A stretch of 64,000 bases of DNA from Candidatus Alcyoniella australis (GTDB lineage Bacteria > Lernaellota > Lernaellaia > JAVCCG01 > Alcyoniellaceae): positions 13,315-77,314 of the forward strand of contig JAVCCG010000093.1 in NCBI GenBank assembly GCA_030765605.1. The letters are read 5' to 3'. The position numbers were made by a program, and so were the translations under genes. The first letter of the stretch is position 1. The number at the start of each line of letters is the position of its first letter. The notes beneath the pieces were generated by a model. The model ran no database searches. It saw only the letters and a list, made by a program, of their open reading frames with translations, and was not told the origin of the DNA. This document shows, piece by piece, positions 1 through 64,000 of the stretch.

Positions 1-1
1 G

Positions 2-520
2 GCGCTGGTGCGCTCGTTGGCCTGTCTGCGCAAACAGCGGCTGCGCGCCACGGTGGATAACATCCTGGGCTTTCCCGGTCAGACAGAGCAGCAGATCCAG
101 GACGTGGCGCAGTTCTATTTGGACAACCCGGTCTATGGCCGCTTCACCGTGTTCTGGTTGATCTACTATGCGGGCACCGCGATCACCGAGGCTGCGCACC
201 AGCGCGGCGAGCTGAGCGATGAGCAGCTTGCGCAACTCCAGCGCGATCCGCCGCGCCGGGCCAACACCATGGTGCGCTCGGGTAGCCTCTCGCGGCGGCT
301 GACCAAACTGCATCTGTTCCTGGTACTGATCCAGTGGCTGCCGCGATCGTGGTCGCGCCTGATGCTGCACAAACAGCTCTATCGCCTGCTGCCGCCGATC
401 AATCCCAGCCTGATCGAGGGACTGTGGACGGTCTTCACCCGCGATCGGCTCGACCCGATCAGGCGGCGCTACTACATCAAGTATTTGCATTACGGCCTGC
501 GCCGTTTTATAAGCCGCTGA
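2..520 (+). CDS. Radical SAM protein, C-terminal fragment
   Basis: The reading frame is open to the left edge of the window, so the start and the cluster-binding cysteines lie outside it. What remains is about 172 residues. Early on it carries the pattern D-N-I-L-G-F-P-G-Q-T, the late beta-strand/PG motif of radical SAM barrels of the type found in B12-binding radical SAM and oxidoreductase-like enzymes. The rest is Arg- and Leu-rich and helical, without obvious membrane spans. The glycosyltransferase downstream begins 47 bases after the stop on the same strand, so the two may be co-transcribed and act in modification of a lipid or surface polysaccharide. That role is inference. The precise subfamily cannot be read from this fragment. 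Confidence 0.7.
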   Translation, partial: ALVRSLACLRKQRLRATVDNILGFPGQTEQQIQDVAQFYLDNPVYGRFTVFWLIYYAGTAITEAAHQRGELSDEQLAQLQRDPPRRANTMVRSGSLSRRLTKLHLFLVLIQWLPRSWSRLMLHKQLYRLLPPINPSLIEGLWTVFTRDRLDPIRRRYYIKYLHYGLRRFISR

Positions 521-567
521 GAACACCAACATCGTCGAGAACCCGGTTGAACGAGCAACAATCCGTC

Positions 568-1275
568 ATGCACACCCATAGCGTCTGCCTGGTGATTCCG
601 GCTGTGGACGAAGGTCCGCTGCTCGCGCGCGGCGTACCCGAGCTGCTCGACGCCCTCGGTCCGGTCCTGAGCGTGCGGATCGTGGTCAACGGCAGCAACA
701 ACAACACCCCGCAAATCGCTAGCGAGCTGGCCGCGAGTCACGGGCAGGTCAGCGTCGAGATCCATCAACAGCGATTGGGCAAGGGGCGCGCGATCGTTCA
801 GGGGCTGCGCAACTGCGACAGTGCGATCGTTGGGTTCTATGACGCGGACTCGCCCTTTATGCCCGCGGACCTGGAGGCGATGATCCGCAAGATCGAGCAG
901 GGCGAGGCGGACTGCGTGATTGCTTCCAAATGGCGCGGCCGCCGCTACTCCAACGTGACCGGCTATACCCTGTCCACCAAGAAACTACTCAGCCGCGGGT
1001 TGAATCTGGTCACCCGCCTGCTGTTCGGTCTGCCGTTCGCCGACACCCAGGGCGGGGCCAAGATTTTGAGGCGTAACGCGTGGCAGGCCATCGACGGGCC
1101 GTTCGTCTGCTCCGGATTCGCCTTTGACGTTGAGCTGCTCTACCGCCTGCGACGCCAAGGATTCGAGATCAGCGAACGCTTCGCACAACAGGTGCGCACC
1201 GCCCGCTCCACGTTTAATTGGCGCGAGCTGGCCAAGATGGCCTGGGAACTAATCCGTCTGCGACTGTCGCTATAG
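568..1275 (+). CDS. Family 2 glycosyltransferase (DPM1/ALG5-like)
   Basis: A cytoplasmic GT-A glycosyltransferase of about 235 residues that would transfer a sugar from a nucleotide donor, probably to a polyprenyl phosphate carrier. The N-terminus has the GT2 opening VIPAVDE (residues 9-15), a G-K-G-R segment near 71-74 and a D-A-D metal-binding motif at 92-94. A D-T-Q-G-G-A-K segment near the middle matches the DTQxGxK signature of dolichol-phosphate glucose/mannose synthase relatives. I chose the ATG at 568 because homology begins there. The frame is open further upstream (to 334), but that part overlaps the preceding gene and looks like noise. No membrane segment is visible. Confidence 0.85.
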   Translation: MHTHSVCLVIPAVDEGPLLARGVPELLDALGPVLSVRIVVNGSNNNTPQIASELAASHGQVSVEIHQQRLGKGRAIVQGLRNCDSAIVGFYDADSPFMPADLEAMIRKIEQGEADCVIASKWRGRRYSNVTGYTLSTKKLLSRGLNLVTRLLFGLPFADTQGGAKILRRNAWQAIDGPFVCSGFAFDVELLYRLRRQGFEISERFAQQVRTARSTFNWRELAKMAWELIRLRLSL

Positions 1276-1311
1276 GGGTGGGAAAATTATCTTTTAAACA
1301 AGATTAATTGA

Positions 1312-2475
1312 TCATCCCTCTTCAACGCGGAAGCGTTTGGTCGACAGTAATTTGGGCAGGGCGTTGAGCGCCACGTTGCGCAGCATGGCGCGGCCGCGCG
1401 CGCCCAGCCGATCCTCCACCGGCCGACCCGCGGCCTGGGCCGCCAGCTCGAGCAGATGTTTGACCGGCGGGCCGGGCACGAACGGCCCGAGCATGCCCAG
1501 GGTCAAATAGCAGCCGGTGCAGTAGGTCAAGGTCTGATCGGCCCCGCTACGGCGGTAGTCCAGGTGCGCGCGGGCCGCTACCGAGGCAATGTCCAGCGGC
1601 GATTGCCGCGCGGCCCCGGCGGCGATGCCGCAGCACCAGCCCTCCTCGTGGGAGTGACGCGCCTCGCGCACCTGCGCGCCCATCAGCGCCAACAGCTCGC
1701 GCACGCGTTCCATAAATCCTACGCCGAGCACCCGCGCGTGACACGAGTCGTGCACCGTGACCGTGGAATTCAGCGGATGGTCGAAGTGCAGTGCGCCGGA
1801 CTCGATTTGTTCCAGCAGGTAGTCGGTGATGAATACCTTTTCAAAGTCAAAGCGCGCGCCGAAACGCTGGGGCAGCACGTTACTGAACATGTTGTAGCCA
1901 GCCGGGCAGACGAACACCATGCGCTCGATGGGCCGCCGCGCGTAGTAGTCGGTGAGCTTGCGCGCGATTGCCGCAGTCTGCTTGAGCAGGCCCATGCGGA
2001 AGTACATCTCGCCGCAGCACAGGTCGAGACTGCCGGCGATGCACAGTCCGTCGAGCAGGCCTGATTGAGTGAGGTACGGCGCGGTGATCAGGTTGCAGCC
2101 CGGGTAGAGCACGTCGCCCGCGGGTTCGGCCGCGGCCCACTGCTGCGCCAGGGCGCGTTCGTCAGCGGGTAGCGCGGCCACGGTGTCGGTGCGGAACGAA
2201 CGCGACTGGGTGGGCATCAGATAGCGCGCGCGCTCGGGCAGACCGCGCTGCTCATACTTCTGCTCAAAGCGCTTCAGGATCCGACCGTAGGGGTCGGCGT
2301 CGTTGGGGCAGAACGCGTTGCAGGCGAAGCACGAGACGCAGCTCTTGTCGATCAAAGGCGTGGGCTCGCCGCAATCCAGGCGGCGCATCTCATCTGCGGC
2401 CCGCTGCGGGTCCAGGCGCAGGTAGATGCAGCGGCTGAGGCACTCGCCGCAATAGCGGCAGGCGTTCTCGGGCAT
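1312..2475 (-). CDS. Iron-sulfur protein with two 4Fe-4S sites and two CCG domains
   Basis: A 387-residue (Fe-S)-binding protein related to the iron-sulfur subunits of glycolate oxidase, lactate dehydrogenase (LutA/GlpC) and heterodisulfide reductase (HdrB/HdrD). Residues 6-16 and 46-57 each hold a CxxCxxCxxxC cluster motif. Two cysteine-rich CCG domains follow: one has P-G-C and L-C-C-G, the second has V-H-D-S-C-H and G-W-C-C-G. Such proteins carry electrons between a flavin or quinone partner and a disulfide or hydroxyacid site. No flavoprotein or membrane partner is adjacent, so the redox couple is unknown. The ATG at 2475 faces the divergent gene starting at 2563, leaving a short shared promoter region. 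The protein is predicted to be soluble. Confidence 0.85.
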   Translation of the reverse strand: MPENACRYCGECLSRCIYLRLDPQRAADEMRRLDCGEPTPLIDKSCVSCFACNAFCPNDADPYGRILKRFEQKYEQRGLPERARYLMPTQSRSFRTDTVAALPADERALAQQWAAAEPAGDVLYPGCNLITAPYLTQSGLLDGLCIAGSLDLCCGEMYFRMGLLKQTAAIARKLTDYYARRPIERMVFVCPAGYNMFSNVLPQRFGARFDFEKVFITDYLLEQIESGALHFDHPLNSTVTVHDSCHARVLGVGFMERVRELLALMGAQVREARHSHEEGWCCGIAAGAARQSPLDIASVAARAHLDYRRSGADQTLTYCTGCYLTLGMLGPFVPGPPVKHLLELAAQAAGRPVEDRLGARGRAMLRNVALNALPKLLSTKRFRVEEG

Positions 2476-2562
2476 GGTCCTCTCCGTAGTTGGAGCCTTC
2501 AGTATTTACATCACGGCCGATCGGTGCAACCGTTGGATGGATATCACGCAGGAGGTGAAGAG

Positions 2563-3099
2563 ATGCTCAAGGTCGGCGACAAGGCCCCCGCGTTCACTGC
2601 CCACGACGCTTTGGGCAACGAGCTGGGACTGGAAACGCTGCTGCAAAGCGGCCCGCTGGTGCTGATCTTCCGTCGCTACGTGGGCTGCCCGATTTGCCGC
2701 CAACGCTTTGCCGATCTCGGCGAGCACTACGACCGCTACAAGCGGCTGGGGGCCCAGGTCTACGCCGTGGTCGGCGGCGCACCGGCGCGCACTGCTGAGT
2801 TCATGCATTCGCGCAAACTGCCCAATGTCTTTTTGGTCGATCCGCGGCGGGAGCTGTACGACCTGTTCCAGGTCGGCCCCGGGCAACTGCGCCACTTCCT
2901 GAGTTTGGGAACGATCGTCAGCGCGTCCAAGGCCGTGATCAAGGGACGGATGCAGGGTATGCCCGAGGGCAACCCGTACCAGCTTCCCGCGGACTTCATC
3001 GTGCGCCAAGACGGCAGCTTGGCCCTGGCGCACTACGGCGAGCACTTCGGCGACAGCCTGAACGACGCCCAACTACTCGACCGCCTGTCCATGCTTTAG
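2563..3099 (+). CDS. Thioredoxin-fold AhpC/TSA-like redox protein
   Basis: A 178-residue protein of the peroxiredoxin-like AhpC/TSA family. It opens with the V-G-D-K-A-P-A-F signature, and residues 36-45 hold F-R-R-Y-V-G-C-P-I-C, a CxxC redox pair at 42/45 in the position of the peroxidatic site. The two-cysteine CxxC form resembles PRXL2-type proteins rather than classical 2-Cys peroxiredoxins. The ATG at 2563 is preceded by a strong GGAGG about 7 bases upstream, so I prefer it to the longer GTG start at 2524. No signal peptide is visible, so it should be cytoplasmic. It likely reduces peroxides or protein disulfides; the substrate is unknown. Confidence 0.8.
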   Translation: MLKVGDKAPAFTAHDALGNELGLETLLQSGPLVLIFRRYVGCPICRQRFADLGEHYDRYKRLGAQVYAVVGGAPARTAEFMHSRKLPNVFLVDPRRELYDLFQVGPGQLRHFLSLGTIVSASKAVIKGRMQGMPEGNPYQLPADFIVRQDGSLALAHYGEHFGDSLNDAQLLDRLSML

Positions 3100-3111
3100 C
3101 CCGTGGCTTGA

Positions 3112-4341
3112 TTACAGTTCCAATAGGGCGGCCAGCTCCAGGTGGTGGCTCTGGGGAAACATCTCCACCGGCTGCAAGCGCTTTAATACGTAGCGCCCCT
3201 CGCCCACGATCCAGCCGATGTCGCGCAGTGCGGCCATCGGATGGCATGAGATGAGTACGATCCGTCGCGGTCTGCGCCGCAGAATCGCGGTCAGCAGTGG
3301 GCGGATGCCGGCGCGCGGCGGGTCGGCCAGCAACAGGTCCTGCTTCTCACCTTCGAGCAAGCGCCGCGCACTGAGCCGATCGGCCTCGACCAGCACCTCG
3401 ACTTCGCTGCCCGCGAGGTTGCGCTCGAGCATCCGTACGGCCAGGGCGTCGGCCTCGGCCGCGCTGCCCGCTGCGAAGCGCTTTGCCAGGTGTACGCTGA
3501 AGTTGCCGGTCCCGGCGTAGATCTCGAAAAAGCTCTTACCTTGGCCCGCCATCTGCGACACCGCCTCGAGCAGCAGTTGGTTGGCCTCGCGGTTGGTCTG
3601 CACGAAGCAACCCGGCTCAAACAGCACGTCGAGATCCAGGCTGCGCTCGACCAGCGGTTCGCCGTGAAGCTCGCCGGAGCGACCCACGCGCAGCGAGGCG
3701 ATATTAAGTCCGCTGAGCAGCCCGGCCCAGTCGAGCTTATTCGCGTCGCGCCGCAGCACAAACGCGCCGCGCGCACCGCGGGCGTCCACGTAGAGCTCGA
3801 TCTCCGCGTCGCCTTGGGGCGCGGTCTTCAAGACCTCGGTCAGCTCCAGGGCGAAGCGCTCGAGCTCGCACTCGAGAATCGGGCAGGCGCGTAACGGGAT
3901 CACCCGTTTGCTCTGGCGTTGCATCGTGCCGAAATCCGCGCCGCGGCGGTGCAGCCGGGTACGCGTGCGAAACCCTAGTGCTTTGCCGTGGAGCATCGGC
4001 GCGAGCACGTCGGGCTCGAGGCCTTTCACCGCTCGATGCAGCTCGCGCTGGATGAGCAGCTTTTTCCAACCCAGCTGCGCCTGGTGCGTCGCGTGTTGCC
4101 ACGAGCAGCCGCCGCACTCGCCGGCCACGGCGCAGGCCGGCTCGATCCGCTCGGGCGCGGGCTCGATGATCCGCGTGGCCGTTCCGCGCACGAACGAGTG
4201 CCGATCCTCATCAATGCGCATTTCGACCAGCTCGCCGGGAAGCCCATCGAGAACGAACGCCGCCTTGCCCGAGGCCAGCCGTCCGATGGCCGCCGGGCCG
4301 AAGGTCGGGTCGGTCAGTCGAATTGTTTCGTTAGGTCTCAT
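3112..4341 (-). CDS. 23S rRNA/tRNA m5U methyltransferase (RlmD/TrmA family)
   Basis: A SAM-dependent RNA uridine-C5 methyltransferase of 409 residues. The N-terminal portion (about 1-60) fits a TRAM RNA-binding domain. C70, C76, C79 and C153 give the C-x5-C-G-G-C plus distant Cys pattern of the 4Fe-4S cluster seen in RlmD. The catalytic domain has F-V-Q-T-N-R-E-A-N (247-254), the SAM loop Y-A-G-T-G-N-F (275-281), D-P-P-R-A-G (340-345), and the nucleophile in I-S-C-H-P with Cys at 366. Most family members read SCNP here, so the His is a small deviation. The C-terminal Q-S-H-H-L-E motif contains the expected general base Glu. The substrate (U1939 of 23S rRNA or another uridine) cannot be decided from sequence alone. 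Confidence 0.9.
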   Translation of the reverse strand: MRPNETIRLTDPTFGPAAIGRLASGKAAFVLDGLPGELVEMRIDEDRHSFVRGTATRIIEPAPERIEPACAVAGECGGCSWQHATHQAQLGWKKLLIQRELHRAVKGLEPDVLAPMLHGKALGFRTRTRLHRRGADFGTMQRQSKRVIPLRACPILECELERFALELTEVLKTAPQGDAEIELYVDARGARGAFVLRRDANKLDWAGLLSGLNIASLRVGRSGELHGEPLVERSLDLDVLFEPGCFVQTNREANQLLLEAVSQMAGQGKSFFEIYAGTGNFSVHLAKRFAAGSAAEADALAVRMLERNLAGSEVEVLVEADRLSARRLLEGEKQDLLLADPPRAGIRPLLTAILRRRPRRIVLISCHPMAALRDIGWIVGEGRYVLKRLQPVEMFPQSHHLELAALLEL

Positions 4342-4440
4342 CGGCTGATTATAGCCGCTTTGCGCAGGACTTGCGGAGCCGTAGGCCGCACTTCATAATC
4401 GAGGTCCGTTTGTATTGATCAGTACAGCCAGGAGGGACCA

Positions 4441-6183
4441 ATGGGGGAGTATCCCAAGCGTCATGGAGTGCCGCAGCTTACGCTGAAGGATTTTGAGACC
4501 GAGTACGCCGACCGCCATTTGCTGCACGGAGTGGTGGCCAAGTGGGCCGCGGAAAAACCCGAGGCCCTGGCGATCATCAACGCCGACACCCGCGTCGAGG
4601 TCAGTTGGCAGCGCCTCGATCAAAGCGCCACGGCCCTGGCGTTGAAGCTGATCCAGATGGGCTTTAAAAAGGGCGACTTCTTCGCCACCAGCCTGCCGCT
4701 GCTCACCGAGCACATTTTCCTCGAGTACGCCTGCTTTAAGATCGGCGTGGTTTTCGTGCCGCTGGACCTGCGGCTTAAAGGCCCCGAGGTGATCCGCAGC
4801 CTGGGCCTGGTCAAGGCCAAGGGCTACGCCTTTTTAGGCAAGACGCCCCACGCCGACTTCAGCGAGCTGGGCAAGGCGGTGCAGGCCAACTGCCCGTTCG
4901 TCAAACACCTGGTGCAGTTCGCCGACCCCTCCGAAACTATCGAGGGCGTGCTGAGCATCCACGACCTGGGCGCGGACGCCAAGCGGCTGGGCATGGAGGC
5001 GCTGGCCGATCCCTCGTCCTCCAAGCTGCTGGCCGATTACATGCAGATGACCAACGCCGTGAGCGAGGACGACGGCTGCCTGGTGATCTTTACCACCGGC
5101 TCCACCGGCTATCCCAAGCCCGCGCTTTTAAGCCACCGCAGCATCACCTGCCAGAACATGTGTCTCGGCGCGGCGTTCGGTATCGACGAGGACAATGCGC
5201 GGATGCTGGTCAACCTGCCGCCGTCCCACGTCGGCTGCCAGACCGAGCAGCTGATGACCGTAATGTTCGGCGGCGGCACAGCGGTGATTCTGCACATCTT
5301 CGACCCGGCCAAATCGCTGAAGGCGATCCAGGATTACAAGATCAACAGCTTCGGCCAGATCCCGGCGCTGTTCGCCCTGCAGTGGCGGCTGCCGGACTAC
5401 GATCAATTCGACCTCTCGAGCCTGAGCTTCGCGCTCTACGGCGGACAGCAGGTCTCGCGGCAGTTCCTCGAACGGCTCTCGCAGATGGCCCCGGGGTTCG
5501 GCACCGGCTTGGGCCTGACCGAGACCGCGGGCTTCTGCACGTACTCGCCGCTGGACGGTACGGTGGACGACATCCTCGCCGGCGTGGGCTTCGACATGCC
5601 GGTCTACCCGTTGTCGATCCGCAAAGAGATGCGCTCCGACGGCTCGGCCGGGGACGAACTGCCCCAGGGCGAGGTGGGCAACATCTGTTTTACCGGCCCG
5701 CAGACCTTCCTGACGTACGTCAACAATCCCGAGGCCACGGCCAAGACCATCTCCAACGACGGCTTTCTCTACACCGGCGACCTGGGATTTGTCGACGATA
5801 AGGGCCTGCACTTCGCCGGACGCGCCAAGCACGTAATCAAGCCCAAGGGCTATCAGGTATTCCCGGCCCAGATCGAGGATCACTTCTGCGAACTGCGCGA
5901 GAAGGTGGCGGCAGCGGGCGCCGTGGGCGTGGAGCACGAGGTGTTCTCCGAGGGGATCGTCTGCTTTGTTGAGAAGCAGCCCGACGTCGAGCTGACCGAG
6001 GCCGACCTGCACGAGCACGCCAGGGGCATGGCCTCGTACATGCGGCCGCTGCACTACGTGATCGTTGAGCACGGCCAGTTCCCGCTCAACCGCGTGGCCA
6101 AGACCGACTACCTGCTGATCAAGGCCCAGGCGGAAAAAGAGGTCGAGCAGCTACGCTCCAAGGGCAAGTGGGATAAGGAGTAG
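4441..6183 (+). CDS. AMP-dependent synthetase/ligase (acyl-CoA or acyl-AMP ligase)
   Basis: An ANL-superfamily enzyme of 580 residues that would activate a carboxylic acid as an acyl-adenylate. The phosphate-binding loop reads T-T-G-S-T-G-Y-P-K-P at about 217-226. The A5 motif is G-L-T-E-T-A. The A7/A8 region (about 444-470) contains Y-T-G-D-L-G and the hinge A-G-R-A-K-H-V-I-K-P-K-G. Near the C-terminus N-R-V-A-K-T-D supplies a candidate catalytic lysine. The ATG follows an AGGAGG ribosome site. The gene stands alone between a methyltransferase and a converging gene whose stop is 2 bases away, so context does not indicate the acid. A long-chain or aromatic acyl substrate is plausible but unproven. 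Confidence 0.88.
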   Translation: MGEYPKRHGVPQLTLKDFETEYADRHLLHGVVAKWAAEKPEALAIINADTRVEVSWQRLDQSATALALKLIQMGFKKGDFFATSLPLLTEHIFLEYACFKIGVVFVPLDLRLKGPEVIRSLGLVKAKGYAFLGKTPHADFSELGKAVQANCPFVKHLVQFADPSETIEGVLSIHDLGADAKRLGMEALADPSSSKLLADYMQMTNAVSEDDGCLVIFTTGSTGYPKPALLSHRSITCQNMCLGAAFGIDEDNARMLVNLPPSHVGCQTEQLMTVMFGGGTAVILHIFDPAKSLKAIQDYKINSFGQIPALFALQWRLPDYDQFDLSSLSFALYGGQQVSRQFLERLSQMAPGFGTGLGLTETAGFCTYSPLDGTVDDILAGVGFDMPVYPLSIRKEMRSDGSAGDELPQGEVGNICFTGPQTFLTYVNNPEATAKTISNDGFLYTGDLGFVDDKGLHFAGRAKHVIKPKGYQVFPAQIEDHFCELREKVAAAGAVGVEHEVFSEGIVCFVEKQPDVELTEADLHEHARGMASYMRPLHYVIVEHGQFPLNRVAKTDYLLIKAQAEKEVEQLRSKGKWDKE

Positions 6184-6185
6184 CG

Positions 6186-7745
6186 TCAGCCGCCGCTGAC
6201 GCGCGCGGCCAGGCGCAGCAGTTCCAATGTCAGGTCGGTGAGCATCGAGCCGTTGTGCTCGCCTTTGATGCGCGAATAATCCACGCTCCACAAACCGTGA
6301 TCGCGGGTGGTGATGTACAGCCGCTCGTGCTCTTGATCCGCGAACATCCCGCGCTGCCACCCTGGAACGCTCAGACGCGCCACGCGCGCAAGGCTCGGCA
6401 GCTCAAGCACGTCGAGGTAGGGCGAGAACCCACCGCAGAACAGTAGGCCGCGTTGCTCGTCCAATGCCAGCACGCGCACGCCCGGCGCGACCTTGCCGCG
6501 GCCCGCGAACTCGAAACGCGTCAGGTCCACCGGCCGCACTTCGCCCAGCCTGGGATAACAGGTCCAAAGGGTCGAGCCCTGCTCGTCCAGCGCCATGTGC
6601 CCGGCCTGAGGCGGGCAGGCCAGGCGAGCCGCGATCTTCAGAGTCGCGCCGCCCAGGGCCAGCAGCTCGGAGCGCGAATGCGGCGCGATGTAGAGCCGAT
6701 CGCGTTGCGCGTCCCACGCGGCAAAGGCCGTGGTTCCCAAATCCGCATTGCGCTGCAACACCTCGCCCTCGGGCTTTATTAGCAGCGCGCCCTGGGTCTC
6801 GGAGCTGATCAACAGTCGCGCGAAACCGTCGATCCAGATCGGAAAGACCTGGGTCTTGTCGAGCTTGACCAACAGCGGCAGGCGCTCGACGCGCGAGGGG
6901 TCGTCCATCTGGATCAGCAGCAGCTCGCGTAGTCCCGGCGGGAGGTGATAGGCGATGCGCCGCGCCGGGTCGAACCCCACGTACTGAAATTGCGATGAGT
7001 CGATAGGTTGGACTGCGTATGCCGCGGGATCGTCCAGGGGCAACAAGTACAGCGTGTGCTTGTCGTCGGTGATCCACAGCCTGCGCTCCAGCGGGTCCAG
7101 GGCGCACTGGTAGAGGCCGACCTCGGCGATCAGCTGTTGCGCCTGGGGGCTGACCCGCGGCAGGCTCTGGCGCGGCGCGGGGCATAAAAACAGCGCGAGC
7201 ACGGGCAACGCCAGGGGGATCAACAGGCTCAACGGCTTGAACGCCGCAAGCACGCGGCTGCGCCCAGCGTAGCTGCGCCACAGCGGCAGGGGCAGCAGCA
7301 GGTCGCTTAGCAGCGGCAGGTAACGTAGCGCCTTGGCCTCCAGCGGCGTGAGCAGCGCGCCCAGCGCCAGCGGCGTCAGGGCGGCCAGAGCAGCCAAGGG
7401 GATGTAATCGTCTCGAGCCAAACACAGCGCCACAACCGCGGGTGCTGTACTGAGTATGGCGAGCAGCAATCCAAGCCCGGCGCGATAGCCGGTGCCCCGC
7501 TGTTTGGTCAGCCTGGCCAGCGGAACCACGCATAGCAGCAGCCCGGCCCAGAGCAGCCACGGGACCAGCGCCGCGTAAAGGTCGAGCTGGGTCAGCCGTA
7601 TTGCCAACGCGTCGTGGGGCGCATTGCCCAGCTGCCGCGCCACCAGCTTCCAGGCCAGCCACAGGAACGCCGCCGCGCCCAGCGCCCAACGCGCTGAATA
7701 GACCAAGCCGTTTAAGTGGTTTGGGCGCTTGTGCTGTTCGCCCAT
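6186..7745 (-). CDS. Membrane protein with C-terminal beta-propeller-like domain
   Basis: A 519-residue protein of unknown function. The N-terminal ~190 residues hold about five hydrophobic spans (roughly 15-35, 52-78, 86-110, 113-134 and 168-188). The remaining ~320 residues are a series of short beta repeats of the kind 'ALDEQRGLLF' and 'ADQEHERLYI', typical of a YVTN/SMP-30-like propeller, probably extracytoplasmic. The start codon overlaps the stop of the upstream glycosyltransferase by one base (TGATG), so the two are translationally coupled. It is a paralogue of the propeller protein at 13475-14899: both share P-G-V-R-V-x-A, G-F-S-P-x-L-x-V and a closing G-L-W-x-x-D. It may sense or scaffold a surface glycan made by its neighbour; this is inference. 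Confidence 0.7.
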   Translation of the reverse strand: MGEQHKRPNHLNGLVYSARWALGAAAFLWLAWKLVARQLGNAPHDALAIRLTQLDLYAALVPWLLWAGLLLCVVPLARLTKQRGTGYRAGLGLLLAILSTAPAVVALCLARDDYIPLAALAALTPLALGALLTPLEAKALRYLPLLSDLLLPLPLWRSYAGRSRVLAAFKPLSLLIPLALPVLALFLCPAPRQSLPRVSPQAQQLIAEVGLYQCALDPLERRLWITDDKHTLYLLPLDDPAAYAVQPIDSSQFQYVGFDPARRIAYHLPPGLRELLLIQMDDPSRVERLPLLVKLDKTQVFPIWIDGFARLLISSETQGALLIKPEGEVLQRNADLGTTAFAAWDAQRDRLYIAPHSRSELLALGGATLKIAARLACPPQAGHMALDEQGSTLWTCYPRLGEVRPVDLTRFEFAGRGKVAPGVRVLALDEQRGLLFCGGFSPYLDVLELPSLARVARLSVPGWQRGMFADQEHERLYITTRDHGLWSVDYSRIKGEHNGSMLTDLTLELLRLAARVSGG

Positions 7746-9331
7746 CAGTTGTTCAGCCGATAGACCACCATTGTGTCGCCCAGGGTGATCAGCGGATCGT
7801 CGAGTTGGACGCGGAAGACCTCGCGCTCGGAGTAGCGCCGGGCCAGGCTCGGGTAGTGCTGCGGGTAGATGATCAGCAGGTCGGCCAGCCCTTCGAGGCG
7901 ATGGCAGTAGCTTTCGAACCACTGCAGGTCGGCCGCGGCGTGGGCCTCGTCGAACACCTCGTAGCGCGAGTTGTTCAGCCCGCCGATGTCGATTGCCGTG
8001 GAGTCGACCAAATAGGCGATGGCGCCCGCGTCGTACAGCGCCAGGGTCGGCTCGTTCGGGTAATGCTCGTTGATCCAGCGACCGATGCGCAGGTGCATGA
8101 GTTCGAGGTTCTGCGCCGAGAGTGTGAATTCGCGGGTCAGCTCGCGCCAACGCTGGATGGTATGCCCCGGCGGCGCGAACAGGCCGCAGACCACGACCAG
8201 GGCCGCAATCCAGGCCGCGATTGCCGAGCGCTTGAGCTTCAGCCGTTGGGCCAACGCCTCGGAGATCAGGTGCGCAGGATAGAGCGCCCAGATCACCATC
8301 AGCGCGAAAACCGGGATCACATAGCGGTTGCCGGTGAAGCTGCCGCCTATCAGGTTGATCACCCGGCCGCCGAGCAGCGCCAAATAGCACAGCGGCACCA
8401 GAACCAACAGCAGCCGGACCCAATCGCGGCGGCGCGGCGCCAGGGCCCAGATGCAAAGCGCCAGCGCGCCGATCCCGGCCCAGGCCAGTTTGAGCGGGCC
8501 GGAGAACAGCGGCGAGCCGTCGGTCATCTCTGCGAGTACGATCCGCGCCGAGTCCAGGCTCAGCAGCTGCGCGGCCATGCCCTGGCCGCGGATGTAATAG
8601 GTCGCGGGCAGCCAACGGCCTGTGGCCCAATAACAGAACCCGCCCCAGGCCAGGGCGGCCAGGGCCGGGCCCACGGCGAAGATCAATACCGCGCGCCAGG
8701 GGATTGCCCGCTGCGAGCGTTTGCCCTCGAGCGCGGCCAGGGCCAGCAGCGGCACGGCGATCAGGGCCACGATCAACGTATCGGGCCTCGCCCAGACGGC
8801 CAGGGCGCCCAGCAGCGAGGCCGCGGCCCAGCGCCGCTCGAGCAACATCGCGATCGTGCCGACCATCAGCGCCGAGGCTATCAGCACCTCCATGCCCGAG
8901 AGCTTGGCAAAGCCGAACAGCGGATCGAGCAGCAGCAACGTTGCGGCGGCCACTGCAAACGGCAGCGACATCAAGCGGCCGGCGATGCGCGCGGCGAGCA
9001 GGGCCAGTGCCGCGGCTGCGATAATTCCCAGCACCTTGGAGGCAAAAGTCGGGGCGATGCCGAACCAGAGGAACGGCGCAATCAGCGCGCACCACAGCGG
9101 ACTGGTGGTGCCGGTCTCGGGCTGGCCGGGGTTGTACCAGAACGGTTGGAGGCGCGATAAGCTGCGCGCGTAGATAAAATGGATCCAGGAGTCGTCGAGG
9201 GTCACCGCGGAAAAGCGGGTGTCAAAGCCGTCCACGCGGTTATACTCAAAGGGTATGGACAGCAGCAGTTGCAGCAACAGTAGGGCCGCCGCGGCCGCCA
9301 AAATCAGGTGAGCGCCCCGGCGCCGCGCCAC
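7745..9331 (-). CDS. Multi-spanning GT-C type glycosyltransferase
   Basis: A 528-residue integral membrane protein with about ten hydrophobic segments and a soluble C-terminal portion. After the first membrane span the loop contains T-L-D-D-S-W-I-H-F, an acidic motif placed as in GT-C enzymes (GT39/ArnT-like) that take sugars from polyprenyl-phosphate donors. It would act on the periplasmic face of the inner membrane. The GTG at 9331 overlaps, head to head, the GTG of the divergent gene at 9308 by 24 bases, so one or both true starts could lie further in. The downstream propeller gene overlaps its stop by one base. The acceptor is unknown. Confidence 0.7.
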   Translation of the reverse strand: MARRRGAHLILAAAAALLLLQLLLSIPFEYNRVDGFDTRFSAVTLDDSWIHFIYARSLSRLQPFWYNPGQPETGTTSPLWCALIAPFLWFGIAPTFASKVLGIIAAAALALLAARIAGRLMSLPFAVAAATLLLLDPLFGFAKLSGMEVLIASALMVGTIAMLLERRWAAASLLGALAVWARPDTLIVALIAVPLLALAALEGKRSQRAIPWRAVLIFAVGPALAALAWGGFCYWATGRWLPATYYIRGQGMAAQLLSLDSARIVLAEMTDGSPLFSGPLKLAWAGIGALALCIWALAPRRRDWVRLLLVLVPLCYLALLGGRVINLIGGSFTGNRYVIPVFALMVIWALYPAHLISEALAQRLKLKRSAIAAWIAALVVVCGLFAPPGHTIQRWRELTREFTLSAQNLELMHLRIGRWINEHYPNEPTLALYDAGAIAYLVDSTAIDIGGLNNSRYEVFDEAHAAADLQWFESYCHRLEGLADLLIIYPQHYPSLARRYSEREVFRVQLDDPLITLGDTMVVYRLNN

Positions 9332-10546
9332 GGATCAACCCTCGGCCGCGCGCTGATCGCGCTGGGCTTGGCAGTGCACCTGCTGTTCCTGGCCAGCCTC
9401 AGCCTGGGCTGGCTCGACGATCTGGCCCACGATCCGCGCCACGTCCGGCAGCACGGAGCCGACCTGTTCGCGGTCTACTCCGCCGGGTCCAACCTGCGGG
9501 GCGGCGTCTCGATCTACAGCCCGCCTGAGGATCCGCAGATCCCGTACCGCTACGCCTTTCGCTATTCGCCGTTGGCCGCGCTGCTGATCGGCATGCCGCT
9601 GAGCCTGCTGCGCCCGCTGGCAGCCTATGCGCTGTGGGTCGGGTTTCTCGAGGCGCTGCTGGCCTGGTTTGTGGTAGCGCTGTGGCGGCGCGGAAGAGGA
9701 CGTCGCGCGGTCTACCCGGCGATCGCCCTGACCCTGGCCTTCTATCCGTACTACCTCGAGCTGTACATCGGCCAATATAGCTGGCTGCAGGCAGTGTTGT
9801 TCTTCGCGACCTGCATCGGGTTGGCCCAGCGCAAGACCCTGAGCGCGGGACTGGCCTTTGCGGCGAGCTTGGCGTGGAAAGGCAACACCCTGCTGCTGCT
9901 GCCCGCGCTGTGGCGCGGACGCCGCACCAGACTGGCGCTGCTGTGTCTGGCGGCGGTTGTTTTGTTCTGCGCTCCGTACTTCGCTATGCACCCCCAAACC
10001 CTAGCAGAATTCGGACGCAACTTCGCCTCTGATTATCCCGCCGGATTCACCCGCGGCAACCTGGGAATGCAGCGCCTGGCCGACCGCGCCCTGGACCAGT
10101 TCGGCACGCCGGTGCTCGACGAGCAAAACCACGCGCAGCAAGAGATCGGCGTTGGCCACTATGTCAGCCCCGAACATCGCGGCCGGACCCTGAGCGCGTT
10201 GGCCGCTGCCGTGGCTGCGCTCACGCTGCTGATCACCCTACGCTCGCGGCCCGAACGGATCGTCGAGCTGTGCTGCCTGTGGATGGCGAGCTACTTCCTG
10301 GTCTACAAGCACGTCTGGGAGCACCAGTACGTGATGCTGCTGCCGGTGCTGGCGCTGTTGGCGCTGCAGCGGCCCTCCAAGCTGCTGTGGCTGAGCTGGA
10401 TCTGGCTGGCCCTGCCTACCCCCTACGCGCTGCTCGAGCCGGCGATCGTCAATCAGCAGCCGCTGGAGCTTTGCTATTACGCTTTCAAAGTGTTGCCCGC
10501 GGCCCTGGTCTGGGGGCTGTGCGCGGCATGGAGCCTGCGACGCTGA
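9308..10546 (+). CDS. GT87-like (DUF2029) membrane glycosyltransferase
   Basis: A 412-residue polytopic protein with about nine hydrophobic spans. The first loop reads G-A-D-L-F-A-V-Y-S-A-G, where the Asp matches the conserved catalytic acid of GT87 mannosyltransferases (PimE-like). Further on, Y-I-G-Q-Y-S-W-L-Q matches the GQxN/GQYS segment of DUF2029 proteins. Such enzymes use polyprenyl-phosphate-linked sugars on the outer face of the cytoplasmic membrane. The start is uncertain: the annotated GTG lies inside the beginning of the divergent gene at 9331. Together with the GT-C gene and the GT2 enzyme at 568 it suggests local glycan assembly. Confidence 0.7.
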   Translation: MSAPAPRHGSTLGRALIALGLAVHLLFLASLSLGWLDDLAHDPRHVRQHGADLFAVYSAGSNLRGGVSIYSPPEDPQIPYRYAFRYSPLAALLIGMPLSLLRPLAAYALWVGFLEALLAWFVVALWRRGRGRRAVYPAIALTLAFYPYYLELYIGQYSWLQAVLFFATCIGLAQRKTLSAGLAFAASLAWKGNTLLLLPALWRGRRTRLALLCLAAVVLFCAPYFAMHPQTLAEFGRNFASDYPAGFTRGNLGMQRLADRALDQFGTPVLDEQNHAQQEIGVGHYVSPEHRGRTLSALAAAVAALTLLITLRSRPERIVELCCLWMASYFLVYKHVWEHQYVMLLPVLALLALQRPSKLLWLSWIWLALPTPYALLEPAIVNQQPLELCYYAFKVLPAALVWGLCAAWSLRR

Positions 10547-10578
10547 TGACGGGCGGGCGGTCCTATGCGAGTGTTGCT

Positions 10579-10662
10579 GGCACCTCCAAGGTGCCGTCGC
10601 GGGGAGGGTCGTTGCCATACGATCAGCGGTCTGCGCGAGTTTTGCAGTGCCTCAAAGGCACC
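10579..10662. repeat. Dispersed REP-like repeat, copy 1 (hairpin plus GCGAGTTTTGCAG core)
   Basis: Positions 10579-10595 form a perfect palindrome (GGCACCT-C-AAGGTGCC type). Positions 10611-10662 carry the family core: GTTG, a variable part, then GCGCGAGTTTTGCAG followed by a second GTGCCTCAAAGGCAC hairpin. Related copies lie at 26783, 28889, 28955, 29078, 37127 and 44177. The right end of this copy overlaps the stop codon and last codons of rimO (10652), so the repeat supplies the C-terminal residues of that protein. Confidence 0.7.
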
Positions 10663-12001
10663 CGAAGTCGTCGGATCCGCTGAAGCCCTCAAGCTTTGCT
10701 AATACGAGCGTGCCGGGCTCGAGCGCCGCGCCGCGAAGGTAGGTTACGCCGTCGACCTCGGGCGCTTGGGATTGGGAGCGTCCGATCAGCGGGTAGTCCT
10801 CAAGGCCGCTGGGCCCCTCGATCAGCACCTCGACTTGGCTGCCCACGCGTTCAATCCGTGCGGGCTCGGCCGCCTCTTCGGCCACGGCCAGTAGTTCGGC
10901 CAAGCGCGCTTGGACCAGCTCGTCAGGTACGCGGCCGGGTAGATCAAAGGCCCGGGTGCCGCTCATCGGCGAGTAGCTGAACGCGCCGAGCAGGTCGAAA
11001 CGCGCCTGCTGCACGAACGTCAGCAGCTCCTCAAAATGCCGGTCGGTTTCACCGGGGAAGCCGATGATCATCGTGGTGCGCAAGGTCAGCCCGGGGATTG
11101 CGGCGCGCAGCCGCTGGATCAGATCCAACGATTGTTCGGCGTTGATGCGCCGTCCCATGGCCGCGAGGATTTCGTCGGAGCCGTGTTGCAGCGGCAGGTC
11201 GATGTAGGACAGGGCGTGCTCGGCCAGGGCCGGCAGCAGCCGCTGCGCGCGCTCGAGCAACGATGCGGGATGGGCGTACATCAGCCGCAGCCAGCAGCCG
11301 GGCGCGGCGCGGGCCAGGCGCGGCAGCAGGTCGGCCAGGTCCACTCCGGCCTCGAGGTCCATGCCGTAGGCCGCGCTGTCTTGGCCGATCAGCGTCAGCT
11401 CGACCACTCCGGCCTGGGCCAGCGCGTGCGCCTCGTCCTCGATCAGCTCGGCCGGACGCGAGCGGAACGCGCCGCGCAGGTTTGGGATCACGCAGTAGGC
11501 GCAGCGATTGGAGCAGCCCTCGGACAGCCGCAGGTAGGCCTGGATCGCGTTGTGGTCGATCATTCGCGGCAGCTGCTCGTCGAGGGAATGTGAGCCCAGC
11601 GCTGCAATCAGTCGCGCGGGTCGTGCCTTACCCTCGAGCATTTCGCGGATCAGTTGCGGTGCGCGGGCCACGTCCGAGGTGCCGATCAGCAGATCGACCT
11701 GCGGCACCTTGCTTTGGATCAACCCGGCGTAGCCCTGGGACAGGCAGCCGGCGGCCACCAGCCGTTGCGGCCCGTGGTCCGTTCCTTTGAGCCGGGCGTA
11801 ATGTTCGAGGGTCTGCAGCGCCTCGAGTTGAGCCTCGGCAATGAATCCGCAGGTGTTGACGATCACGATCTGCGCCGGCGGGTCGTCGGGCTCGGGCTCG
11901 CCGTGCCAGACCTCGAATCCCTCGTCGGCAAGCAGTGCGGCGAGCTGTTCGCTGTCCACGCGGTTCTTGGCGCAGCCCAGGGTGACGATGCGTATGTTCA
12001 T
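10652..12001 (-). CDS. rimO: Ribosomal protein S12 methylthiotransferase RimO
   Basis: A radical SAM enzyme of 449 residues that adds a methylthio group to the conserved aspartate of ribosomal protein S12. The N-terminal UPF0004 domain has cysteines at 10, 51 and 86 (in G-C-A-K-N-R-V-D-S, N-T-C-G-F and A-A-G-C-L) for the auxiliary cluster. C163-x3-C167-x2-C170 binds the SAM cluster. The start T-L-G-C-A-K-N-x-V-D-S distinguishes RimO from MiaB. A C-terminal TRAM domain ends the protein. The ATG overlaps the stop of the upstream dehydratase-like gene by four bases (ATGA). Its last codons lie inside a dispersed hairpin repeat, so the true C-terminus may have been altered by repeat insertion. Confidence 0.93.
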   Translation of the reverse strand: MNIRIVTLGCAKNRVDSEQLAALLADEGFEVWHGEPEPDDPPAQIVIVNTCGFIAEAQLEALQTLEHYARLKGTDHGPQRLVAAGCLSQGYAGLIQSKVPQVDLLIGTSDVARAPQLIREMLEGKARPARLIAALGSHSLDEQLPRMIDHNAIQAYLRLSEGCSNRCAYCVIPNLRGAFRSRPAELIEDEAHALAQAGVVELTLIGQDSAAYGMDLEAGVDLADLLPRLARAAPGCWLRLMYAHPASLLERAQRLLPALAEHALSYIDLPLQHGSDEILAAMGRRINAEQSLDLIQRLRAAIPGLTLRTTMIIGFPGETDRHFEELLTFVQQARFDLLGAFSYSPMSGTRAFDLPGRVPDELVQARLAELLAVAEEAAEPARIERVGSQVEVLIEGPSGLEDYPLIGRSQSQAPEVDGVTYLRGAALEPGTLVLAKLEGFSGSDDFGCL

Positions 12002-12996
12002 AGTTGGCGCTCCTGGCTGATGCGTTCGATGAACGCTTGCAGCCGCGTGCGGGTGCGCTCGTCCGTGGGGCCCGGCTCGTCGCCCTCGAGCAGCAGCACG
12101 GGCACGGGCGAACGCTCGCGCAGCACAGCGTGCTCGATTCCGTGGAAACAGAACGCCTGGACGTAGTGCACCACACCGTGCAGCCCGCGCAGCTGGACCT
12201 GCTCGAGTACGTCGCGCAGCCGTAGCGGCAGGGGGTAGGGGTAGGTGTAGCGCGCGTACTGCTCGGCCAGATTTTGGACTTGGTAGGGCATGCTGAACTG
12301 GCGCGGCGACTCGTGGAACAGCACATCGGCGCCCAAGGTTTCGAGCACATCGCAGAGGTCGGTGATCGCCGGCGGCACGCCGCTGATTCCGAGTCTGATT
12401 CGCGGTGCTCGCGGTTTGCGCGCGGCGGCCTGCTCGATAAAGCTCGCCAGCTCGCGTCCGAAGCTCTCGGGGTCGGAACGAAAGTCGCTGGAAGCCACCT
12501 GCCAGTTGAAGCATTCGCCGCCGCTGACCCGGCCCTCGCGCCAGCACAGCTCGTCGAGGGTCGCCAGGTCGCGCCGGATCGGCATCAGGCGCTCGCGCCA
12601 GCGCTCGGCGCTTGGCAAATCGGTTTGCAGCTCGCGGCACAGCTCTTGGATCGCCTCGGCGACCTGCGCGCGATCGGGCTGCAGCGGATAGGCGAAGCGT
12701 ACGACATCCTTGCCCCGATGACGCCACAGCTCGGCCAGCGCCTCGGCGTTGGTGCAATCGCCGCGCACTACTGCTGCCAGCCGCTGGATTCCGGCGTCGT
12801 CCGCCGCAGCGTAGATCCCGCGGATCCAGGCGCAGACCTGGCGCGGCAAGCCCTGGACCTCGGCGAGCTGGAGCAGTCGTGCGCTGTGTGGGTGGGCCAC
12901 GAACAGGTTGTTGAGATCCACCGGCTTTAAGCCCGCGGCGAGCACGACTTCTACCGGAATCGTGGCCGTCAGGCCGATTCTGCGGTCTTCACTCAT
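11998..12996 (-). CDS. 2-hydroxyacyl-CoA dehydratase D-component-like protein
   Basis: A 332-residue protein of the HgdB/FldC/BcrB-like family, whose members bind a 4Fe-4S cluster through cysteines and work with an ATP-dependent activator. The N-terminus contains the A-A-G-L-K-P-V-D segment near 20-27. Cysteines at 55 (V-C-A-W) and 81 (G-D-C-T-N) occupy the expected cluster positions, and a third lies near 278 in Q-A-F-C-F-H. No activator ATPase or second dehydratase subunit is adjacent, so it is probably one of the solitary family members of unknown role rather than an acyl-CoA dehydratase. It is translationally coupled to rimO by a 4-base overlap, a hint of a link to Fe-S or sulfur chemistry. 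Confidence 0.75.
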   Translation of the reverse strand: MSEDRRIGLTATIPVEVVLAAGLKPVDLNNLFVAHPHSARLLQLAEVQGLPRQVCAWIRGIYAAADDAGIQRLAAVVRGDCTNAEALAELWRHRGKDVVRFAYPLQPDRAQVAEAIQELCRELQTDLPSAERWRERLMPIRRDLATLDELCWREGRVSGGECFNWQVASSDFRSDPESFGRELASFIEQAAARKPRAPRIRLGISGVPPAITDLCDVLETLGADVLFHESPRQFSMPYQVQNLAEQYARYTYPYPLPLRLRDVLEQVQLRGLHGVVHYVQAFCFHGIEHAVLRERSPVPVLLLEGDEPGPTDERTRTRLQAFIERISQERQL

Positions 12997-13012
12997 CGTC
13001 TTCGGAGTACGG

Positions 13013-13375
13013 TCAGTCCTTGATGATCAGCATGTAGATCACAACGATCACCACCACGAATACGCCGCCGGTCGACAGGGCGATTTGCCCGGCGGAGGAG
13101 ACCATGGCGTCGGGATCACCTCCCGGCGAGAGCTGGCCGACCTTGGTCATATGCATCAGCAGCCCGATGGCGTAGACCGCGAGGGTGAGTACGACCGGCG
13201 CCTTGCTCTTGCGCAGAAATCCGACGATCAGCCATGCTGCGAACAGCGCCAGCACCGGCCATTGCAACAGGAACTGAAAGAACTGGCCGTTGTCGATCAG
13301 CTCCTTTGAATGGGTCAGGAAGCCGTCGATCACCGAGGGCAGGGACACGACCATCAGAATCGGCAGGGTCTCCAT
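13013..13375 (-). CDS. Small membrane protein of unknown function
   Basis: A 120-residue protein with three hydrophobic stretches (about 35-52, 60-75 and 98-117) separated by short charged loops. It ends with a run of Val/Ile followed by I-K-D. No motif is recognised. The ATG at 13375 is the only convincing start. The dehydratase-like/rimO pair begins 17 bases downstream on the same strand, so they may form one transcript. No signal peptide is seen beyond the first hydrophobic stretch. Confidence 0.6.
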   Translation of the reverse strand: METLPILMVVSLPSVIDGFLTHSKELIDNGQFFQFLLQWPVLALFAAWLIVGFLRKSKAPVVLTLAVYAIGLLMHMTKVGQLSPGGDPDAMVSSAGQIALSTGGVFVVVIVVIYMLIIKD

Positions 13376-13474
13376 TGTGGACTCCGGTTATACAGTTGAT
13401 GCGACTATATCATGCACGGCAGTCGTTGCACGCAGACTTCGCCATGCATGAGGTATGGGATCGAAGCGTCCGCG

Positions 13475-14899
13475 TTAATCCGCGTCGATGGTCCAATCGC
13501 CCTGCGGACATTGCCCGGGATCGATCAGCCTGGTCAAGGGCTGATGATCCTCGACGACATCCGATTGGGTGGTCGTAATGATCCGCGGCACGATCAACTC
13601 GTGATCCAGCAAACTCAGCAGGGTATAGAACGGGTCGATCCGCTGCCAGCTTAGACGCTTTGAGCGGGCCTCGAGCGCGTTCAAGTCCAGCTCCCACAGG
13701 CCGCTGGGCAGAAACGTGATATAGGCCTTGCCCCGTTGCTCGTCCACGGCGATCCAGCGGGCCCAGGTGGGCGCGGTGATGCGCGCGATCAAAGAATAAT
13801 CGTCCAGCGAGTAGACCTCGAGCAGCGGCGAGAAACCGGCCGCGATCAGCCAACGACGCTTGTGATCCACAGCCGCGACCCTGACCCCTGGAAACGAGCG
13901 GATCTCCTGGATCACCTTGTATGTATTCAAATCGACCTTTATCAGCGATCCGCTGATCGGTTGTGTGACGTAGATGCAATCAGCAACAGCGTCCAGTGCC
14001 AACCGAGCGGGAATCATCCCCAGGTTTAGGCGGCGCACAACCTCCAGGGTGTCGGTGTTCAGGGAGACCAGCTCGGAAGTGAGGATCATGTGCAGCTCGT
14101 CGCGGGCCGGATCGAGCTGGGCTGCGCGCCGGGTGCCCATGTAGTAAACGGCGATCACGGTCCGGGCGTCGGGACAGAGCCGGACCTGGAAAATGTCGCT
14201 CGAGGCGATCAGGATCCGGCGCGGCGCATCCCAGATCATGCGAAATTTGTTGAACGTCCAGTTGTTGAGGTCTCTGGGCGGGAGATAACTGTGCGGCAAT
14301 AAATCCAGTATCTCCAGACTATCGGCATCGAGCACGAGCGTCTTAAAATCGGTGGTGGCGCCGATCAACCGGCGCGAGGGCGCATCCAACGCCAAGCCCT
14401 GCACCTCGTAAAAGCGCTCGGATTGGCTGACCAGCAATTCGCCGTCAACCGGATTGAAACGGCTGATCGAGTCGACCTCTGAGGTTAAATAAAGCGCTTG
14501 ATCGGACGGGTCGAGCAGCGCTTGATAGTACGCCGAATCGAACAGTTTGTTAAAAGCAGAGTCAGGTTCGATCGTGTGATAAATCCCTTGAGGCCTGACC
14601 GCGATCAGCGGCGCGATCGGGATCAGACACATCAATCCCACCGCCGGGATGCGCAGCGGCGCGAGGAGTCGGGGAAACCGATTTTGATGTGCCGACCACA
14701 GCAACGGGGCGAAAAACAGGTCGGCAATCCCCAGCGAAAAAATTGCACACAGACGCGAGGTGGGCGACCAGCGATCGCCGAAATGAAACCAGACCATCAG
14801 CGCGATGTTCAGGCTGACGATTATCGCGGCCAGGTCCCGCAGATCATAGGTGAAACGATTCGACCTGGTCGCAAAGGGGAGGCTTTGCAATAACCACAT
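13475..14899 (-). CDS. Propeller-domain membrane protein, paralogue of 6186-7745 (5' part damaged)
   Basis: A 474-residue open frame. It begins with hydrophobic spans (about 25-45 and 85-105) and continues into repeated beta blades such as A-A-V-D-H-K-R-R-W and A-V-D-E-Q-R-G-K-A-Y. The C-terminal half shares motif order with the protein at 6186-7745 (P-G-V-R-V-A-A, G-F-S-P-L-L-E-V, S-G-L-W-E-L-D). The first ATG lies 12 bases after an in-frame stop and has no ribosome site. The expected N-terminal residues are found in another frame just upstream (14844-15104), where an amber codon also interrupts them. The most economical reading is a gene inactivated, or expressed only from an internal start, after a frameshift. 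An assembly error is the alternative. Confidence 0.6.
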   Translation of the reverse strand: MWLLQSLPFATRSNRFTYDLRDLAAIIVSLNIALMVWFHFGDRWSPTSRLCAIFSLGIADLFFAPLLWSAHQNRFPRLLAPLRIPAVGLMCLIPIAPLIAVRPQGIYHTIEPDSAFNKLFDSAYYQALLDPSDQALYLTSEVDSISRFNPVDGELLVSQSERFYEVQGLALDAPSRRLIGATTDFKTLVLDADSLEILDLLPHSYLPPRDLNNWTFNKFRMIWDAPRRILIASSDIFQVRLCPDARTVIAVYYMGTRRAAQLDPARDELHMILTSELVSLNTDTLEVVRRLNLGMIPARLALDAVADCIYVTQPISGSLIKVDLNTYKVIQEIRSFPGVRVAAVDHKRRWLIAAGFSPLLEVYSLDDYSLIARITAPTWARWIAVDEQRGKAYITFLPSGLWELDLNALEARSKRLSWQRIDPFYTLLSLLDHELIVPRIITTTQSDVVEDHQPLTRLIDPGQCPQGDWTIDAD

Positions 14900-15104
14900 C
14901 GAGCTGCCCTATGTAATGTAGAAAAATATCCATTTGCGGGGCGTCGGTGGTGGACAGCCACCATTTGGTCAACACAAACGTCCCTGCTAACGCGGCGCAC
15001 AGTCGCAGTAAATACGAAATAGCAGCCAAAGCCTTCAATGCTATTTTTGCCCAGTCAACGGCTACGGCCTATTTTTTGATAACAATCGAGGATGGGGTAT
15101 TCAT
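14844..15104 (-). pseudogene. Displaced N-terminal part of the propeller protein (amber codon plus frameshift)
   Basis: Reading from the ATG at 15104 gives eleven codons, an in-frame TAG, then an open stretch to 14844. That stretch contains a hydrophobic segment and the string I-G-Q-L-D-V. It aligns by eye with the N-terminal membrane region of the paralogue at 6186-7745 (L-T-Q-L-D-L). A shift of frame close to the overlap with the ORF ending at 14899 would join the two into one protein of the paralogue's layout. Both defects together favour decay over a single sequencing error. Confidence 0.45.
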
Positions 15105-15247
15105 TTGGGACTTCCGACATTTGGTTCGAGCGACTATAGCATGCAGCGCAGGCCGGCCCACATTGGTTTGCCCGGCGCAATGCGATGGTCCTATAATTAA
15201 ATGATAGAACCAGAGTCGAGCACAGTCGATAGCGAATGGAGTCTGCC

Positions 15248-15892
15248 ATGACGAGAAATTCGTATCCGGTGCTCTTGGCGGTCGTGATCCTGACTGTAGC
15301 GCTGCCCGCGTTCGGTTTTGCCGCCGACAAGTTCCCCGAGACGTTCGTCGAATGGGCCTGCAACGTGGTCATCGTGCGCGGCGAGACCGAGCTGATGCCC
15401 ACGGACCTGAACTACCCGCGCTACCTGGAGCAGGGCGACGTGCTGCGCATCCCTGCGGACCAGGATCGCTGCAAGCTGGGGATGAGCAAGGTCAGGCCGG
15501 GAATGATGCTCGAGGTAAAAGGGCTGGGTCGAGTGATGTTTCAGGCGCCGATCAAGACCGCTGCCCAGGCAACGGTGGGCATGCGCGAGAGTTGCCTGCT
15601 GCTTTCGCCGGACAAGATGATCGCGGTCTGGACCGACTGCAGCAACGGCGGGATGTTGATCGCGGCCGGACGCGCGTTGGTCCGCTGCCAGGGAACGGTC
15701 AAGGTCGAGCACACCGGCGCCGGTGTCGAGATCTGGGTGACGCGCGGCTCGGCCCAGGTCACGATCGATTCGACCGGCGACCCGATCAACGTTGGTTTTA
15801 GCCAGGCGCTGATCGTGCCCGACCAGGGCGAAGTTGCCGGCCCGGACTCGCTGCCCCTGGGCGCCAAAGCACCGATGGAGCTGCGGCGCTGA
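15248..15892 (+). CDS. Secreted protein of unknown function (FecR-like beta protein possible)
   Basis: A 214-residue exported protein. The signal peptide runs to A-F-G-F-A-A at about residues 20-26. The mature part has V-V-I-V-R-G-E-T-E-L, Q-G-D-V-L-R-I and later G-A-G-V-E-I-W-V-T-R-G-S-A-Q-V, the short beta-strand rhythm of FecR/OstA-like domains, but no defining motif, so the family is only a suggestion. Four cysteines in the mature part could form disulfides. The ATG at 15248 is preceded by GGAG about 8 bases upstream and is preferred to the ATG at 15236, which has no ribosome site. It stands alone upstream of tRNA-Ser. Confidence 0.6.
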   Translation: MTRNSYPVLLAVVILTVALPAFGFAADKFPETFVEWACNVVIVRGETELMPTDLNYPRYLEQGDVLRIPADQDRCKLGMSKVRPGMMLEVKGLGRVMFQAPIKTAAQATVGMRESCLLLSPDKMIAVWTDCSNGGMLIAAGRALVRCQGTVKVEHTGAGVEIWVTRGSAQVTIDSTGDPINVGFSQALIVPDQGEVAGPDSLPLGAKAPMELRR

Positions 15893-16091
15893 AGGGTCGA
15901 GCAAGGCACGCGAACAAACCTCGGTCGAAATGCCACGAGCCACCCGGCGAACGCTGTCCAAGTATTGCGTTCACAATATTACGCACTTCTCTGGCCACGG
16001 GATCGGGTGGGCGGAGTTGCCGCCCTCTGAGGCCACGTGCAATAATTCGCCGCGTCCGGATGAATAATCCGGGCTGGTCTGCATTGCTAAA

Positions 16092-16179
16092 GGAGGGATG
16101 GCCGAGCGGCCGAAGGCGCCGGTCTTGAAAACCGGAGAACCGCAAGGTTCCGTGGGTTCGAATCCCACTCCCTCCGCCA
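16092..16179 (+). tRNA. tRNA-Ser (anticodon UGA), CCA encoded
   Basis: An 88-base tRNA with acceptor stem GGAGGGA/TCCCTCC, discriminator G and an encoded CCA end. The anticodon loop CTTGAAA carries TGA at 16126-16128. The long variable arm (after the ACCGG anticodon stem) and the GGTTCGAATCC T arm are those of a type II serine tRNA reading UCA/UCG. Confidence 0.97.
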
Positions 16180-16292
16180 TCGTCTGAATCATGTGGGTTA
16201 GCCATTGATCCACATACCAATCCCGCGGCGCGGCAAGCGTCGCTGAGTCAAGTGTTTGGTTCGCTCGCGGGTTTTGCAGCAGCTCCGAGCTG

Positions 16293-17348
16293 CTACCAGG
16301 TCGAGGCGTGTTTCTCGGTGCAGCCGAACTGGTTTTTGATCTCGCGGCGCACGCCTTGCTCGTCGACGATGAACCCGTTGAACAGGCCGAAGGGCTGGAA
16401 ATACTCCGAGATGATCGGTCCGACCCGGATCGACTCGGAGCGCTGCCCTTGGGGTTCGAACTCGAGCTCGCAACGGCCGTCCAAGGTGGAGAGCTTCCAG
16501 CGATCGAGGGTGTCCTTTGGCACCTCAAAGCGCACTTGGGGCAGCAGCGCGATGGTGTTGCCGCTCCACAGGCAGTTCTCGGTGTGCTCCCGGCCGTCAA
16601 AGGCCGTGCCCTGGGTGAACGAGGCGCCGATCAGCCCGCCCTTTTCATCACGGCCGGCGAAGGTCGCCCAGTTCCAGTAGGTGCGGAACGGGTAGAACGC
16701 CTTGTGCACGTCGAACAGCGCCACGTCGCGCCCACGCTCGAAGGTCAGCTTGCGCTCACCCACGGTCAGCTCGCCCTCGATCGGCGTGGGCACCTTGTGG
16801 GTATAGAACGTGCGGCCCGAGGACATCGGCAACAGTGGGATCAGCGGCTGGACCTCGTCCGGATCCTCGTAGGCGATCACTCGGCCGGCGAACGCGGGCA
16901 GCTTTTTTGTGGCGGCGATGTCGATCTCGATCACGTGCCGCCCCTGGGCGAGTTGATTGTGGATGCGCACCCCATAGCCGGGCAGTACGAACGAGCAGGT
17001 GTCGTTCCACAGTTCGCGCGGCACACGTACGGCGCCGGGCCGGGCGTTGTGCTTGTGCTCGATCAGCTCACCTGATTCGCGGTCGAACACGTAGCACCAG
17101 CTGACGTTGAGGTACTGGGCGTTGACCATCGAGAGGCTGACCCAGTGCGTGGGGCTGATCAGCGCCACGTGCTGCCATTCCTTGAGCCGCAGCTTGCGTA
17201 TCAGCCGCGGTTCGCGGCTGCCGCGGCCATCGAGCGGGGCGTCGAGCAGGTTGAGTTCGGCGAACTCGCCGAGGTAATAGCCGTAGTTGACCTGGCCCCC
17301 TTGCTCCACGGCCCTTTTCGGAGCAGGCTTGAGCTTTGGTTCGATCAT
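16293..17348 (-). CDS. DUF2804-family protein
   Basis: A 351-residue protein resembling DUF2804, a lipocalin-like beta-rich family related in fold to the carotenoid hydratase/tocopherol cyclase group. Recognisable stretches are W-Q-H-V-A-L-I-S-P near the N-terminus, F-Y-T-H-K in the centre, Y-W-N-W-A-T-F-A-G, and G-F-I-V-D-E-Q-G-V near the end. It is soluble with no signal peptide. I chose the ATG at 17348 because a GGGG-type ribosome site precedes it; the longer start at 17390 lacks one. Its biochemical role is not established; a hydrophobic ligand such as a lipid or isoprenoid is plausible by fold. It converges with tRNA-Ser. Confidence 0.7.
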   Translation of the reverse strand: MIEPKLKPAPKRAVEQGGQVNYGYYLGEFAELNLLDAPLDGRGSREPRLIRKLRLKEWQHVALISPTHWVSLSMVNAQYLNVSWCYVFDRESGELIEHKHNARPGAVRVPRELWNDTCSFVLPGYGVRIHNQLAQGRHVIEIDIAATKKLPAFAGRVIAYEDPDEVQPLIPLLPMSSGRTFYTHKVPTPIEGELTVGERKLTFERGRDVALFDVHKAFYPFRTYWNWATFAGRDEKGGLIGASFTQGTAFDGREHTENCLWSGNTIALLPQVRFEVPKDTLDRWKLSTLDGRCELEFEPQGQRSESIRVGPIISEYFQPFGLFNGFIVDEQGVRREIKNQFGCTEKHASTW

Positions 17349-17423
17349 GGCGACGCCCCTTATTCCCGCATCCGGCGGCAACATTTTCAAACAATCATGC
17401 TCTAACGTCGAATCGGTGTCGCG

Positions 17424-19058
17424 TCAGTTCTTTTTCTTTTTACCCAGCGTATCGACACGTTCGTCCCACTCTTTATCGCGGTCGGATCGACGATCGAGGA
17501 ACTCAGCCAGCGCCTTGTTGCGATCCTCGTCGGATTCCCCGGTCTCGATCGTCCTGATCTCCGACTTGGCGAAGAGGCTCTTGGGATTGAACTCCAGCGC
17601 CTTGTTTAGCGCCTCGAGCGCCTGTCCCTTTTTACCACCGGCCTTGTACATTAGTCCCAGGCAGATGTAACTCGACTCAGAGCGCGGGCGCATGATGATG
17701 CCCTTCTTGATCAGATCGCGGCCGTGCTTCATCTTTTCGCTATCGCGGCGCTGGTGCTTCAGGAATATTGCCAGACCCAGGGTCGCGTAATACTCGCCCT
17801 CGCTGTCGAAGACCTCGATCGCGCTGTGTAGTTCTTCGATCGCCTTGTCGTACTCAGACTTTGTAAACAGCAGGCCCTCGCCCTTTTGGCGGAAGATGTC
17901 GGAGTTGACTTCGAGGAAGAACTCGTCGAACACCTTGGTTCGGTACTCTTTGCGCTTTTCCGTATCGCGCAAGGTCTGGTAGGCCTGCTTGGACAGTTTG
18001 TAGATCTGTTTATGCAGATGCTGCTCGATCCCCTCGGTGGTTTTCGCGTTTTGCTCGCGCTGGGGTTTGAGCTTGGCCCAGGCCTTTTCCACCATCTGCG
18101 AGTCGGCCGACCAGTGGATGCGCAGCCGTTCAAATCGGTTGAATTTCTCGATGTCCTTGAGATGCTCCCGAAGCTTCTCCATGCGGATCGCGTCGGTGTC
18201 CTGCCGTGGTTTGTCCAACACTATCAGCGAGCCGGTAAGCAATAGGGCCCAGACCGCGCTGTAGGTTTGGGACTCCTTGAGGTTGGAGATAATCAGCAGC
18301 CGCTGCCATTCCTGGTCGCGATTGAGGATCTCATCCCAGAACTTTTGCATCCCCGTCCCGAAGCCGTAGTCGGAGCTTTTGTACAGCCGTTTCTCGGCGC
18401 GGCCAATGTATTTGGATGAGATCGGCTCAAAGCGCTTGCGCAGTTCCTTCATCGGGTAACGCTTCCAGGCCAGCTGCATTATCAGCCAAGGGAGCTTGAC
18501 GTTGGACATCGCCAGCCCGCCGGGCAGCCGCTCGCGATCCTGGAACTCGAAGTCGATACGGTTCCACTCGAACAACGGATAGAGCTTGGTTTCGATCTGC
18601 GCCTTAAGCGTACGGTTGAGCAGCTCCTTGTTCAGCAGCCCGAGCGTGATCAGCGCCTCGCCCTGGCGCAGCTTGCTGCCCGAGGCCTTTTTCAACGAAT
18701 TGATCACGTCCTTTTGTTCGACGAACCCGGCCCGCTGTAACACGCGCCCCAGGCACTCTGAGGGGTCGAAGGGGTCGGAGCGCACGTCGACCAGCCTGCC
18801 TTGGACCAGGTATAGGTCGCGCCCCCGATCACCGCAGCGCAGGCGCAGTACGCCGGTGCGCTCCTCGCGGTGGATCACGTTAAACATGCGGAAGATGTCG
18901 TCGAGCTCCGCTCGGCCGTGCAGTTGTGTGCGAATGCCGACCGATGTTTGCAACGGATCTTGCGCCTGGGGGATTGTGGGCTCGGGCTGCGACTCGACGG
19001 TGATCAGCGAGCGTTCGTCGACAACCCGGCTATCAGGCTTAAATTCGTCGTTAGTCAT
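17424..19058 (-). CDS. PATAN (DUF4388) protein with J-like region and TPR repeats
   Basis: A 544-residue cytoplasmic protein. Residues about 45-200 match a DUF4388/PATAN domain (T-G-V-L-R-L-R-C-G-D then L-V-Q-G-R-L-V-D-V and L-I-T-L-G-L-L), a module common in deltaproteobacterial signalling and gliding proteins. Around 290-385 lies a helical region with J-domain-like features ending in Y-Q-T-L-R-D-T-E-K-R-K-E-Y, but the HPD tripeptide is not apparent. Residues 395-495 look like TPR repeats (E-Y-Y-A-T-L-G-L-A-I, G-L-M-Y-K-A-G-G). The C-terminus ends in K-K-K-K-N. It probably acts as an adaptor; the partner is unknown. Confidence 0.75.
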   Translation of the reverse strand: MTNDEFKPDSRVVDERSLITVESQPEPTIPQAQDPLQTSVGIRTQLHGRAELDDIFRMFNVIHREERTGVLRLRCGDRGRDLYLVQGRLVDVRSDPFDPSECLGRVLQRAGFVEQKDVINSLKKASGSKLRQGEALITLGLLNKELLNRTLKAQIETKLYPLFEWNRIDFEFQDRERLPGGLAMSNVKLPWLIMQLAWKRYPMKELRKRFEPISSKYIGRAEKRLYKSSDYGFGTGMQKFWDEILNRDQEWQRLLIISNLKESQTYSAVWALLLTGSLIVLDKPRQDTDAIRMEKLREHLKDIEKFNRFERLRIHWSADSQMVEKAWAKLKPQREQNAKTTEGIEQHLHKQIYKLSKQAYQTLRDTEKRKEYRTKVFDEFFLEVNSDIFRQKGEGLLFTKSEYDKAIEELHSAIEVFDSEGEYYATLGLAIFLKHQRRDSEKMKHGRDLIKKGIIMRPRSESSYICLGLMYKAGGKKGQALEALNKALEFNPKSLFAKSEIRTIETGESDEDRNKALAEFLDRRSDRDKEWDERVDTLGKKKKN

Positions 19059-19275
19059 GAAGAGTAAGTCTCCGGTGCCGCCGGCTGAATGTATATTTCA
19101 TTGTTCTCTAAACACTATTTTAACCGATCCTCGCGTGTCAACAGAAAACGGAGCAGATCGACCTGGCAAAGTTCGGGTTGTTTCTGATTTAATCAAGATC
19201 GACTTTTGCCCGGATCGACAACGGAGGCCGGTCGACCAGCGTGCGGGCTGCAACCCGTTTCCCAGGAGCGTGATC

Positions 19276-20289
19276 ATGATCGCCGGAGAAAAGGAACGAG
19301 CCAATCTGCTGCGTTGGGACGGAGAGTCCCGTGGCGCGTACGAGGTCTACTACCTGAAGTTCAATCATCCGCAGAGCCGCACGGCCTATTGGCTGCGCTA
19401 TACGCTGACCAGCCCGCTGACCGCTGTGGGCGAGCCGTACTGCGAGCTGTGGGGGATCTTCTTCAACGCCGCCGACCCTTCCAACAACTTCGCGCTCAAG
19501 GATCGCTTCGCCATCGACCGGCTGCGCTGGGAGCGTGACCGCCTCGATCTGCGGATGGCCGATGCCCAGCTCACGGGCAATTCGTGCAGCGGCGAACTGG
19601 TCCGCGCGGAGCAGGGGCTCTCGCTGCGCTGGAACCTGCGCTTCGACTCGGCGCTGCCCGCGTTTCGGCATTTTCCCACGGAGCTGATGTACCGCGCCAA
19701 ACTGCCCAAGACCAAGGTGATCGCGCCTCACGAGCATGCGCTGTTCCGCGGCTGGATCGAGGTTTGCGGCCGCCGGATCGAGCTCGACGGGGTCCCGGGC
19801 CAGCAGACCCACATCTGGGGCAGCCAACACGGCCTGCGCTGGGCTTGGGGGCACTGCAACATGTTCGACCAGGATCCCGATGCAATCTGGGAGGGACTGC
19901 ACGCCCAGGTTAAGCTCGGGACGCTGACCAGCCCGCCGATGAAGCTGTTCTACGTGCGCTGCAACGGCCGCGACTACAAGTTCAACAGTCTGCGGCAACT
20001 GGTGAGCAACGACAGCCGCTGGGAGCTGGGCAAGTGGAGCTTCGAGGCCCGCGGCCCCGAGGCCGTAGCCCGCGGTGAGATTACCTCGCGCTTCGAGGAC
20101 CTGATCTGCGTGACCTACATGGACCCCGACGGCTCGAACCTGTGGTGCAACAACAGCAAGGTGGCGCGCATCGATCTCGAGCTGAAAACGCCGCACGGCG
20201 AGCGCATCGCCGAGCTGAGTTCTGACTGGGGCGCGGCAGTGGAGTTCGTCGACCGCCGGATCTATCCCGAAGTCGAGCCCAGTATCTAA
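19276..20289 (+). CDS. Lipocalin-like (CrtC/tocopherol-cyclase-type) protein of unknown function
   Basis: A 337-residue soluble protein. The central string Q-T-H-I-W-G-S-Q-H-G then W-A-W-G-H-C-N resembles the H-x-W-G ... W-x-W-x-H signature of CrtC/AttH-like lipocalin proteins that act on isoprenoid or lipid substrates, so a related beta fold is suggested. Many Trp and His residues and repeated beta strands fit this. The ATG at 19276 follows an AGGAG site; the frame is open upstream to 18586, but that part is antisense to the PATAN gene. No signal peptide is present. Together with the DUF2804-like gene at 16293 it may form a pair of lipocalin-fold proteins flanking the PATAN gene. The function is not known. 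Confidence 0.6.
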   Translation: MIAGEKERANLLRWDGESRGAYEVYYLKFNHPQSRTAYWLRYTLTSPLTAVGEPYCELWGIFFNAADPSNNFALKDRFAIDRLRWERDRLDLRMADAQLTGNSCSGELVRAEQGLSLRWNLRFDSALPAFRHFPTELMYRAKLPKTKVIAPHEHALFRGWIEVCGRRIELDGVPGQQTHIWGSQHGLRWAWGHCNMFDQDPDAIWEGLHAQVKLGTLTSPPMKLFYVRCNGRDYKFNSLRQLVSNDSRWELGKWSFEARGPEAVARGEITSRFEDLICVTYMDPDGSNLWCNNSKVARIDLELKTPHGERIAELSSDWGAAVEFVDRRIYPEVEPSI

Positions 20290-20310
20290 TTCATAAGAGC
20301 TTGCGACGGC

Positions 20311-20712
20311 CTATAGCAGGTGCTTGTCGAGCTTGGCTTTGAACAGCTCGAAGTCAAAGGGCTTGAACAGGCAGTCCACGTCCTCCATCTCGAGCACCTC
20401 GAGCCTGCCGCGGGCAAAGCCGGTGATGAAGATCACCTTGCCCTGCAACTCGGGGTACTTGTCGCAGATCTGCTTGTACAGGTCGATGCCCGATTCGCCC
20501 TGGAGCGTGACGTCGAGGATCAGCAGGTCGTAGGGTATGCGGCCGTTGTCCTGACGGGCGACGAAGCGCAGGTTGGCCAGCGCATCTCCGATGTCGGCCG
20601 CGGTATGCACCTCGTGCTCGACATCGGTCTTGCTCAGGTAGAGCTTGATGAACTCAGCGGCGATACGGCGTACCGCCGGATCGTTGTCCACGATCAGGAC
20701 GCGTTTTTTCAT
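20311..20712 (-). CDS. Stand-alone response regulator receiver (CheY-like)
   Basis: A 133-residue single-domain receiver. It has the acidic pocket D9/D11 (V-D-N-D-P), the phospho-acceptor D67 in L-I-L-D-V, the switch T97 in F-I-T-G-F, and K117 in L-F-K-P-F-D. There is no output domain, so it must act by protein contact, as CheY/Spo0F-like proteins do. A cognate kinase is not nearby. The ATG at 20712 is preferred over the TTG at 20718. It converges with the lipocalin-like gene. Confidence 0.9.
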   Translation of the reverse strand: MKKRVLIVDNDPAVRRIAAEFIKLYLSKTDVEHEVHTAADIGDALANLRFVARQDNGRIPYDLLILDVTLQGESGIDLYKQICDKYPELQGKVIFITGFARGRLEVLEMEDVDCLFKPFDFELFKAKLDKHLL

Positions 20713-20866
20713 TACCAATTATCCGCAAGTACCGCAGGTTCACGCCTACTTGTCTTAATACCCAAATGTTCGGTCGACTGCAAGATTAAACTGCGCGGGA
20801 GCCGTAGCGCTTCACCCGGATAAGAAAACCGGATACCCTGAGCTGTACTTAAAAGAGAGGTTTTCG

Positions 20867-21853
20867 ATGAAGATCACGCGCAAGCTGTGTTGGATCGCAG
20901 TCCTGGCTGCCGTGATGCTGATCATCGCGCTGGCCGCAGCCTGCGATTCCGGCGATGACGACGACGATACAGATGACGATGTCGCGGATGACGATACGGC
21001 TGACGACGACGACGCGGCCGGAGATGACGACAGCGACGACGACGCGGACCCGCCACCGGGGTGCGACACGCTGCAGGCCGGCTGGAACACCGGCTTCATG
21101 GTCGACGGCATTGAGCGTTCGTTTTACATCGACCTGCCCAACGGCGTGGAAGAGAGCTGGCCGTGGCCCGTGGTCTTCAACTGGCACGGCTATGGCGATA
21201 CGGCGACCAACATGCGGCGTCTGGTCAGCGGCCAGGTGAACAACGTTGCCATGCCGTTTATCGCCGTGACCCCCGAAAACAGCAAGGGCATGATCTTTGA
21301 CTGGGATCTGTTCGACGCCTCAAATCCCGCCAACCGCGAGGTGCGGCTGTTCGACGATCTGCTGGCCCAGATCGACAAGTGCTGGGGCGTGGACTACGAC
21401 CACGTGCACACCATGGGCTTCTCGTTCGGCGACGCCGTCTCGTGCATGCTGATGGTCACCCGCGGCGACGTGATCGCCTCGACCGGCGGCTACTCAGGCG
21501 TCTACGCCTCGAATTCGGCCAACACCATAATGTACGCGATGTCCAACTGGCCGGAGCTGACCACGACCAACCAGTATGCCGAGCTGCGGATCCACGGTGG
21601 CATAATGGATATCAACGTGCTGCCGTTTGGCAAGTACGCGGAGAACGACCGGCAATACCTCAACGCGCGCGGCCACGACGTGATCATCTGCAACCACGGC
21701 AGCCTTCACAACATGGGCCCGAGCAAGATGTCGTCGAGCACAATCATCGAGTTTTTCGCCGACCATCCATTAGGAACCTACAGCTCGCCCTACGCCGCGG
21801 GACTGCCCGCCGACTACCCGGCGTTCTGCGAGTTCAGCCCCAAGACGCCCTAA
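20867..21853 (+). CDS. Asp-rich lipoprotein with PHB-depolymerase-like esterase domain
   Basis: A 328-residue predicted lipoprotein. The signal peptide ends at L-A-A-A-C, so Cys26 would be lipidated. Residues 30-61 are an almost pure Asp linker with a few Thr, Ala, Val and Ser, an acidic flexible tether. The catalytic part is an alpha/beta hydrolase of the esterase/PHB-depolymerase (LpqC) type: N-W-H-G-Y-G near 105-110 fits the oxyanion region, S186 in G-F-S-F-G is the nucleophile, and H-G near residue 285 (C-N-H-G-S-L-H) is a candidate triad His. It likely cleaves esters at the cell surface. The next gene begins 16 bases downstream and shares the same lipobox/Asp tether, so the two are probably one operon. 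Confidence 0.8.
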   Translation: MKITRKLCWIAVLAAVMLIIALAAACDSGDDDDDTDDDVADDDTADDDDAAGDDDSDDDADPPPGCDTLQAGWNTGFMVDGIERSFYIDLPNGVEESWPWPVVFNWHGYGDTATNMRRLVSGQVNNVAMPFIAVTPENSKGMIFDWDLFDASNPANREVRLFDDLLAQIDKCWGVDYDHVHTMGFSFGDAVSCMLMVTRGDVIASTGGYSGVYASNSANTIMYAMSNWPELTTTNQYAELRIHGGIMDINVLPFGKYAENDRQYLNARGHDVIICNHGSLHNMGPSKMSSSTIIEFFADHPLGTYSSPYAAGLPADYPAFCEFSPKTP

Positions 21854-21869
21854 CTCGGAGGAGGGTGCG

Positions 21870-22835
21870 ATGAAGCGCCGCGGACTCGTTTGGTTGCTGC
21901 TGGTCGCGCTGCTGATTCCGGCGCTGATCATCGCCTGCGCAGTTGAAGACAACGACGATGGCGGTGACGATCCGATCGACGACGACGCGGATGGCGACGA
22001 TGCAGCGGACGACGACGACCTCGACGATGACGACGACATCGAGCCTCCCGATCGCACGATCAGCGTGCTGACGATCAACCTGCAGAACGCCTGGTTCAAC
22101 CCGCGCGAGATCGACCGTCGCGCCGGGTTCGTGGCCGAACTGATGCTCGAACGTGAGGTCGACTTCGTGACGCTGCAGGAGGTGGTGCAGTTCGGCGACG
22201 TGCAGAACCGCGCGCAATACATCGCCGGGCTTGCGGGCTATGAGTACGTCTGGCTGCGCACGCACAACGTGCCGCTGATTTTTGAGGAAGGCGTGGCCGT
22301 GCTCAGCCGTTGGCCGATCGTCTCCAGCGACTCGGTCGAGCTGCCGCATCCCGAGCTGGGCGGAATTTTCACCCGCGCGGTGCTCGGCGTGATCGCCGAC
22401 ACGCCCCAAGGCGAGCTGGCCTGCTCCTGCTCGCACATGACCACCGCGGACGACGAGGATAAAAAGGCCGACCAGGCGTTGGCCGCCTACGAGTTCGTCG
22501 ATAGCCAGCGCAACGGGCTGCCCGGCTGGTTCGCCGGAGACCTCAACGCCGAGCCCGAGACCCTGGCCATGCGCTTTTTGCGCGGCGAGGCCCAGTATGA
22601 GGGGCAGAGCGGCGATCTGCTCGACTCCTGGTCCCAGATCAACCCCGACGATCCGGGCTACAGCTTCCCGGCCGAAGACCCGGACCGCCGCATCGACTAC
22701 ATCTACCTGGTGCCCTCGGCGGAAGCGCCGACCACGGTGGTGAGCTGCGAGATCGTGTTCGACGAACCGATCGAGAGCCTATGGGTCTCGGACCACGCGG
22801 GCGTGCTCTGCCAGTTCGAGCTGCCCACTTTCTGA
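21870..22835 (+). CDS. Asp-rich lipoprotein with endonuclease/exonuclease/phosphatase (EEP) domain
   Basis: A 321-residue lipoprotein. The signal peptide ends at L-I-I-A-C (Cys about 24), followed by an Asp-rich tether to about residue 60. The enzyme part shows EEP landmarks in order: V-L-T-I-N-L-Q-N, the metal-binding Glu in T-L-Q-E-V, G-D-L-N-A-E-P, and the terminal S-D-H-A-G with the catalytic His. Such domains hydrolyse phosphodiesters, from sphingomyelin or inositol phosphates to DNA; the substrate cannot be read here. A good GGAGG ribosome site precedes the ATG. Being surface tethered, it may scavenge phosphate or degrade extracellular nucleic acid or lipid. Confidence 0.8.
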   Translation: MKRRGLVWLLLVALLIPALIIACAVEDNDDGGDDPIDDDADGDDAADDDDLDDDDDIEPPDRTISVLTINLQNAWFNPREIDRRAGFVAELMLEREVDFVTLQEVVQFGDVQNRAQYIAGLAGYEYVWLRTHNVPLIFEEGVAVLSRWPIVSSDSVELPHPELGGIFTRAVLGVIADTPQGELACSCSHMTTADDEDKKADQALAAYEFVDSQRNGLPGWFAGDLNAEPETLAMRFLRGEAQYEGQSGDLLDSWSQINPDDPGYSFPAEDPDRRIDYIYLVPSAEAPTTVVSCEIVFDEPIESLWVSDHAGVLCQFELPTF

Positions 22836-22890
22836 GCGGTCCCAGCCTGGGTTAGACTGTTCCCCACTTTCAACGTACAGGAGTAAGCGG

Positions 22891-24306
22891 ATGCCGGAAT
22901 CCCAGCCTCGGATCGACGCCCAGCGCAAGAAGCAGATTGAGAAGGTATTCGGCAGGCACGTCAACCTCGGCCAGGTCAAGTACCTCAAGGCCGGGCACCT
23001 CGACGTGTTGGAGACCCAGCGCAAGGGGGTCAACTTCACCGACCCGCTGACCGGTCGCGAGTTCATCGACTGCTTTACCTCGGCCGGCTGCTTTAACGTC
23101 GGTCGCCACAACGAAGAGGTGATGCGCGCGTTGGACGCGGCGTTGGACGAGCTGGACATGGGCTCGTTCTACCTGCCCAGCGAGGCCAAGCTGGAGTTGG
23201 CCAGGCGGCTGGTCGAGCTGGCGCCGGGTGATCTGAGCCGCGTACTGTTCGCCGCGGGCGGCGGCGACGCGGTGGACTGCGCGATCAAGCTCGCGCGCGG
23301 GGCCACGGGCCGCCCCGAGGTGATTTCGACGATCAAGGGCTATCACGGGCACACCGGGTTCGCCCTTTCGGCCAACGGCAAAGAGCACTATCGCGACTAC
23401 TGCGAGCCGCTGATTCCGGGCTTCAAGTTTGCGCCGTTCAACAACCTGGCCGCAATCAAGGCCCTGGTCGGCAAGCAGACCGCGGCGATCATCGTCGAGC
23501 CGATTCAGGGCGAGGCCGGGATCTTCGTGGGCGACGATCAATATTTGCGCGGCCTGCGCAGGCTGTGCGACGAGCACGGCTGCCTGCTGATCTTCGACGA
23601 GATCCAGACCGGGTTCGGCCGCACGGGCAAGCTCTGGGCCTGCGAGCACTCCGGCGTGATTCCCGACGTGATGACCCTGGCCAAGTCGATCGGCGCGGGG
23701 CTTTACCCCAACGCGGCGGTGCTCTATCGCCCGCGCGAAAATCTTGCGGCCTACGTCGAGGGCAACCCGCAGTTCCACATCAGCTACTCCGGCGGCACCG
23801 ACCTGGGCTGCCGCGTATCGCTGGCCGTGATCGACTTCATCGTGCGCGAGCGGCTGTGGGAGAACGCCGAGCGCCAGGGAGCTAAGCTGCGCGAGGTTTT
23901 GGAACAACTGATGGCCGAGAATCCGAAGATCATCAAACAGGTGCGCGGCAAGGGGCTGATGATCGGCATCGAGTACATCCACGAGTTCCTCGGGCCGATG
24001 ATGTCCGACGCCCTGGCGCAGAACGGCGTGTTCGCGGCCTACTCGGGCAACGCGCCCCAGGTGATGCGCTTTATGGCGCCGATCGTGATCAACGATGAGC
24101 AGCTCGAACGCTTGATCGTTGCGATTCGCAACTCGATTGACTCGATGAAGAAGCTGCTGCCGCTGGCGCTGCCCGCAGCGCGCGTGCCCGCGTTGCTGCG
24201 AATGCTCAACAACGAGCAGGCGCAGATCGTGCTCTTTGGCCTGATCCGACGCGTCGAGGACGCGGCTGCGGCTGCATCGTCCGCGTTTAAAGGGGGTGAG
24301 CGATGA
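22891..24306 (+). CDS. Class III (PLP-dependent) aminotransferase, catalytically complete
   Basis: A 471-residue fold-type I aminotransferase of the ornithine/acetylornithine/putrescine class. Visible motifs are G-C-F-N-V-G-R-H-N near the N-terminus, the phosphate loop A-G-G-G-D-A-V, E-P-I-Q-G-E-A-G, the PLP-ring Asp in I-F-D-E-I-Q-T-G-F-G-R-T-G, and the Schiff-base Lys265 in L-A-K-S-I-G-A-G. About 45 residues beyond the usual domain form a helical C-terminal extension. The stop overlaps the start of the next gene by four bases, and that gene is a paralogue lacking the lysine. The amino acid or polyamine substrate is not determinable from sequence. Confidence 0.88.
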   Translation: MPESQPRIDAQRKKQIEKVFGRHVNLGQVKYLKAGHLDVLETQRKGVNFTDPLTGREFIDCFTSAGCFNVGRHNEEVMRALDAALDELDMGSFYLPSEAKLELARRLVELAPGDLSRVLFAAGGGDAVDCAIKLARGATGRPEVISTIKGYHGHTGFALSANGKEHYRDYCEPLIPGFKFAPFNNLAAIKALVGKQTAAIIVEPIQGEAGIFVGDDQYLRGLRRLCDEHGCLLIFDEIQTGFGRTGKLWACEHSGVIPDVMTLAKSIGAGLYPNAAVLYRPRENLAAYVEGNPQFHISYSGGTDLGCRVSLAVIDFIVRERLWENAERQGAKLREVLEQLMAENPKIIKQVRGKGLMIGIEYIHEFLGPMMSDALAQNGVFAAYSGNAPQVMRFMAPIVINDEQLERLIVAIRNSIDSMKKLLPLALPAARVPALLRMLNNEQAQIVLFGLIRRVEDAAAAASSAFKGGER

Positions 24307-25532
24307 GCGCCCGCACTGATAGGCAACGGCTGCTCAAAGGCTGGGCCGAGGTCTTCGGACCGGCGCAGGTCGAGAGCCTCAAGGCGCTGGGACACGATCT
24401 GTTCGAGGGGGCGCGCGGCGGATCGCACGTCGCGTCAAGCCACGGCGCGCGCTACATCGACTGCGTGAGCGGAGCCGGCGCGTACAACCTGGGCCGACGC
24501 CATCCGGCGCTGGTCGCCGCGGTGCGTGAAGCCATGGCACAGACCGATCAGGGCAACTTCCCGATGATCTCCGAGGAGAAGGGCAAGCTGGCCCAGGCCC
24601 TGGCGCAGTTCGCGCCGGGCGATCTGGAGTGCTCGATGTTCAGCGTCATGCGCGGCGAGGCGTTCGACTTCGCCTGCAAGCTGGCCCGCGGATTTACCGG
24701 GCGGCCAGGACTGGTCGCGCCCCAGGGCTCGTGCTTTGGCCAGACCGGGTTCGCCTTGGCGCTATCGGCTCGCGAGGACGCCGATGACTTCGCGCCTGCC
24801 ATGCCCCAGTGCGCGACCTTTACTTGGGGCGATCTCGAGGCCGCGAAAAGGGCGATTGACGAGCGCACGGCCGCGCTGTTGATCGAGCCGATCCAGGTCG
24901 AGAACGGCTGCCGCGAGGCTGACGCCGAGCAGCTGCGCGAGCTGCAACGGATCTGCCGCAGCCGCGGCGCGTTGTTTGTGATCGACGAAACCCAGAGCGG
25001 GTTCGGCCGCTGCGGCGCGCGTTTCGCATTCGAGGAGGCGGGGCTGGAGCCCGACGTGCTGATCGTGGGCGAGGCGTTGGGCGGCGGCCTGTTCCCCATC
25101 GCGGCCACGCTGTTTACACAGCGCGTCAACAGCTTTATGAACGACCACCCGTTGATCCACCTTTCGACCTTCGGCGGATCGGACCTGGGCTGTCTGGTCG
25201 CGCGCCGGGCGCTGGAGATCTATCAGGCCCAGCAGCCCTGGCACAACGCGCGCGCAATGGGCGATCGTCTGCGCACGGCGTGCGAGGAGCTCGCTGCCAA
25301 ACACGGCAACAAGCTGCACAAGGTGCAGGGAAGCGGCCTGTTGATCAGCCTGTGCCTAAGCAGCAAGGCCCGCGCGCGTAAACTATGCAAACTTTTAGCG
25401 GTCCACGGCGTGCTGTCTCTGCCCGCCGAGGTCGACCGGCGTTGCGTGCTGTTGCGGCCCAGCCTGCTGCTGAGCACCCTCGATGCCGACGATATCCAGA
25501 GCGCGGTCGCCGCGGCCCTGGAAACACTGTAG
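24303..25532 (+). CDS. Aminotransferase-fold paralogue lacking the PLP lysine
   Basis: A 409-residue paralogue of the preceding class III aminotransferase. The order of motifs is retained: S-G-A-G-A-Y-N-L-G-R-R-H-P, L-I-E-P-I-Q-V-E, and V-I-D-E-T-Q-S-G-F-G-R-C-G. At the position of the Schiff-base lysine it reads V-G-E-A-L-G-G-G, that is Glu257 (codon GAG at 25071) instead of Lys. The phosphate-loop region also departs from the partner (S-V-M-R-G-E-A versus A-A-G-G-G-D-A). The frame is intact and coupled to both neighbours (ATGA upstream, TAG-ATG downstream), so it is maintained. It is probably a non-catalytic subunit forming a heterodimer with the upstream enzyme, or a protein with new chemistry. 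Confidence 0.8.
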   Translation: MSARTDRQRLLKGWAEVFGPAQVESLKALGHDLFEGARGGSHVASSHGARYIDCVSGAGAYNLGRRHPALVAAVREAMAQTDQGNFPMISEEKGKLAQALAQFAPGDLECSMFSVMRGEAFDFACKLARGFTGRPGLVAPQGSCFGQTGFALALSAREDADDFAPAMPQCATFTWGDLEAAKRAIDERTAALLIEPIQVENGCREADAEQLRELQRICRSRGALFVIDETQSGFGRCGARFAFEEAGLEPDVLIVGEALGGGLFPIAATLFTQRVNSFMNDHPLIHLSTFGGSDLGCLVARRALEIYQAQQPWHNARAMGDRLRTACEELAAKHGNKLHKVQGSGLLISLCLSSKARARKLCKLLAVHGVLSLPAEVDRRCVLLRPSLLLSTLDADDIQSAVAAALETL

Positions 25533-26732
25533 ATGCGCGCGCTGTTTTTCGACAACGACATCCGGCGCATCCTGGCGGTCAAGGCGCTGTCCAAGGTCGA
25601 CAAACTGGCCGCGTTGCGCCGCTTTGCCCCGGTGCGCTACGCCGTGGTCCCGGAGCCCGAGTTGCCCAATGGGCGCTGGCTGAAAGTGCGCAATAAAAGC
25701 TGCGGCCTGTGCGGCACGGACATCCACCTGATCCTGATGGATCTCGATCCGCTGAGCTTCCCCGCGGCGCTGCCGGGATTGCAGCGCAAGTTCTTGGGCC
25801 ACGAGCTGCTGGGCGAGGTGCTTGAGGTTGGCGACGATGTCGGCGATTTCGCGCCGGGCCAGCGCGTGGTGCAGCGCATCGACTGGCCCTCGTGCTTTCA
25901 GCTCGAGATCGATCCGCCCTGTGCGCGTTGCGCCGAGGGCAGCTACATGCTGTGCGAGAACCTGGGCAAGCGGCCGATGCCGATCGTCAACGTTGGCGGC
26001 GGATTTTCACCACGGATGGTGATGCACCGCTCCCAGCCGTTCAAGGTCCCCGACGAGCTGTCCGACGAGCGCGCGCAGTTGATCGAGCCTACGGCCAGCG
26101 CGCTGCACGGCGTACTGCGACGGCCGCCGCGGCCGGGCGAAAAACTGCTGGTGATCGGCGCGGGAACCATCGGCCTGCTGTGCCTAGCCTGCGCCCGCGC
26201 CCTGGAGCCCGAGGCCGAGGTCTACGTGCTGGCGCGCCACAAGTTCCAGCGCGAGGCAGCCCGGCGCATGGGAGCGACCGCAGTGCTGAGCGACGACAAC
26301 GGCCTGCTGCGCAAGGCAGCCGGACTTACCGACGGCGCGCACCATCGCGGGATGTTCGGCAACCAGATTTTGCTCGGCGGATTCGACGCGGTCTACGATT
26401 CGGTGGGCAACGACCACACATTGCAAAGCTCGCTGCGACTGGCGCGCGCGGGCGGCGACGTGGTGCTGGTGGGAATCAACATGACACCGGGCAAGTTCGA
26501 CTACACGCCGATCTGGAACCAGGAGATCACGCTGCACGGGATCAACAGCCACGCGGTGGAGGCCGACGGCCGCAACACCTTTGAGCGCGCGGCCGAGCTG
26601 TTGGCCGACCCGCGCTTCCCGGCCGAGGGACTTATCACCCACCGCCTGCCGATGAAGCGCTGGAGCGACGCGGTCAAGCTGTTTCTGGACAAGGGCCGCT
26701 CAGGCGCGATCAAGATCGTGTTGGAACACTGA
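25533..26732 (+). CDS. Zinc-type (MDR) alcohol/threonine dehydrogenase-like protein
   Basis: A 399-residue medium-chain dehydrogenase. It has the catalytic zinc motif C-G-L-C-G-T-D-I-H, F-L-G-H-E-L, a cysteine-rich structural-zinc lobe (P-P-C-A-R-C then M-L-C-E) with slightly unusual spacing, the Rossmann loop V-I-G-A-G-T-I-G-L, and a C-terminal closing strand. The N-terminal ~45 residues before the GroES-like fold are longer than usual. The ATG immediately follows the TAG of the lysine-less aminotransferase. Its product may supply or consume the aldehyde/amine pair used by the aminotransferase (a dehydrogenase-transaminase couple); this is inference. Confidence 0.83.
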   Translation: MRALFFDNDIRRILAVKALSKVDKLAALRRFAPVRYAVVPEPELPNGRWLKVRNKSCGLCGTDIHLILMDLDPLSFPAALPGLQRKFLGHELLGEVLEVGDDVGDFAPGQRVVQRIDWPSCFQLEIDPPCARCAEGSYMLCENLGKRPMPIVNVGGGFSPRMVMHRSQPFKVPDELSDERAQLIEPTASALHGVLRRPPRPGEKLLVIGAGTIGLLCLACARALEPEAEVYVLARHKFQREAARRMGATAVLSDDNGLLRKAAGLTDGAHHRGMFGNQILLGGFDAVYDSVGNDHTLQSSLRLARAGGDVVLVGINMTPGKFDYTPIWNQEITLHGINSHAVEADGRNTFERAAELLADPRFPAEGLITHRLPMKRWSDAVKLFLDKGRSGAIKIVLEH

Positions 26733-26782
26733 CCGGCAACCGCCCGGCTCGCGCAGTTCCCTGTTTGTAGTAGAAGCACCCA

Positions 26783-26845
26783 CTCCGCGTCGCGGAGAGT
26801 TCCGTTGAACTACGCGCCTGGTCCGCTCGCGAGTTGTACGGTGCC
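26783..26845. repeat. Degenerate copy of the dispersed REP-like repeat
   Basis: The stretch has CCGCGTCGCGGAGAGTTCCG, then GTTGAACTACG and finally CTCGCGAGTTGTACGGTGCC. It recapitulates the order seen in the copies near 29058-29123 and 10611-10662 but with several mismatches. It fills most of the gap between two converging genes. Confidence 0.4.
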
Positions 26846-27570
26846 TATTCGTCGTCCTCGTTTTCGGGCCCCGAGGCATAGCCGAAGATCGACTCGAGTT
26901 CCTCGGCCTTGGTCGCCTTGAGCGGGTAGAAGCCGATGCGGTCGAACGGATTGAGGGCGATCGAGGCGATGTTCATCAGGTGGGCGCTGGTGCGCTTGAG
27001 GTAGCGCGAGTACAGCACGCACATCACGGCTTCCTTGGCGTTCCCCACGCCGCTCTTGGCATAGTTGCCGACGATCTGGTCGCAGGCCTGGGAGATCGAG
27101 CGGTGCATGACCAGCACGGTCTGGGCGTCATCCCGCAGCTCGTGCTTGATCGCCCTGGTGGTCAGCCCGAACTCGCTGAGCACCTTCTTGGTCTGCTCGA
27201 CCAGGTCGGTGGCGCACGGCGCGCCATCGAACGATTCAGGGTAGAGAGAGGCCAGCTCGTAGATGTTTTTGGAGTAATCGCCCAGGCGTTCGACCGAGAC
27301 GATCATCGTGGTCAGGGTCAGCGAGGCGACAATGTCCTGCTTGGGGTACAGCGAGAGGTGCTCAAGTACTTTCTTGCGTACCTCCATCTCCATCCGGTTG
27401 ATCTCTTGGTCCTGGCGGTAGATGTCGTACAGCAGCGGCTTGCGGTAGAGCAGCAGGTCGGTGACCGCGATGAACATCTCCTCTGAGATTTGCAGCATGG
27501 AGTTGGCCTGCTTCAGGGCGCTTTGCAATAAATCGCCCGTGCTCAGAGCCCTGAAGAATCTCGTGAACAT
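26845..27570 (-). CDS. PhoU-domain protein partnering a Na/Pi cotransporter
   Basis: A 241-residue all-helical protein with the PhoU pattern (S-L-T-L-T-T-M-I-V-S-V-E-R-L-G-D-Y-S-K-N in the middle, where E-R-x-x-D-Y is the metal-binding helix). Many Na/Pi cotransporters carry such a domain at their C-terminus; here it is a separate gene 30 bases downstream of the transporter, with its own ATG and ribosome site. It would tune phosphate transport or signalling. The C-terminus ends in an acidic tail, P-E-N-E-D-D-E. Confidence 0.8.
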   Translation of the reverse strand: MFTRFFRALSTGDLLQSALKQANSMLQISEEMFIAVTDLLLYRKPLLYDIYRQDQEINRMEMEVRKKVLEHLSLYPKQDIVASLTLTTMIVSVERLGDYSKNIYELASLYPESFDGAPCATDLVEQTKKVLSEFGLTTRAIKHELRDDAQTVLVMHRSISQACDQIVGNYAKSGVGNAKEAVMCVLYSRYLKRTSAHLMNIASIALNPFDRIGFYPLKATKAEELESIFGYASGPENEDDE

Positions 27571-27600
27571 ACTTTCTCTCCCTTTCTCAAACCCGACAGG

Positions 27601-28713
27601 CTAATCAAAGATGAGGATGCACGCTATGGGTATTACAAAAAATACTAGCAAAACGTAAAGGAAGGCGAAGATCCTGCCCTTGTCGACCAGTCGCCCAAGC
27701 AGCTTGGCCACACCGATGGGAATCCTGCGCAGTGGTACGAACACCACAGCTCCACAGATGTTGAACAACAGGTGGGACAACGCCACGGCCAGCGGAGTTG
27801 CCTGGCCGGTGACCAACGAGGCCAGCAGGGCGGTGACGGTCGTGCCGATGTTCGCGCCCACGGTAAAGGGGAAGACCGCCTCAAGCGAGAGAATCCCGGC
27901 GCCCATCAGCGGAACAACCAGCGAGGTGGTGATCGAGCTGGATTGGATCAGCGCGGTGATCGCCGCTCCGATCACCAATGCGCGCAAGGTGCTCTTGAAC
28001 AGGTAGTCGTGCATGATCGACTCGACCCGGCCGAAGATCAGTTTCTTCATCGTGCCGACCATCAGCTTGAGGCTGAGGAACAGCAGGAGCAGGGCGAAGA
28101 TCAGCATCAGTACCGCCGCCGTGGTCGTCGATTCGCCGCCGATCCAGACGAACAGCTCCCTGGCCAGCTTTACCACCGGCGAGACGATCAGCTTCAACGG
28201 GCTGACGAACTTTAGTCCACCGGCCCCCTCGAGGGTCAGGGCGATGAACATCGAGCTGCGCGCCAGAAAGTGGGTCGAGATCTCAAGCGGCAGGACGATG
28301 ATCACGGCCATGATGTTGAACATGTCGTGCATCGTTGCGCCGATAAACGCGCGCCTGAACTCGGCCTTGCGCGTGATGTGCCCCAACGAGACCAGCACCG
28401 CGGTTACGCTGGTGCCGATGTTGGCGCCCATTACCATCGGGATCGCGCCCTCGAGGGTCAGCGAGCCGCAGGCGACCATACCGACGATAATCGAGGTCGT
28501 GGACGACGAACTCTGGATGATGCTCGTGGCCAACAGGCCCATCAGCAGGCCAACGAACGGGTTGGTCGTGGCCTGCATCAGGCTTTCGGCGAACCCGCGG
28601 CCGAAGAGCTTGAGCGCCCCGCCCATCGATTCGATGCTGATGAAGAATAGGTACAATACGAAAAGGAAGAACAGCACCCTGAGGTACTTTTTCCACCTGG
28701 GCTCTTCCGCCAA
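27601..28713 (-). CDS. Sodium-dependent inorganic phosphate cotransporter (NptA/PNaS family)
   Basis: A 370-residue inner membrane transporter with about nine hydrophobic spans. It carries the duplicated signature of the family: Q-S-S-S-S-T-T-S near residue 66 and Q-S-S-S-I-T-T-S in the second half, each followed by G-A-N-I-G-T-x-V-T. These two inverted repeats form the Na+/phosphate site. The start is a TTG at 28713 preceded by ACGGAG; no ATG fits better. The PhoU-like partner follows on the same strand. The transporter would take up (or export) phosphate driven by sodium. Confidence 0.87.
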   Translation of the reverse strand: MAEEPRWKKYLRVLFFLFVLYLFFISIESMGGALKLFGRGFAESLMQATTNPFVGLLMGLLATSIIQSSSSTTSIIVGMVACGSLTLEGAIPMVMGANIGTSVTAVLVSLGHITRKAEFRRAFIGATMHDMFNIMAVIIVLPLEISTHFLARSSMFIALTLEGAGGLKFVSPLKLIVSPVVKLARELFVWIGGESTTTAAVLMLIFALLLLFLSLKLMVGTMKKLIFGRVESIMHDYLFKSTLRALVIGAAITALIQSSSITTSLVVPLMGAGILSLEAVFPFTVGANIGTTVTALLASLVTGQATPLAVALSHLLFNICGAVVFVPLRRIPIGVAKLLGRLVDKGRIFAFLYVLLVFFVIPIACILIFD

Positions 28714-28888
28714 AATCCGCTCCGTAGATTTTTAAATCTTTTATGTGGGCGAGGTCGGACGCTCGATAAGCCGAGCAGAAACTAACATATATCAAGCACG
28801 GGTTAAATACGAAATTAACCTAACGCTACCACTTACCCTCAGGGGAGGAGTGGATATGGGGAAGACAATATTGCGGTAAACGCTCGCC

Positions 28889-28939
28889 GTTGGATTACGA
28901 CTATGGTTGTTCGCGTGTTTGCAGCGGCTCTAAGCCGCC
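28889..28939 (+). repeat. Dispersed REP-like repeat, copy A
   Basis: It begins GTTGGATTACGACTATGG, continues TTGTTCGCGTGTTTGCAG and ends in the hairpin GCGGCTCTAAGCCGCC. It is nearly identical to copy B, 66 bases further on. Confidence 0.8.
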
Positions 28940-28954
28940 GCCGCGGGGAGGATC

Positions 28955-29006
28955 GTTGGATTACGACTATGGTTGTTCGCGAGTTTTGCAGCGGCTCTAG
29001 GCCGCC
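28955..29006 (+). repeat. Dispersed REP-like repeat, copy B
   Basis: The same order as copy A: GTTGGATTACGACTATGG, TTGTTCGCGAGTTTTGCAG, and the hairpin GCGGCTCTAGGCCGCC. It has the fullest GCGAGTTTTGCAG core in the window. Confidence 0.8.
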
Positions 29007-29077
29007 TCCAAGCCGCCTGGATTATTTAAGAGGGTTCGTCAACGAAGTTTGCCCCTACGCGGAGAGGATTTATCGGT

Positions 29078-29123
29078 GAACGACTATGGGAGTATGCGAG
29101 TTTTGCAGCGGCTCCAAGCCGCC
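29078..29123 (+). repeat. Dispersed REP-like repeat, copy C
   Basis: A shorter left part (GAACGACTATGGGAGTAT), then GCGAGTTTTGCAG and the hairpin GCGGCTCCAAGCCGCC. It ends 2 bases before the stop of the anti-sigma gene and may act as its transcription end. Confidence 0.75.
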
Positions 29124-29125
29124 GC

Positions 29126-30625
29126 TTAGTGCAGGACGAACTCGACTACCACGTCGCGGCCGATAGTGACGTCGGTTCCCGGCACCTGTCTGGGCAGGAT
29201 CACAACGTGGTACGGCTGGGTTAAAGCCAGGGTCACGGCGCTGTTCGGGTCGGGCAGCGATTGATTGACGTAAACCACCAGCCGGTCGGTGCTCCAAAGC
29301 ACGTTTTCGATTCGCACCTTGAATCCGCCGGACGCGCGTTCGCCCAGGAACGCAGCCACGGCGAAGTTGTGCTCGAAGTCCACCGGCGGCACATCGGGTA
29401 GAGGTACGGTGATGCCGAAGATTTTATTCCACAGCGCTGCGAAGCTGCCTGCGTCGTGCAGCACCAGCTGGCTGCGGGTCGTCACGCCGCTGTAGACCCC
29501 CGAGTACTGCTCGATGAACGGCAGTTCGACGCCCGCGAGCGGCTTGTCGACGTCCAGAGCTTCTTCCTCTGATTCACCGCGCTCGGACGGGACTGCGCCG
29601 AACAGCGGCGGTGAGGGCTGCTGCGCCTCGGGCTTGGGCGCCATCCTTTCGCGCAGCCGTTCGCCGAACAGCCGCGAGGGCCAGACCGGCTCGGAGTCGG
29701 AGCGGGGCGTGCGCGAGCTGGTGTACTCCACGCCGCCCACCGGAGTCGGTGAGGCCTCCAGCGCGCCCCAGGGCATGGCGGGCTGTTCGATTGTCGATGT
29801 TGCGGCAAGTTCCTTGTCATCGGGCTCGTCGGGCGAGAGGGCCACACTCTTGTGCTCTTGGGCAGGCGGCGCCGGGGCCAGCGCACCGCCCGCGGTCCCG
29901 GTTACAACGCTGGATTCGCGCGCTTCTACTGGTTGCATCGCGCGTGATTCGTCAACCATGTTGCCTAGGCCCGAGGACTCGATCGATCGGGCCCGCTCTT
30001 CGGTTCGCGACGGATGCCCGCCCAGGGCCACGGCGTCCAGCCCCGCTGTTGCATCCGATTCTTCGACCTGGGCCAGGCGGTCCACAGCGTCGTCGAGCAT
30101 CCCGGCAGACGTCTCGCCTTCGGCTACCAGCGCGACGGTCTCGAGTTCATCGTGCGCAGCCTCGAGCTCGGCAAGTTCGATTGGCGCGTCGACCGGCGGC
30201 ACCGCAGGCGCGGGCTGGGACTTGTTGGCGTCGACCATCACCCGGCCGCTTTGTATGTAGTTGTCTTGGAACGAGCCAAAGGGGAATTGGACCAGCACCA
30301 CTCCGAGGAAGACCGCCAGGAACACGTAGGCCAGGGCGCGCGCAGGAACGTAGCGCCCCTCGCCCAGCAGCGCCCGGCTGACCTTGCGCCACCATGGATC
30401 GTGCTCGATGCGCTCCATCACCCTGGCGCGCAACGCGGCCGGGACCGGCTCTTCGCCCAAAGCGCCGAGCAGCTTGACGGTTCGCGACATCAGCTCGAGC
30501 TCGCGCCGGCAATCGGCGCAGCCCGCGAGATGCTCGTCAAACGCCGCGGATCGTGCGTTGTCCAGCTCGCCCTCGAAATACTCGGAGAGTTGCGCGAGGA
30601 CCTGTTCGTGCGTGATTTTACTCAT
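29126..30625 (-). CDS. Anti-sigma factor with zinc-finger domain fused to a PrcB-like domain
   Basis: A 499-residue membrane protein. The cytoplasmic N-terminus has the zinc-binding anti-sigma pattern H32-x3-C36-x2-C39. One membrane span lies at about 91-117. A long low-complexity, Pro/Glu/Ala-rich extracytoplasmic linker runs to about residue 360. The last ~140 residues resemble the PrcB C-terminal domain: F-A-V-A-A-F-L-G-E-R-A-S-G-G-F-K-V-R-I, in which the G-E-R-x-S-G-G-F-x-V strand is the key element. PrcB-type domains are known from protease-complex subunits, so the outer part may sense or bind a protease. The gene starts 10 bases after the ECF sigma gene, its obvious target. Confidence 0.82.
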   Translation of the reverse strand: MSKITHEQVLAQLSEYFEGELDNARSAAFDEHLAGCADCRRELELMSRTVKLLGALGEEPVPAALRARVMERIEHDPWWRKVSRALLGEGRYVPARALAYVFLAVFLGVVLVQFPFGSFQDNYIQSGRVMVDANKSQPAPAVPPVDAPIELAELEAAHDELETVALVAEGETSAGMLDDAVDRLAQVEESDATAGLDAVALGGHPSRTEERARSIESSGLGNMVDESRAMQPVEARESSVVTGTAGGALAPAPPAQEHKSVALSPDEPDDKELAATSTIEQPAMPWGALEASPTPVGGVEYTSSRTPRSDSEPVWPSRLFGERLRERMAPKPEAQQPSPPLFGAVPSERGESEEEALDVDKPLAGVELPFIEQYSGVYSGVTTRSQLVLHDAGSFAALWNKIFGITVPLPDVPPVDFEHNFAVAAFLGERASGGFKVRIENVLWSTDRLVVYVNQSLPDPNSAVTLALTQPYHVVILPRQVPGTDVTIGRDVVVEFVLH

Positions 30626-30635
30626 GGCTCCCGGT

Positions 30636-31244
30636 CTATATCCCCTCGCTGAGCACCGTGCGCAGGCTCTCCTTGAGCATGTTGCGCGCCCGGTGCAATC
30701 TGCTTTTAATGGTGCCCTCCACCGCTCCGGTGACCTTGGCGATCTCCTCGTAGCTCAGTCCCTGGATGTCGCGCAGCAGGATCACCAATCGATAATCCTC
30801 GGGAAGATCAGCGATTTTGGACTGTACTATCCCGCGAATCTCCGCGCTGCCCGCCATTTTCTCAGGATCGAAGGTATCGTCCGCCACCTGGCGCGGCATT
30901 TCACCGTCCTGGGTTTCCAGCGGCTGATCCAACGATTGAGTCCGGAAGTAGGCGCGGCGCTTGAGGTATTTAAGCTTGTTGCGAGTGTGGTTCGCCGATA
31001 CCTGGTACAGCCAGGTCGAGAACATTGCCTCGCCGCGAAAACTTCCGATCTTCTGATAAACTTTCAAGAAGATCTCCTGCGTCAACTCCTCTGCAAGGTG
31101 ATGGTTGGACACCATTCTCAGGGTCAGGCTGTAGACCCGGCCCTGATACTTCACCACCAGGGTATTGAATGCCGATTTATCCCCTGTTTTGACCCGTTTG
31201 ATCAGCTCAACGTCTGGGTCCGGTTTCCGGGGCCTATCGGACAT
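30636..31244 (-). CDS. ECF RNA polymerase sigma factor (RpoE-like)
   Basis: A 202-residue sigma-70 family factor with region 2 (residues ~25-95: F-N-T-L-V-V-K-Y-Q-G-R-V-Y, L-A-E-E-L-T-Q-E-I-F-L-K-V-Y, F-S-T-W-L-Y-Q-V-S-A-N) and region 4 (~130-190: L-P-E-D-Y-R-L-V-I-L-L-R-D-I-Q-G-L-S-Y-E-E-I-A, G-T-I-K-S-R-L-H-R-A-R). It would drive an envelope-stress or surface regulon and is held by the downstream anti-sigma factor, an arrangement usual for this family. Three genes for exported proteins lie upstream in the same direction and could be part of its regulon; I see no proven -35/-10 site. Confidence 0.93.
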   Translation of the reverse strand: MSDRPRKPDPDVELIKRVKTGDKSAFNTLVVKYQGRVYSLTLRMVSNHHLAEELTQEIFLKVYQKIGSFRGEAMFSTWLYQVSANHTRNKLKYLKRRAYFRTQSLDQPLETQDGEMPRQVADDTFDPEKMAGSAEIRGIVQSKIADLPEDYRLVILLRDIQGLSYEEIAKVTGAVEGTIKSRLHRARNMLKESLRTVLSEGI

Positions 31245-31326
31245 CCATCAGCTTTCTATGACAGCAGTGTGTGTAAAAGGTTTCACAACGAGCATCTTAG
31301 CAATACCAGCACGGGTTGCCCATGCA

Positions 31327-31758
31327 TCAATTGCCGGTGATCGAGTCGATCAGCAGATACAGCGCTGTTTCGACCAGCATGCCGCCTGCGCGTTGGTAGG
31401 CGTGTGTGCGCAGAAACTCGGGCTCAAACGGGTCGTCGAACCCATCGCGGTAGATCAGCCGACCGCGCGAGTCGAAATCGAGCAGCAACGGTCCGGCAAT
31501 CGGCTGCTCGGGGGGCGTATAGCGCGGCGTCAATGAGGCCTCAAGGCCCATTGAATTGAGGTCGAACGCCTCGATCGGCGGACGCGGGCCCGCATAGGCC
31601 GGGGCGAGAGTGCGGTAATCAAGGTATCCCAGGTAGACCGGCGAGAGCCCGAGCTCTTGAACGCCGTCTGTCTGCGCAACCTGGTCGTCGGCCCACGCGC
31701 TCAAGCTCGGCGCGACTATCAGCAGCACGGCGAGCAGACTAGCCGCAGCAAACCGCAT
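31327..31758 (-). CDS. Exported protein of unknown function overlapping the upstream gene
   Basis: A 143-residue protein with a clear signal peptide (L-L-A-V-L-L-I-V-A-P, cleavage after S-A-W-A). The mature part has Y-L-G-Y-L-D-Y-R-T-L, P-R-Y-T-P-P-E-Q-P and a hydrophobic C-terminal segment L-V-E-T-A-L-Y-L-L-I. No family is recognised. The first 20 bases overlap, in a different frame, the end of the FG-GAP gene (stop at 31739), so translation is probably coupled. It lies upstream of the sigma/anti-sigma pair on the same strand. Confidence 0.65.
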   Translation of the reverse strand: MRFAAASLLAVLLIVAPSLSAWADDQVAQTDGVQELGLSPVYLGYLDYRTLAPAYAGPRPPIEAFDLNSMGLEASLTPRYTPPEQPIAGPLLLDFDSRGRLIYRDGFDDPFEPEFLRTHAYQRAGGMLVETALYLLIDSITGN

Positions 31759-33250
31759 CGTCGCCTGTGTCGTCGTCGCCCGGGCAATCATCGTCGTCAC
31801 CTCCACCCGCGTCATCGTCGTCCGCATCGTCGTCATCGCCCGTGTCGTCGTCGTCATCGTCGGGCAGATATGGATTATACATCCCGCTGCGGCGATTGTC
31901 GGCCTGGGACGTGGCCCAGTGGACCATGCCCGGGCCAAAACTCCAGTCCGCGCAGGTGTAGACGTTGACCGAGCCCTGGCTTTGCTCAAGATACGATCCG
32001 AGCACCACAAGCTCGGGGCTGCCGTCGCGGTCCAGGTCGGCCAGGGTCGGGCCGTTGAGGTAGACGATGCCGTAGGGCCGCAGGGGGAAGCCGGGCAGGG
32101 CCGCGCCCTGGGCGTCCACGCCGAACACAAAGCCGTAGTCGCCGTCGCGCAGATTGTTGGTGAAGATAATCTCCAGCCGCGAGTCGCCGCTGATGTCTGC
32201 CAGCACAATGTTGCCCTCGACCCCGCCGGTGATCAACAGCGGGAAGCCGGGGAATGCCGAACCGTCGTGCTCGATCACGAAAAGGTTGTCGGCCTCGTAC
32301 AGTCCTCCCGCGCGGCCCACGACAACCTCCGGATTGCCGTCCTGGTCAATGTCGCCCACTGCCGGCGGACAGTAGCTCCAGGCGTCGCCCAGATCAAAAG
32401 GCCAGCCCTCAAGCTCCGCGCCGTCGATGTCCGTGGCGTGCACGCGGTTGAGATCGCCGTGGGTCACGCTGAGGATCTCCAGCGTGCCGTCGCCGTCCAG
32501 GTCGACCAGCGCCGGGCTGCCGTAGCTGTAGGTCTCATCGGCGATGGTCCGCGGAAAACCGTCCATCAGCGCGCCGTCGCGCTCGAACAAGTACAGGCTG
32601 CGAAAGGAGCAGATCGCGATTTCGGGTTGGCCGTCGTTGTCCACATCGCCCACTGCCGCGGAGGTGGCGGGCACGTGATCCAGGGCCACGGGCCAGGGAC
32701 CGGCCGCCGCGCTCAGGTCGCCGTTATAGGCGTAGAGGTAACCCACGCCGCTGCCGTGTTCACCGACGATGATCTCGAGTTTGCCGTCACCGTCCAGGTC
32801 GGCCAGGGTCGGCTCGTTGTACATTGCGCCCGAGTGCGGCAGGGCCGTGGAGTTCAGCAATGCGCCGCTGCCGGAGAACACGTGCAGCTTGGGCTGAGGA
32901 TTGCCCCCGGTGAGGTCGCGGGTGTTGACTACGATCTCCGGGGACGAGTCGCCCAGCACGTCGCCCACGGCCGCGGGGGTCGCGGCCAGGCCGCTGAGCG
33001 CCACGTTGAACAGCTCGGTTCCGTCCGGATCCCAGGCGATCAGCCGCTGACCCATGGTGGCGGCGATCAGCTCGAGTTGCGGATCACCGTCGATGTCCGC
33101 GACCGTCAGGCCGTGCTGGCCCCAGAACATGCTGTTGAGCGCCACGGTCTGGGGAAAACCGGGCAACTGTTCGATCTGTGCTGCTGCGGACGCGGTAAAA
33201 ATAATCGCCAGGGCCAGCGTAACAACCGTCCGTCTGAAGATGCGTCTCAT
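31739..33250 (-). CDS. Secreted FG-GAP/VCBS propeller with Asp-rich, CCG-terminal tail
   Basis: A 503-residue exported protein. The signal peptide is A-L-A-I-I-F-T-A-S-A-A-A, cleaved near residue 24. The body carries at least eight FG-GAP-type repeats with a calcium-binding core such as D-I-D-G-D-P-Q-L-E-L, D-L-D-G-D-G-K-L-E-I, D-V-D-N-D-G-Q-P-E-I and D-L-D-R-D-G-S-P-E-L, i.e. an integrin-alpha-like propeller. The last ~45 residues are Asp-rich and end D-D-A-V-C-C-G. Three other exported proteins in the window end the same way. It starts 27 bases after the amidase gene and is very likely co-transcribed with it. Confidence 0.82.
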   Translation of the reverse strand: MRRIFRRTVVTLALAIIFTASAAAQIEQLPGFPQTVALNSMFWGQHGLTVADIDGDPQLELIAATMGQRLIAWDPDGTELFNVALSGLAATPAAVGDVLGDSSPEIVVNTRDLTGGNPQPKLHVFSGSGALLNSTALPHSGAMYNEPTLADLDGDGKLEIIVGEHGSGVGYLYAYNGDLSAAAGPWPVALDHVPATSAAVGDVDNDGQPEIAICSFRSLYLFERDGALMDGFPRTIADETYSYGSPALVDLDGDGTLEILSVTHGDLNRVHATDIDGAELEGWPFDLGDAWSYCPPAVGDIDQDGNPEVVVGRAGGLYEADNLFVIEHDGSAFPGFPLLITGGVEGNIVLADISGDSRLEIIFTNNLRDGDYGFVFGVDAQGAALPGFPLRPYGIVYLNGPTLADLDRDGSPELVVLGSYLEQSQGSVNVYTCADWSFGPGMVHWATSQADNRRSGMYNPYLPDDDDDDTGDDDDADDDDAGGGDDDDCPGDDDTGDDAVCCG

Positions 33251-33277
33251 TGATCAATCCTCAATTGTTGCACGGTG

Positions 33278-35965
33278 TCATCCACAACATTCGTTGTCGT
33301 CATCGTCGTCCTCGCCCGTGTCGTCGTCATCGTCAATCATATCGTCGTCGTCATCGTCGCTCGCATCGTCGTCGTCGTCCAGATCGGGCACCAGATAATC
33401 GACGGCCGCGGCGATCAGCTCGGCGCGCACGTCCGCGGAGAGCACGGTCTCCAAGGGAAAGGCCAGATAGACCACGCGGTACGTGTCCGCCTCATGGGTA
33501 ATCGCGGCCGCGTGGTCGCCGTCGCGGTAGAGCAGCGCCACGTCCGACCCTGGCAACGGATCGATGGCGTCGGGCCAGTCGGCGGCGTAGATTGCGGCCT
33601 GGTCGTAGTCGAACTCGAAGGGCCCGATTCCGGCGAAAATCCCAAAGCTCGGATCGATCACGCTGCCGGTTCCCGCGTCGTCGGCCTGGTAGCTCGCACC
33701 CAGGTAATCGGCGTAGAACGTCTGGTCCGCCTGCGAGCCGTTGGCCGCCAAGTCCCAACCGATCTCGCTGCCCGAGATGAACAATGATGGTCCATAGCGC
33801 GAAAACAACTGTTGCTCGACCAGTGAGAGGGTCTCGTCCTGGGTTGACTCCTCGCCCAAAATCCAGAACAGCGCGTCATAGTGATTGAGGTCGACCCGAC
33901 CATCGATCAGGGCGTTGTGGGATGCGCAGTCGAAACCGACCCCGGCCTGGGCCAGGGCCTGGGCGTAGGCGATGGTGTAGTCAAAGCTGTTCATATGTTC
34001 CAGGTACATGCGCTCGATCTCGCCGCCGCCGTAGTAGGGCTCGATCACGTTCTGCCCGCTGTCGAGTCGGTCGAATCCCGAGACCAGCAGCACTTGTCGA
34101 TGGTCGTCGCCCGGGTAGACGGCCAGGGTCTCGCTGGGGAAGCTCTCGCCGCCGGCGTTGGTGGCGCTGACCCGCAAGTACAGCGGACCGTCGACGGTTG
34201 GCTCAATCGACGTGTATTCGTCCGGCACCTGTGCGGCAACGCTGAAGCCGCGGCCGTTTTCGCTGACGTAAACCGTGTAGAACTCGGCCGGATCGCCGTA
34301 GATCCCGCCGTTGTCAGAAGAGGGCTCCTGCCAGTGGATATAAACATCCTGGTTCCCTTCGTAGGTAACGCTCAGGTCCGTGGGCGGCTGGGGCAGGAAG
34401 TGCGGCTCGATCCCGTCGCGCACTGCAAAGTAGCGCACGATCGCCTGATAGATCGAGCGCGCGGCCAGCTCGCGGAACGCCGGTTCCTTGAGCGCCGCGG
34501 CGTCGGCCGGAGTGTCGTGGAACGCCAGCTCGAGCAGTGCGCCGGGCATCTCGTCGTTGTAGTTCGGGTTGATCTCGCCGTACCAATTGGTGTGCTCGCC
34601 GCGATCGGTCCAGTCCGCATCCCAGCCCGCGCGCAGGTCGGCGATCAGCTCGTCGTGAATCGCCGCGCGTAGCTCCAGCGATCCGGCTACGCCGTCGAAC
34701 GGTCCGTCCCAGCCTGCCGAGGAGTAGGCGAAGACGCTGGTGCCGCGCCCCGGGTCCGGGGCGTTGGTGTGAAACGAGACGTAGATCGAATCTTCCCAGG
34801 CCTCGTTCTCCCACTTGGCATAGCGCGGCATGCTGGTCACGGTGTTCGAGGCGCACTCGGGGCAGCCCATCAGCGGCGCGTAGTACAGGCCGGATTCCTC
34901 CCAACGCGGCTTCTGCGATTCCGAACCCATGCCGCCGCCAAAGCGCACCGCGTCGGCGATCACGTAGCGGCCGGCATCCGTACCCATGTTGCTCACCACC
35001 ACCGAGCGGCGCTCGGGCGGATCGTCGGCAATGAAGTAGTAACGGCCCAGGTTGTTAAACGTGAACCCGTCGCGCTGCTGGTCGATGGTGTGCACGGTCT
35101 GGCCGCCGCTGTGGCCCACCACCACCCGCGCGTCCGTGGAGCGGTTGGCGCCGCCGTTGTACCACAGGCCCACGTGGTAATAGCCGTCCGCGGGCAGCTC
35201 GGCCGTAAATTGCGCCAGCGCGGTCTCGACCAGCGACACCGGGGTGTAGCAATAGTCCGCGCCGTAATAGCCCGGGGTGGTTGTGGAGCATTGCCACGGG
35301 CCGCTGAGCGTGCAGGCCTCGTCGTTGTTGTCGATCACCAGTTCCCGGGTCTGCATGTCGCGCTCGCGCGTGGTGTAGACCCCGGCACCGGCGTTGTACA
35401 GGTAGCGCGCTAGGTATTGGTCCACGGTCTCGGCCGTGAGGAAATCCTCGACCAGGCCGTTGGTGTTGCCGCGCTGGGTAATCCAGCCGTAGGTCTCGTG
35501 CAAGTACCAGCCGTGCCCCGCGCTAAGAAAGATCGAGCGGCCGCTGAGAAAGCCCGCGGGCTGCGGCTGGCCGGGATGGGGCAATGACTTGGACCCATGC
35601 GCCTCGAACGGCTTTTGCGGCACAGGCTCGCCGGGGTCGATCAACTTGCCCAAGGGCCGAAAGTCCTCGACTCCGGGGCCGCGGCCGAACACCAGGCAGG
35701 CCGTGCCCGCCGGGGTATCGACCATGCTCGTTGCCAGGGCCTGGGCCAGCAGCTCGGCCGCAAGCTGGTCGATGGTCGGCTGCGGCAGGCTGAGGTAAAT
35801 GTGATAGTCGCCGTCGAGCTGCTCGACCCGCTCGATGGCCGCACCCGGAGGCAGGCTGTTTTTCAGCGTTGCGAAGCCCGGTTGGCTGGCCTGCGCCGTC
35901 GGGCCGAGGAACAGCACAAGTAGGATCAACCACGTTGCGGACCGCGGGCCGACCATGGGAGACAT
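33278..35965 (-). CDS. N-acetylmuramoyl-L-alanine amidase with golvesin-like insert and poly-Asp-CCG tail
   Basis: An 895-residue exported protein. The signal peptide ends near A-Q-A-S (24-27). The Amidase_3 zinc ligands are split: H151 (S-A-G-H-G), E173 and H399 (S-F-H-T-N), with catalytic Glu about 479 (L-L-E-L-A-F-H-D). Between E173 and H399 a ~100-residue golvesin-like beta domain (about 245-345: D-G-Y-Y-H-V-G-L-W-Y and Y-V-I-A-D-A-V-R-F) is inserted into the catalytic domain. A fibronectin III domain (about 525-625) and a domain with a GATase-like look (630-850: L-L-V-S-G-F-D-R, Y-D-A-L-F-W-I-L-G-E) follow. The tail from about 871 is nearly all Asp and ends D-N-E-C-C-G. It cuts peptidoglycan stem peptides; the tail suggests it is held at the surface. 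Confidence 0.82.
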   Translation of the reverse strand: MSPMVGPRSATWLILLVLFLGPTAQASQPGFATLKNSLPPGAAIERVEQLDGDYHIYLSLPQPTIDQLAAELLAQALATSMVDTPAGTACLVFGRGPGVEDFRPLGKLIDPGEPVPQKPFEAHGSKSLPHPGQPQPAGFLSGRSIFLSAGHGWYLHETYGWITQRGNTNGLVEDFLTAETVDQYLARYLYNAGAGVYTTRERDMQTRELVIDNNDEACTLSGPWQCSTTTPGYYGADYCYTPVSLVETALAQFTAELPADGYYHVGLWYNGGANRSTDARVVVGHSGGQTVHTIDQQRDGFTFNNLGRYYFIADDPPERRSVVVSNMGTDAGRYVIADAVRFGGGMGSESQKPRWEESGLYYAPLMGCPECASNTVTSMPRYAKWENEAWEDSIYVSFHTNAPDPGRGTSVFAYSSAGWDGPFDGVAGSLELRAAIHDELIADLRAGWDADWTDRGEHTNWYGEINPNYNDEMPGALLELAFHDTPADAAALKEPAFRELAARSIYQAIVRYFAVRDGIEPHFLPQPPTDLSVTYEGNQDVYIHWQEPSSDNGGIYGDPAEFYTVYVSENGRGFSVAAQVPDEYTSIEPTVDGPLYLRVSATNAGGESFPSETLAVYPGDDHRQVLLVSGFDRLDSGQNVIEPYYGGGEIERMYLEHMNSFDYTIAYAQALAQAGVGFDCASHNALIDGRVDLNHYDALFWILGEESTQDETLSLVEQQLFSRYGPSLFISGSEIGWDLAANGSQADQTFYADYLGASYQADDAGTGSVIDPSFGIFAGIGPFEFDYDQAAIYAADWPDAIDPLPGSDVALLYRDGDHAAAITHEADTYRVVYLAFPLETVLSADVRAELIAAAVDYLVPDLDDDDDASDDDDDDMIDDDDDTGEDDDDDNECCG

Positions 35966-36012
35966 TGTAGTTTATCGAAAAGGGCGCGCCGGATTAATTG
36001 GCCGGGCCATGT

Positions 36013-36372
36013 TTAGTATGAGTGGTCGGTGATCACGTAGCGCTCAGTTCCCAAGTCGTGCCAGACGGTGAAGGTGAAGCCGAACTTGTTGCTTGCGCCG
36101 AAGTCCCAGCTGATGTCCGGGTCGTCGTCGAGCTCCTCGTTGAGCGAGATCAGATTGGAGATCGAGCTTGTGTAGGAGCCGGAGAGCACGCCGCCGGCGC
36201 TCTGGAAATAGATCTCCTCGGCCAGGGCGGCGGTGCGCCCCAGGTTCTCGGCCGCGGCATCGCGCGCACGGGCTCTGAGGCTCAAGAACGAGGGAATGGC
36301 GATCATCGCCAGGATGCCGATGATGCTGATTACAATCAGCAGCTCAATCAGCGTGAACCCTTTACGCTTCAT
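36013..36372 (-). CDS. Type IV pilin-like protein (pseudopilin)
   Basis: A 119-residue prepilin. It begins M-K-R-K-G-F-T-L-I-E, the class III/type IVa leader cleaved after Gly5 to give an N-methylated Phe, followed by the hydrophobic helix L-L-I-V-I-S-I-I-G-I-L-A with Glu at +5. The ATG at 36372 has GGAGG 8 bases upstream; the longer frame to 36456 is an artefact. The C-terminal globular part is short with no disulfide pair, so it may be a minor pilin or pseudopilin. No other pilus genes are close. Confidence 0.85.
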   Translation of the reverse strand: MKRKGFTLIELLIVISIIGILAMIAIPSFLSLRARARDAAAENLGRTAALAEEIYFQSAGGVLSGSYTSSISNLISLNEELDDDPDISWDFGASNKFGFTFTVWHDLGTERYVITDHSY

Positions 36373-36559
36373 CAGCCCGCCTCCATAAGTCTTTCGCCTT
36401 TCAGCATTATCCGAGCGGTACTGCCGTGTCAACCGGCATGGATTACCAATGTGCACCCGGTTGTGTCGTGCGTTCTATTGTGTTCGGCAGACGCCCGAAG
36501 CATTATCCCGATGAGTCCGGCGCACTTCACGGGCCGGACCGGGACTGCGGAGGTCCGAG

Positions 36560-37081
36560 ATGGCGGCGATTCTGGGCGGACTGTTGATTTTCTTGTGTCG
36601 CTTGACAGACGTGACTATGGGCACGATGCGGATACTGCTGATGATCCGCGGACGCAAGGTGATTGCCGGGGTGATCGGTTTTTTCGAGGTGGCCGTGTTT
36701 CTGTTCGCCATCAGCCAGGTGGTGAACAACATGGACAGCGTTTGGAAGTTCCTGGGTTACTGCGGCGGGTTCACCGCGGGTACGATCCTCGGCGGACACA
36801 TCGATCAGCGGCTGGCGATGGGCAACCAGGTGTTGACGGTTTTCGCGCCCAAGACCTGGAACCTGATCGCGGGCGAGCTGCGCGACGCGGGGTTCGGCGT
36901 GACCGAGTTCGACGGCTGGGGCAAGGACGGGGCCGTGACCATGGTCCGCGCGGTGGTCAAACGCCGCTTTCTGCCCCACGCCCTGGACATCATCAACAAG
37001 CTGGAGCCCGACGCCTTTGTCACCGCCTCCGAGATCAGCACGGCACGGCACGGCTACCTCTCGCACGTCAAACGCAAGTAG
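36560..37081 (+). CDS. DUF2179/UPF0316 membrane protein
   Basis: A 173-residue protein with three membrane spans in the first ~85 residues (L-L-I-F-L-C-R-L, V-I-G-F-F-E-V-A-V-F-L-F-A and Y-C-G-G-F-T-A-G-T-I-L-G) and a C-terminal DUF2179 domain (L-I-A-G-E-L-R-D-A-G-F-G-V-T-E-F). The string R-G-R-K-V-I-A-G-V-I-G-F-F-E is characteristic of UPF0316 members. Its role is uncharacterised; the C-terminal domain may bind a small molecule. GGAGG precedes the ATG. Confidence 0.85.
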   Translation: MAAILGGLLIFLCRLTDVTMGTMRILLMIRGRKVIAGVIGFFEVAVFLFAISQVVNNMDSVWKFLGYCGGFTAGTILGGHIDQRLAMGNQVLTVFAPKTWNLIAGELRDAGFGVTEFDGWGKDGAVTMVRAVVKRRFLPHALDIINKLEPDAFVTASEISTARHGYLSHVKRK

Positions 37082-37126
37082 GGGCTGGTGGGTAATTACC
37101 CCACCCCCCACGTGGCGGGGTGGGCC

Positions 37127-37180
37127 GTTGGATTACAACCGGCGTTCTGCGCGAGTTTTGTGGCAGCTTAAAGGTGCCGT
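37127..37180 (+). repeat. Dispersed REP-like repeat with GGCACC-type hairpin
   Basis: GTTGGATTACAACCGG and GCGCGAGTTTTGTGGCAG match the left part and core of copies A-C, but the hairpin is of the other kind (GGCAGCTTAAAGGTGCC, imperfect). It sits between converging genes. Just before it, 37099-37123 hold another inverted repeat, CCCCACCC/GGCGGGGTGGG. Confidence 0.65.
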
Positions 37181-37182
37181 TG

Positions 37183-37992
37183 CTAGGCGGCGCCTCCACC
37201 GGCTTTATCGACCTTGATCTGGTCCTGGTACTTCTTGTAGACCTCCGAGGCCAGCTGCAGATAGGCGCGGGAGACCTCGCTCTTGGGGTCCTGAAGGATC
37301 AGCGGCTTGCCGATGGCGAAGATCGTCGAGTACTCCTCCATCCGCGGGATCACGGTCTTGAATACCACCTCCTCGGGGAAAGTGGCCCAGACCTGCTGCA
37401 CCACCTCGCGCGCGATGCGGTAGTTCTCGTCGTACATCGTCAGCAGCAGCCCCTCGATCACCAGCTCGGGATTCACGTTGTGGCGGATCTTGCGGATGAT
37501 CTTGAGGATCTGCGTCAGGGTCTTGAGGCTCAGCGGCTCGCACTGCATCGGCACCAGCACCGAGTCCGAGGCTGACAGCGCGTAGATCGTCATCTCGCCC
37601 ATGCCCGGCGGGCAGTCGATGAGGATGAAGTCGCACGAGCGGCGGATGGCCTCGATGTACTTCTTAAGCAGCGGCGCGCTGCCGCGCTGCTTGACGAACT
37701 TCTCGAACTCCTCGGCCATGGTGCCGCGGCCGTAGGGAATCGCCTTGAGCCATTTAAGTCCCGTAGGCTGGATGATCTCGGCCAGCTTGCGCTTGCCCAT
37801 GAACACGTCGTAGATCCCGCGCTCCATTTGCGAGCGCGAGAGCCCCAGGCCGAGCCCCACGGCGTTCTGCTCGTCCAGGTCGATCACCACGGTGCGGCAT
37901 TTCATTGAGGCCAACGAGGCGGCCAGGTTGATGGTCGACGTGGTCTTGCCAACGCCTCCCTTCTGGCTGGCGACGGCGATCACTTTTCCCAT
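37183..37992 (-). CDS. ParA/Soj-type ATPase
   Basis: A 269-residue P-loop ATPase of the ParA/MinD family. The deviant Walker A motif K-G-G-V-G-K-T-T is at 11-18, followed by I-D-L-D-E-Q-N (A' motif) near 38-44 and D-C-P-P-G-M-G in the centre. The usual Asp-Pro-Q of chromosomal Soj is replaced by D-E-Q-N. It has no N-terminal DNA-binding extension, and no ParB is adjacent, so it could segregate or position a protein complex rather than the chromosome. The ATG at 37992 lies opposite the direction of the next gene. Confidence 0.85.
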   Translation of the reverse strand: MGKVIAVASQKGGVGKTTSTINLAASLASMKCRTVVIDLDEQNAVGLGLGLSRSQMERGIYDVFMGKRKLAEIIQPTGLKWLKAIPYGRGTMAEEFEKFVKQRGSAPLLKKYIEAIRRSCDFILIDCPPGMGEMTIYALSASDSVLVPMQCEPLSLKTLTQILKIIRKIRHNVNPELVIEGLLLTMYDENYRIAREVVQQVWATFPEEVVFKTVIPRMEEYSTIFAIGKPLILQDPKSEVSRAYLQLASEVYKKYQDQIKVDKAGGGAA

Positions 37993-38246
37993 CTGGCAAT
38001 CCCCCAGGTCTGCTGTGGACCCCTGGAAACGGTATTCTTCTTCATACTGTGCGCCTTGCTCGTTACGGTAAAAGCGCAGACAAAAACGCGCAGATAGCTC
38101 CTTTTTAGGCTAGCAGCGGCTTTAACGGGTGTCAACACGGCGCGTGGCAAATCCCAAATCTGCGTAAAGCGTACGGGCAAGTTGCGGCTGGTCTTGTAAT
38201 CAACGTCGATATATACTTCTGTGTCGATATCCCGGAGGAGATTGCG

Positions 38247-39467
38247 ATGCTGAAAAACCGTTACTTTGTGAGCCTGTTTACCCTGTTGCTGGCCTTTTGC
38301 CTGTGCTTTGCGGTCCTCTCGTGCGAGGAGGAGGACGACCCGGGGAGCGCCTCCATCGGCGACGACGATGACGATGATTTGGTCGACGACGACGATGATG
38401 ATCTCGACGACGACGACGACGATGATCTCGACGACGACGACGACGACGATGATGATGATGACGACGATTACGCCAACGCGCTGATCGCCGGGGACAAGAA
38501 CCTGGTGTTGACCAAGCTCTACTCGGGCAGCGCCGACTCGTGGAGTGGGCTGGAGAGCTTCGCGATGACTCCCACCGACCTGGTGCGCATGGCCGCGGAC
38601 GAGATCTACATCAGCGGCATGGTCGCGGCCAGCGATACCCTGGAAGGCTCGATCTACAAGTACGAGGGCACGACCTGGACCGAGCAGACACTGCCCTCCC
38701 AGGCCGAGGACTGGAGCATGCAGGGCATGGCGTTCAGCGGCGCAGGCGCGGGCTGGGCCGTGGGCGCAGCGGCTGACGGCGGGGATACCGACGGCCTGAT
38801 ATTGCAGCTCGACTCGGGCACTTGGACCGACGTTTCGCCCGTTGCGGCGCAGGACGTGACCTTACTCGACGTTGACGCGCTGGCCTCGGGCGAGGCCTGG
38901 GCCGTGGGCCAGAATCTGGTCAGTGGTGCGCCGGTGGTATTGAGCTACGGCCCGACCAAGGGAACCTGGTCCGCCGAAACTTTGCCGGCGATCGGCTACG
39001 ACGCCTGGCTGCGCAGCGTGTCCGTGGTTTCGGCCACCGAGATTTACGTAGGCGGCGGCGAGAGCGCGGCCGGCGCCGGGGGCGCCCCGTTTGTGCTGAG
39101 CTACGACGGTTCGACCTGGTCGGCGTTGACAATCCCGGCCAAGATCGCCCACGGCCAGGTCAACTGCGTGGACGCGATCTCCGGGCTGCTGCTGGTCGCG
39201 GGCTTTGACAACGATGCGGAGGACGGCTTCGTCTGGTACAAGGGCGGGGCCGGGCTGACCGATGCTACACCGACTACAACCCTCGACGACGAGAACTACC
39301 TGGGCTGCTCCCTGGCCGGTTTGACCACGGGCTACGTGGTGGGCGAGGGGCTCGACTCCGCGCTACGCCAGCCGCTGGTCTACGCCTGGACCGGCAGCGC
39401 GTTGACCCTGGTGGGCGGGCCGGACCCGGACAATGTTTCGGGCCTGAGCAACGTCGTCGCCTACTGA
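38247..39467 (+). CDS. Asp-rich lipoprotein with beta-propeller-like domain
   Basis: A 406-residue lipoprotein. The signal peptide ends V-L-S-C, and the lipid-bearing Cys is followed by E-E-E-D-D and then about 35 residues that are almost all Asp (residues ~39-74). The rest is a repeated beta protein with blades of the type G-W-A-V-G, E-A-W-A-V-G, E-I-Y-V-G-G-G and T-G-Y-V-V-G-E, like YCF48/Kelch-type propellers. It has no catalytic motif and may bind a surface ligand. A GGAGGAG site precedes the ATG. It reproduces at its N-terminus the acidic tether seen at the C-terminus of other proteins here. Confidence 0.78.
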   Translation: MLKNRYFVSLFTLLLAFCLCFAVLSCEEEDDPGSASIGDDDDDDLVDDDDDDLDDDDDDDLDDDDDDDDDDDDDYANALIAGDKNLVLTKLYSGSADSWSGLESFAMTPTDLVRMAADEIYISGMVAASDTLEGSIYKYEGTTWTEQTLPSQAEDWSMQGMAFSGAGAGWAVGAAADGGDTDGLILQLDSGTWTDVSPVAAQDVTLLDVDALASGEAWAVGQNLVSGAPVVLSYGPTKGTWSAETLPAIGYDAWLRSVSVVSATEIYVGGGESAAGAGGAPFVLSYDGSTWSALTIPAKIAHGQVNCVDAISGLLLVAGFDNDAEDGFVWYKGGAGLTDATPTTTLDDENYLGCSLAGLTTGYVVGEGLDSALRQPLVYAWTGSALTLVGGPDPDNVSGLSNVVAY

Positions 39468-39524
39468 CGACCACCCGGCCGTACGCTGCTGCTGCGGCCA
39501 CGGTAGATACGACACGGAGTGAAG

Positions 39525-40037
39525 ATGACACCGATTGCCAAGGCCCTGCCCGTTGCGCTGATCTGCGCCCTGTTGTTCGTTCCCGTCGCTGCCCAAGGGT
39601 TGGGCGAGGAGGCCGTGGACTTCGGCCTGAAGAGCCTCGAGGGGCGCACCGTCTACCTCTCCGACTTTCTGGGCGAGAAGGTGATCCTGGTCAGCTTTTT
39701 CGTCACCTGGTGCAAGCCCTGCGAGCGCGAGTATCCTCAGCTCGAGAAGCTCTACCAGCAATATAAGGACCAGGGCTTGGTGGTGCTCGGGATCTCGGCC
39801 GACAACTCAAGCTCCGTGGCCCAGGTCGGACCGACCATGCGGCGCTCCAAGGTGAGCTACCCGGTGCTGCTGGACCAGGACAACCAGGTGCTGGCTCAAT
39901 ACAATCCCAACAGCAAGTTTCCCTACACCCTGATTATCGCCAAGGACAAGACGATCCAGTATGTGCACGAGGGATTCTCACCCGGAGACGAGCAGGCGCT
40001 GGAGACTAAAATCAAGCAGTTGCTGGAGGCCCAATAA
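39525..40037 (+). CDS. TlpA/ResA-type thioredoxin-fold protein
   Basis: A 170-residue exported redox protein. The signal peptide ends V-A-A-Q (about 24). The active site W-C-K-P-C lies at 62-66, preceded by L-V-S-F-F-V-T. The cis-Pro region reads S-K-F-P-Y-T. Such proteins reduce disulfides in the periplasm. The stop overlaps the start of the outer-membrane gene by one base, a pairing that suggests assembly or redox care of that protein. The ATG at 39525 is preferred to the GTG two codons earlier because its spacing to the GGAG is better. Confidence 0.85.
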   Translation: MTPIAKALPVALICALLFVPVAAQGLGEEAVDFGLKSLEGRTVYLSDFLGEKVILVSFFVTWCKPCEREYPQLEKLYQQYKDQGLVVLGISADNSSSVAQVGPTMRRSKVSYPVLLDQDNQVLAQYNPNSKFPYTLIIAKDKTIQYVHEGFSPGDEQALETKIKQLLEAQ

Positions 40038-41686
40038 TGCGCCTGCGCAGCGCGGCGCTGATTGCGGTCCTGGCGTTGCTGTTGGCCGCGGCCCCGGCCC
40101 AGGCATTCAAGTTCAAGACCCCGGTGACCGACGCGGTCAACATCAACAACAACCTCAAGCTGGTGCACGACCAGACAACCGCAGACCTTGACCAGCACTT
40201 CTGGGCGCTGATCAACCGGCTGAACTTGCAAGTGAAGAAGGGCGCGCTGTTGGTGGGCCTGCGCTACGACGTGGAGACGTTCCTGGTCGGCGAGGAGACC
40301 GAGTTCCAGGGGCGCTACACCGTGCGCAAGTTTTTCATCGAGGCCAACAAACGGCCGGTGCGCGTGCGACTGGGCGACTCGTTCGTGCAGGAGGGGCGGG
40401 GGCTGGCGTTCGCGCTGAAAAAGGTCGACGAGTTCGGCGAGGACACCACGTTGCAAGGCGCGTTGCTCGAGGTGAACAACGACTGGTTCAACTACGGATC
40501 TTTCGCCGGCAGTATCAACCCGCTGGACGAGGACGAGGTGCGGCCCAACTTCGAATTCCAGGGCGTGGGCGAGCCGCCCAAGCTCGGTGATCTCGAGGAC
40601 TCGCCGCCGGACTGGCCCGACCGCGACCTGGCCTGGGGCGGCCACACCGGATTGAGCCTGCCCGGCTGGTTCACTGCCGCGGGGCACTACGCCGCTGTCT
40701 ACGAGCGGATTGACCCCGAGGTCGATCCGGTCGACTTCGAGGCCGACGACACCTGGCAGACCCTTTCGTTGAGCCTGGACATGCCGAACATATTGCGGCA
40801 CGGCGCGTTCTACGCCGAGTACGCCTGGCTCGAGCTGCGCGACCGTAAACGGCCGATTCCCGACGAGCTGAGCGAGGGGCGCGGCGGCTACGCCTCGGCC
40901 GTGGGCTACGCCGGTCCGCTGACCATGACCTTTGAGTACAAGGACTACTTCCTGTTCGAGCACCCGTACTCCGAGCCGCCGAGCCTGGAGAACCCCAAGG
41001 TCGCCTTTGGCGAGACTCCGCATTACGACGACGAGATCGGCGGCCGCCTCGGCGCGCAGTACGACATCCCGCTGATCGACGTGAACGGCAGCCTGAGCTA
41101 TCTGCACGTGTTCAGCCACGAGGAGCTGCCCGCCGACCTTCAGGCGCACTACGACTTGTCGAAGCGCGTGATCGAGCACGAGACCAAGCACGTCTGGGGC
41201 GGCCTGGACAAGACTTTCGACAACGCCGCGTTCGTCTTTGCCCACGGCGGGTACCGCGAGAAGCCCGATGGCCGCTGGGTTCACGGCGAGCTCGACGGCG
41301 GCGCGCCGATTTACGGCCCGCACTCGTTCACTGCCGCGTTCCACGTCAAGACCTTTTACGGCTGGGGACTGCAAAGCGACACCGAGTACGGCTCGGAACT
41401 CTACCAACTGGGCTACGCCTTCAGCCCCTACGTCTCGCTCACCGGCAGCTACGAGCGCTCGGACGAGCCCCAGGCCTCGGCCGGATCAGGCGGCGCGCAG
41501 CAGATCGGCTCGGAGGAGCCGGACGAGAACTTCTGGTCAATCGAGGCGTTGGTGCAGCCGCTGAGCCAGGCCAGCGTCAAGCTGTTCTACGGCAGGCAGA
41601 AGGGCGGCGTGGCCTGCTCGGCCGGGATGTGCCGCGAGGTGCCGAGCTTCGAGGGCTTCAAGATGGAGCTGGCCCTGCGCTTCTGA
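40037..41686 (+). CDS. Outer membrane beta-barrel protein (DUF6029-like)
   Basis: A 549-residue exported protein with a signal peptide (A-A-P-A-Q-A) and many alternating strands rich in Tyr and Trp, ending in L-A-L-R-F with a terminal Phe as expected of a BAM-assembled barrel. The C-terminal strand pair contains Y-G-R-Q-K-G-G-V-A-C-S-A-G-M-C-R, a conserved two-Cys hairpin that I associate with DUF6029-type proteins. The coupled TlpA protein could act on this Cys pair. The function is not known; it might be a porin or the barrel of a surface-protein export system. Confidence 0.75.
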   Translation: MRLRSAALIAVLALLLAAAPAQAFKFKTPVTDAVNINNNLKLVHDQTTADLDQHFWALINRLNLQVKKGALLVGLRYDVETFLVGEETEFQGRYTVRKFFIEANKRPVRVRLGDSFVQEGRGLAFALKKVDEFGEDTTLQGALLEVNNDWFNYGSFAGSINPLDEDEVRPNFEFQGVGEPPKLGDLEDSPPDWPDRDLAWGGHTGLSLPGWFTAAGHYAAVYERIDPEVDPVDFEADDTWQTLSLSLDMPNILRHGAFYAEYAWLELRDRKRPIPDELSEGRGGYASAVGYAGPLTMTFEYKDYFLFEHPYSEPPSLENPKVAFGETPHYDDEIGGRLGAQYDIPLIDVNGSLSYLHVFSHEELPADLQAHYDLSKRVIEHETKHVWGGLDKTFDNAAFVFAHGGYREKPDGRWVHGELDGGAPIYGPHSFTAAFHVKTFYGWGLQSDTEYGSELYQLGYAFSPYVSLTGSYERSDEPQASAGSGGAQQIGSEEPDENFWSIEALVQPLSQASVKLFYGRQKGGVACSAGMCREVPSFEGFKMELALRF

Positions 41687-41727
41687 TCCGGCCGCAGACA
41701 ACGACATTATGTTTCAAGGAGGATCCG

Positions 41728-42489
41728 ATGATCGATAGATTCAAAATCGAGGGCAAAGTCGCATTGGTGACCGGCGCCAGCCGTGGAATCGGCGAGGCGA
41801 TCGCTTTGGCGCTGGCCGAGGCCGGGGCCGATGTAGTGCTCTCCTCGCGCAAGGCCGAGGCTCTGGAACAGGTCAAGGTCAAGGTCGAGCAGCTCGGCCG
41901 CAAGGCGCTGGTGGTGCCGGCCCACGTGGGCAAGCTCGAGGACGTGCAGCGCTTGGCCGACACCGCAATCAGCGAGATGGGCCAGGTCGACGTGCTGGTC
42001 AACAACGCGGGGACCAACCCGGTATTCGGGCCCTCGCAGTTCGTGGAGGAGTCGGCCTGGGACAAGATCATGGCCGTCAACTTCAAGGGGCCGTTCTTCC
42101 TGAGCAAGCTGCTGGCCGAGGGCATGCGCCAGCGCGGCAACGGCTCGATCGTCAACGTGGTGAGCACCGCGGCGTTCCGCAACGCGCCGGGCCTGGGGGT
42201 CTACGGCATGAGCAAAGCCGGGCTGATGCAGATGACCCGCGTGCTGGCCTGGGAGTGGGGCGGCGACGGCGTGCGCGTCAATGCCATTGCGCCGGGGCTG
42301 ATCAAGACCAAGTTCTCCGCCGCGCTGTGGGGCAGCGACGAGATTCTGGACAAGGTGCTGGAGATGCAGCCGATCAAACGCATCGGCGAGCCCGACGAGA
42401 TCGCGGGCATGGCCGTGTACCTGGCTTCGGACGCCGCGTCGTTCGTCACCGGCCAGGTGATGGTGGTCGACGGCGGGAGCACCGCTTGA
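41728..42489 (+). CDS. Short-chain dehydrogenase/reductase (SDR)
   Basis: A 253-residue classical SDR. The cofactor loop T-G-A-S-R-G-I-G is at 15-22, N-N-A-G at 92-95, and the catalytic Ser146, Tyr159 and Lys163 lie in V-V-S-T-A and V-Y-G-M-S-K. The C-terminus ends M-V-V-D-G-G. The Ser40-Arg41 pair after the second strand favours NADP(H). An AGGAGG site precedes the ATG. Candidates include FabG-like reductases; the substrate is unclear. Its stop overlaps the likely TTG start of the metallopeptidase by four bases. Confidence 0.9.
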   Translation: MIDRFKIEGKVALVTGASRGIGEAIALALAEAGADVVLSSRKAEALEQVKVKVEQLGRKALVVPAHVGKLEDVQRLADTAISEMGQVDVLVNNAGTNPVFGPSQFVEESAWDKIMAVNFKGPFFLSKLLAEGMRQRGNGSIVNVVSTAAFRNAPGLGVYGMSKAGLMQMTRVLAWEWGGDGVRVNAIAPGLIKTKFSAALWGSDEILDKVLEMQPIKRIGEPDEIAGMAVYLASDAASFVTGQVMVVDGGSTA

Positions 42490-44165
42490 GAACCGCGCTG
42501 GTCGCGCTGCTGGCGCTGCTGCTGTGCTGCGCGGGTTGCGCGGGCAAAAGCGCGGCGCAGCAGTCTGCGGACGACGCGGCAATCGCGGCGAACATTGCGG
42601 TCGAGCAGTCGGCCGCGCAATACACACCGCTGAGTGCAGAGGAGAGAGCAATGCTCGACGCGTTTCGCGCCGAGGCTGAGGAGCTGATCTACGAGCAGAT
42701 GCAGATGGGCTGGCGCGCGCGGGTCTTTGGCGAGCCGGTGGACTTCGCCTCGACCTACGCGGGGCACGACGCGCTGTTCTCCGAAGCCACGGTGGAGCTG
42801 GCGCGCCGCGCCATTGCCACCGAGACCGACCCCGAGACGGCGCGGGCCCTGGAGTACTTCCGCGTCTACCTGCTCTCCGAGATCATCTCCAAGCGCACGG
42901 TGCAGATCGACGATCACGTGACCAACGGTCAGATCGAGGCCGTAATCACGGTCGACGGCGAACAGTTCGCCTACTTTGAGTATTCGCGACTGCTGCGCAA
43001 CGAGGTTGACTACGACCGGCGCGGCCGGATCTCCAACGCGGTGCTGCCGGTCTACGCGCAGCTCGAGCCGCTGCTGCTCGAAAAGGAGCGCGTGGCGCGC
43101 GAGCTGGCGCAACGCCTGGGATACGCGGGCTACGTCGAACTCTCGGGCGATCTGCGCGATGCGGACCTCGAGCTGCTCGCCGTGCGTTGCGAGAGTTTCC
43201 TCACCGAGACCGACTATCTCTACATCGACCTGCTGCGTCGCGTGAGTCCCAAGCAGATGGGATTTCCGGCCGAGCATCTGCGGCGTTGCGACATCGGTCG
43301 GCTGCTGCAGAACGCCAAGTACGAGCACTACTTCCCGGTCGAGCAGATGATGCCGCTGATGCGGCGCACCCTGCTGGGGATGGGCATCGACCTGCTTGCG
43401 ATGTCCAACGTCACGGTGGACGACGAGGCGCGCGAAAAGAAGAATCCGCGCGCCGCGTGCTACCCGATGCGCGTACCCCAAGATGTACGGCTGACCATCA
43501 AGCCCGCGGGCGGCGACTCGGATTACAAGACGCTGTTCCACGAGATGGGGCACACCCAGCACTACGCCTGGACCACTGCAAAGCGTTTCGAATTTCAGCA
43601 GCTGGGCCCCTACACCGTGACCGAGACCTACGCCTTCTTGTTCGACTCGCTGTTCGAATACCCGTACTTCGTGCGCGATGAGCTGGGGATTACCGGCGCC
43701 GACCTGGCGCACTACCTGCAATTCGCGGCGTTCGAAAAGCTGATGATGGCCCGGCGCTATGCGGCCAAGGTGATCTACGAGGTCGAGCTGCACCGCGGCG
43801 TTGACAATCCGCAGCTGCGCTACCGCGAGCTGTTAGGCCGCGCCTACGGCATCGAGCTCGACGCGGGCGACGGCGAGCGCTACATGATCGACCTGGACGA
43901 CTACTTCTACTCCGCGGACTATCTGCGCGCCTGGTGGCTTGAGGCGATGCTGGGCCAGCGGCTGCGCGAGCGCTTCGGCGACAAGTGGTATCGCAGCCCC
44001 GAGGCCGGGGCCTATCTGCAATCGCTGTGGTCGTCAGGCAACCGCATGAGCGGCGAGGAGCTGGCGCGCGAACTGGGGTACGAGCGAATCGATCCCGCGG
44101 CCCTGCTGGACAAGTTGGGCTGGGTCCTGAGCTTCCGCGAGCTCGACCCGCCCCCGGCGCAGTAG
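42486..44165 (+). CDS. M3-type zinc metallopeptidase lipoprotein
   Basis: A ~559-residue protein starting at the TTG at 42486 inside the TTGA overlap with the SDR stop. The beginning L-L-A-L-L-L-C-C-A-G-C gives a lipobox (C-A-G-C), so it should be membrane-anchored. The zinc site H-E-M-G-H is at 352-356 with a third ligand Glu about 380 (T-E-T-Y-A-F), the oligoendopeptidase/thimet (M3) arrangement. Peptidases of this class cut short peptides; a lipid-anchored form facing the periplasm is unusual for M3, whose members are mostly cytoplasmic. The non-ATG start was chosen because it gives the signal peptide. Confidence 0.75.
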   Translation: MRTALVALLALLLCCAGCAGKSAAQQSADDAAIAANIAVEQSAAQYTPLSAEERAMLDAFRAEAEELIYEQMQMGWRARVFGEPVDFASTYAGHDALFSEATVELARRAIATETDPETARALEYFRVYLLSEIISKRTVQIDDHVTNGQIEAVITVDGEQFAYFEYSRLLRNEVDYDRRGRISNAVLPVYAQLEPLLLEKERVARELAQRLGYAGYVELSGDLRDADLELLAVRCESFLTETDYLYIDLLRRVSPKQMGFPAEHLRRCDIGRLLQNAKYEHYFPVEQMMPLMRRTLLGMGIDLLAMSNVTVDDEAREKKNPRAACYPMRVPQDVRLTIKPAGGDSDYKTLFHEMGHTQHYAWTTAKRFEFQQLGPYTVTETYAFLFDSLFEYPYFVRDELGITGADLAHYLQFAAFEKLMMARRYAAKVIYEVELHRGVDNPQLRYRELLGRAYGIELDAGDGERYMIDLDDYFYSADYLRAWWLEAMLGQRLRERFGDKWYRSPEAGAYLQSLWSSGNRMSGEELARELGYERIDPAALLDKLGWVLSFRELDPPPAQ

Positions 44166-44176
44166 ACGCGGCAGGG

Positions 44177-44193
44177 GGCACCTCAAAGGTGCC
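44177..44193. repeat. GGCACC hairpin of the dispersed repeat family
   Basis: A perfect inverted repeat, GGCACCTCAAAGGTGCC, followed by GTCGCAGCAAGGCACGC. It matches the hairpin at 10579-10595 (same stem, 3-base loop) and sits just after the stop of the metallopeptidase gene, where it may act as a transcription end. Confidence 0.65.
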
Positions 44194-44239
44194 GTCGCAG
44201 CAAGGCACGCTGTATTTAAGCCGTAGTGATTCGCGGCTA

Positions 44240-44899
44240 CTAGAAGTGGATCCCCACGTGGAACAGGGCTGAGATCGGCACGTAATCCATGCGGACCTCG
44301 ATGTTCCCCTCGCCGTACTGCGCCAGGTTGTAGACGTACTCGGCTCGCAGTGTGCCGCCGATGCTCACCCGCTTCTTGACCATGTAGTCCAGGCCGGCGG
44401 CCGCAAAGAACGGCAGGTTGTTGCCCTCGAGGGAGGCGCGGTGGTCCTCGTCGTCGTAGACCATCCGCAGGCTGCTCAGCGCATAGCCCATGCCGCCGTA
44501 GACGTAGGGCCTGATGTCGCGGTTGAGGAACTGCCAGCCGAAGAAGAACTCGATGCTGGTGTTCTGCACCGAGATCTCTTTGTCGCGGAGCGTGTCCTTG
44601 ATGTCGTATTCCAGGTCCACCGTGCCGCGGGCCGAGCGGTAGTGACCGGCCAAGCCGAAGAACGCATTTTTGCCCGAGGTGATCCGGATCGAGGCGCCGC
44701 CGCGAACATTGTATAGGCTGCCGTTGGAGAACTCGGCGTCGTCCAGCGTCTCGTTGTTGTCGATGCGCCCCGAGGCGATGAAACCGTAGCCGCCGCCGAC
44801 CTGCAGGTGCACCGCGTTGAGGTACTTGGATTTCGCCGTGGCGGGCGAGGCGCAAACCATCAGTAAAACAGCGACCAATACGGGCAAGTATCTTCTCAT
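44240..44899 (-). CDS. Small outer membrane beta-barrel protein
   Basis: A 219-residue exported protein with a signal peptide (C-A-S-P-A-T-A) and alternating amphipathic strands such as V-H-L-Q-V-G-G-G-Y-G-F, I-R-P-Y-V-Y-G-G-M-G-Y and the terminal L-F-H-V-G-I-H-F ending in Phe. This fits an 8-stranded OmpA/OmpW-type barrel; no ligand motif is seen. The ATG at 44899 has a GGGGGG stretch upstream. The longer frame to 45358 is antisense noise. Confidence 0.75.
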   Translation of the reverse strand: MRRYLPVLVAVLLMVCASPATAKSKYLNAVHLQVGGGYGFIASGRIDNNETLDDAEFSNGSLYNVRGGASIRITSGKNAFFGLAGHYRSARGTVDLEYDIKDTLRDKEISVQNTSIEFFFGWQFLNRDIRPYVYGGMGYALSSLRMVYDDEDHRASLEGNNLPFFAAAGLDYMVKKRVSIGGTLRAEYVYNLAQYGEGNIEVRMDYVPISALFHVGIHF

Positions 44900-44977
44900 C
44901 GATCCCCCCTGACCGCTCAAACTAGCGGCGCTCCCGCACCCTGTCAAGATACTGGCCGGATATGCAAATATAGAGCG

Positions 44978-45703
44978 ATGAAGAGCGTGGTTCTGACACT
45001 GATCGCATTGCTGGTCTGCGCCGCAGCTCCGGCCGGAGTTCCCGACCTGACGCCCGAGGCTGTGTTGCAAGGGAGGCTGGCCGGGGACGCGGTGCTGACC
45101 AACGTTCAGATCGAGCTGTGGAGCTTGGCGCTGGCCGGCTGCGGCTGCGAGTCGACCGGCGCAAACGAGCTGCTGTTCGGCCGCGAGATGCCGCTGGCCG
45201 CTGCGCGTTGCAACGCGCCCGCCGCGCCGCCGGCGCAGCCCGACCGAACCCTGGCCCTGGCATTGCCAGAGCGCGAGGATGACGCGGCCGATCTGATCCG
45301 CAAGCTTTGGGTGCGCACGCTGTTTCGGATGCAACTGCTGCGCGCGGTGGCCGTCCACCGCCAGACCGACGGACTGATGCTCGACGACGCGCTACTCCAG
45401 GTGCGCGCGGCCAACCGCGCCGACCTGGCCTGTGCCGACAGCCTGGACACGGCCAATCGCTTTCGCACCGGACATACGATTCGCGCCTTTGCCGTAGTGC
45501 GCTCGGGCCTGGATCGACCGGCGCAGCTCGATCCGCTGGACAGCACAACGCAGCAGGTCTCGTTGCGCGGCGACGAGCGATTGGAGTTGATCAGGCTGCG
45601 CGGGCTGTACGTCGAGGTCCGCCTCGAGGGCCGCCGCTACGCGGCCGACCCGCGGCTGTTCGTCGGGGTTGTGACTGAAATAGAGGGCAACTTAGAAAGG
45701 TGA
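44978..45703 (+). CDS. Exported protein of unknown function
   Basis: A 241-residue protein with a signal peptide (V-L-T-L-I-A-L-L-V-C-A-A-A) and a mature part with five or more cysteines, including C-G-C. Recognisable segments are L-T-P-E-A-V-L-Q-G, W-V-R-T-L-F-R-M-Q-L-L-R and L-R-G-L-Y-V-E-V-R-L-E-G. I do not recognise a family. It is transcribed divergently from the small barrel gene with 78 bases between. The GC-rich codon use is that of the host. Confidence 0.6.
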   Translation: MKSVVLTLIALLVCAAAPAGVPDLTPEAVLQGRLAGDAVLTNVQIELWSLALAGCGCESTGANELLFGREMPLAAARCNAPAAPPAQPDRTLALALPEREDDAADLIRKLWVRTLFRMQLLRAVAVHRQTDGLMLDDALLQVRAANRADLACADSLDTANRFRTGHTIRAFAVVRSGLDRPAQLDPLDSTTQQVSLRGDERLELIRLRGLYVEVRLEGRRYAADPRLFVGVVTEIEGNLER

Positions 45704-45752
45704 TAAAACATGCTAACGCACCAAGCACGTGGTGCAATGATACATGCTGCGA

Positions 45753-45777
45753 CGCGGAGAGGATCGTTGATAAACGA
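45753..45777. repeat. Fragment of the dispersed repeat (CGCGGAGAGGAT part)
   Basis: CGCGGAGAGGATCGTTGATAAACGA parallels CGCGGAGAGGATTTATCGGTGAACGA at 29058-29083. No hairpin is attached, so this looks like a truncated copy. Confidence 0.35.
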
Positions 45778-45796
45778 AAAGGGGAATACGCGGTTG

Positions 45797-46579
45797 TTAT
45801 AGATTGTCGGTGCCGACCTCGACCTCGGAGGGCTGGACCCCTTCGGGCGCCTTGCCGTCGGGCCAATGGAACTTGTACAGCTCTTCGAGCTGTTTGATGT
45901 ACTGGCTGAAGCGCCCGGCGCTCTCCTTGGAAAACGAGATGATCCGCACTCCCGCGCCGTAGGGATGGTCGAGGTTGTCGTCCTGGCAGGTGAAGCTGTT
46001 GGCGATCTCGACTAGACAGGTAATCGGGTCGGCCAGATCGGAGCCGATCAGCTGCATCTCGATCTGCTGACCGCGCACCAACAGCCTGCTGGTTCGGACG
46101 TAGAGCCCCTTGGCCGAGACGTCGGACGTGGCCGCGTCGAGCAGGTCGAGCACGTCGTCGCTCTTGATCACCAGCATATCCGAATAGCGCGGATGGCTGC
46201 GGCGCTCGTACTCGTAGCGCAACAGCTCCTCGACGTACTCCGAATAATCCTCGGGCGGATTGGGAACCTTGATGCCGTAGATGTACTTATTGCGGGCGAT
46301 CACCGGCAGGTCGCGGATCCAGACCGGGTAGCCCAAGATCTCGATGTTCTTGCGGTTGGGAACGTTGACCGTGATCTCAAGCTTGGTGTTGATCCCGAGA
46401 TCGCGGTTGCACGTCATGCCGATGCCGCCCGTGGCTACGTCCTGCACATAGGCGAAAAAAGATCCTTGTTCGGTCTTGACCTTGGCCAACAGGTACTTGC
46501 TGACGCGCATCTGAACACGGTGTTCCTGTTCCACTTGCCCACCCCTCGGATTGCGGTTGTAACTTTCGAAATCTATCAC
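45797..46579 (-). CDS. Protein with two PilZ domains
   Basis: A 260-residue cytoplasmic protein with two PilZ-like units. In the first, R-V-Q-M-R-V near residue 21 is followed by V-Q-D-V-A-T-G-G-I-G-M. In the second, E-R-R-S-H-P-R-Y near 125 is followed by T-S-D-V-S-A-K-G-L-Y-V, which fits RxxxR ... D/NxSxxG for cyclic di-GMP binding. The first has Ala-Thr in place of the usual Ser and may not bind. It probably reads c-di-GMP for motility or surface control. The start is a GTG at 46579 without a clear ribosome site; a later ATG is possible. A terminator and a 24-codon ORF lie just upstream. Confidence 0.78.
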   Translation of the reverse strand: MIDFESYNRNPRGGQVEQEHRVQMRVSKYLLAKVKTEQGSFFAYVQDVATGGIGMTCNRDLGINTKLEITVNVPNRKNIEILGYPVWIRDLPVIARNKYIYGIKVPNPPEDYSEYVEELLRYEYERRSHPRYSDMLVIKSDDVLDLLDAATSDVSAKGLYVRTSRLLVRGQQIEMQLIGSDLADPITCLVEIANSFTCQDDNLDHPYGAGVRIISFSKESAGRFSQYIKQLEELYKFHWPDGKAPEGVQPSEVEVGTDNL

Positions 46580-46615
46580 GCCGTGCTTCGGCGGGGCAAC
46601 AAAGACTTAGCCTTT

Positions 46616-46653
46616 GAAAAACAGAAGCCCGGCCCCACGGATGGAACCGGGCT
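46616..46653 (-). terminator. Intrinsic terminator after the 24-aa ORF
   Basis: On the minus strand AGCCCGG pairs with CCGGGCT across a 14-base loop and is followed by TCTGTTTTTC. It lies 20 bases after the stop of the short ORF and 37 bases before the PilZ start. Confidence 0.75.
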
Positions 46654-46672
46654 ATTGTAATCAACGGGCCGT

Positions 46673-46747
46673 TTAACGTCCTGCCCAGGACCGCGGTCTA
46701 CAGCCCTCGGAACAGTGGGCGGCCCGCGGGACGGTATAGCGTTTCAT
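46673..46747 (-). CDS. 24-residue peptide ORF with strong ribosome site
   Basis: This ORF reads M-K-R-Y-T-V-P-R-A-A-H-C, then S-E-G-C-R-P-R-S-W-A-G-R and stops. It is preceded by AGGGAGGTGAGACC, a near-ideal Shine-Dalgarno with 6-base spacing, followed within 20 bases by an intrinsic terminator, and preceded about 70 bases upstream by a TGAT-N4-ATCA palindrome. Two cysteines in C-x3-C and seven basic residues stand out. It may be a free-standing regulatory or redox peptide, a precursor to a modified peptide, or a leader peptide for PilZ attenuation. No homologue is recognised. The combined signals make it more credible than a random short ORF. Confidence 0.55.
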   Translation of the reverse strand: MKRYTVPRAAHCSEGCRPRSWAGR

Positions 46748-46782
46748 GGTCTCACCTCCCTATGGGTTTGCTTAATCATGGA

Positions 46783-46826
46783 TGTATCAAAACACATTTT
46801 GGCTGCACAGGATCTGATGTAGATCA
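46783..46826 (-). promoter_or_regulatory. FNR/CRP-family-type operator with promoter
   Basis: TGATGTAGATCA (46815-46826) is a symmetric TGAT-N4-ATCA site of the FNR/CRP family (FNR consensus TTGAT-N4-ATCAA). On the minus strand a -10-like GATACA (46783-46788) would place the transcription start near 46776, about 44 bases from the centre of the palindrome, close to the class II activator distance of -41.5. A further half-like GATCAA lies near 46842. The regulator and signal are unknown. Confidence 0.45.
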
Positions 46827-46881
46827 TGCTCCGCGAAAATAGATCAAGGCGTGTTCGGACCTCGTGGGATCACGGAGGAGA

Positions 46882-47250
46882 GGCGACGGGGGCCTGTAAG
46901 CCGGGTTCTGTTCCTGCCAAAGGCAGGTGACGGCCATTCATCTAGGGGGCCCATTACTGGGACCCTCAAGCGGTCTACCCGGGAACATCGAGACGGGCCG
47001 CCTCACGTTCCCCTATTTGACCTCGCTCCGGGTGGGGTTTGCCGCACCGCCGGTTACCCGGCTGTCGTGGGTGCGCTCTTACCGCACCATTTCACCATTG
47101 CCGGACCCCGAAAGGTCTTAGGCTGTGTAATTTCTGTGGCACTTTCCGTGGGATTGCTCCCCCTGGGCGTTACCCAGCACCCTGCCCTGTGGAGCCCGGA
47201 CTTTCCTCCCGCGGCACTAGTCCGCCGGCGACCGTCCAGCCCCCGTCGCT
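46882..47250 (-). ncRNA. rnpB: RNase P RNA, bacterial type A
   Basis: The catalytic RNA of ribonuclease P, about 369 bases. On the minus strand the 5' end GCGACGGGGGC pairs with the 3' GCCCCCGTCGC as helix P1. The conserved GAGGAAAGTCCGGGC (antisense of 47194-47208) and, near the 3' end, AGAACCCGGCTTACAG (antisense of 46894-46909) are intact. The first part also contains GGGTGCTGGGTAACGCCCAGGG, typical of type A. Ends are inferred from P1 pairing and are good to a few bases. Confidence 0.95.
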
Positions 47251-47283
47251 GTCATTGTATTGTTGTAGCTCGACAGCGGTCAA

Positions 47284-47700
47284 TCAGCGTTTAGCGAAGT
47301 GCTCGTCGATCGCCAAGTTGGCCAGCCGGTCGGCCTCGCTGTTTTTTTCGCGCGGCCCGTGTTCGACCCTCACCCGCTCGAAGTGCGCCATCAGCTCGCG
47401 CGCGCGTTGATAAAGCGGAATCAGATTGGCGGCCTTGACTTTGTAGCGCCCCTCGATCTGGCGCACGATCAACTGGGAGTCGGCGCGGATCACCAGCCTG
47501 CGGACGCCGTGCTCGCGCGCCAGTTTCAGCGCCAACAGCAGGCCGTTGTATTCGGCGTAGTTGTTGGTGTTCTCTCCCAAATATTTACCGGCCCGGGCCA
47601 ACACCCGGCCCGTGCCGTCGTAGAGCACGGCTCCGGCGCTGGCCGGTCCGGGATTGCCGCGGCTGGCGCCGTCGAAGTTGGCGTAGAGCGTGTCCATCAT
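47284..47700 (-). CDS. Ribonuclease HI-like protein
   Basis: A 138-residue RNase H fold protein. The catalytic acids are D10 in N-F-D-G-A-S-R-G-N-P-G, E50 in Y-A-E-Y-N-G-L, D74 in R-A-D-S-Q-L-I, and D124 in N-S-E-A-D-R-L-A-N. The D-G-A-S-R-G-N-P-G start and lack of the basic protrusion place it in the archaeal/Bacillus YpdQ-like type 1 subset. It would degrade RNA in RNA-DNA hybrids. It overlaps the zinc-ribbon gene upstream by four bases, an arrangement commonly seen for these two. Confidence 0.9.
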   Translation of the reverse strand: MMDTLYANFDGASRGNPGPASAGAVLYDGTGRVLARAGKYLGENTNNYAEYNGLLLALKLAREHGVRRLVIRADSQLIVRQIEGRYKVKAANLIPLYQRARELMAHFERVRVEHGPREKNSEADRLANLAIDEHFAKR

Positions 47701-48431
47701 CCCTCGGAGAAGTAGAGGATGCGGTGGCAGTTGGGGCAGGTGATGATCTCCTCGTTGCGGATTACCAGGTTGTAGACCTGGGGCGGGAGCTTCATGTGGC
47801 AGCCCTGGCAGGTGCCCTTGATCGCGGGCACCACGGCCACGCCGCGGCGCAGCTTGCGCACGTGCAGGTAGCGCTGGATCAGCGCGGGGTCGATGCGGCC
47901 CGCGATCTCGTCGTACTTGTCGACCAGCTCCTCGAGGTTGTCGTCGATGGCCGCCATCTGCTTCTCGAGCTTGTCGACCTCGACCTGGTTCTTGTTGCGG
48001 TTCTGCTCGAAGCGCTCGCGGGCGCGCCGCACCTCGTGCTCGGACTCCTCGATGGTCTCCATCATCTTGAGGATCTCGGTCTCCAGCTCGTCGTAGTCCG
48101 CGCGCTGGTTCTCGATCTGCTTCTGCATCGCGTGGTATTCCTTGTTGGTCTTGACCCCCATCAGCTTGACGCGGTCGGCCGCGACCCGCTCTTCGATCTG
48201 TTGCAGATCCAGCTCTTTGGTGCGCCGCTGCTTCATCAGTGCGTTGTGCGTGCTCTCGACCAGTTGGAAATCGTCCTGGCTCGCCTGGATCTGCGCACGG
48301 TAGCGTTCGATCTGTTTTGGATATTCGTCCTGATTGCGTTTGACCTCGTCGATGCGCAGGTCAATCTCCTGAAGTTGCTCGAGCGTCTTTAGTTGTTCGA
48401 TCACTGGGTGCTCCTGACCTGGAGTAGTCAT
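47697..48431 (-). CDS. Coiled-coil C4-type zinc ribbon protein (DUF164)
   Basis: A 244-residue protein with a long coiled coil (about 15-185) and a C-terminal zinc ribbon, T-C-Q-G-C-H then I-T-C-P-N-C-H near 203-235. It fits the DUF164/zf-RING_7 family, present in many bacteria, with members in Helicobacter and Chlamydia involved in gene expression or nucleic acid binding. The ATG at 48431 is the first in frame. It is part of the set Nif3 - DUF164 - RNase H, all on the minus strand with 15 bases or a small overlap between them. Confidence 0.85.
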   Translation of the reverse strand: MTTPGQEHPVIEQLKTLEQLQEIDLRIDEVKRNQDEYPKQIERYRAQIQASQDDFQLVESTHNALMKQRRTKELDLQQIEERVAADRVKLMGVKTNKEYHAMQKQIENQRADYDELETEILKMMETIEESEHEVRRARERFEQNRNKNQVEVDKLEKQMAAIDDNLEELVDKYDEIAGRIDPALIQRYLHVRKLRRGVAVVPAIKGTCQGCHMKLPPQVYNLVIRNEEIITCPNCHRILYFSEG

Positions 48432-48446
48432 GATTCCTAATCCAGG

Positions 48447-49562
48447 CTAAATCATGATCGCCGGTTCCCGCTCCAGGGCGATGCGCACGATCGGCACCTC
48501 CGGGATCGATCGGGAAAGGGTGTCGGCCATCATTTCGATGAAAATCCGTTCCGAACCAAAATGCCCTGCCTCCAGGGCACACATTTCCAATTGCTCCACG
48601 CGCCGCTGGTCGTGATAGCCCAGCTCGCCGGTGACGAACAACGTTCCGGGCTTTGCCGCCACGTGTCCGATCAGCGAACGGCCCGAGCCGGTGCAGACTG
48701 CCACGTGCTTGACGCGGCGCGGCGCGCGACCCACGCGGCGTAAGTGTTTCAAGCCCAGCGCGTGTTTGAGCGACTCAGTGAACTGCCGAAAGCTCACTGC
48801 GGAGGGCAGCTGCGCCCAGCGTCCCAATCCCGCGCCGGGATGCATGCGCTCGAGAGGATAGACGTCGTAGGCCGGTTCCTCGTAGGGGTGGGCCGCGACC
48901 AACGCCGCGATGCAGGCCGGCAGCTTGGCGCGGGGCGCCAGCACCTCGATCCGCAGCTCGGGCTCGCGGCTCTGGGCCCCGACACGGCCGCTGTATGGGT
49001 CGGCCCCCTTCAGCGGCAGGTAGCTTCCCAGGCCCGGGCTGCGGAAGCCGCAGCGGGCATAGTCGCCGATCACTCCGCCGCCGCTGTTGAAGATCGCGTC
49101 GGCCACAACGTCGGCGTGCTCGGACGGGACAAAGGTCGTCAACTTGTAGTCGCCGCGCGCGCTCAACGGCTCGATCGCCGCCCCGATTTCGAGGCCCAGC
49201 AACTCGCACAGCCGGTCGCTCAGTCCGCCGGGTGCGCAGTCGACGTTGGTGTGCGCAGCCAGCAGGTCTATGCCGTAGCGTGACGCGCTTAGCGCGACAT
49301 CGCTTGCCGGGTCGCCCGCGCGCAGGCTGCGCAACGGCGTGAAGAAAGGCGGATGATGTACCAGCAGCACGCTGGCCCCGGCGTCGGCAGCGGCCTCGAT
49401 CGTGCGCGGCGTGGCCTCCAGCGCCACTGCCGCTCCCTCCAGCGGCCGACGCTCGTCGACTACCGCCCAGCCCGAGGGATCGTCGGCCAGGGTATAGGCA
49501 AAGGGAAAGGCGCTGTCCACGATCTGTCGAAAATCGGCGTGGGTCAGTCCGGGGTTACTCAT
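48447..49562 (-). CDS. Nif3-like dinuclear metal-centre protein (GTP cyclohydrolase I type 2 homologue)
   Basis: A 371-residue NIF3/DUF34 protein. It has D-D-P-S-G-W near residue 27, L-L-V-H-H-P-P-F-F about 68-76, L-L-A-A-H-T-N-V-D, and near the C-terminus G-H-x-x-x-E (G-H-F-G-S-E-R), which bind two metals. The insert between the halves (about 130-250) contains the PII-like region with A-H-P-Y-E-E-P-A. The start used is the ATG at 49562, only 8 bases after an oligo-U terminator on the same strand, with no Shine-Dalgarno, so translation may start elsewhere or be controlled. The molecular role of the family is not settled. Confidence 0.85.
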   Translation of the reverse strand: MSNPGLTHADFRQIVDSAFPFAYTLADDPSGWAVVDERRPLEGAAVALEATPRTIEAAADAGASVLLVHHPPFFTPLRSLRAGDPASDVALSASRYGIDLLAAHTNVDCAPGGLSDRLCELLGLEIGAAIEPLSARGDYKLTTFVPSEHADVVADAIFNSGGGVIGDYARCGFRSPGLGSYLPLKGADPYSGRVGAQSREPELRIEVLAPRAKLPACIAALVAAHPYEEPAYDVYPLERMHPGAGLGRWAQLPSAVSFRQFTESLKHALGLKHLRRVGRAPRRVKHVAVCTGSGRSLIGHVAAKPGTLFVTGELGYHDQRRVEQLEMCALEAGHFGSERIFIEMMADTLSRSIPEVPIVRIALEREPAIMI

Positions 49563-49569
49563 TGCGCAA

Positions 49570-49599
49570 TAAAAAAAGGGCACCCGTTTGGGGTACCCT
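49570..49599 (-). terminator. Intrinsic terminator directly upstream of the Nif3 gene
   Basis: On the minus strand AGGGTACCC and GGGTGCCCT form a nine-pair stem (one G-U) with loop CAAAC, followed by seven U. It ends about 8 bases before the Nif3 start codon at 49562 and is well placed to end the tRNA transcript, or to attenuate Nif3. Confidence 0.75.
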
Positions 49600-49734
49600 G
49601 GCCTGTGCGGCGGAGTTGGTGGTCGTCCCGCCGAGAAATGCGCCATGTAAGGCGCGCTTAGGTGGAGTTTTCAAATTGCTCATTGCGCAAAAACTTTGTT
49701 CCTGTGCAGTCCTCTTTTGTCAATCAGCTTGTAA

Positions 49735-49807
49735 TGGGCCCACCAGGATTCGAACCTGGGACCGACCGGTTATGAGCCGGTGGCTCTAGCCGCTGAGCTA
49801 TGGGCCC
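49735..49807 (-). tRNA. tRNA with CAU anticodon (likely tRNA-Ile2; Met possible)
   Basis: A 73-base tRNA without encoded CCA. Acceptor stem GGGCCCA/TGGGCCC, anticodon loop CTCATAA (CAU). The short D loop (AGCGGCTAGA) and the GGGCCC acceptor resemble the lysidine-modified Ile2 tRNA rather than elongator Met, but the two cannot be separated with certainty by sequence. It follows rpoD on the same strand. Confidence 0.9.
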
Positions 49808-49887
49808 AAGTGGCCTGAACCAGCGCCTGAAAAAGCGCTCTATTATCCTTCCCGTGGCCGTGTTGTCAAGCCTGTCAGGCTGCCGTA

Positions 49888-51666
<1,779 letters not shown>

Positions 51667-51679
51667 TACTCGCCCCCTA

Positions 51680-53470
51680 TTAATCGCCGAAGGCGTTTAT
51701 TACACCACTGTCTACTTCGCCAATCTGTCTGCTCAGTTCCTGCTTCCTTTGCAGCAACTCGCGCTCGCGCTGGGGATCGCCCTTGGCCTGCGCCAGCTCC
51801 TGCGCGATTTGCCGCGCCTTGCCGCGCAGGTCGGCCAGTCGGATCCTGCGCTCACAGTCGTAAAATGCATCGCGTAGATTGCTCTCGTCGATCGGCAGCT
51901 CGCTTAGAATAGCGCCGGCCAGCTCGCGTGCCAACTCCTGATCCTCGAGCCCGGCCAATAGCTGCTCGACGCTCTGGCGCGAGCTGCTCCCTCGATTGTC
52001 CAACAACAGCTGCAACGCGGCTCCCACGAAGCGATCCCTGACAATCTCGATCAATCCCGCGTCCTCTATTTCCTCTAACAGCGAGGGGTCCCGTGTGGCA
52101 AGGGCCAGCAGCATGGATTCCTCTTTAGGCGTCGGCCTGCGCTCCGACTGCGCCGCCGGGACCGCGGCCGCCGAGGGCTTGCGCCGCTCGTTGCGCGCCG
52201 TCTGGATCTGCTGCCAGATCGCCGACTCGGCCACGCCCAGCCGACCCGCGGCCTCGCGCACCAGCAGCTCGCGTCGCGTGGCGTCCTCGACCCGCGCCAG
52301 TACCTGGCCGATGCGTTGGCCTGCGTGCACCTTGGCCTCAATGCTGCGGCCGGCCTCGGCCACGCGGTTGGCGATAAAGCGTTCGAGGATCGGCTCGGCC
52401 TGATCGAGCATTTCGCGCAACGGATCGGCCCCGTGCTCGCGCACGAAGCTGTCCGGGTCGTGCCCCTGGGGCAGCAGCACCACCAGCGGCTGTTGCGGTT
52501 TGTCCAGGAACAGCTCCATCGTCCTCCAGGCTGCCTTGCGTCCGGCGGCGTCGCCGTCGAAGAGCAGCACGATTCGCTCGGTATAGCGCGACAGCAGCCG
52601 CGCGTGATCCTCGGTCAGAGCCGTACCGCAGGTCGCCACTGCCTCGCCGATGCCGTGGGCTGCCAAAGCCAGCGAGTCGAAGTAGCCCTCGACAACCACC
52701 GCGCGCTTCGTCTGGCGTATCGCCTCGCGCGCCGTGTCCAGCCCGAACAGCACCCGACTCTTGTGGTACAGCTCGGACTCCTGGCTGTTGAGGTACTTGG
52801 GCTCGTCGTCCCCCAGCGCCCGTCCGCCAAAGCCCACGCAGCGCCCCTGCACGTCGCGGATCGGGATCATCACCCGGTTGCGGAACTTGTCGACCAGCGA
52901 GCCGCGGCGGCTTACGCCGATCAGTCCCAGAACCTCGGCGCGCTTAAGGTCGGCCTTGCGCGAGCGCAAATGCCGTACCAGCCCTTCCCACGAGTTGGGC
53001 GCAAAGCCCAGGCTGAAACGCTTGACCAGCTCGTCCGAGATCCCTCGCGCTGCCAGGTATTCGCGTACGTGCTTGCCGTGGCCATTATCGGCCAGCGACG
53101 CGGTGAAAAAACCCTCGGTCTCGGCGTTGACCGCCAGCAGCAGATCGCGCTCGCCGCGACGGCGCGACTGAGCATTGGACTCGGGTACCTCGATCCCCAC
53201 CCGCTCGGCCAACGAACGCACCGCCTCGGGGAAGCTCATCCCCGTGATCTTCATCACGAAGTGGATCGGGCCGCCGCCCTCGCCGCAACCGAAGCAGTGA
53301 AAGGTCTGGCGCTCGGGGCTGACCACCAGGCTCGGATCCTTGTCCGGGTGGAACGGGCAGACCGCCCGCCAGTTGCGTCCGGCCTTCTTCAGCGTCAGGT
53401 GCTCCGATACCACCTGGACGATGTCCAGCCGCGACTTGAGCTGTTCGATGACCTCTTCGGGGATGGCCAT
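51680..53470 (-). CDS. dnaG: DNA primase DnaG
   Basis: A 596-residue primase. The zinc ribbon C38-P-F-H41 ... C59-x2-C62 (C-F-G-C-G-E-G-G) is at the N-terminus. The TOPRIM core shows V-V-V-E-G-Y-F-D and L-L-F-D-G-D-A-A-G. The C-terminal helicase-binding part is present. It makes RNA primers at the replication fork. Start ATG at 53470 (the TTG one codon before is an alternative). It lies 13 bases upstream of rpoD. Confidence 0.96.
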
Positions 53471-53552
53471 CAATCGCCTCTGGGCGACCCGGGCGAGCCG
53501 GGTCCGGTTTGCGGCTTAGGTTTGCGCGACCCTGTCGGTGGCGTCAGTGTGA

Positions 53553-53996
53553 TCAGCTCAATTGCTTGCGCACCAGCTCGCTGACGATCTTGCCGTCGGC
53601 GGCCCCGCGCACCTTTGCCATCACGGCTTTCATCACCGCGCCCATCTGCTTGGGTGAGTCAGCGCCGACCTCTTCGATTGCCTGTTTGACCAGCGGGGTC
53701 AATTCATCGACCGAGAGCTGCTGCGGCATGTATTCGCCCAGGATCTCCAACTCGGCGCGCTCGCCGTTTGCCAGATCCTCGCGGTTCGCCGCGGCGTAGC
53801 TCTCGATCGACTGTTTGCGTTGCTTAATCTGACTCGCGATCACCTCGATCACGGCCTGGTCGTCCAGCTCGCCACTGCCCTTGAGCTCGCGGTTCTGCAC
53901 CGCGGCCTTGAGCATTCTCAACGTGGAGAGGCGCAGCTCTTCCTTGGCCTTGAGCGCGGTTACGCAGTCGTCGTTGATCCGCTTCTTAAGCGACAT
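53553..53996 (-). CDS. yqeY: GatB/YqeY domain protein
   Basis: A 147-residue all-helical protein of the YqeY family (L-S-T-L-R-M-L-K-A-A-V-Q-N near residues 22-34, Y-M-P-Q-Q-L-S, and M-G-A-V-M-K-A-V-M-A near the end). Such proteins resemble the tail of GatB and may bind tRNA. It is two bases upstream of the rpsU stop, in the conserved S21-YqeY-DnaG-RpoD order. Confidence 0.92.
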   Translation of the reverse strand: MSLKKRINDDCVTALKAKEELRLSTLRMLKAAVQNRELKGSGELDDQAVIEVIASQIKQRKQSIESYAAANREDLANGERAELEILGEYMPQQLSVDELTPLVKQAIEEVGADSPKQMGAVMKAVMAKVRGAADGKIVSELVRKQLS

Positions 53997-53998
53997 TT

Positions 53999-54199
53999 CT
54001 AGTAACGACCTACCTTGCGCATCTTCTTCAGCAGTCTTTTGCGTGCAGCGGCAGCTTTGCGTTTACTTTTAACGCTCGGCTTCTCGTAATGCTCGCGACG
54101 GCGCAGCTCCGAGAGGATACCCGCCTTCTCGCACTGCTTGCGGAAGCGACGCAAAGCGCCCTCATAAGACTCGTTCTCTCTAATACGAACGCCTGGCAT
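53999..54199 (-). CDS. rpsU: 30S ribosomal protein S21
   Basis: A 66-residue basic protein with the S21 signature [18 protein letters not shown] and a C-terminus rich in Arg and Lys. It opens the macromolecular synthesis operon (rpsU-yqeY-dnaG-rpoD), linking translation, replication and transcription initiation. The ATG at 54199 has an AGGGG site upstream. Confidence 0.96.
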
Positions 54200-54435
54200 C
54201 TAGAAACATCACCCCTTTCTATGATCAATTTGGGCGTTTCACGCTCGCCCGACAGCTCGGAATTCATTCGCGCCGCAGCGCGTATCCGTTAGTGCCCCGC
54301 GCGCCTATGGCGCGCGGGGGAACTAGTGTATTGATTCGCAAGCGGATGTCAAGGCTCAGCGCTACGAGCGTTGCACGGGTTGCGATTTGCGTCCGGCGGG
54401 TTGTCTCGGCGGCCGGGCAGTGGTAATCAAAGCTA

Positions 54436-55761
54436 ATGTTTTCACCTGATTCCCAGTTAGTGCGCGAGGGGCCCTCTCGGTTGGCCGCTGAACTGGCGCG
54501 CTGGTGCGCGCTGCTGTTTGTGGGCATCGGAGTGGGCCGCGTCGCGCCCGAGGGCCTGACCCGCTTCATGGCCCTGGTCGGCGCCGCGCTGCTGGCGAGA
54601 ATCTCCGTGAGCTTCCTCTACACCGATATTCAGTACGTCCGGGCGCGCCGCGGTGCGGGCAAGGGCCTGCGCGCCGAACCGTTGGTCGCCATGCTGTGGG
54701 TCGCAGCCTATGTGCTGCTGCTGTACCCCGGCAGGTTCGACGGACCGTTCCCCCTGGGGATGAGCGGCACGGCGGCGCCGCTGCTGTTGTTCATGTTCGT
54801 GGCTGCCGCAGCCCAACTCGCCGCTGAGCGGTTGGCCGATCTGCCCTCGTCGGACAACGAGGAGGATGAGGAGCAACGGCCCGGGGAGCGCGCCGCGCGC
54901 CGCGATCCGTACTTGCTGTCGACCAAGGTCGTGGCCCTCGAGGCGCTGGCCTGGCTGGTCGGCGGCCTGGCGTTCTGTCTGACTTGGCGCTCGATCCCCT
55001 CGGCGTTGTGGGGCCTGTGCGCGGGCAGCTTCCTGGCGTTGGTCTTCGGCCTGCTCGCACTGTGGTCCTCCGGCGGACTGAGGAGGATCGTGCCTCAGAC
55101 CCACGGGATCGAGCACCCGCCGCACTCGCTGCTGATGGTCAGCATGGGCGCGGCGATGCTGATCGACGCGGTGCTCGCCGCACACCTGCTCCCGGCCCAG
55201 GATGTACCGGTCTACGGCCGGCTGTTCGTTGCCGGCAAGTTCATGCTGCTGCCCGGCGTGGCGATGTCGGCGATCGTAATGCAGACCATGTCCGATCCCA
55301 CGGCGCACCTTGCCGAGCGCCGCCGCTCGTTCTCGCTGTCGCTGACTTTCCTGGTGCTGATCCTTGCCGGAGGAGTGTCCCTGGCCTTGGTCAAGCCCGA
55401 GTTCGTGGTCGAGGTGCTGTTCGGCGCGGACCCGGGCAACGCGGCCAAGCATCTGGGATTCGCGATGCTCGCCCAAGCCCTGGGCATCATCTGCGTCATG
55501 CTGATGCGGATGAACACCTGGTCCAAGGGTCGCCAGGGCTCGATCATCGGGCCGTTTCTCGCGCTGTTGCTCGCCGCGGGCTACGTGGCCTGGCATCGCC
55601 GCATCGCCGACTTCCTGGCGATACAGATCACGCTGTATACAGTGGTCACCCTGCTGATGCTGATCTGGACCGCGCGCATGCTCGGCTCGGGCGTGACCCG
55701 GGCCTATGACCTTGAAAGCTCGGTTCAGGCCCAGGAAGCGCCCCGGCGCGACAGCGTGTAA
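54436..55761 (+). CDS. Polytopic membrane protein (MATE/flippase-like)
   Basis: A 441-residue membrane protein with about eleven hydrophobic spans and one acidic cytoplasmic loop (N-E-E-D-E-E-Q-R-P near 147-155). The rhythm of the spans and repeated short loops resemble MATE/Wzx-type lipid or drug exporters, but no signature sequence is recognised. Being alone between an essential operon and short genes, its context tells little. The start ATG has no obvious ribosome site. Confidence 0.55.
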   Translation: MFSPDSQLVREGPSRLAAELARWCALLFVGIGVGRVAPEGLTRFMALVGAALLARISVSFLYTDIQYVRARRGAGKGLRAEPLVAMLWVAAYVLLLYPGRFDGPFPLGMSGTAAPLLLFMFVAAAAQLAAERLADLPSSDNEEDEEQRPGERAARRDPYLLSTKVVALEALAWLVGGLAFCLTWRSIPSALWGLCAGSFLALVFGLLALWSSGGLRRIVPQTHGIEHPPHSLLMVSMGAAMLIDAVLAAHLLPAQDVPVYGRLFVAGKFMLLPGVAMSAIVMQTMSDPTAHLAERRRSFSLSLTFLVLILAGGVSLALVKPEFVVEVLFGADPGNAAKHLGFAMLAQALGIICVMLMRMNTWSKGRQGSIIGPFLALLLAAGYVAWHRRIADFLAIQITLYTVVTLLMLIWTARMLGSGVTRAYDLESSVQAQEAPRRDSV

Positions 55762-55788
55762 CCCGCATCTAAAAACCGTAAATCGAGC

Positions 55789-55794
55789 TATAAT
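55789..55794 (+). promoter_or_regulatory. TATAAT -10 element directly before a GTG start
   Basis: A perfect -10 consensus TATAAT ends six bases upstream of the GTG at 55801. A transcript from it would begin at or very near the start codon, so the gene may be leaderless. A clear -35 element is not seen. Confidence 0.4.
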
Positions 55795-55800
55795 TAAGAC

Positions 55801-56037
55801 GTGTCTATTTGCGACAGCCCGTTCTGCGCGGTACGCAAGGATCTGATCAACCACGGCGGTGGCTGGCTGTGGTGGGAGCTGACCATGCGCAGCGGTGAAG
55901 TACGGCGTGTGCGCCTGCTCAAGACCTGGGTCGGCATGGGGCCTGCCGGGCCGTTCATCTGGGTCGCGGACGAGAACGATCCCACCGCAGAGCTGCGCCT
56001 CGACCTGGTCCAGGTCGTTCACATGCGGCCGACATAG
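55801..56037 (+). CDS. Small cytoplasmic protein of unknown function
   Basis: A 78-residue protein (GTG start) with C-D-S-P-F-C near the N-terminus, G-G-G-W-L-W-W-E-L-T, V-G-M-G-P-A-G-P-F-I-W-V and a C-terminal L-V-Q-V-V-H-M-R. Its strand-turn-strand rhythm looks like a small beta-barrel domain. No family is recognised. No Shine-Dalgarno is present; a TATAAT six bases upstream suggests a leaderless mRNA. The reading frame and codon use look real. Confidence 0.5.
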   Translation: MSICDSPFCAVRKDLINHGGGWLWWELTMRSGEVRRVRLLKTWVGMGPAGPFIWVADENDPTAELRLDLVQVVHMRPT

Positions 56038-56194
56038 GGTTGAGCGTTTCCATGCTTATTACGGATCAGCAACAGCAACGCCGATGCGCGCAACCGGTCG
56101 AATTATAATGCGATTATCGATTGAAAGCGTAACCTTGCGCTTTGACAACCCGCGGTAAAGGGTTTAGAAACGATTCGGCCGAGGAGGACTATTT

Positions 56195-56611
56195 TTGAGA
56201 GCCGCCGCCGCATTTATCCTCGCATTGACCCTGGTGTTGCCGCTCGTGTCCGACGTCCGGGCAGCGGGATCGGCCGCCGAGTCCGACCAGATAATCCAGA
56301 TCAACGACCAGCAGCCCGCGGGAAGCGAGCTGATCGAGCTGTCCAAGGGGCAGACTATCGAGTTTTGCATCAGCAGCAATCCCACCACCGGCTACACTTG
56401 GCAGATCTCAGGCGTGGACGAGGCGCTGCTCGAGCTGCTACGCAACGATTATCAGGTCCAGGGACCGGGGATCGGAGCCGGCGGAGTGCGGACCGTGGTC
56501 TACCGCGCCAAGGCCGACGGCGAGTGCACGATCCAGATGATCCACTGCCGATCCTGGCAGTGCGAGCAGACCACCGTCGGCAGCTACAAAGCCCGAATCA
56601 CCATCCGCTGA
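56195..56611 (+). CDS. Chagasin-like (I42) cysteine protease inhibitor
   Basis: A 138-residue exported protein. The signal peptide ends at V-R-A-A. The I42 signature N-P-T-T-G-Y-T-W is at 62-69; the second loop has G-I-G-A-G-G-V-R-T, and the third reads C-R-S-W-Q in place of the usual R-P-W. These three loops plug the active site of papain-like proteases. Two papain-like protease genes follow directly, the first 40 bases on. The start is a TTG at 56195 with GAGGAGG eight bases upstream. It would restrain those proteases in the periplasm or at the surface until they are needed. Confidence 0.85.
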   Translation: MRAAAAFILALTLVLPLVSDVRAAGSAAESDQIIQINDQQPAGSELIELSKGQTIEFCISSNPTTGYTWQISGVDEALLELLRNDYQVQGPGIGAGGVRTVVYRAKADGECTIQMIHCRSWQCEQTTVGSYKARITIR

Positions 56612-56651
56612 AAGCGTGACAACTGTGACGAATCAACGCTTGGAGTTGTAA

Positions 56652-57995
56652 ATGATCAAACGAGCCTGCGTGCCCATGCTCTGCTGCCTGATAATCCTGG
56701 CCGCCTGCACCGCTGTTGCGGCCGATCGGCTGACACCGGCTGCGGTGCAGGCTGCCATCGACGAGGCCGGAGCGCAGTGGAGCGCCGCGACAAGTCCGCT
56801 GTCGCAACTGACCTACGAGCAGCTGTTGACGGTCGCCGCGGGGCTCGAGCTGGACTCGTGGGCCTTTGAGCAGACGCCGATCTGGAACAGCGGGACCAAG
56901 GACGAGCTGCCGGCGATTTTCGACTGGCGCTACAATCCCGGCGACTTCACCACCGTGCCCAAAAATCAGGGCTACTGCGGCGCCTGCGCCGGATTCGCCA
57001 TGAGCTCGGTGCTCGAATCGTTAATCGAGATCTATTACGAAGATCCCAACCTCAACCCCGATCTGAGCGAGGCGCACGTGTTTTTCTGCGGCGGCGGCCA
57101 GTGCAATCGCGGCTCGACATCCGAGATGATGCTGCGCTACGCCCGCTACTATGGCGTGCCCGACGAGGCCTGCATGCCCTATACCGCGGGCTCCAACGCC
57201 CAAGACCAGAGCTGCTCCGCGTCGTGCCCCGACTGGCAGGAGCGCGCCCAGGCGATCATCGATTACAAGCGCGTGCCCACGGACCCGACGAGCATCATGC
57301 AGGCGCTTAACGAGGCGCCGCTGTTCGCCGGGATGATCATCTACCTCGACTTCGAGCTCTACGGCGGCGGGGTTTACGAGCACGTACTCGGGCCGTCGAT
57401 CGGTGCCCACGCGGTGCAGATGGTCGGCTACAACGCCGAGGAGCAGTACTGGATCTGCAAGAACTCCTGGACCCCGGGCTGGGGCGAGGAGGGATTTTTC
57501 CGTATCCGCTGGGGCCAGGCCGAGATCGAGAACTGGCTGTACATTGCCGAGTACAACGGCGGCGTGCCCTGTTCGCTGAACACCAAGCCCGAGCTGGGAC
57601 CGGCACGCTACTACGTGGGCGATCAAGAGCTCGGCGATGCCCCGCTGGTGGGCCAAAACGAGGACTTCAAGGTGCGGATCGACTTCGCCGACCTCGAGTG
57701 CAACCTGGCCGGCGGCGACATTATGGTCGACCAGGGCGAGGGGTACGAGCGGCTCGACCGGCTGCCCAAGGACGCCGGGTGCAGCTCCGACGAGTACGGG
57801 CCGATCGTCTTTTCGCCCGAGGAGCTGAGCCTGGGCGAACACACGATCAATGTGCGGGCCGAGGACCGTTGCGACGACCAGAGCTCGACCCTCGTGCTGC
57901 ATTTCACTGTGACCGAGCAGCCGCCGGACCGTGGCGGCGACGACGACTCGGCGGACGATGACGACGACGGCGACAGCGGTGGCTCCTGCGGCTGA
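56652..57995 (+). CDS. Papain-like (C1) cysteine protease with Asp-rich SCG-terminal tail, copy 1
   Basis: A 447-residue exported protease. The signal peptide ends at A-V-A-A, followed by a propeptide-like helical region (30-85). Catalytic residues are Q106 (oxyanion), C112, H253 (G-A-H-A-V) and N271 (K-N-S-W). The residue after the catalytic Cys is Ala (C-A-G-F-A), not the conserved Trp. C-terminal to the protease domain is a ~100-residue beta domain (P-A-R-Y-Y-V-G-D-Q to about 425). The last ~20 residues are Asp-rich and end G-G-S-C-G. The layout matches the next gene residue for residue, so the two are tandem duplicates. Substrates are unknown. Confidence 0.85.
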   Translation: MIKRACVPMLCCLIILAACTAVAADRLTPAAVQAAIDEAGAQWSAATSPLSQLTYEQLLTVAAGLELDSWAFEQTPIWNSGTKDELPAIFDWRYNPGDFTTVPKNQGYCGACAGFAMSSVLESLIEIYYEDPNLNPDLSEAHVFFCGGGQCNRGSTSEMMLRYARYYGVPDEACMPYTAGSNAQDQSCSASCPDWQERAQAIIDYKRVPTDPTSIMQALNEAPLFAGMIIYLDFELYGGGVYEHVLGPSIGAHAVQMVGYNAEEQYWICKNSWTPGWGEEGFFRIRWGQAEIENWLYIAEYNGGVPCSLNTKPELGPARYYVGDQELGDAPLVGQNEDFKVRIDFADLECNLAGGDIMVDQGEGYERLDRLPKDAGCSSDEYGPIVFSPEELSLGEHTINVRAEDRCDDQSSTLVLHFTVTEQPPDRGGDDDSADDDDDGDSGGSCG

Positions 57996-58020
57996 CGCGC
58001 TGTTGTGAACGGAGATTTCG

Positions 58021-59367
58021 ATGAGGCACGCGGCCTGTAGCCTTTTGATAATTGCGACGCTGCTGCTGGGCGCGGCCGGCGCGTGGGCCCTTGACGCGCA
58101 GTTTATCGCCGAGCTTCAGCAGTCGATCGAGCAGCGCGGCCTGCAGTGGCAGGCCGGGCCCAACCCGATCACCGAGCTGAGCCCCGAGCAGTACCGCCGC
58201 ATTGCCGGAGGCCTGTTGCTCGACGATTGGTCCCTGGCGCAAGTGCCCATCTGGCGCGGCGATGCCAAGAACACGCTGCCCGATCAGCTGGACTGGCGCG
58301 CCAATCCGCTGAATTTCACCACCGGCGCCAAGAACCAGGGTCGCTGCGGCGCGTGCGGCGCGTTCGCCGGCTGCTCGCTGCTCGAGTCGCTGATGGAGAT
58401 CTACTACGACGACCCGGACCTCGAGCCCGATATGTCCGAGGCGCACCTGTTTTTCTGCTCGGGCGGACAATGCGACGGCGGGACCACTGCGGACACGGTG
58501 CTGGATTACATGGTGGAATACGGCACGCCCGACGAGCAATGCTTCCCCTACGAGGCAGGCGATGACGGCGAGGACCAGCCGTGCTCAGACCATTGTTCGG
58601 ACTGGGAGCAGCGAGCCGAGGCGATCATCGACTACAGCTGGGTCTCGGGCAATTCCCAGAGCATCATGCTAGCGCTAAACGAGGGGCCGCTGCTGGTGGG
58701 GATGTTGACCTACGAGGATTTCGGCGCCTACACCGACGGGATCTACGAGCACACCACGGGCGAACAGACCGGAGCCCACGGCGTGCTGATGGTCGGCTAC
58801 GATGAGGACGAACAGTACTGGATTTGCAAAAATTCCTGGGGCGCGGCCTGGGGCGAGGGCGGGTTTTTCCGCATTCGCTGGGGCCAGTGCGAGATCGAGC
58901 GCTACGTGTTTAAGGGCGAGTACGCCGGAGGGGTTCCCTGTTCGCAGAACACCGCACCCGAGCTTGGACCGGTGCGCTACTACGTTGGCGAGACGCAGCT
59001 GGAGCAGCCCCAGATCAACGTTGGCGACGCACTGCGGATCGAGGTCGAGTTCCAAGACGCCCAGTGCAACCTGGCCGGCGGCGACATCCAGATCGACCTG
59101 GGCGAAGGCCAGGGCTTTGAGCGCTACCTGCGCCTGCCCTCCGACGCCGGTTGCTCGTCCAACGAGTACGGCCCGATCATCTACGAGCCCGAGGACCTGA
59201 GCGTGGGCGAACACAGCGTGCACTTCCGCGCCGTAGACCGCTGCGACGACCGCTCCGAGATCCTCGATCTGAGCTACAGCGTATCCGAACCGACGCCCGA
59301 TCAGGACGACGACGACGACGATGCGCAAGACGCCGAGGAAGACGACGACGCGGGCTGCTGCTCCTAG
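58021..59367 (+). CDS. Papain-like (C1) cysteine protease with Asp-rich CCS-terminal tail, copy 2
   Basis: A 448-residue duplicate of the preceding protease. Q106, C112 (C-G-A-F-A), H253 (G-A-H-G-V) and N271 (K-N-S-W) occupy identical positions, and again the residue after the catalytic Cys is not Trp (here Gly). The C-terminal beta domain (V-R-Y-Y-V-G-E-T) follows, then an Asp/Glu-rich tail that ends D-D-A-G-C-C-S. It has more cysteines than copy 1 in the propeptide-adjacent region. The signal peptide is L-L-L-G-A-A-G-A-W-A. A good AACGGAG site precedes the ATG. The chagasin-like gene at 56195 is the obvious regulator. Confidence 0.85.
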   Translation: MRHAACSLLIIATLLLGAAGAWALDAQFIAELQQSIEQRGLQWQAGPNPITELSPEQYRRIAGGLLLDDWSLAQVPIWRGDAKNTLPDQLDWRANPLNFTTGAKNQGRCGACGAFAGCSLLESLMEIYYDDPDLEPDMSEAHLFFCSGGQCDGGTTADTVLDYMVEYGTPDEQCFPYEAGDDGEDQPCSDHCSDWEQRAEAIIDYSWVSGNSQSIMLALNEGPLLVGMLTYEDFGAYTDGIYEHTTGEQTGAHGVLMVGYDEDEQYWICKNSWGAAWGEGGFFRIRWGQCEIERYVFKGEYAGGVPCSQNTAPELGPVRYYVGETQLEQPQINVGDALRIEVEFQDAQCNLAGGDIQIDLGEGQGFERYLRLPSDAGCSSNEYGPIIYEPEDLSVGEHSVHFRAVDRCDDRSEILDLSYSVSEPTPDQDDDDDDAQDAEEDDDAGCCS

Positions 59368-60062
59368 ACGCCACTGATCGTAAATCATGTGCTTTTTCAA
59401 GCCGGTTAGGGCGCTTTAGTAAGAAATTACTTTACGTCTGAGATTTGCCTAAAAATCGATGATTATTGCTGCTAATCAAGTACTTGCAAGCTATTCCATG
59501 ATACTTTGCTTGAGGTGTTGCATACGAATTGGGATTTCAAATCACAGATTTCGTATAGGTTACGAAGCGCGTATAGTCGTTGGAATTGCAGGGTAATCGC
59601 GATTTGGCTCCATGCGATGTTCATATACTGCTTTTCCCTGCCGCGCAAGGTCTTGATTAATCAGGGTAATCTTGAAACCGCACGCATGCGATAATCTTTC
59701 GAAAAAATCCGCGATTTCCCTGTAATTCCGCCTAAGTACGATAGGGCTTAGTTGATCGCATAGGTTGAGTTTCCGCAGGTCTGTAACTAGATGATTCTAA
59801 TGCGAAATAATCGCATGGAAAAATCGGCAAAACATTATGTCAACTACACGACTTCAGGCGTAATTTTCCAATCGACGTCCGAGATTTAGTTTTCAATGAG
59901 CACCACTATATTTTACCAGGAAGAGGAGGGTGTGTCAAATATAATTATATCACCATCGTGAATAAAACTCGCATTAGTGTAAATTATTATGTAGCCACCA
60001 CCGTAGGATATCTGCCATAATATCTGAGGGCTGTAGTAGAAAAGGCCGACTACAACAATAGG
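59368..60062. other. AT-rich 695-base intergenic region at the left edge of the island
   Basis: Beyond the protease stop the composition changes from GC-rich to AT-rich. I see no convincing gene here: the one open frame of 62 codons (59506-59694) lacks a ribosome site and any motif. Promoter-like AT tracts and short repeats of TTGATT/TTAATC type are scattered. This is probably the promoter region and junction of a horizontally acquired segment. Confidence 0.6.
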
Positions 60063-61049
60063 ATGTCGCGGGGTCATGCCATGGCTACATCGGAACAGAT
60101 AAAATCACTCATCCGTTCACATTTTAGCACCGATGCGGAACGGTTCCATACCATTGCGCTTCAAGTCGCTGCGCACGAGGCACAAAATGGTCATGGAGCC
60201 CTTGCGCATGATATTCGTATAATTATTGATAAGGCCCGTAAGGAAACAAGACCCAACATTTTGAAGTTTCCTGATGATTTGCAGGGATTAGTGTACTCCG
60301 AGTCGTCCGATATCACCAAGGCCGCTCTTGTAATTCCCAACATTCTTGAAGCAAGGATTGAGCGCATTATACACGAACATAGACAACAACAGAAATTAAA
60401 GGCACACGGACTATCGCATCGAAGGAAAATTTTGTTTGTAGGCCCTCCGGGCACCGGAAAGACAATGTCCGCCCTGGTATTGGCTCACGAACTTCGTATG
60501 CAACTGTACACGATTCAGGTTGATCGTCTTGTTACTAAGTTTATGGGCGAGACCAGCGCCAAGCTAAGACAGATTTTCGATCTAATGCAGAGAGAATCGG
60601 GGGTATACTTTTTTGATGAATTCGACGCAATTGGTGGCGAACGATCAATGGACAACGACGTTGGCGAAATGCGCCGGGTTTTGAATGCGTTTTTACAGTT
60701 TATCGAGCGGGACACTTCAGACAGTCTAATTGTTGCGGCTACGAATAGCCCGAGATTGTTGGACAAAGCGCTTTTTAGACGATTTGATGACGTATTGTAC
60801 TACGAAATTCCTAACCTGGAAGACCGCAGGAAATTAATAGCAAATGTTTTGGGATCGTTTATCGCCACGAGGTTCAGATGGAAGGCAGTTTTACACGAAA
60901 GCGAAGGTCTGAGCCAAGCAGAAATCGATATGGCATGTCGGGATGCAATAAAGCAGGCGATTCTTTCCGATAAAACCAAAGTGAGCGCATCCTTTTTATT
61001 GGTCATGATTAAAGAGCGGATAAGTATTCGCAGAGGTCAGAAGGCTTAG
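60063..61049 (+). CDS. ietA: AAA ATPase, IetA-like defence component
   Basis: A 328-residue AAA ATPase. Walker A is G-P-P-G-T-G-K-T at 127-134; Walker B is V-Y-F-F-D-E-F-D at 181-188; sensor 1 Asn is about 228 (A-T-N-S-P); Arg239/240 are candidate arginine fingers. The N-terminal ~100 residues are helical and not of a known class. It precedes a subtilisin-like gene by six bases, the arrangement of IetAS, an anti-phage and plasmid-maintenance system in which an AAA ATPase is coupled to an S8 protease. The AT-rich codon use differs from the rest of the window. The ATG at 60081 is an alternative start. Confidence 0.85.
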   Translation: MSRGHAMATSEQIKSLIRSHFSTDAERFHTIALQVAAHEAQNGHGALAHDIRIIIDKARKETRPNILKFPDDLQGLVYSESSDITKAALVIPNILEARIERIIHEHRQQQKLKAHGLSHRRKILFVGPPGTGKTMSALVLAHELRMQLYTIQVDRLVTKFMGETSAKLRQIFDLMQRESGVYFFDEFDAIGGERSMDNDVGEMRRVLNAFLQFIERDTSDSLIVAATNSPRLLDKALFRRFDDVLYYEIPNLEDRRKLIANVLGSFIATRFRWKAVLHESEGLSQAEIDMACRDAIKQAILSDKTKVSASFLLVMIKERISIRRGQKA

Positions 61050-61055
61050 TTTAAA

Positions 61056-63539
61056 ATGGCAGGTGAACAATATCGGCATATCTTTCTTGCAGGTCCATCA
61101 AGCTCACAAGGATTCACCAATCCCATAAGTGGAGGCTCCCCTCCTCGATTGCCGTCGAGGGATAGATCCCGCCATAGCAGGCACTTGCAGCAACAACTTC
61201 TGCAAGCGTGGAAAGAAGCGGATAACCGTCAAGCAGTTTCTCATGCCGACAGGGATGGCGCCTACATTGAATTTGAAAGCTCACCCGGATTTGATCTTGT
61301 GGTACGAAGCCTTGAGCGTATTGGCTCTGGCATACGGCTTCTTAATGTTAGAAAGGAGGGGACAGGGACCGATAAGCGTACACTTGCTACAGTCTATGTA
61401 CCTTACAACAAACGCGGATATTTTTTAAGAAAAATTATAGCTTATGCCAAAGAGGACACAAAAAGTGGTAAGCCGAAAAACGCAAAGCTAATTGAGAGTA
61501 TCTCAGACATTCGTCATGCCGTTCTCGAGTCTTTCTGGCGTTCTGATGAACGTGGCATGATCCCTGGCGATATTCGAGAATGGACGGAAGCATGGATCAG
61601 TAGTGATTCTGAAAAAATTGTAACCCGTTTTCATATCTTGCTAAGCAATCTTCAGATAGAACAGACAAAGGGAACACTTAAATTCCCTGAAAGAACGGTA
61701 AAACTAATTCTAGCCAACCGACATCAATTGGAACAGATTGTAGAACTTTCGGATGATTTAGCTGAGTTCCGTGCGGCCAAAGAAGTAGCATCGGCTATTA
61801 TCGATCTTCAAAACCAAGATCAAGTGCAGCTTGTTCAAGATCTTTTAAGCCGAACTCGTTTCCGACAAAATGCGGAAAATTGCGTATGCATTCTCGATAC
61901 AGGCGTGAACAACGGCCACTTGCTGATCAACCCGGTATTGGATAATGCCGACCTTCATTCTGCAAATCCGACCTGGGATATTAGCGATGATCGTGGCCAT
62001 GGCACTCTAATGGCTGGAATTATTTCCTATGGCGATCTTCTTTCCGTCTTAAACTCGAACGGTCCTTTGATTGTTGATCATTGTTTAGAGTCATCGAAAA
62101 TATTGCCTCCTCCTCCTGATCAAAATCCAAAAAAACTTTGGGGCGATATTACCTCACAAGGTATTAGCCGTGCAGAAATCCAGGCCCCTCAACGTAAGAG
62201 AATTTTCTGTATGGCTGTTACGTCGACAGATGATCGAGATCGCGGGCGCCCATCGTCTTGGTCTGCTATAATCGATAAACTTACATCTGGATATGAAGAT
62301 GACACATATCGTTTTATCATCATTAGTGCTGGGAATGTTGATAATCCCGACAACTGGCGAAACTACCCAGAAGACAATCTCACAAATGAAGTCCATGATC
62401 CCGGCCAAGCATGGAACGCATTAACGGTTGGCTCATTTACTGAAAAAGACCGGATCAATGATCCGATGATGGGCGACTATGCTCCAATCGCACCCAATGG
62501 CGGGCTTTCTCCCTACAGCACAACGTCAACCTCTTGGCCAACTCGAAAATGGCCGATTAAACCGGATGTTGTTTTTGAGGGTGGTAACGTGGCTCGAGGA
62601 CCGAACAATTCAATATACGCTCATGATGACCTTCAATTATTGTCGACCTCTTACAAGCCTCACATAGTCCAGTTCAGCAGATTTAATGCGACGAGCGCCT
62701 CTGCAGCGCTCGCAGCTTGGATGTGTGCTAAAATACAAACCGAATATCCGGAAGCTTGGCCTGAAACGATTAGAGCATTGATCGTGCATACTGCTGAATG
62801 GACCGCAACCATGAAAAGTCAATTTCTTCCAAACAATTATTCCAACCGAAAGAAAGACTATGCAAAGTTATTAAGAATATGTGGCTATGGCGTGCCTGAT
62901 CTTGAAAGAGCCCTTTACTGCGCGTCTAATTCTTTGACATTGATTGCTCAAGCAGAGTTACAACCATTTGATAAAAGCGAGTCCGGTGGATATATAACGC
63001 GTGATATGCATCTTTATCGCCTTCCTTGGCCAACTGACATCCTTGAGAATCTTGGAGGAACTCAGGTGCAAATGCGGGTTACTCTTTCTTATTTTATTGA
63101 GCCGGGTCCAGGGGAAGTTGGTTGGGATGACCGATATAGATATCCGTCACATTCACTTCGGTTTGCAGTTAATAGCCCCGGAGAGCTAGAAGATGCCTTT
63201 ATAAAAAGGATAAATAAACAGGCGTGGGATGAAGATGGAGGACACCCAGGTACTACAGGCCCAACAGATAAATGGGTCATTGGTGACGCAAGAAATGTTG
63301 GATCAATCCATTCCGATATTTGGAAAGGAACGGCGGCAGATCTTGCTGATTCCAGAATGGTTGCAATTTATCCAAATGTTGGGTGGTGGAGAGAGCGACA
63401 TCATTTGAATCGCTGGGACAAAAGGTGCAGGTATTCGTTAATTATATCGATAGTTACCCCTGAACAGGCTGCGGATATCTATATTGCGGTTGCTCAGCAA
63501 ATTGGAGTGGCAATCCCTATAAAGGTTTCGGTGGAATGA
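61056..63539 (+). CDS. ietS: Subtilisin-like (S8) protease, IetS-like defence component
   Basis: An 827-residue cytoplasmic S8 protease (no signal peptide). The triad is D281 (C-I-L-D-T-G-V), H315 (R-G-H-G-T-L-M-A-G) and S547 (A-T-S-A-S-A-A). The usual Gly before Thr-Ser is Ala here, a variation seen in non-secreted relatives. About 270 residues precede the catalytic domain and may receive the ATPase signal; about 250 follow it. The AAA ATPase gene lies six bases upstream. IetAS systems protect against phages, presumably by triggering proteolysis in the infected cell. Codon use is AT-rich, so the pair was probably acquired by transfer. Confidence 0.85.
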   Translation: MAGEQYRHIFLAGPSSSQGFTNPISGGSPPRLPSRDRSRHSRHLQQQLLQAWKEADNRQAVSHADRDGAYIEFESSPGFDLVVRSLERIGSGIRLLNVRKEGTGTDKRTLATVYVPYNKRGYFLRKIIAYAKEDTKSGKPKNAKLIESISDIRHAVLESFWRSDERGMIPGDIREWTEAWISSDSEKIVTRFHILLSNLQIEQTKGTLKFPERTVKLILANRHQLEQIVELSDDLAEFRAAKEVASAIIDLQNQDQVQLVQDLLSRTRFRQNAENCVCILDTGVNNGHLLINPVLDNADLHSANPTWDISDDRGHGTLMAGIISYGDLLSVLNSNGPLIVDHCLESSKILPPPPDQNPKKLWGDITSQGISRAEIQAPQRKRIFCMAVTSTDDRDRGRPSSWSAIIDKLTSGYEDDTYRFIIISAGNVDNPDNWRNYPEDNLTNEVHDPGQAWNALTVGSFTEKDRINDPMMGDYAPIAPNGGLSPYSTTSTSWPTRKWPIKPDVVFEGGNVARGPNNSIYAHDDLQLLSTSYKPHIVQFSRFNATSASAALAAWMCAKIQTEYPEAWPETIRALIVHTAEWTATMKSQFLPNNYSNRKKDYAKLLRICGYGVPDLERALYCASNSLTLIAQAELQPFDKSESGGYITRDMHLYRLPWPTDILENLGGTQVQMRVTLSYFIEPGPGEVGWDDRYRYPSHSLRFAVNSPGELEDAFIKRINKQAWDEDGGHPGTTGPTDKWVIGDARNVGSIHSDIWKGTAADLADSRMVAIYPNVGWWRERHHLNRWDKRCRYSLIISIVTPEQAADIYIAVAQQIGVAIPIKVSVE

Positions 63540-63731
63540 TTTGCTGGGGAATATTAAGAACACCTATAACAGCGAGAATTAAGAGCCCCGACAGTTTGCA
63601 TTAGCGTGCTCTGTAGACACGCATTTGAACGGGTATATTGCTGGCCACCAAATATAACGTCTATCCTCGGAGAATTTAGTATAGGTGGCAAGACGCCTTT
63701 TAATAGATATTTTGAACTTATACATGATAAT

Positions 63732-63778
63732 GAATTCCGGGGACACAATGAATTCCGGGGACATGAATTCCAGGGACA
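63732..63778 (+). repeat. Three tandem GAATTCCGGGGACA units
   Basis: Units start at 63732, 63750 and 63765; the first two are identical and the third has GAATTCCAGGGACA. Spacers are AATG-type and T. Repeats of this sort often border small transposons. Confidence 0.75.
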
Positions 63779-63828
63779 CGATACTTAATTATTGCTTGTT
63801 GGATCAAGGTCTGTGAATAAGTATCGTG
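63777..63828. repeat. Inverted repeat CACGATACTTA ... TAAGTATCGTG
   Basis: Eleven bases at 63777-63787 are the exact reverse complement of 63818-63828, separated by 30 bases. They overlap the end of the third GAATTCC unit. They may be the end of a small element or a transposase recognition site. Confidence 0.65.
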
Positions 63829-63902
63829 CCCGTGTGCCCAGGGCCCTTTCTTCAACCGTTTCGTATGCTTCGCTGACCTGCCCCCAATCGCTGGTCCGGT
63901 TT

Positions 63903-64000
63903 CTAAGTTAGTCCAACCGCCCTTTTCGGGCTAGCGTTTTCCATTCCTTTCTTGCCCTGCGCCGCTGCGAATTCGACCGGCGTTAGATTGTTCAGGGCGC
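63903..64000 (-). mobile_element. IS3-family transposase, C-terminal remnant
   Basis: The last 98 bases, on the minus strand, encode A-L-N-N-L-T-P-V-E-F-A followed by a short basic tail ending in a TAG. L-x-N-L-T-P-x-E-F is the C-terminal signature of IS3-family integrase-type transposases. The rest of the gene lies beyond the window, so completeness is unknown. Confidence 0.75.

What the first reader, a model, noticed from the sequence alone, without database searches (positions are those of the whole stretch)
31739..59367. Shared C-terminal signature: Asp-rich spacer ending in CCG/SCG/CCS on four exported proteins
Seen: the amidase ends D-D-N-E-C-C-G (33278), the FG-GAP protein D-D-A-V-C-C-G (31739), and the tandem papain-like proteases G-G-S-C-G (57995) and D-A-G-C-C-S (59367). 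Each is preceded by a long Asp-rich stretch and carries a signal peptide. The four proteins belong to unrelated families, so the tail is modular. No hydrophobic segment or basic end follows, so it is not MYXO-CTERM, GlyGly-CTERM or LPXTG. Inference: the terminal Cys is lipidated, disulfide-linked or cut by a dedicated enzyme, defining a surface-anchoring system. I know of no named CTERM family of this form.
Basis: partly seen in the sequence, partly recalled or inferred. Interest (0 to 1): 0.85.

Follow-up and report, generated by a model that had tools for sequence, protein, structure and literature searches.

The report
Membrane-free cysteine tails on exported proteins
Dozens of unrelated exported proteins in a little-known bacterial phylum end in an aspartate-rich stretch plus a cysteine two residues from the end; it looks like the myxobacterial surface-anchoring tag without its membrane segment, so it may be a new way to attach proteins to the cell surface.

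Summary
All four window proteins end as stated. The window lies in a MAG whose class includes FR_14 (FEN-1099 / Ca. Lernaellota). All seven genomes of this class carry such tails, up to at least 45 genes in one genome. None of 34 genomes from other phyla had the CCG form, and only FR_14 gave more than one hit in a scan of 84,980 named species.

The conserved core is G-C-x-x-COOH after an Asp-rich spacer; CCG, GCGC, CCGC and GCG[ALKW] are variants. Among 21 papain-family homologues chosen by their catalytic domain, 21 have Cys at -3 (18) or -2 (3). About half have only one tail Cys.

[quoted passage not shown] The seventh has at least 45 short tails but neither. The short tail is a membrane-free relative of MYXO-CTERM that works without myxosortase.

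All seven genomes carry three Lgt-family genes. Two form a clade specific to this class and are candidate tail-lipidating enzymes. Lipidation is inferred, not shown.

The parts
31739..33250 (-). FG-GAP repeat protein, 503 aa, signal peptide, tail ...DDAVCCG
31742..31864 (-). Asp-rich spacer and terminal CCG of the FG-GAP protein
   Evidence: residues PDDDDDD...DDAVCCG
33278..35965 (-). Golvesin_C + Amidase_3 + fn3 protein, 895 aa, signal peptide, tail ...DDNECCG; 27 bases upstream of the FG-GAP gene, same strand
33281..33382 (-). Asp-rich spacer and terminal CCG of the amidase
56652..57995 (+). papain-like protease (Peptidase_C1), 447 aa, signal peptide, tail ...GGSCG
57921..57992 (+). Asp-rich spacer and terminal SCG (Cys at -2, the rarer register)
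58021..59367 (+). papain-like protease paralogue, 448 aa, signal peptide, tail ...AGCCS
59296..59364 (+). Asp-rich spacer and terminal CCS

Best explanation
The tail is a phylum-wide C-terminal sorting/anchoring tag: an Asp-rich flexible spacer ending in G-C-x-x-COOH. It is the signature part of MYXO-CTERM without the membrane helix and basic end, so its chain ends about where the mature, myxosortase-cut form of a MYXO-CTERM protein would end. Proteins are exported by Sec. The single near-invariant Cys (-3) is then most likely S-modified with a lipid, plausibly diacylglycerol from one of the class-specific Lgt paralogues (B and/or C). [quoted passage not shown] Shown: the tail, its modularity, export signals, conservation, restriction to the clade as far as searched, kinship with long forms, independence from myxosortase, and presence of the Lgt expansion and GspD. 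Inferred: lipidation, which enzyme does it, and surface location.
For: Tails in 7 of 7 class genomes, with controls of 0-1. 21 of 21 papain homologues tailed at 34-53% core identity. Signal-peptide enrichment, with an N-terminal lipobox in only 2 of 51. Long forms in the same genomes share the spacer and GC(GC). MrtX-like CPBP protease with EExxxR and HxxxN, two of three tested over the Mrt_core cut-off. G003 has at least 45 short tails but no MrtX match and no long form. Three LGT-family genes in 7 of 7 class genomes against 1 of 53 other genomes. Lgt-A sits beside an lspA-like gene (read from the sequence) and Lgt-B + C form a class-only clade, 98/93. B and C align along E. coli Lgt. GspD in all seven. 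The M. xanthus work names Lgt as the leading candidate acyltransferase for MYXO-CTERM (PMC11980579).
Against: No direct evidence of any modification. Lgt is known to act on membrane-tethered substrates, while these tails have no tether. Lgt-B and C genes are not consistently next to tail genes. The window's genome lacks Lgt-C and has a canonical-type third copy. Lipoboxes are not significantly depleted in tailed proteins (p = 0.17). The Lgt expansion could serve ordinary lipoproteins.
Confidence: 0.45

Rival explanations
1. Disulfide anchor: the tail Cys forms an intermolecular disulfide with a surface or matrix partner, or between tailed proteins, and the acidic spacer is a stalk.
For: Needs no lipid enzyme and no membrane tether. 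It works with one Cys, which 11 of 21 papain tails have.
Against: No partner found. The near-fixed register at -3 with G before it and the sharing of the motif with MYXO-CTERM long forms suggest recognition by an enzyme rather than a free thiol.
Confidence: 0.2
2. Secretion signal: the free C-terminus is read by the type II or another secretion system, and the Cys is not modified; the proteins may be released.
For: Cargo is mostly secreted hydrolases and beta-propellers; GspD is present in all genomes.
Against: Type II systems recognise folded proteins, and no short C-terminal Cys signal is known to me. It would not explain the shared motif in the TM-bearing forms.
Confidence: 0.15
3. Vestige: the tails are remnants of MYXO-CTERM tags that lost their membrane part and no longer do anything.
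For: Same spacer and motif as the long forms; G003 has lost both myxosortase and long forms.
Against: 21 of 21 papain homologues at 34-53% identity keep the Cys within two positions. Homologous families keep a tail while the dialect changes. A vestige would decay.
Confidence: 0.04
4. Metal or redox tag: the acidic stretch with Cys binds calcium or thiophilic metals at the surface.
For: Asp-rich runs bind calcium in general (own knowledge).
Against: A lone Cys two residues from the end does not make a metal site; many tails have only one.
Confidence: 0.06

Closest known systems
MYXO-CTERM (TIGR03901) with myxosortase MrtX, Myxococcota (PMC11980579)
   Same: Exported proteins of many families; Cys-containing GC/GCGC signature after a low-complexity spacer; T2SS in the genome; long forms and a myxosortase-type CPBP protease occur in six of the seven class genomes.
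   Different: The short tails stop within a few residues of the Cys: no TM helix, no basic end, no TIGR03901 match, and present in G003 where no myxosortase match was found.
Myxosortase family proteases (NCBIfam NF040914 Mrt_core; MrtP, MrtC, MrtX)
   Same: The class has a CPBP protein with EExxxR and HxxxN; 115 and 111 bits against a cut-off of 100 in G002 and G006.
   Different: Below every subfamily cut-off, 98.8 bits in the window's genome, and no match in G003.
Bacterial N-terminal lipoproteins (Lgt/LspA/Lnt)
   Same: Proposed chemistry: a lipid on a Cys thiol; extra Lgt paralogues in all class genomes.
   Different: Cys is at the C-terminus, with no lipobox and no signal peptidase II step.
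Rab/CaaX prenylation (eukaryotic CC, CxC, CCxx ends)
   Same: Works-like analogy only: one or two Cys within a few residues of a free C-terminus.
   Different: Cytosolic enzymes and substrates; no kinship claimed.
GlyGly-CTERM/rhombosortase and LPXTG/sortase
   Same: C-terminal surface-sorting tags on exported proteins.
   Different: Both need a TM helix and basic end, which these tails lack.

Membership tests
MYXO-CTERM | short signature with invariant Cys (generic GCGC) | tested here: met
   Cys at -3 in 63 of 64 pattern-collected tails, GCGC/CCGC/CCG/GCGx
MYXO-CTERM | transmembrane helix after the signature | tested here: not met
   chain ends within 0-2 residues of the last Cys; nothing hidden downstream
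MYXO-CTERM | Arg/Lys-rich cytoplasmic end | tested here: not met
MYXO-CTERM | match to TIGR03901 | tested here: not met
   no match for nine short tails up to E = 10, while a long-form control scored 23.3 bits, cut-off 20
MYXO-CTERM | N-terminal signal peptide | tested here: met
   51 of 60 complete genes, by a home-made predictor
MYXO-CTERM | cognate myxosortase in the genome | tested here: not met
   present in six class genomes, no match in G003, which has at least 45 short tails
MYXO-CTERM | lipidated Cys and surface location | not testable with these tools
   needs biochemistry
Myxosortase (CPBP) | Mrt_core score and EExxxR, HxxxN motifs | tested here: met
   G002 and G006 over the cut-off, G000 at 98.8 of 100; motifs in six of six
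Lgt | full-length LGT family match and two conserved Arg | tested here: met
   LGT Pfam over cut-off; alignments to 5azb keep both Arg; which residues are essential is from memory
N-terminal lipoprotein | lipobox | tested here: not met
   2 of 51 tailed proteins with a signal peptide
LPXTG / GlyGly-CTERM | LPXTG or GlyGly motif plus TM and basic end | tested here: not met
   tail sequences

The most novel reading that the evidence does not exclude
A C-terminal lipoprotein system: class-specific Lgt paralogues attach a lipid to the Cys of a membrane-free G-C-x-x-COOH tail on dozens of exported proteins, with no membrane helix and no sortase-type cleavage, giving surface lipoproteins anchored by their C-terminus.
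Probability: 0.28. Interest if true: 0.85.

Novelty: new variant of a known kind. Interest (0 to 1): 0.7.

Why it matters
All the C-terminal surface-sorting tags discussed here (LPXTG, PEP-, PGF-, GlyGly-, MYXO-CTERM) park the protein in the membrane with a helix that an intramembrane or membrane-bound enzyme then removes. A tag with the same signature Cys but no helix would separate the modification step from the cleavage step. That is the open question of the myxosortase work, where the acyltransferase is unidentified. The class offers a natural knock-out (G003, tails without myxosortase) and named candidate enzymes (Lgt-B and Lgt-C). It would also allow prediction of the surface proteome of an uncultured phylum.

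Tried and rejected
Stop-codon read-through or frameshift into a hidden TM helix: 2 of 61 tails against 17 of 473 other genes, and the stops are mixed TGA/TAA/TAG, so neither this nor selenocysteine explains the ends. Existing NCBIfam tail models: none. Tail genes next to Lgt-B/C as operon evidence: only one case, G001, with a tail gene near Lgt-C. Loose patterns ending in TRR: too noisy because TRR includes TGG; used only to spot the GCGC form. AlphaFold of the papain pair (two-sequence alignment): mean pLDDT 40, only the domain at about 310-427 is fairly confident and the tail is below 50, so it shows nothing about function. Homology between long-form and short-form cores: none in the collected set. 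The 2024 paper that discovered the myxosortases is not held. Myxococcota genomes could not be searched by name.

Full report
What is there. The FG-GAP gene (31739-33250, -) and the amidase (33278-35965, -) lie 27 bases apart on one strand. The two papain-like proteases (56652-57995 and 58021-59367, +) lie 25 bases apart and are 53% identical. Pfam confirms FG-GAP, Golvesin_C with Amidase_3, and Peptidase_C1.

The organism. The window is part of a 4.29 Mb MAG, 98% complete, G000. Six further genomes of its class are held (G001-G006). G005 is the named MAG FR_14, labelled FEN-1099: contig lengths 396823 and 237107 agree, and the pattern counts are identical when the genome is reached through the named locus (G041). 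FEN-1099 is the phylum proposed as Ca. Lernaellota or Podoxiota (PMC13248872).

How common, and where. DDD..CCG-stop gives 51 forward and 13 reverse matches in G000 against 1 and 0 for the reversed pattern; these are overlapping starts for 25 distinct gene ends (my count from the listing), and adds one with a longer spacer. Five of seven class genomes have this form and none of 34 genomes from other phyla. DD..CGC-stop occurs in all seven class genomes with controls of 0-1, and every listed match is in frame. G003 alone has about 41 such gene ends plus four CCG ends, 45 in all (my count from the listings). A scan of 84,980 named species with a stricter pattern (five Asp, then C-[CG]-[CG]-stop) found 33 stretches. 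I count 19 in FR_14 and 14 single hits in 14 unrelated organisms, about what chance would give; the tool may leave out genomes very near the window. A tail with another spacer in other phyla is not excluded.

What is conserved. I collected 64 tails from the pattern matches. Together with seven long-form proteins they fall into 37 sequence families at 40% coverage. Cys stands at -3 in 63 of the 64, although the collection filter only asked for Cys at -1 or -2. The better test is the papain family, searched by whole protein in the seven genomes. All 21 proteins matching the catalytic region whose ends I could read, in six genomes, end in an acidic spacer and Cys at -3 (18) or -2 (3). The final residue is C, G, S, L, A, K, V or W, and 11 have a single Cys in the last residues. 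The core is therefore G-C-x-x-COOH. Members of one family carry CCG in the window's genome and GCGC or CCGC in others. Matches to only the 306-445 module in other proteins were not counted.

Export. With a simple predictor, 51 of 60 complete tailed genes have a signal peptide against 154 of 447 untailed ones in the same loci (p = 5e-14). An N-terminal lipobox is seen in 2 of 51 (17 of 154 in the rest, p = 0.17). Cargo includes subtilases, papain-like proteases, M14 carboxypeptidases, phosphoesterases, amidase, peptidyl-arginine deiminase, FG-GAP and Kelch propellers and PKD domains.

Kinship with MYXO-CTERM. TIGR03901 finds one to four hits in each of six class genomes, none in G003. Most are true C-terminal long forms such as DDDDDDDDGCGCVIGGGADGAGLAFAMLALGLAALAVSLRKKR: the same spacer and motif, then a helix and basic end. 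One G004 hit is internal rather than C-terminal, and I did not recover a C-terminal long form for the G001 hit. A MrtX-like CPBP protease occurs in the same six genomes (weak in G001) and not in G003. It has EExxxR and HxxxN and passes the NCBIfam Mrt_core cut-off in two of three tested. The short tails match no NCBIfam model while a long-form control does. The short tail is thus the signature without the helix, and G003 shows that it does not need myxosortase.

Candidate enzyme. In M. xanthus the acyltransferase that would lipidate the Cys is unidentified, and Lgt is the leading candidate (PMC11980579). Every class genome has three LGT-family genes (more than three matches in G000 and G005 are pieces of one gene). 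Of 53 genomes from other phyla one has three; this is G034, 9 Mb, which also has four MYXO-CTERM hits. In the tree, group A lies beside an lspA-like gene and is presumably the ordinary enzyme. Groups B and C form a class-only clade, 98/93 (100/99 in the smaller tree). The window's genome has A, B and a canonical-type third copy, not C. B and C align over nearly the whole of E. coli Lgt (5azb) with the two Arg kept. This is a correlation in one clade, and neighbourhoods give no operon support. GspD is found in all seven genomes.

Mechanism and limits. The near-fixed Cys register, the sufficiency of one Cys, the shared signature with a tag believed to be lipidated, and the Lgt expansion make a lipid on Cys the best reading. 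A disulfide anchor remains a serious rival. Nothing here shows modification or surface location. Signal peptides and genes were called with home-made scripts on MAG contigs.

Noticed in passing
L232:6473-10102 (G004:C27): A 1209-aa protein directly downstream of Lgt-B has an internal MYXO-CTERM-like hit followed by an OmpA-like C-terminus, recalling M. xanthus MXAN_5598 described in PMC11980579.
   Followed up: partly
window 56652-59367: The papain genes are a tandem duplication, and their 306-445 region matches a module found in many other proteins of the class.
   Followed up: partly
L167, L168 (G001:C100 and C72): Contigs end exactly at the stop codon of a tailed gene, so repeated spacers and paralogues seem to break assemblies there.
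   Followed up: no
window 60001-64000: G+C falls to 0.45 from about 0.63 elsewhere, around an AAA-type ATPase gene at 60063-61049; possibly an acquired segment.
   Followed up: no
window 29126-31244: A sigma-factor-like gene (30636-31244, -) and an anti-sigma-like gene (29126-30625, -) lie just beyond the end of the tailed pair on the same strand.
   Followed up: no
G034 (9 Mb genome of another phylum): The only genome outside the class with three LGT-family genes also has MYXO-CTERM proteins, so Lgt expansion may go with this kind of tag.
   Followed up: partly
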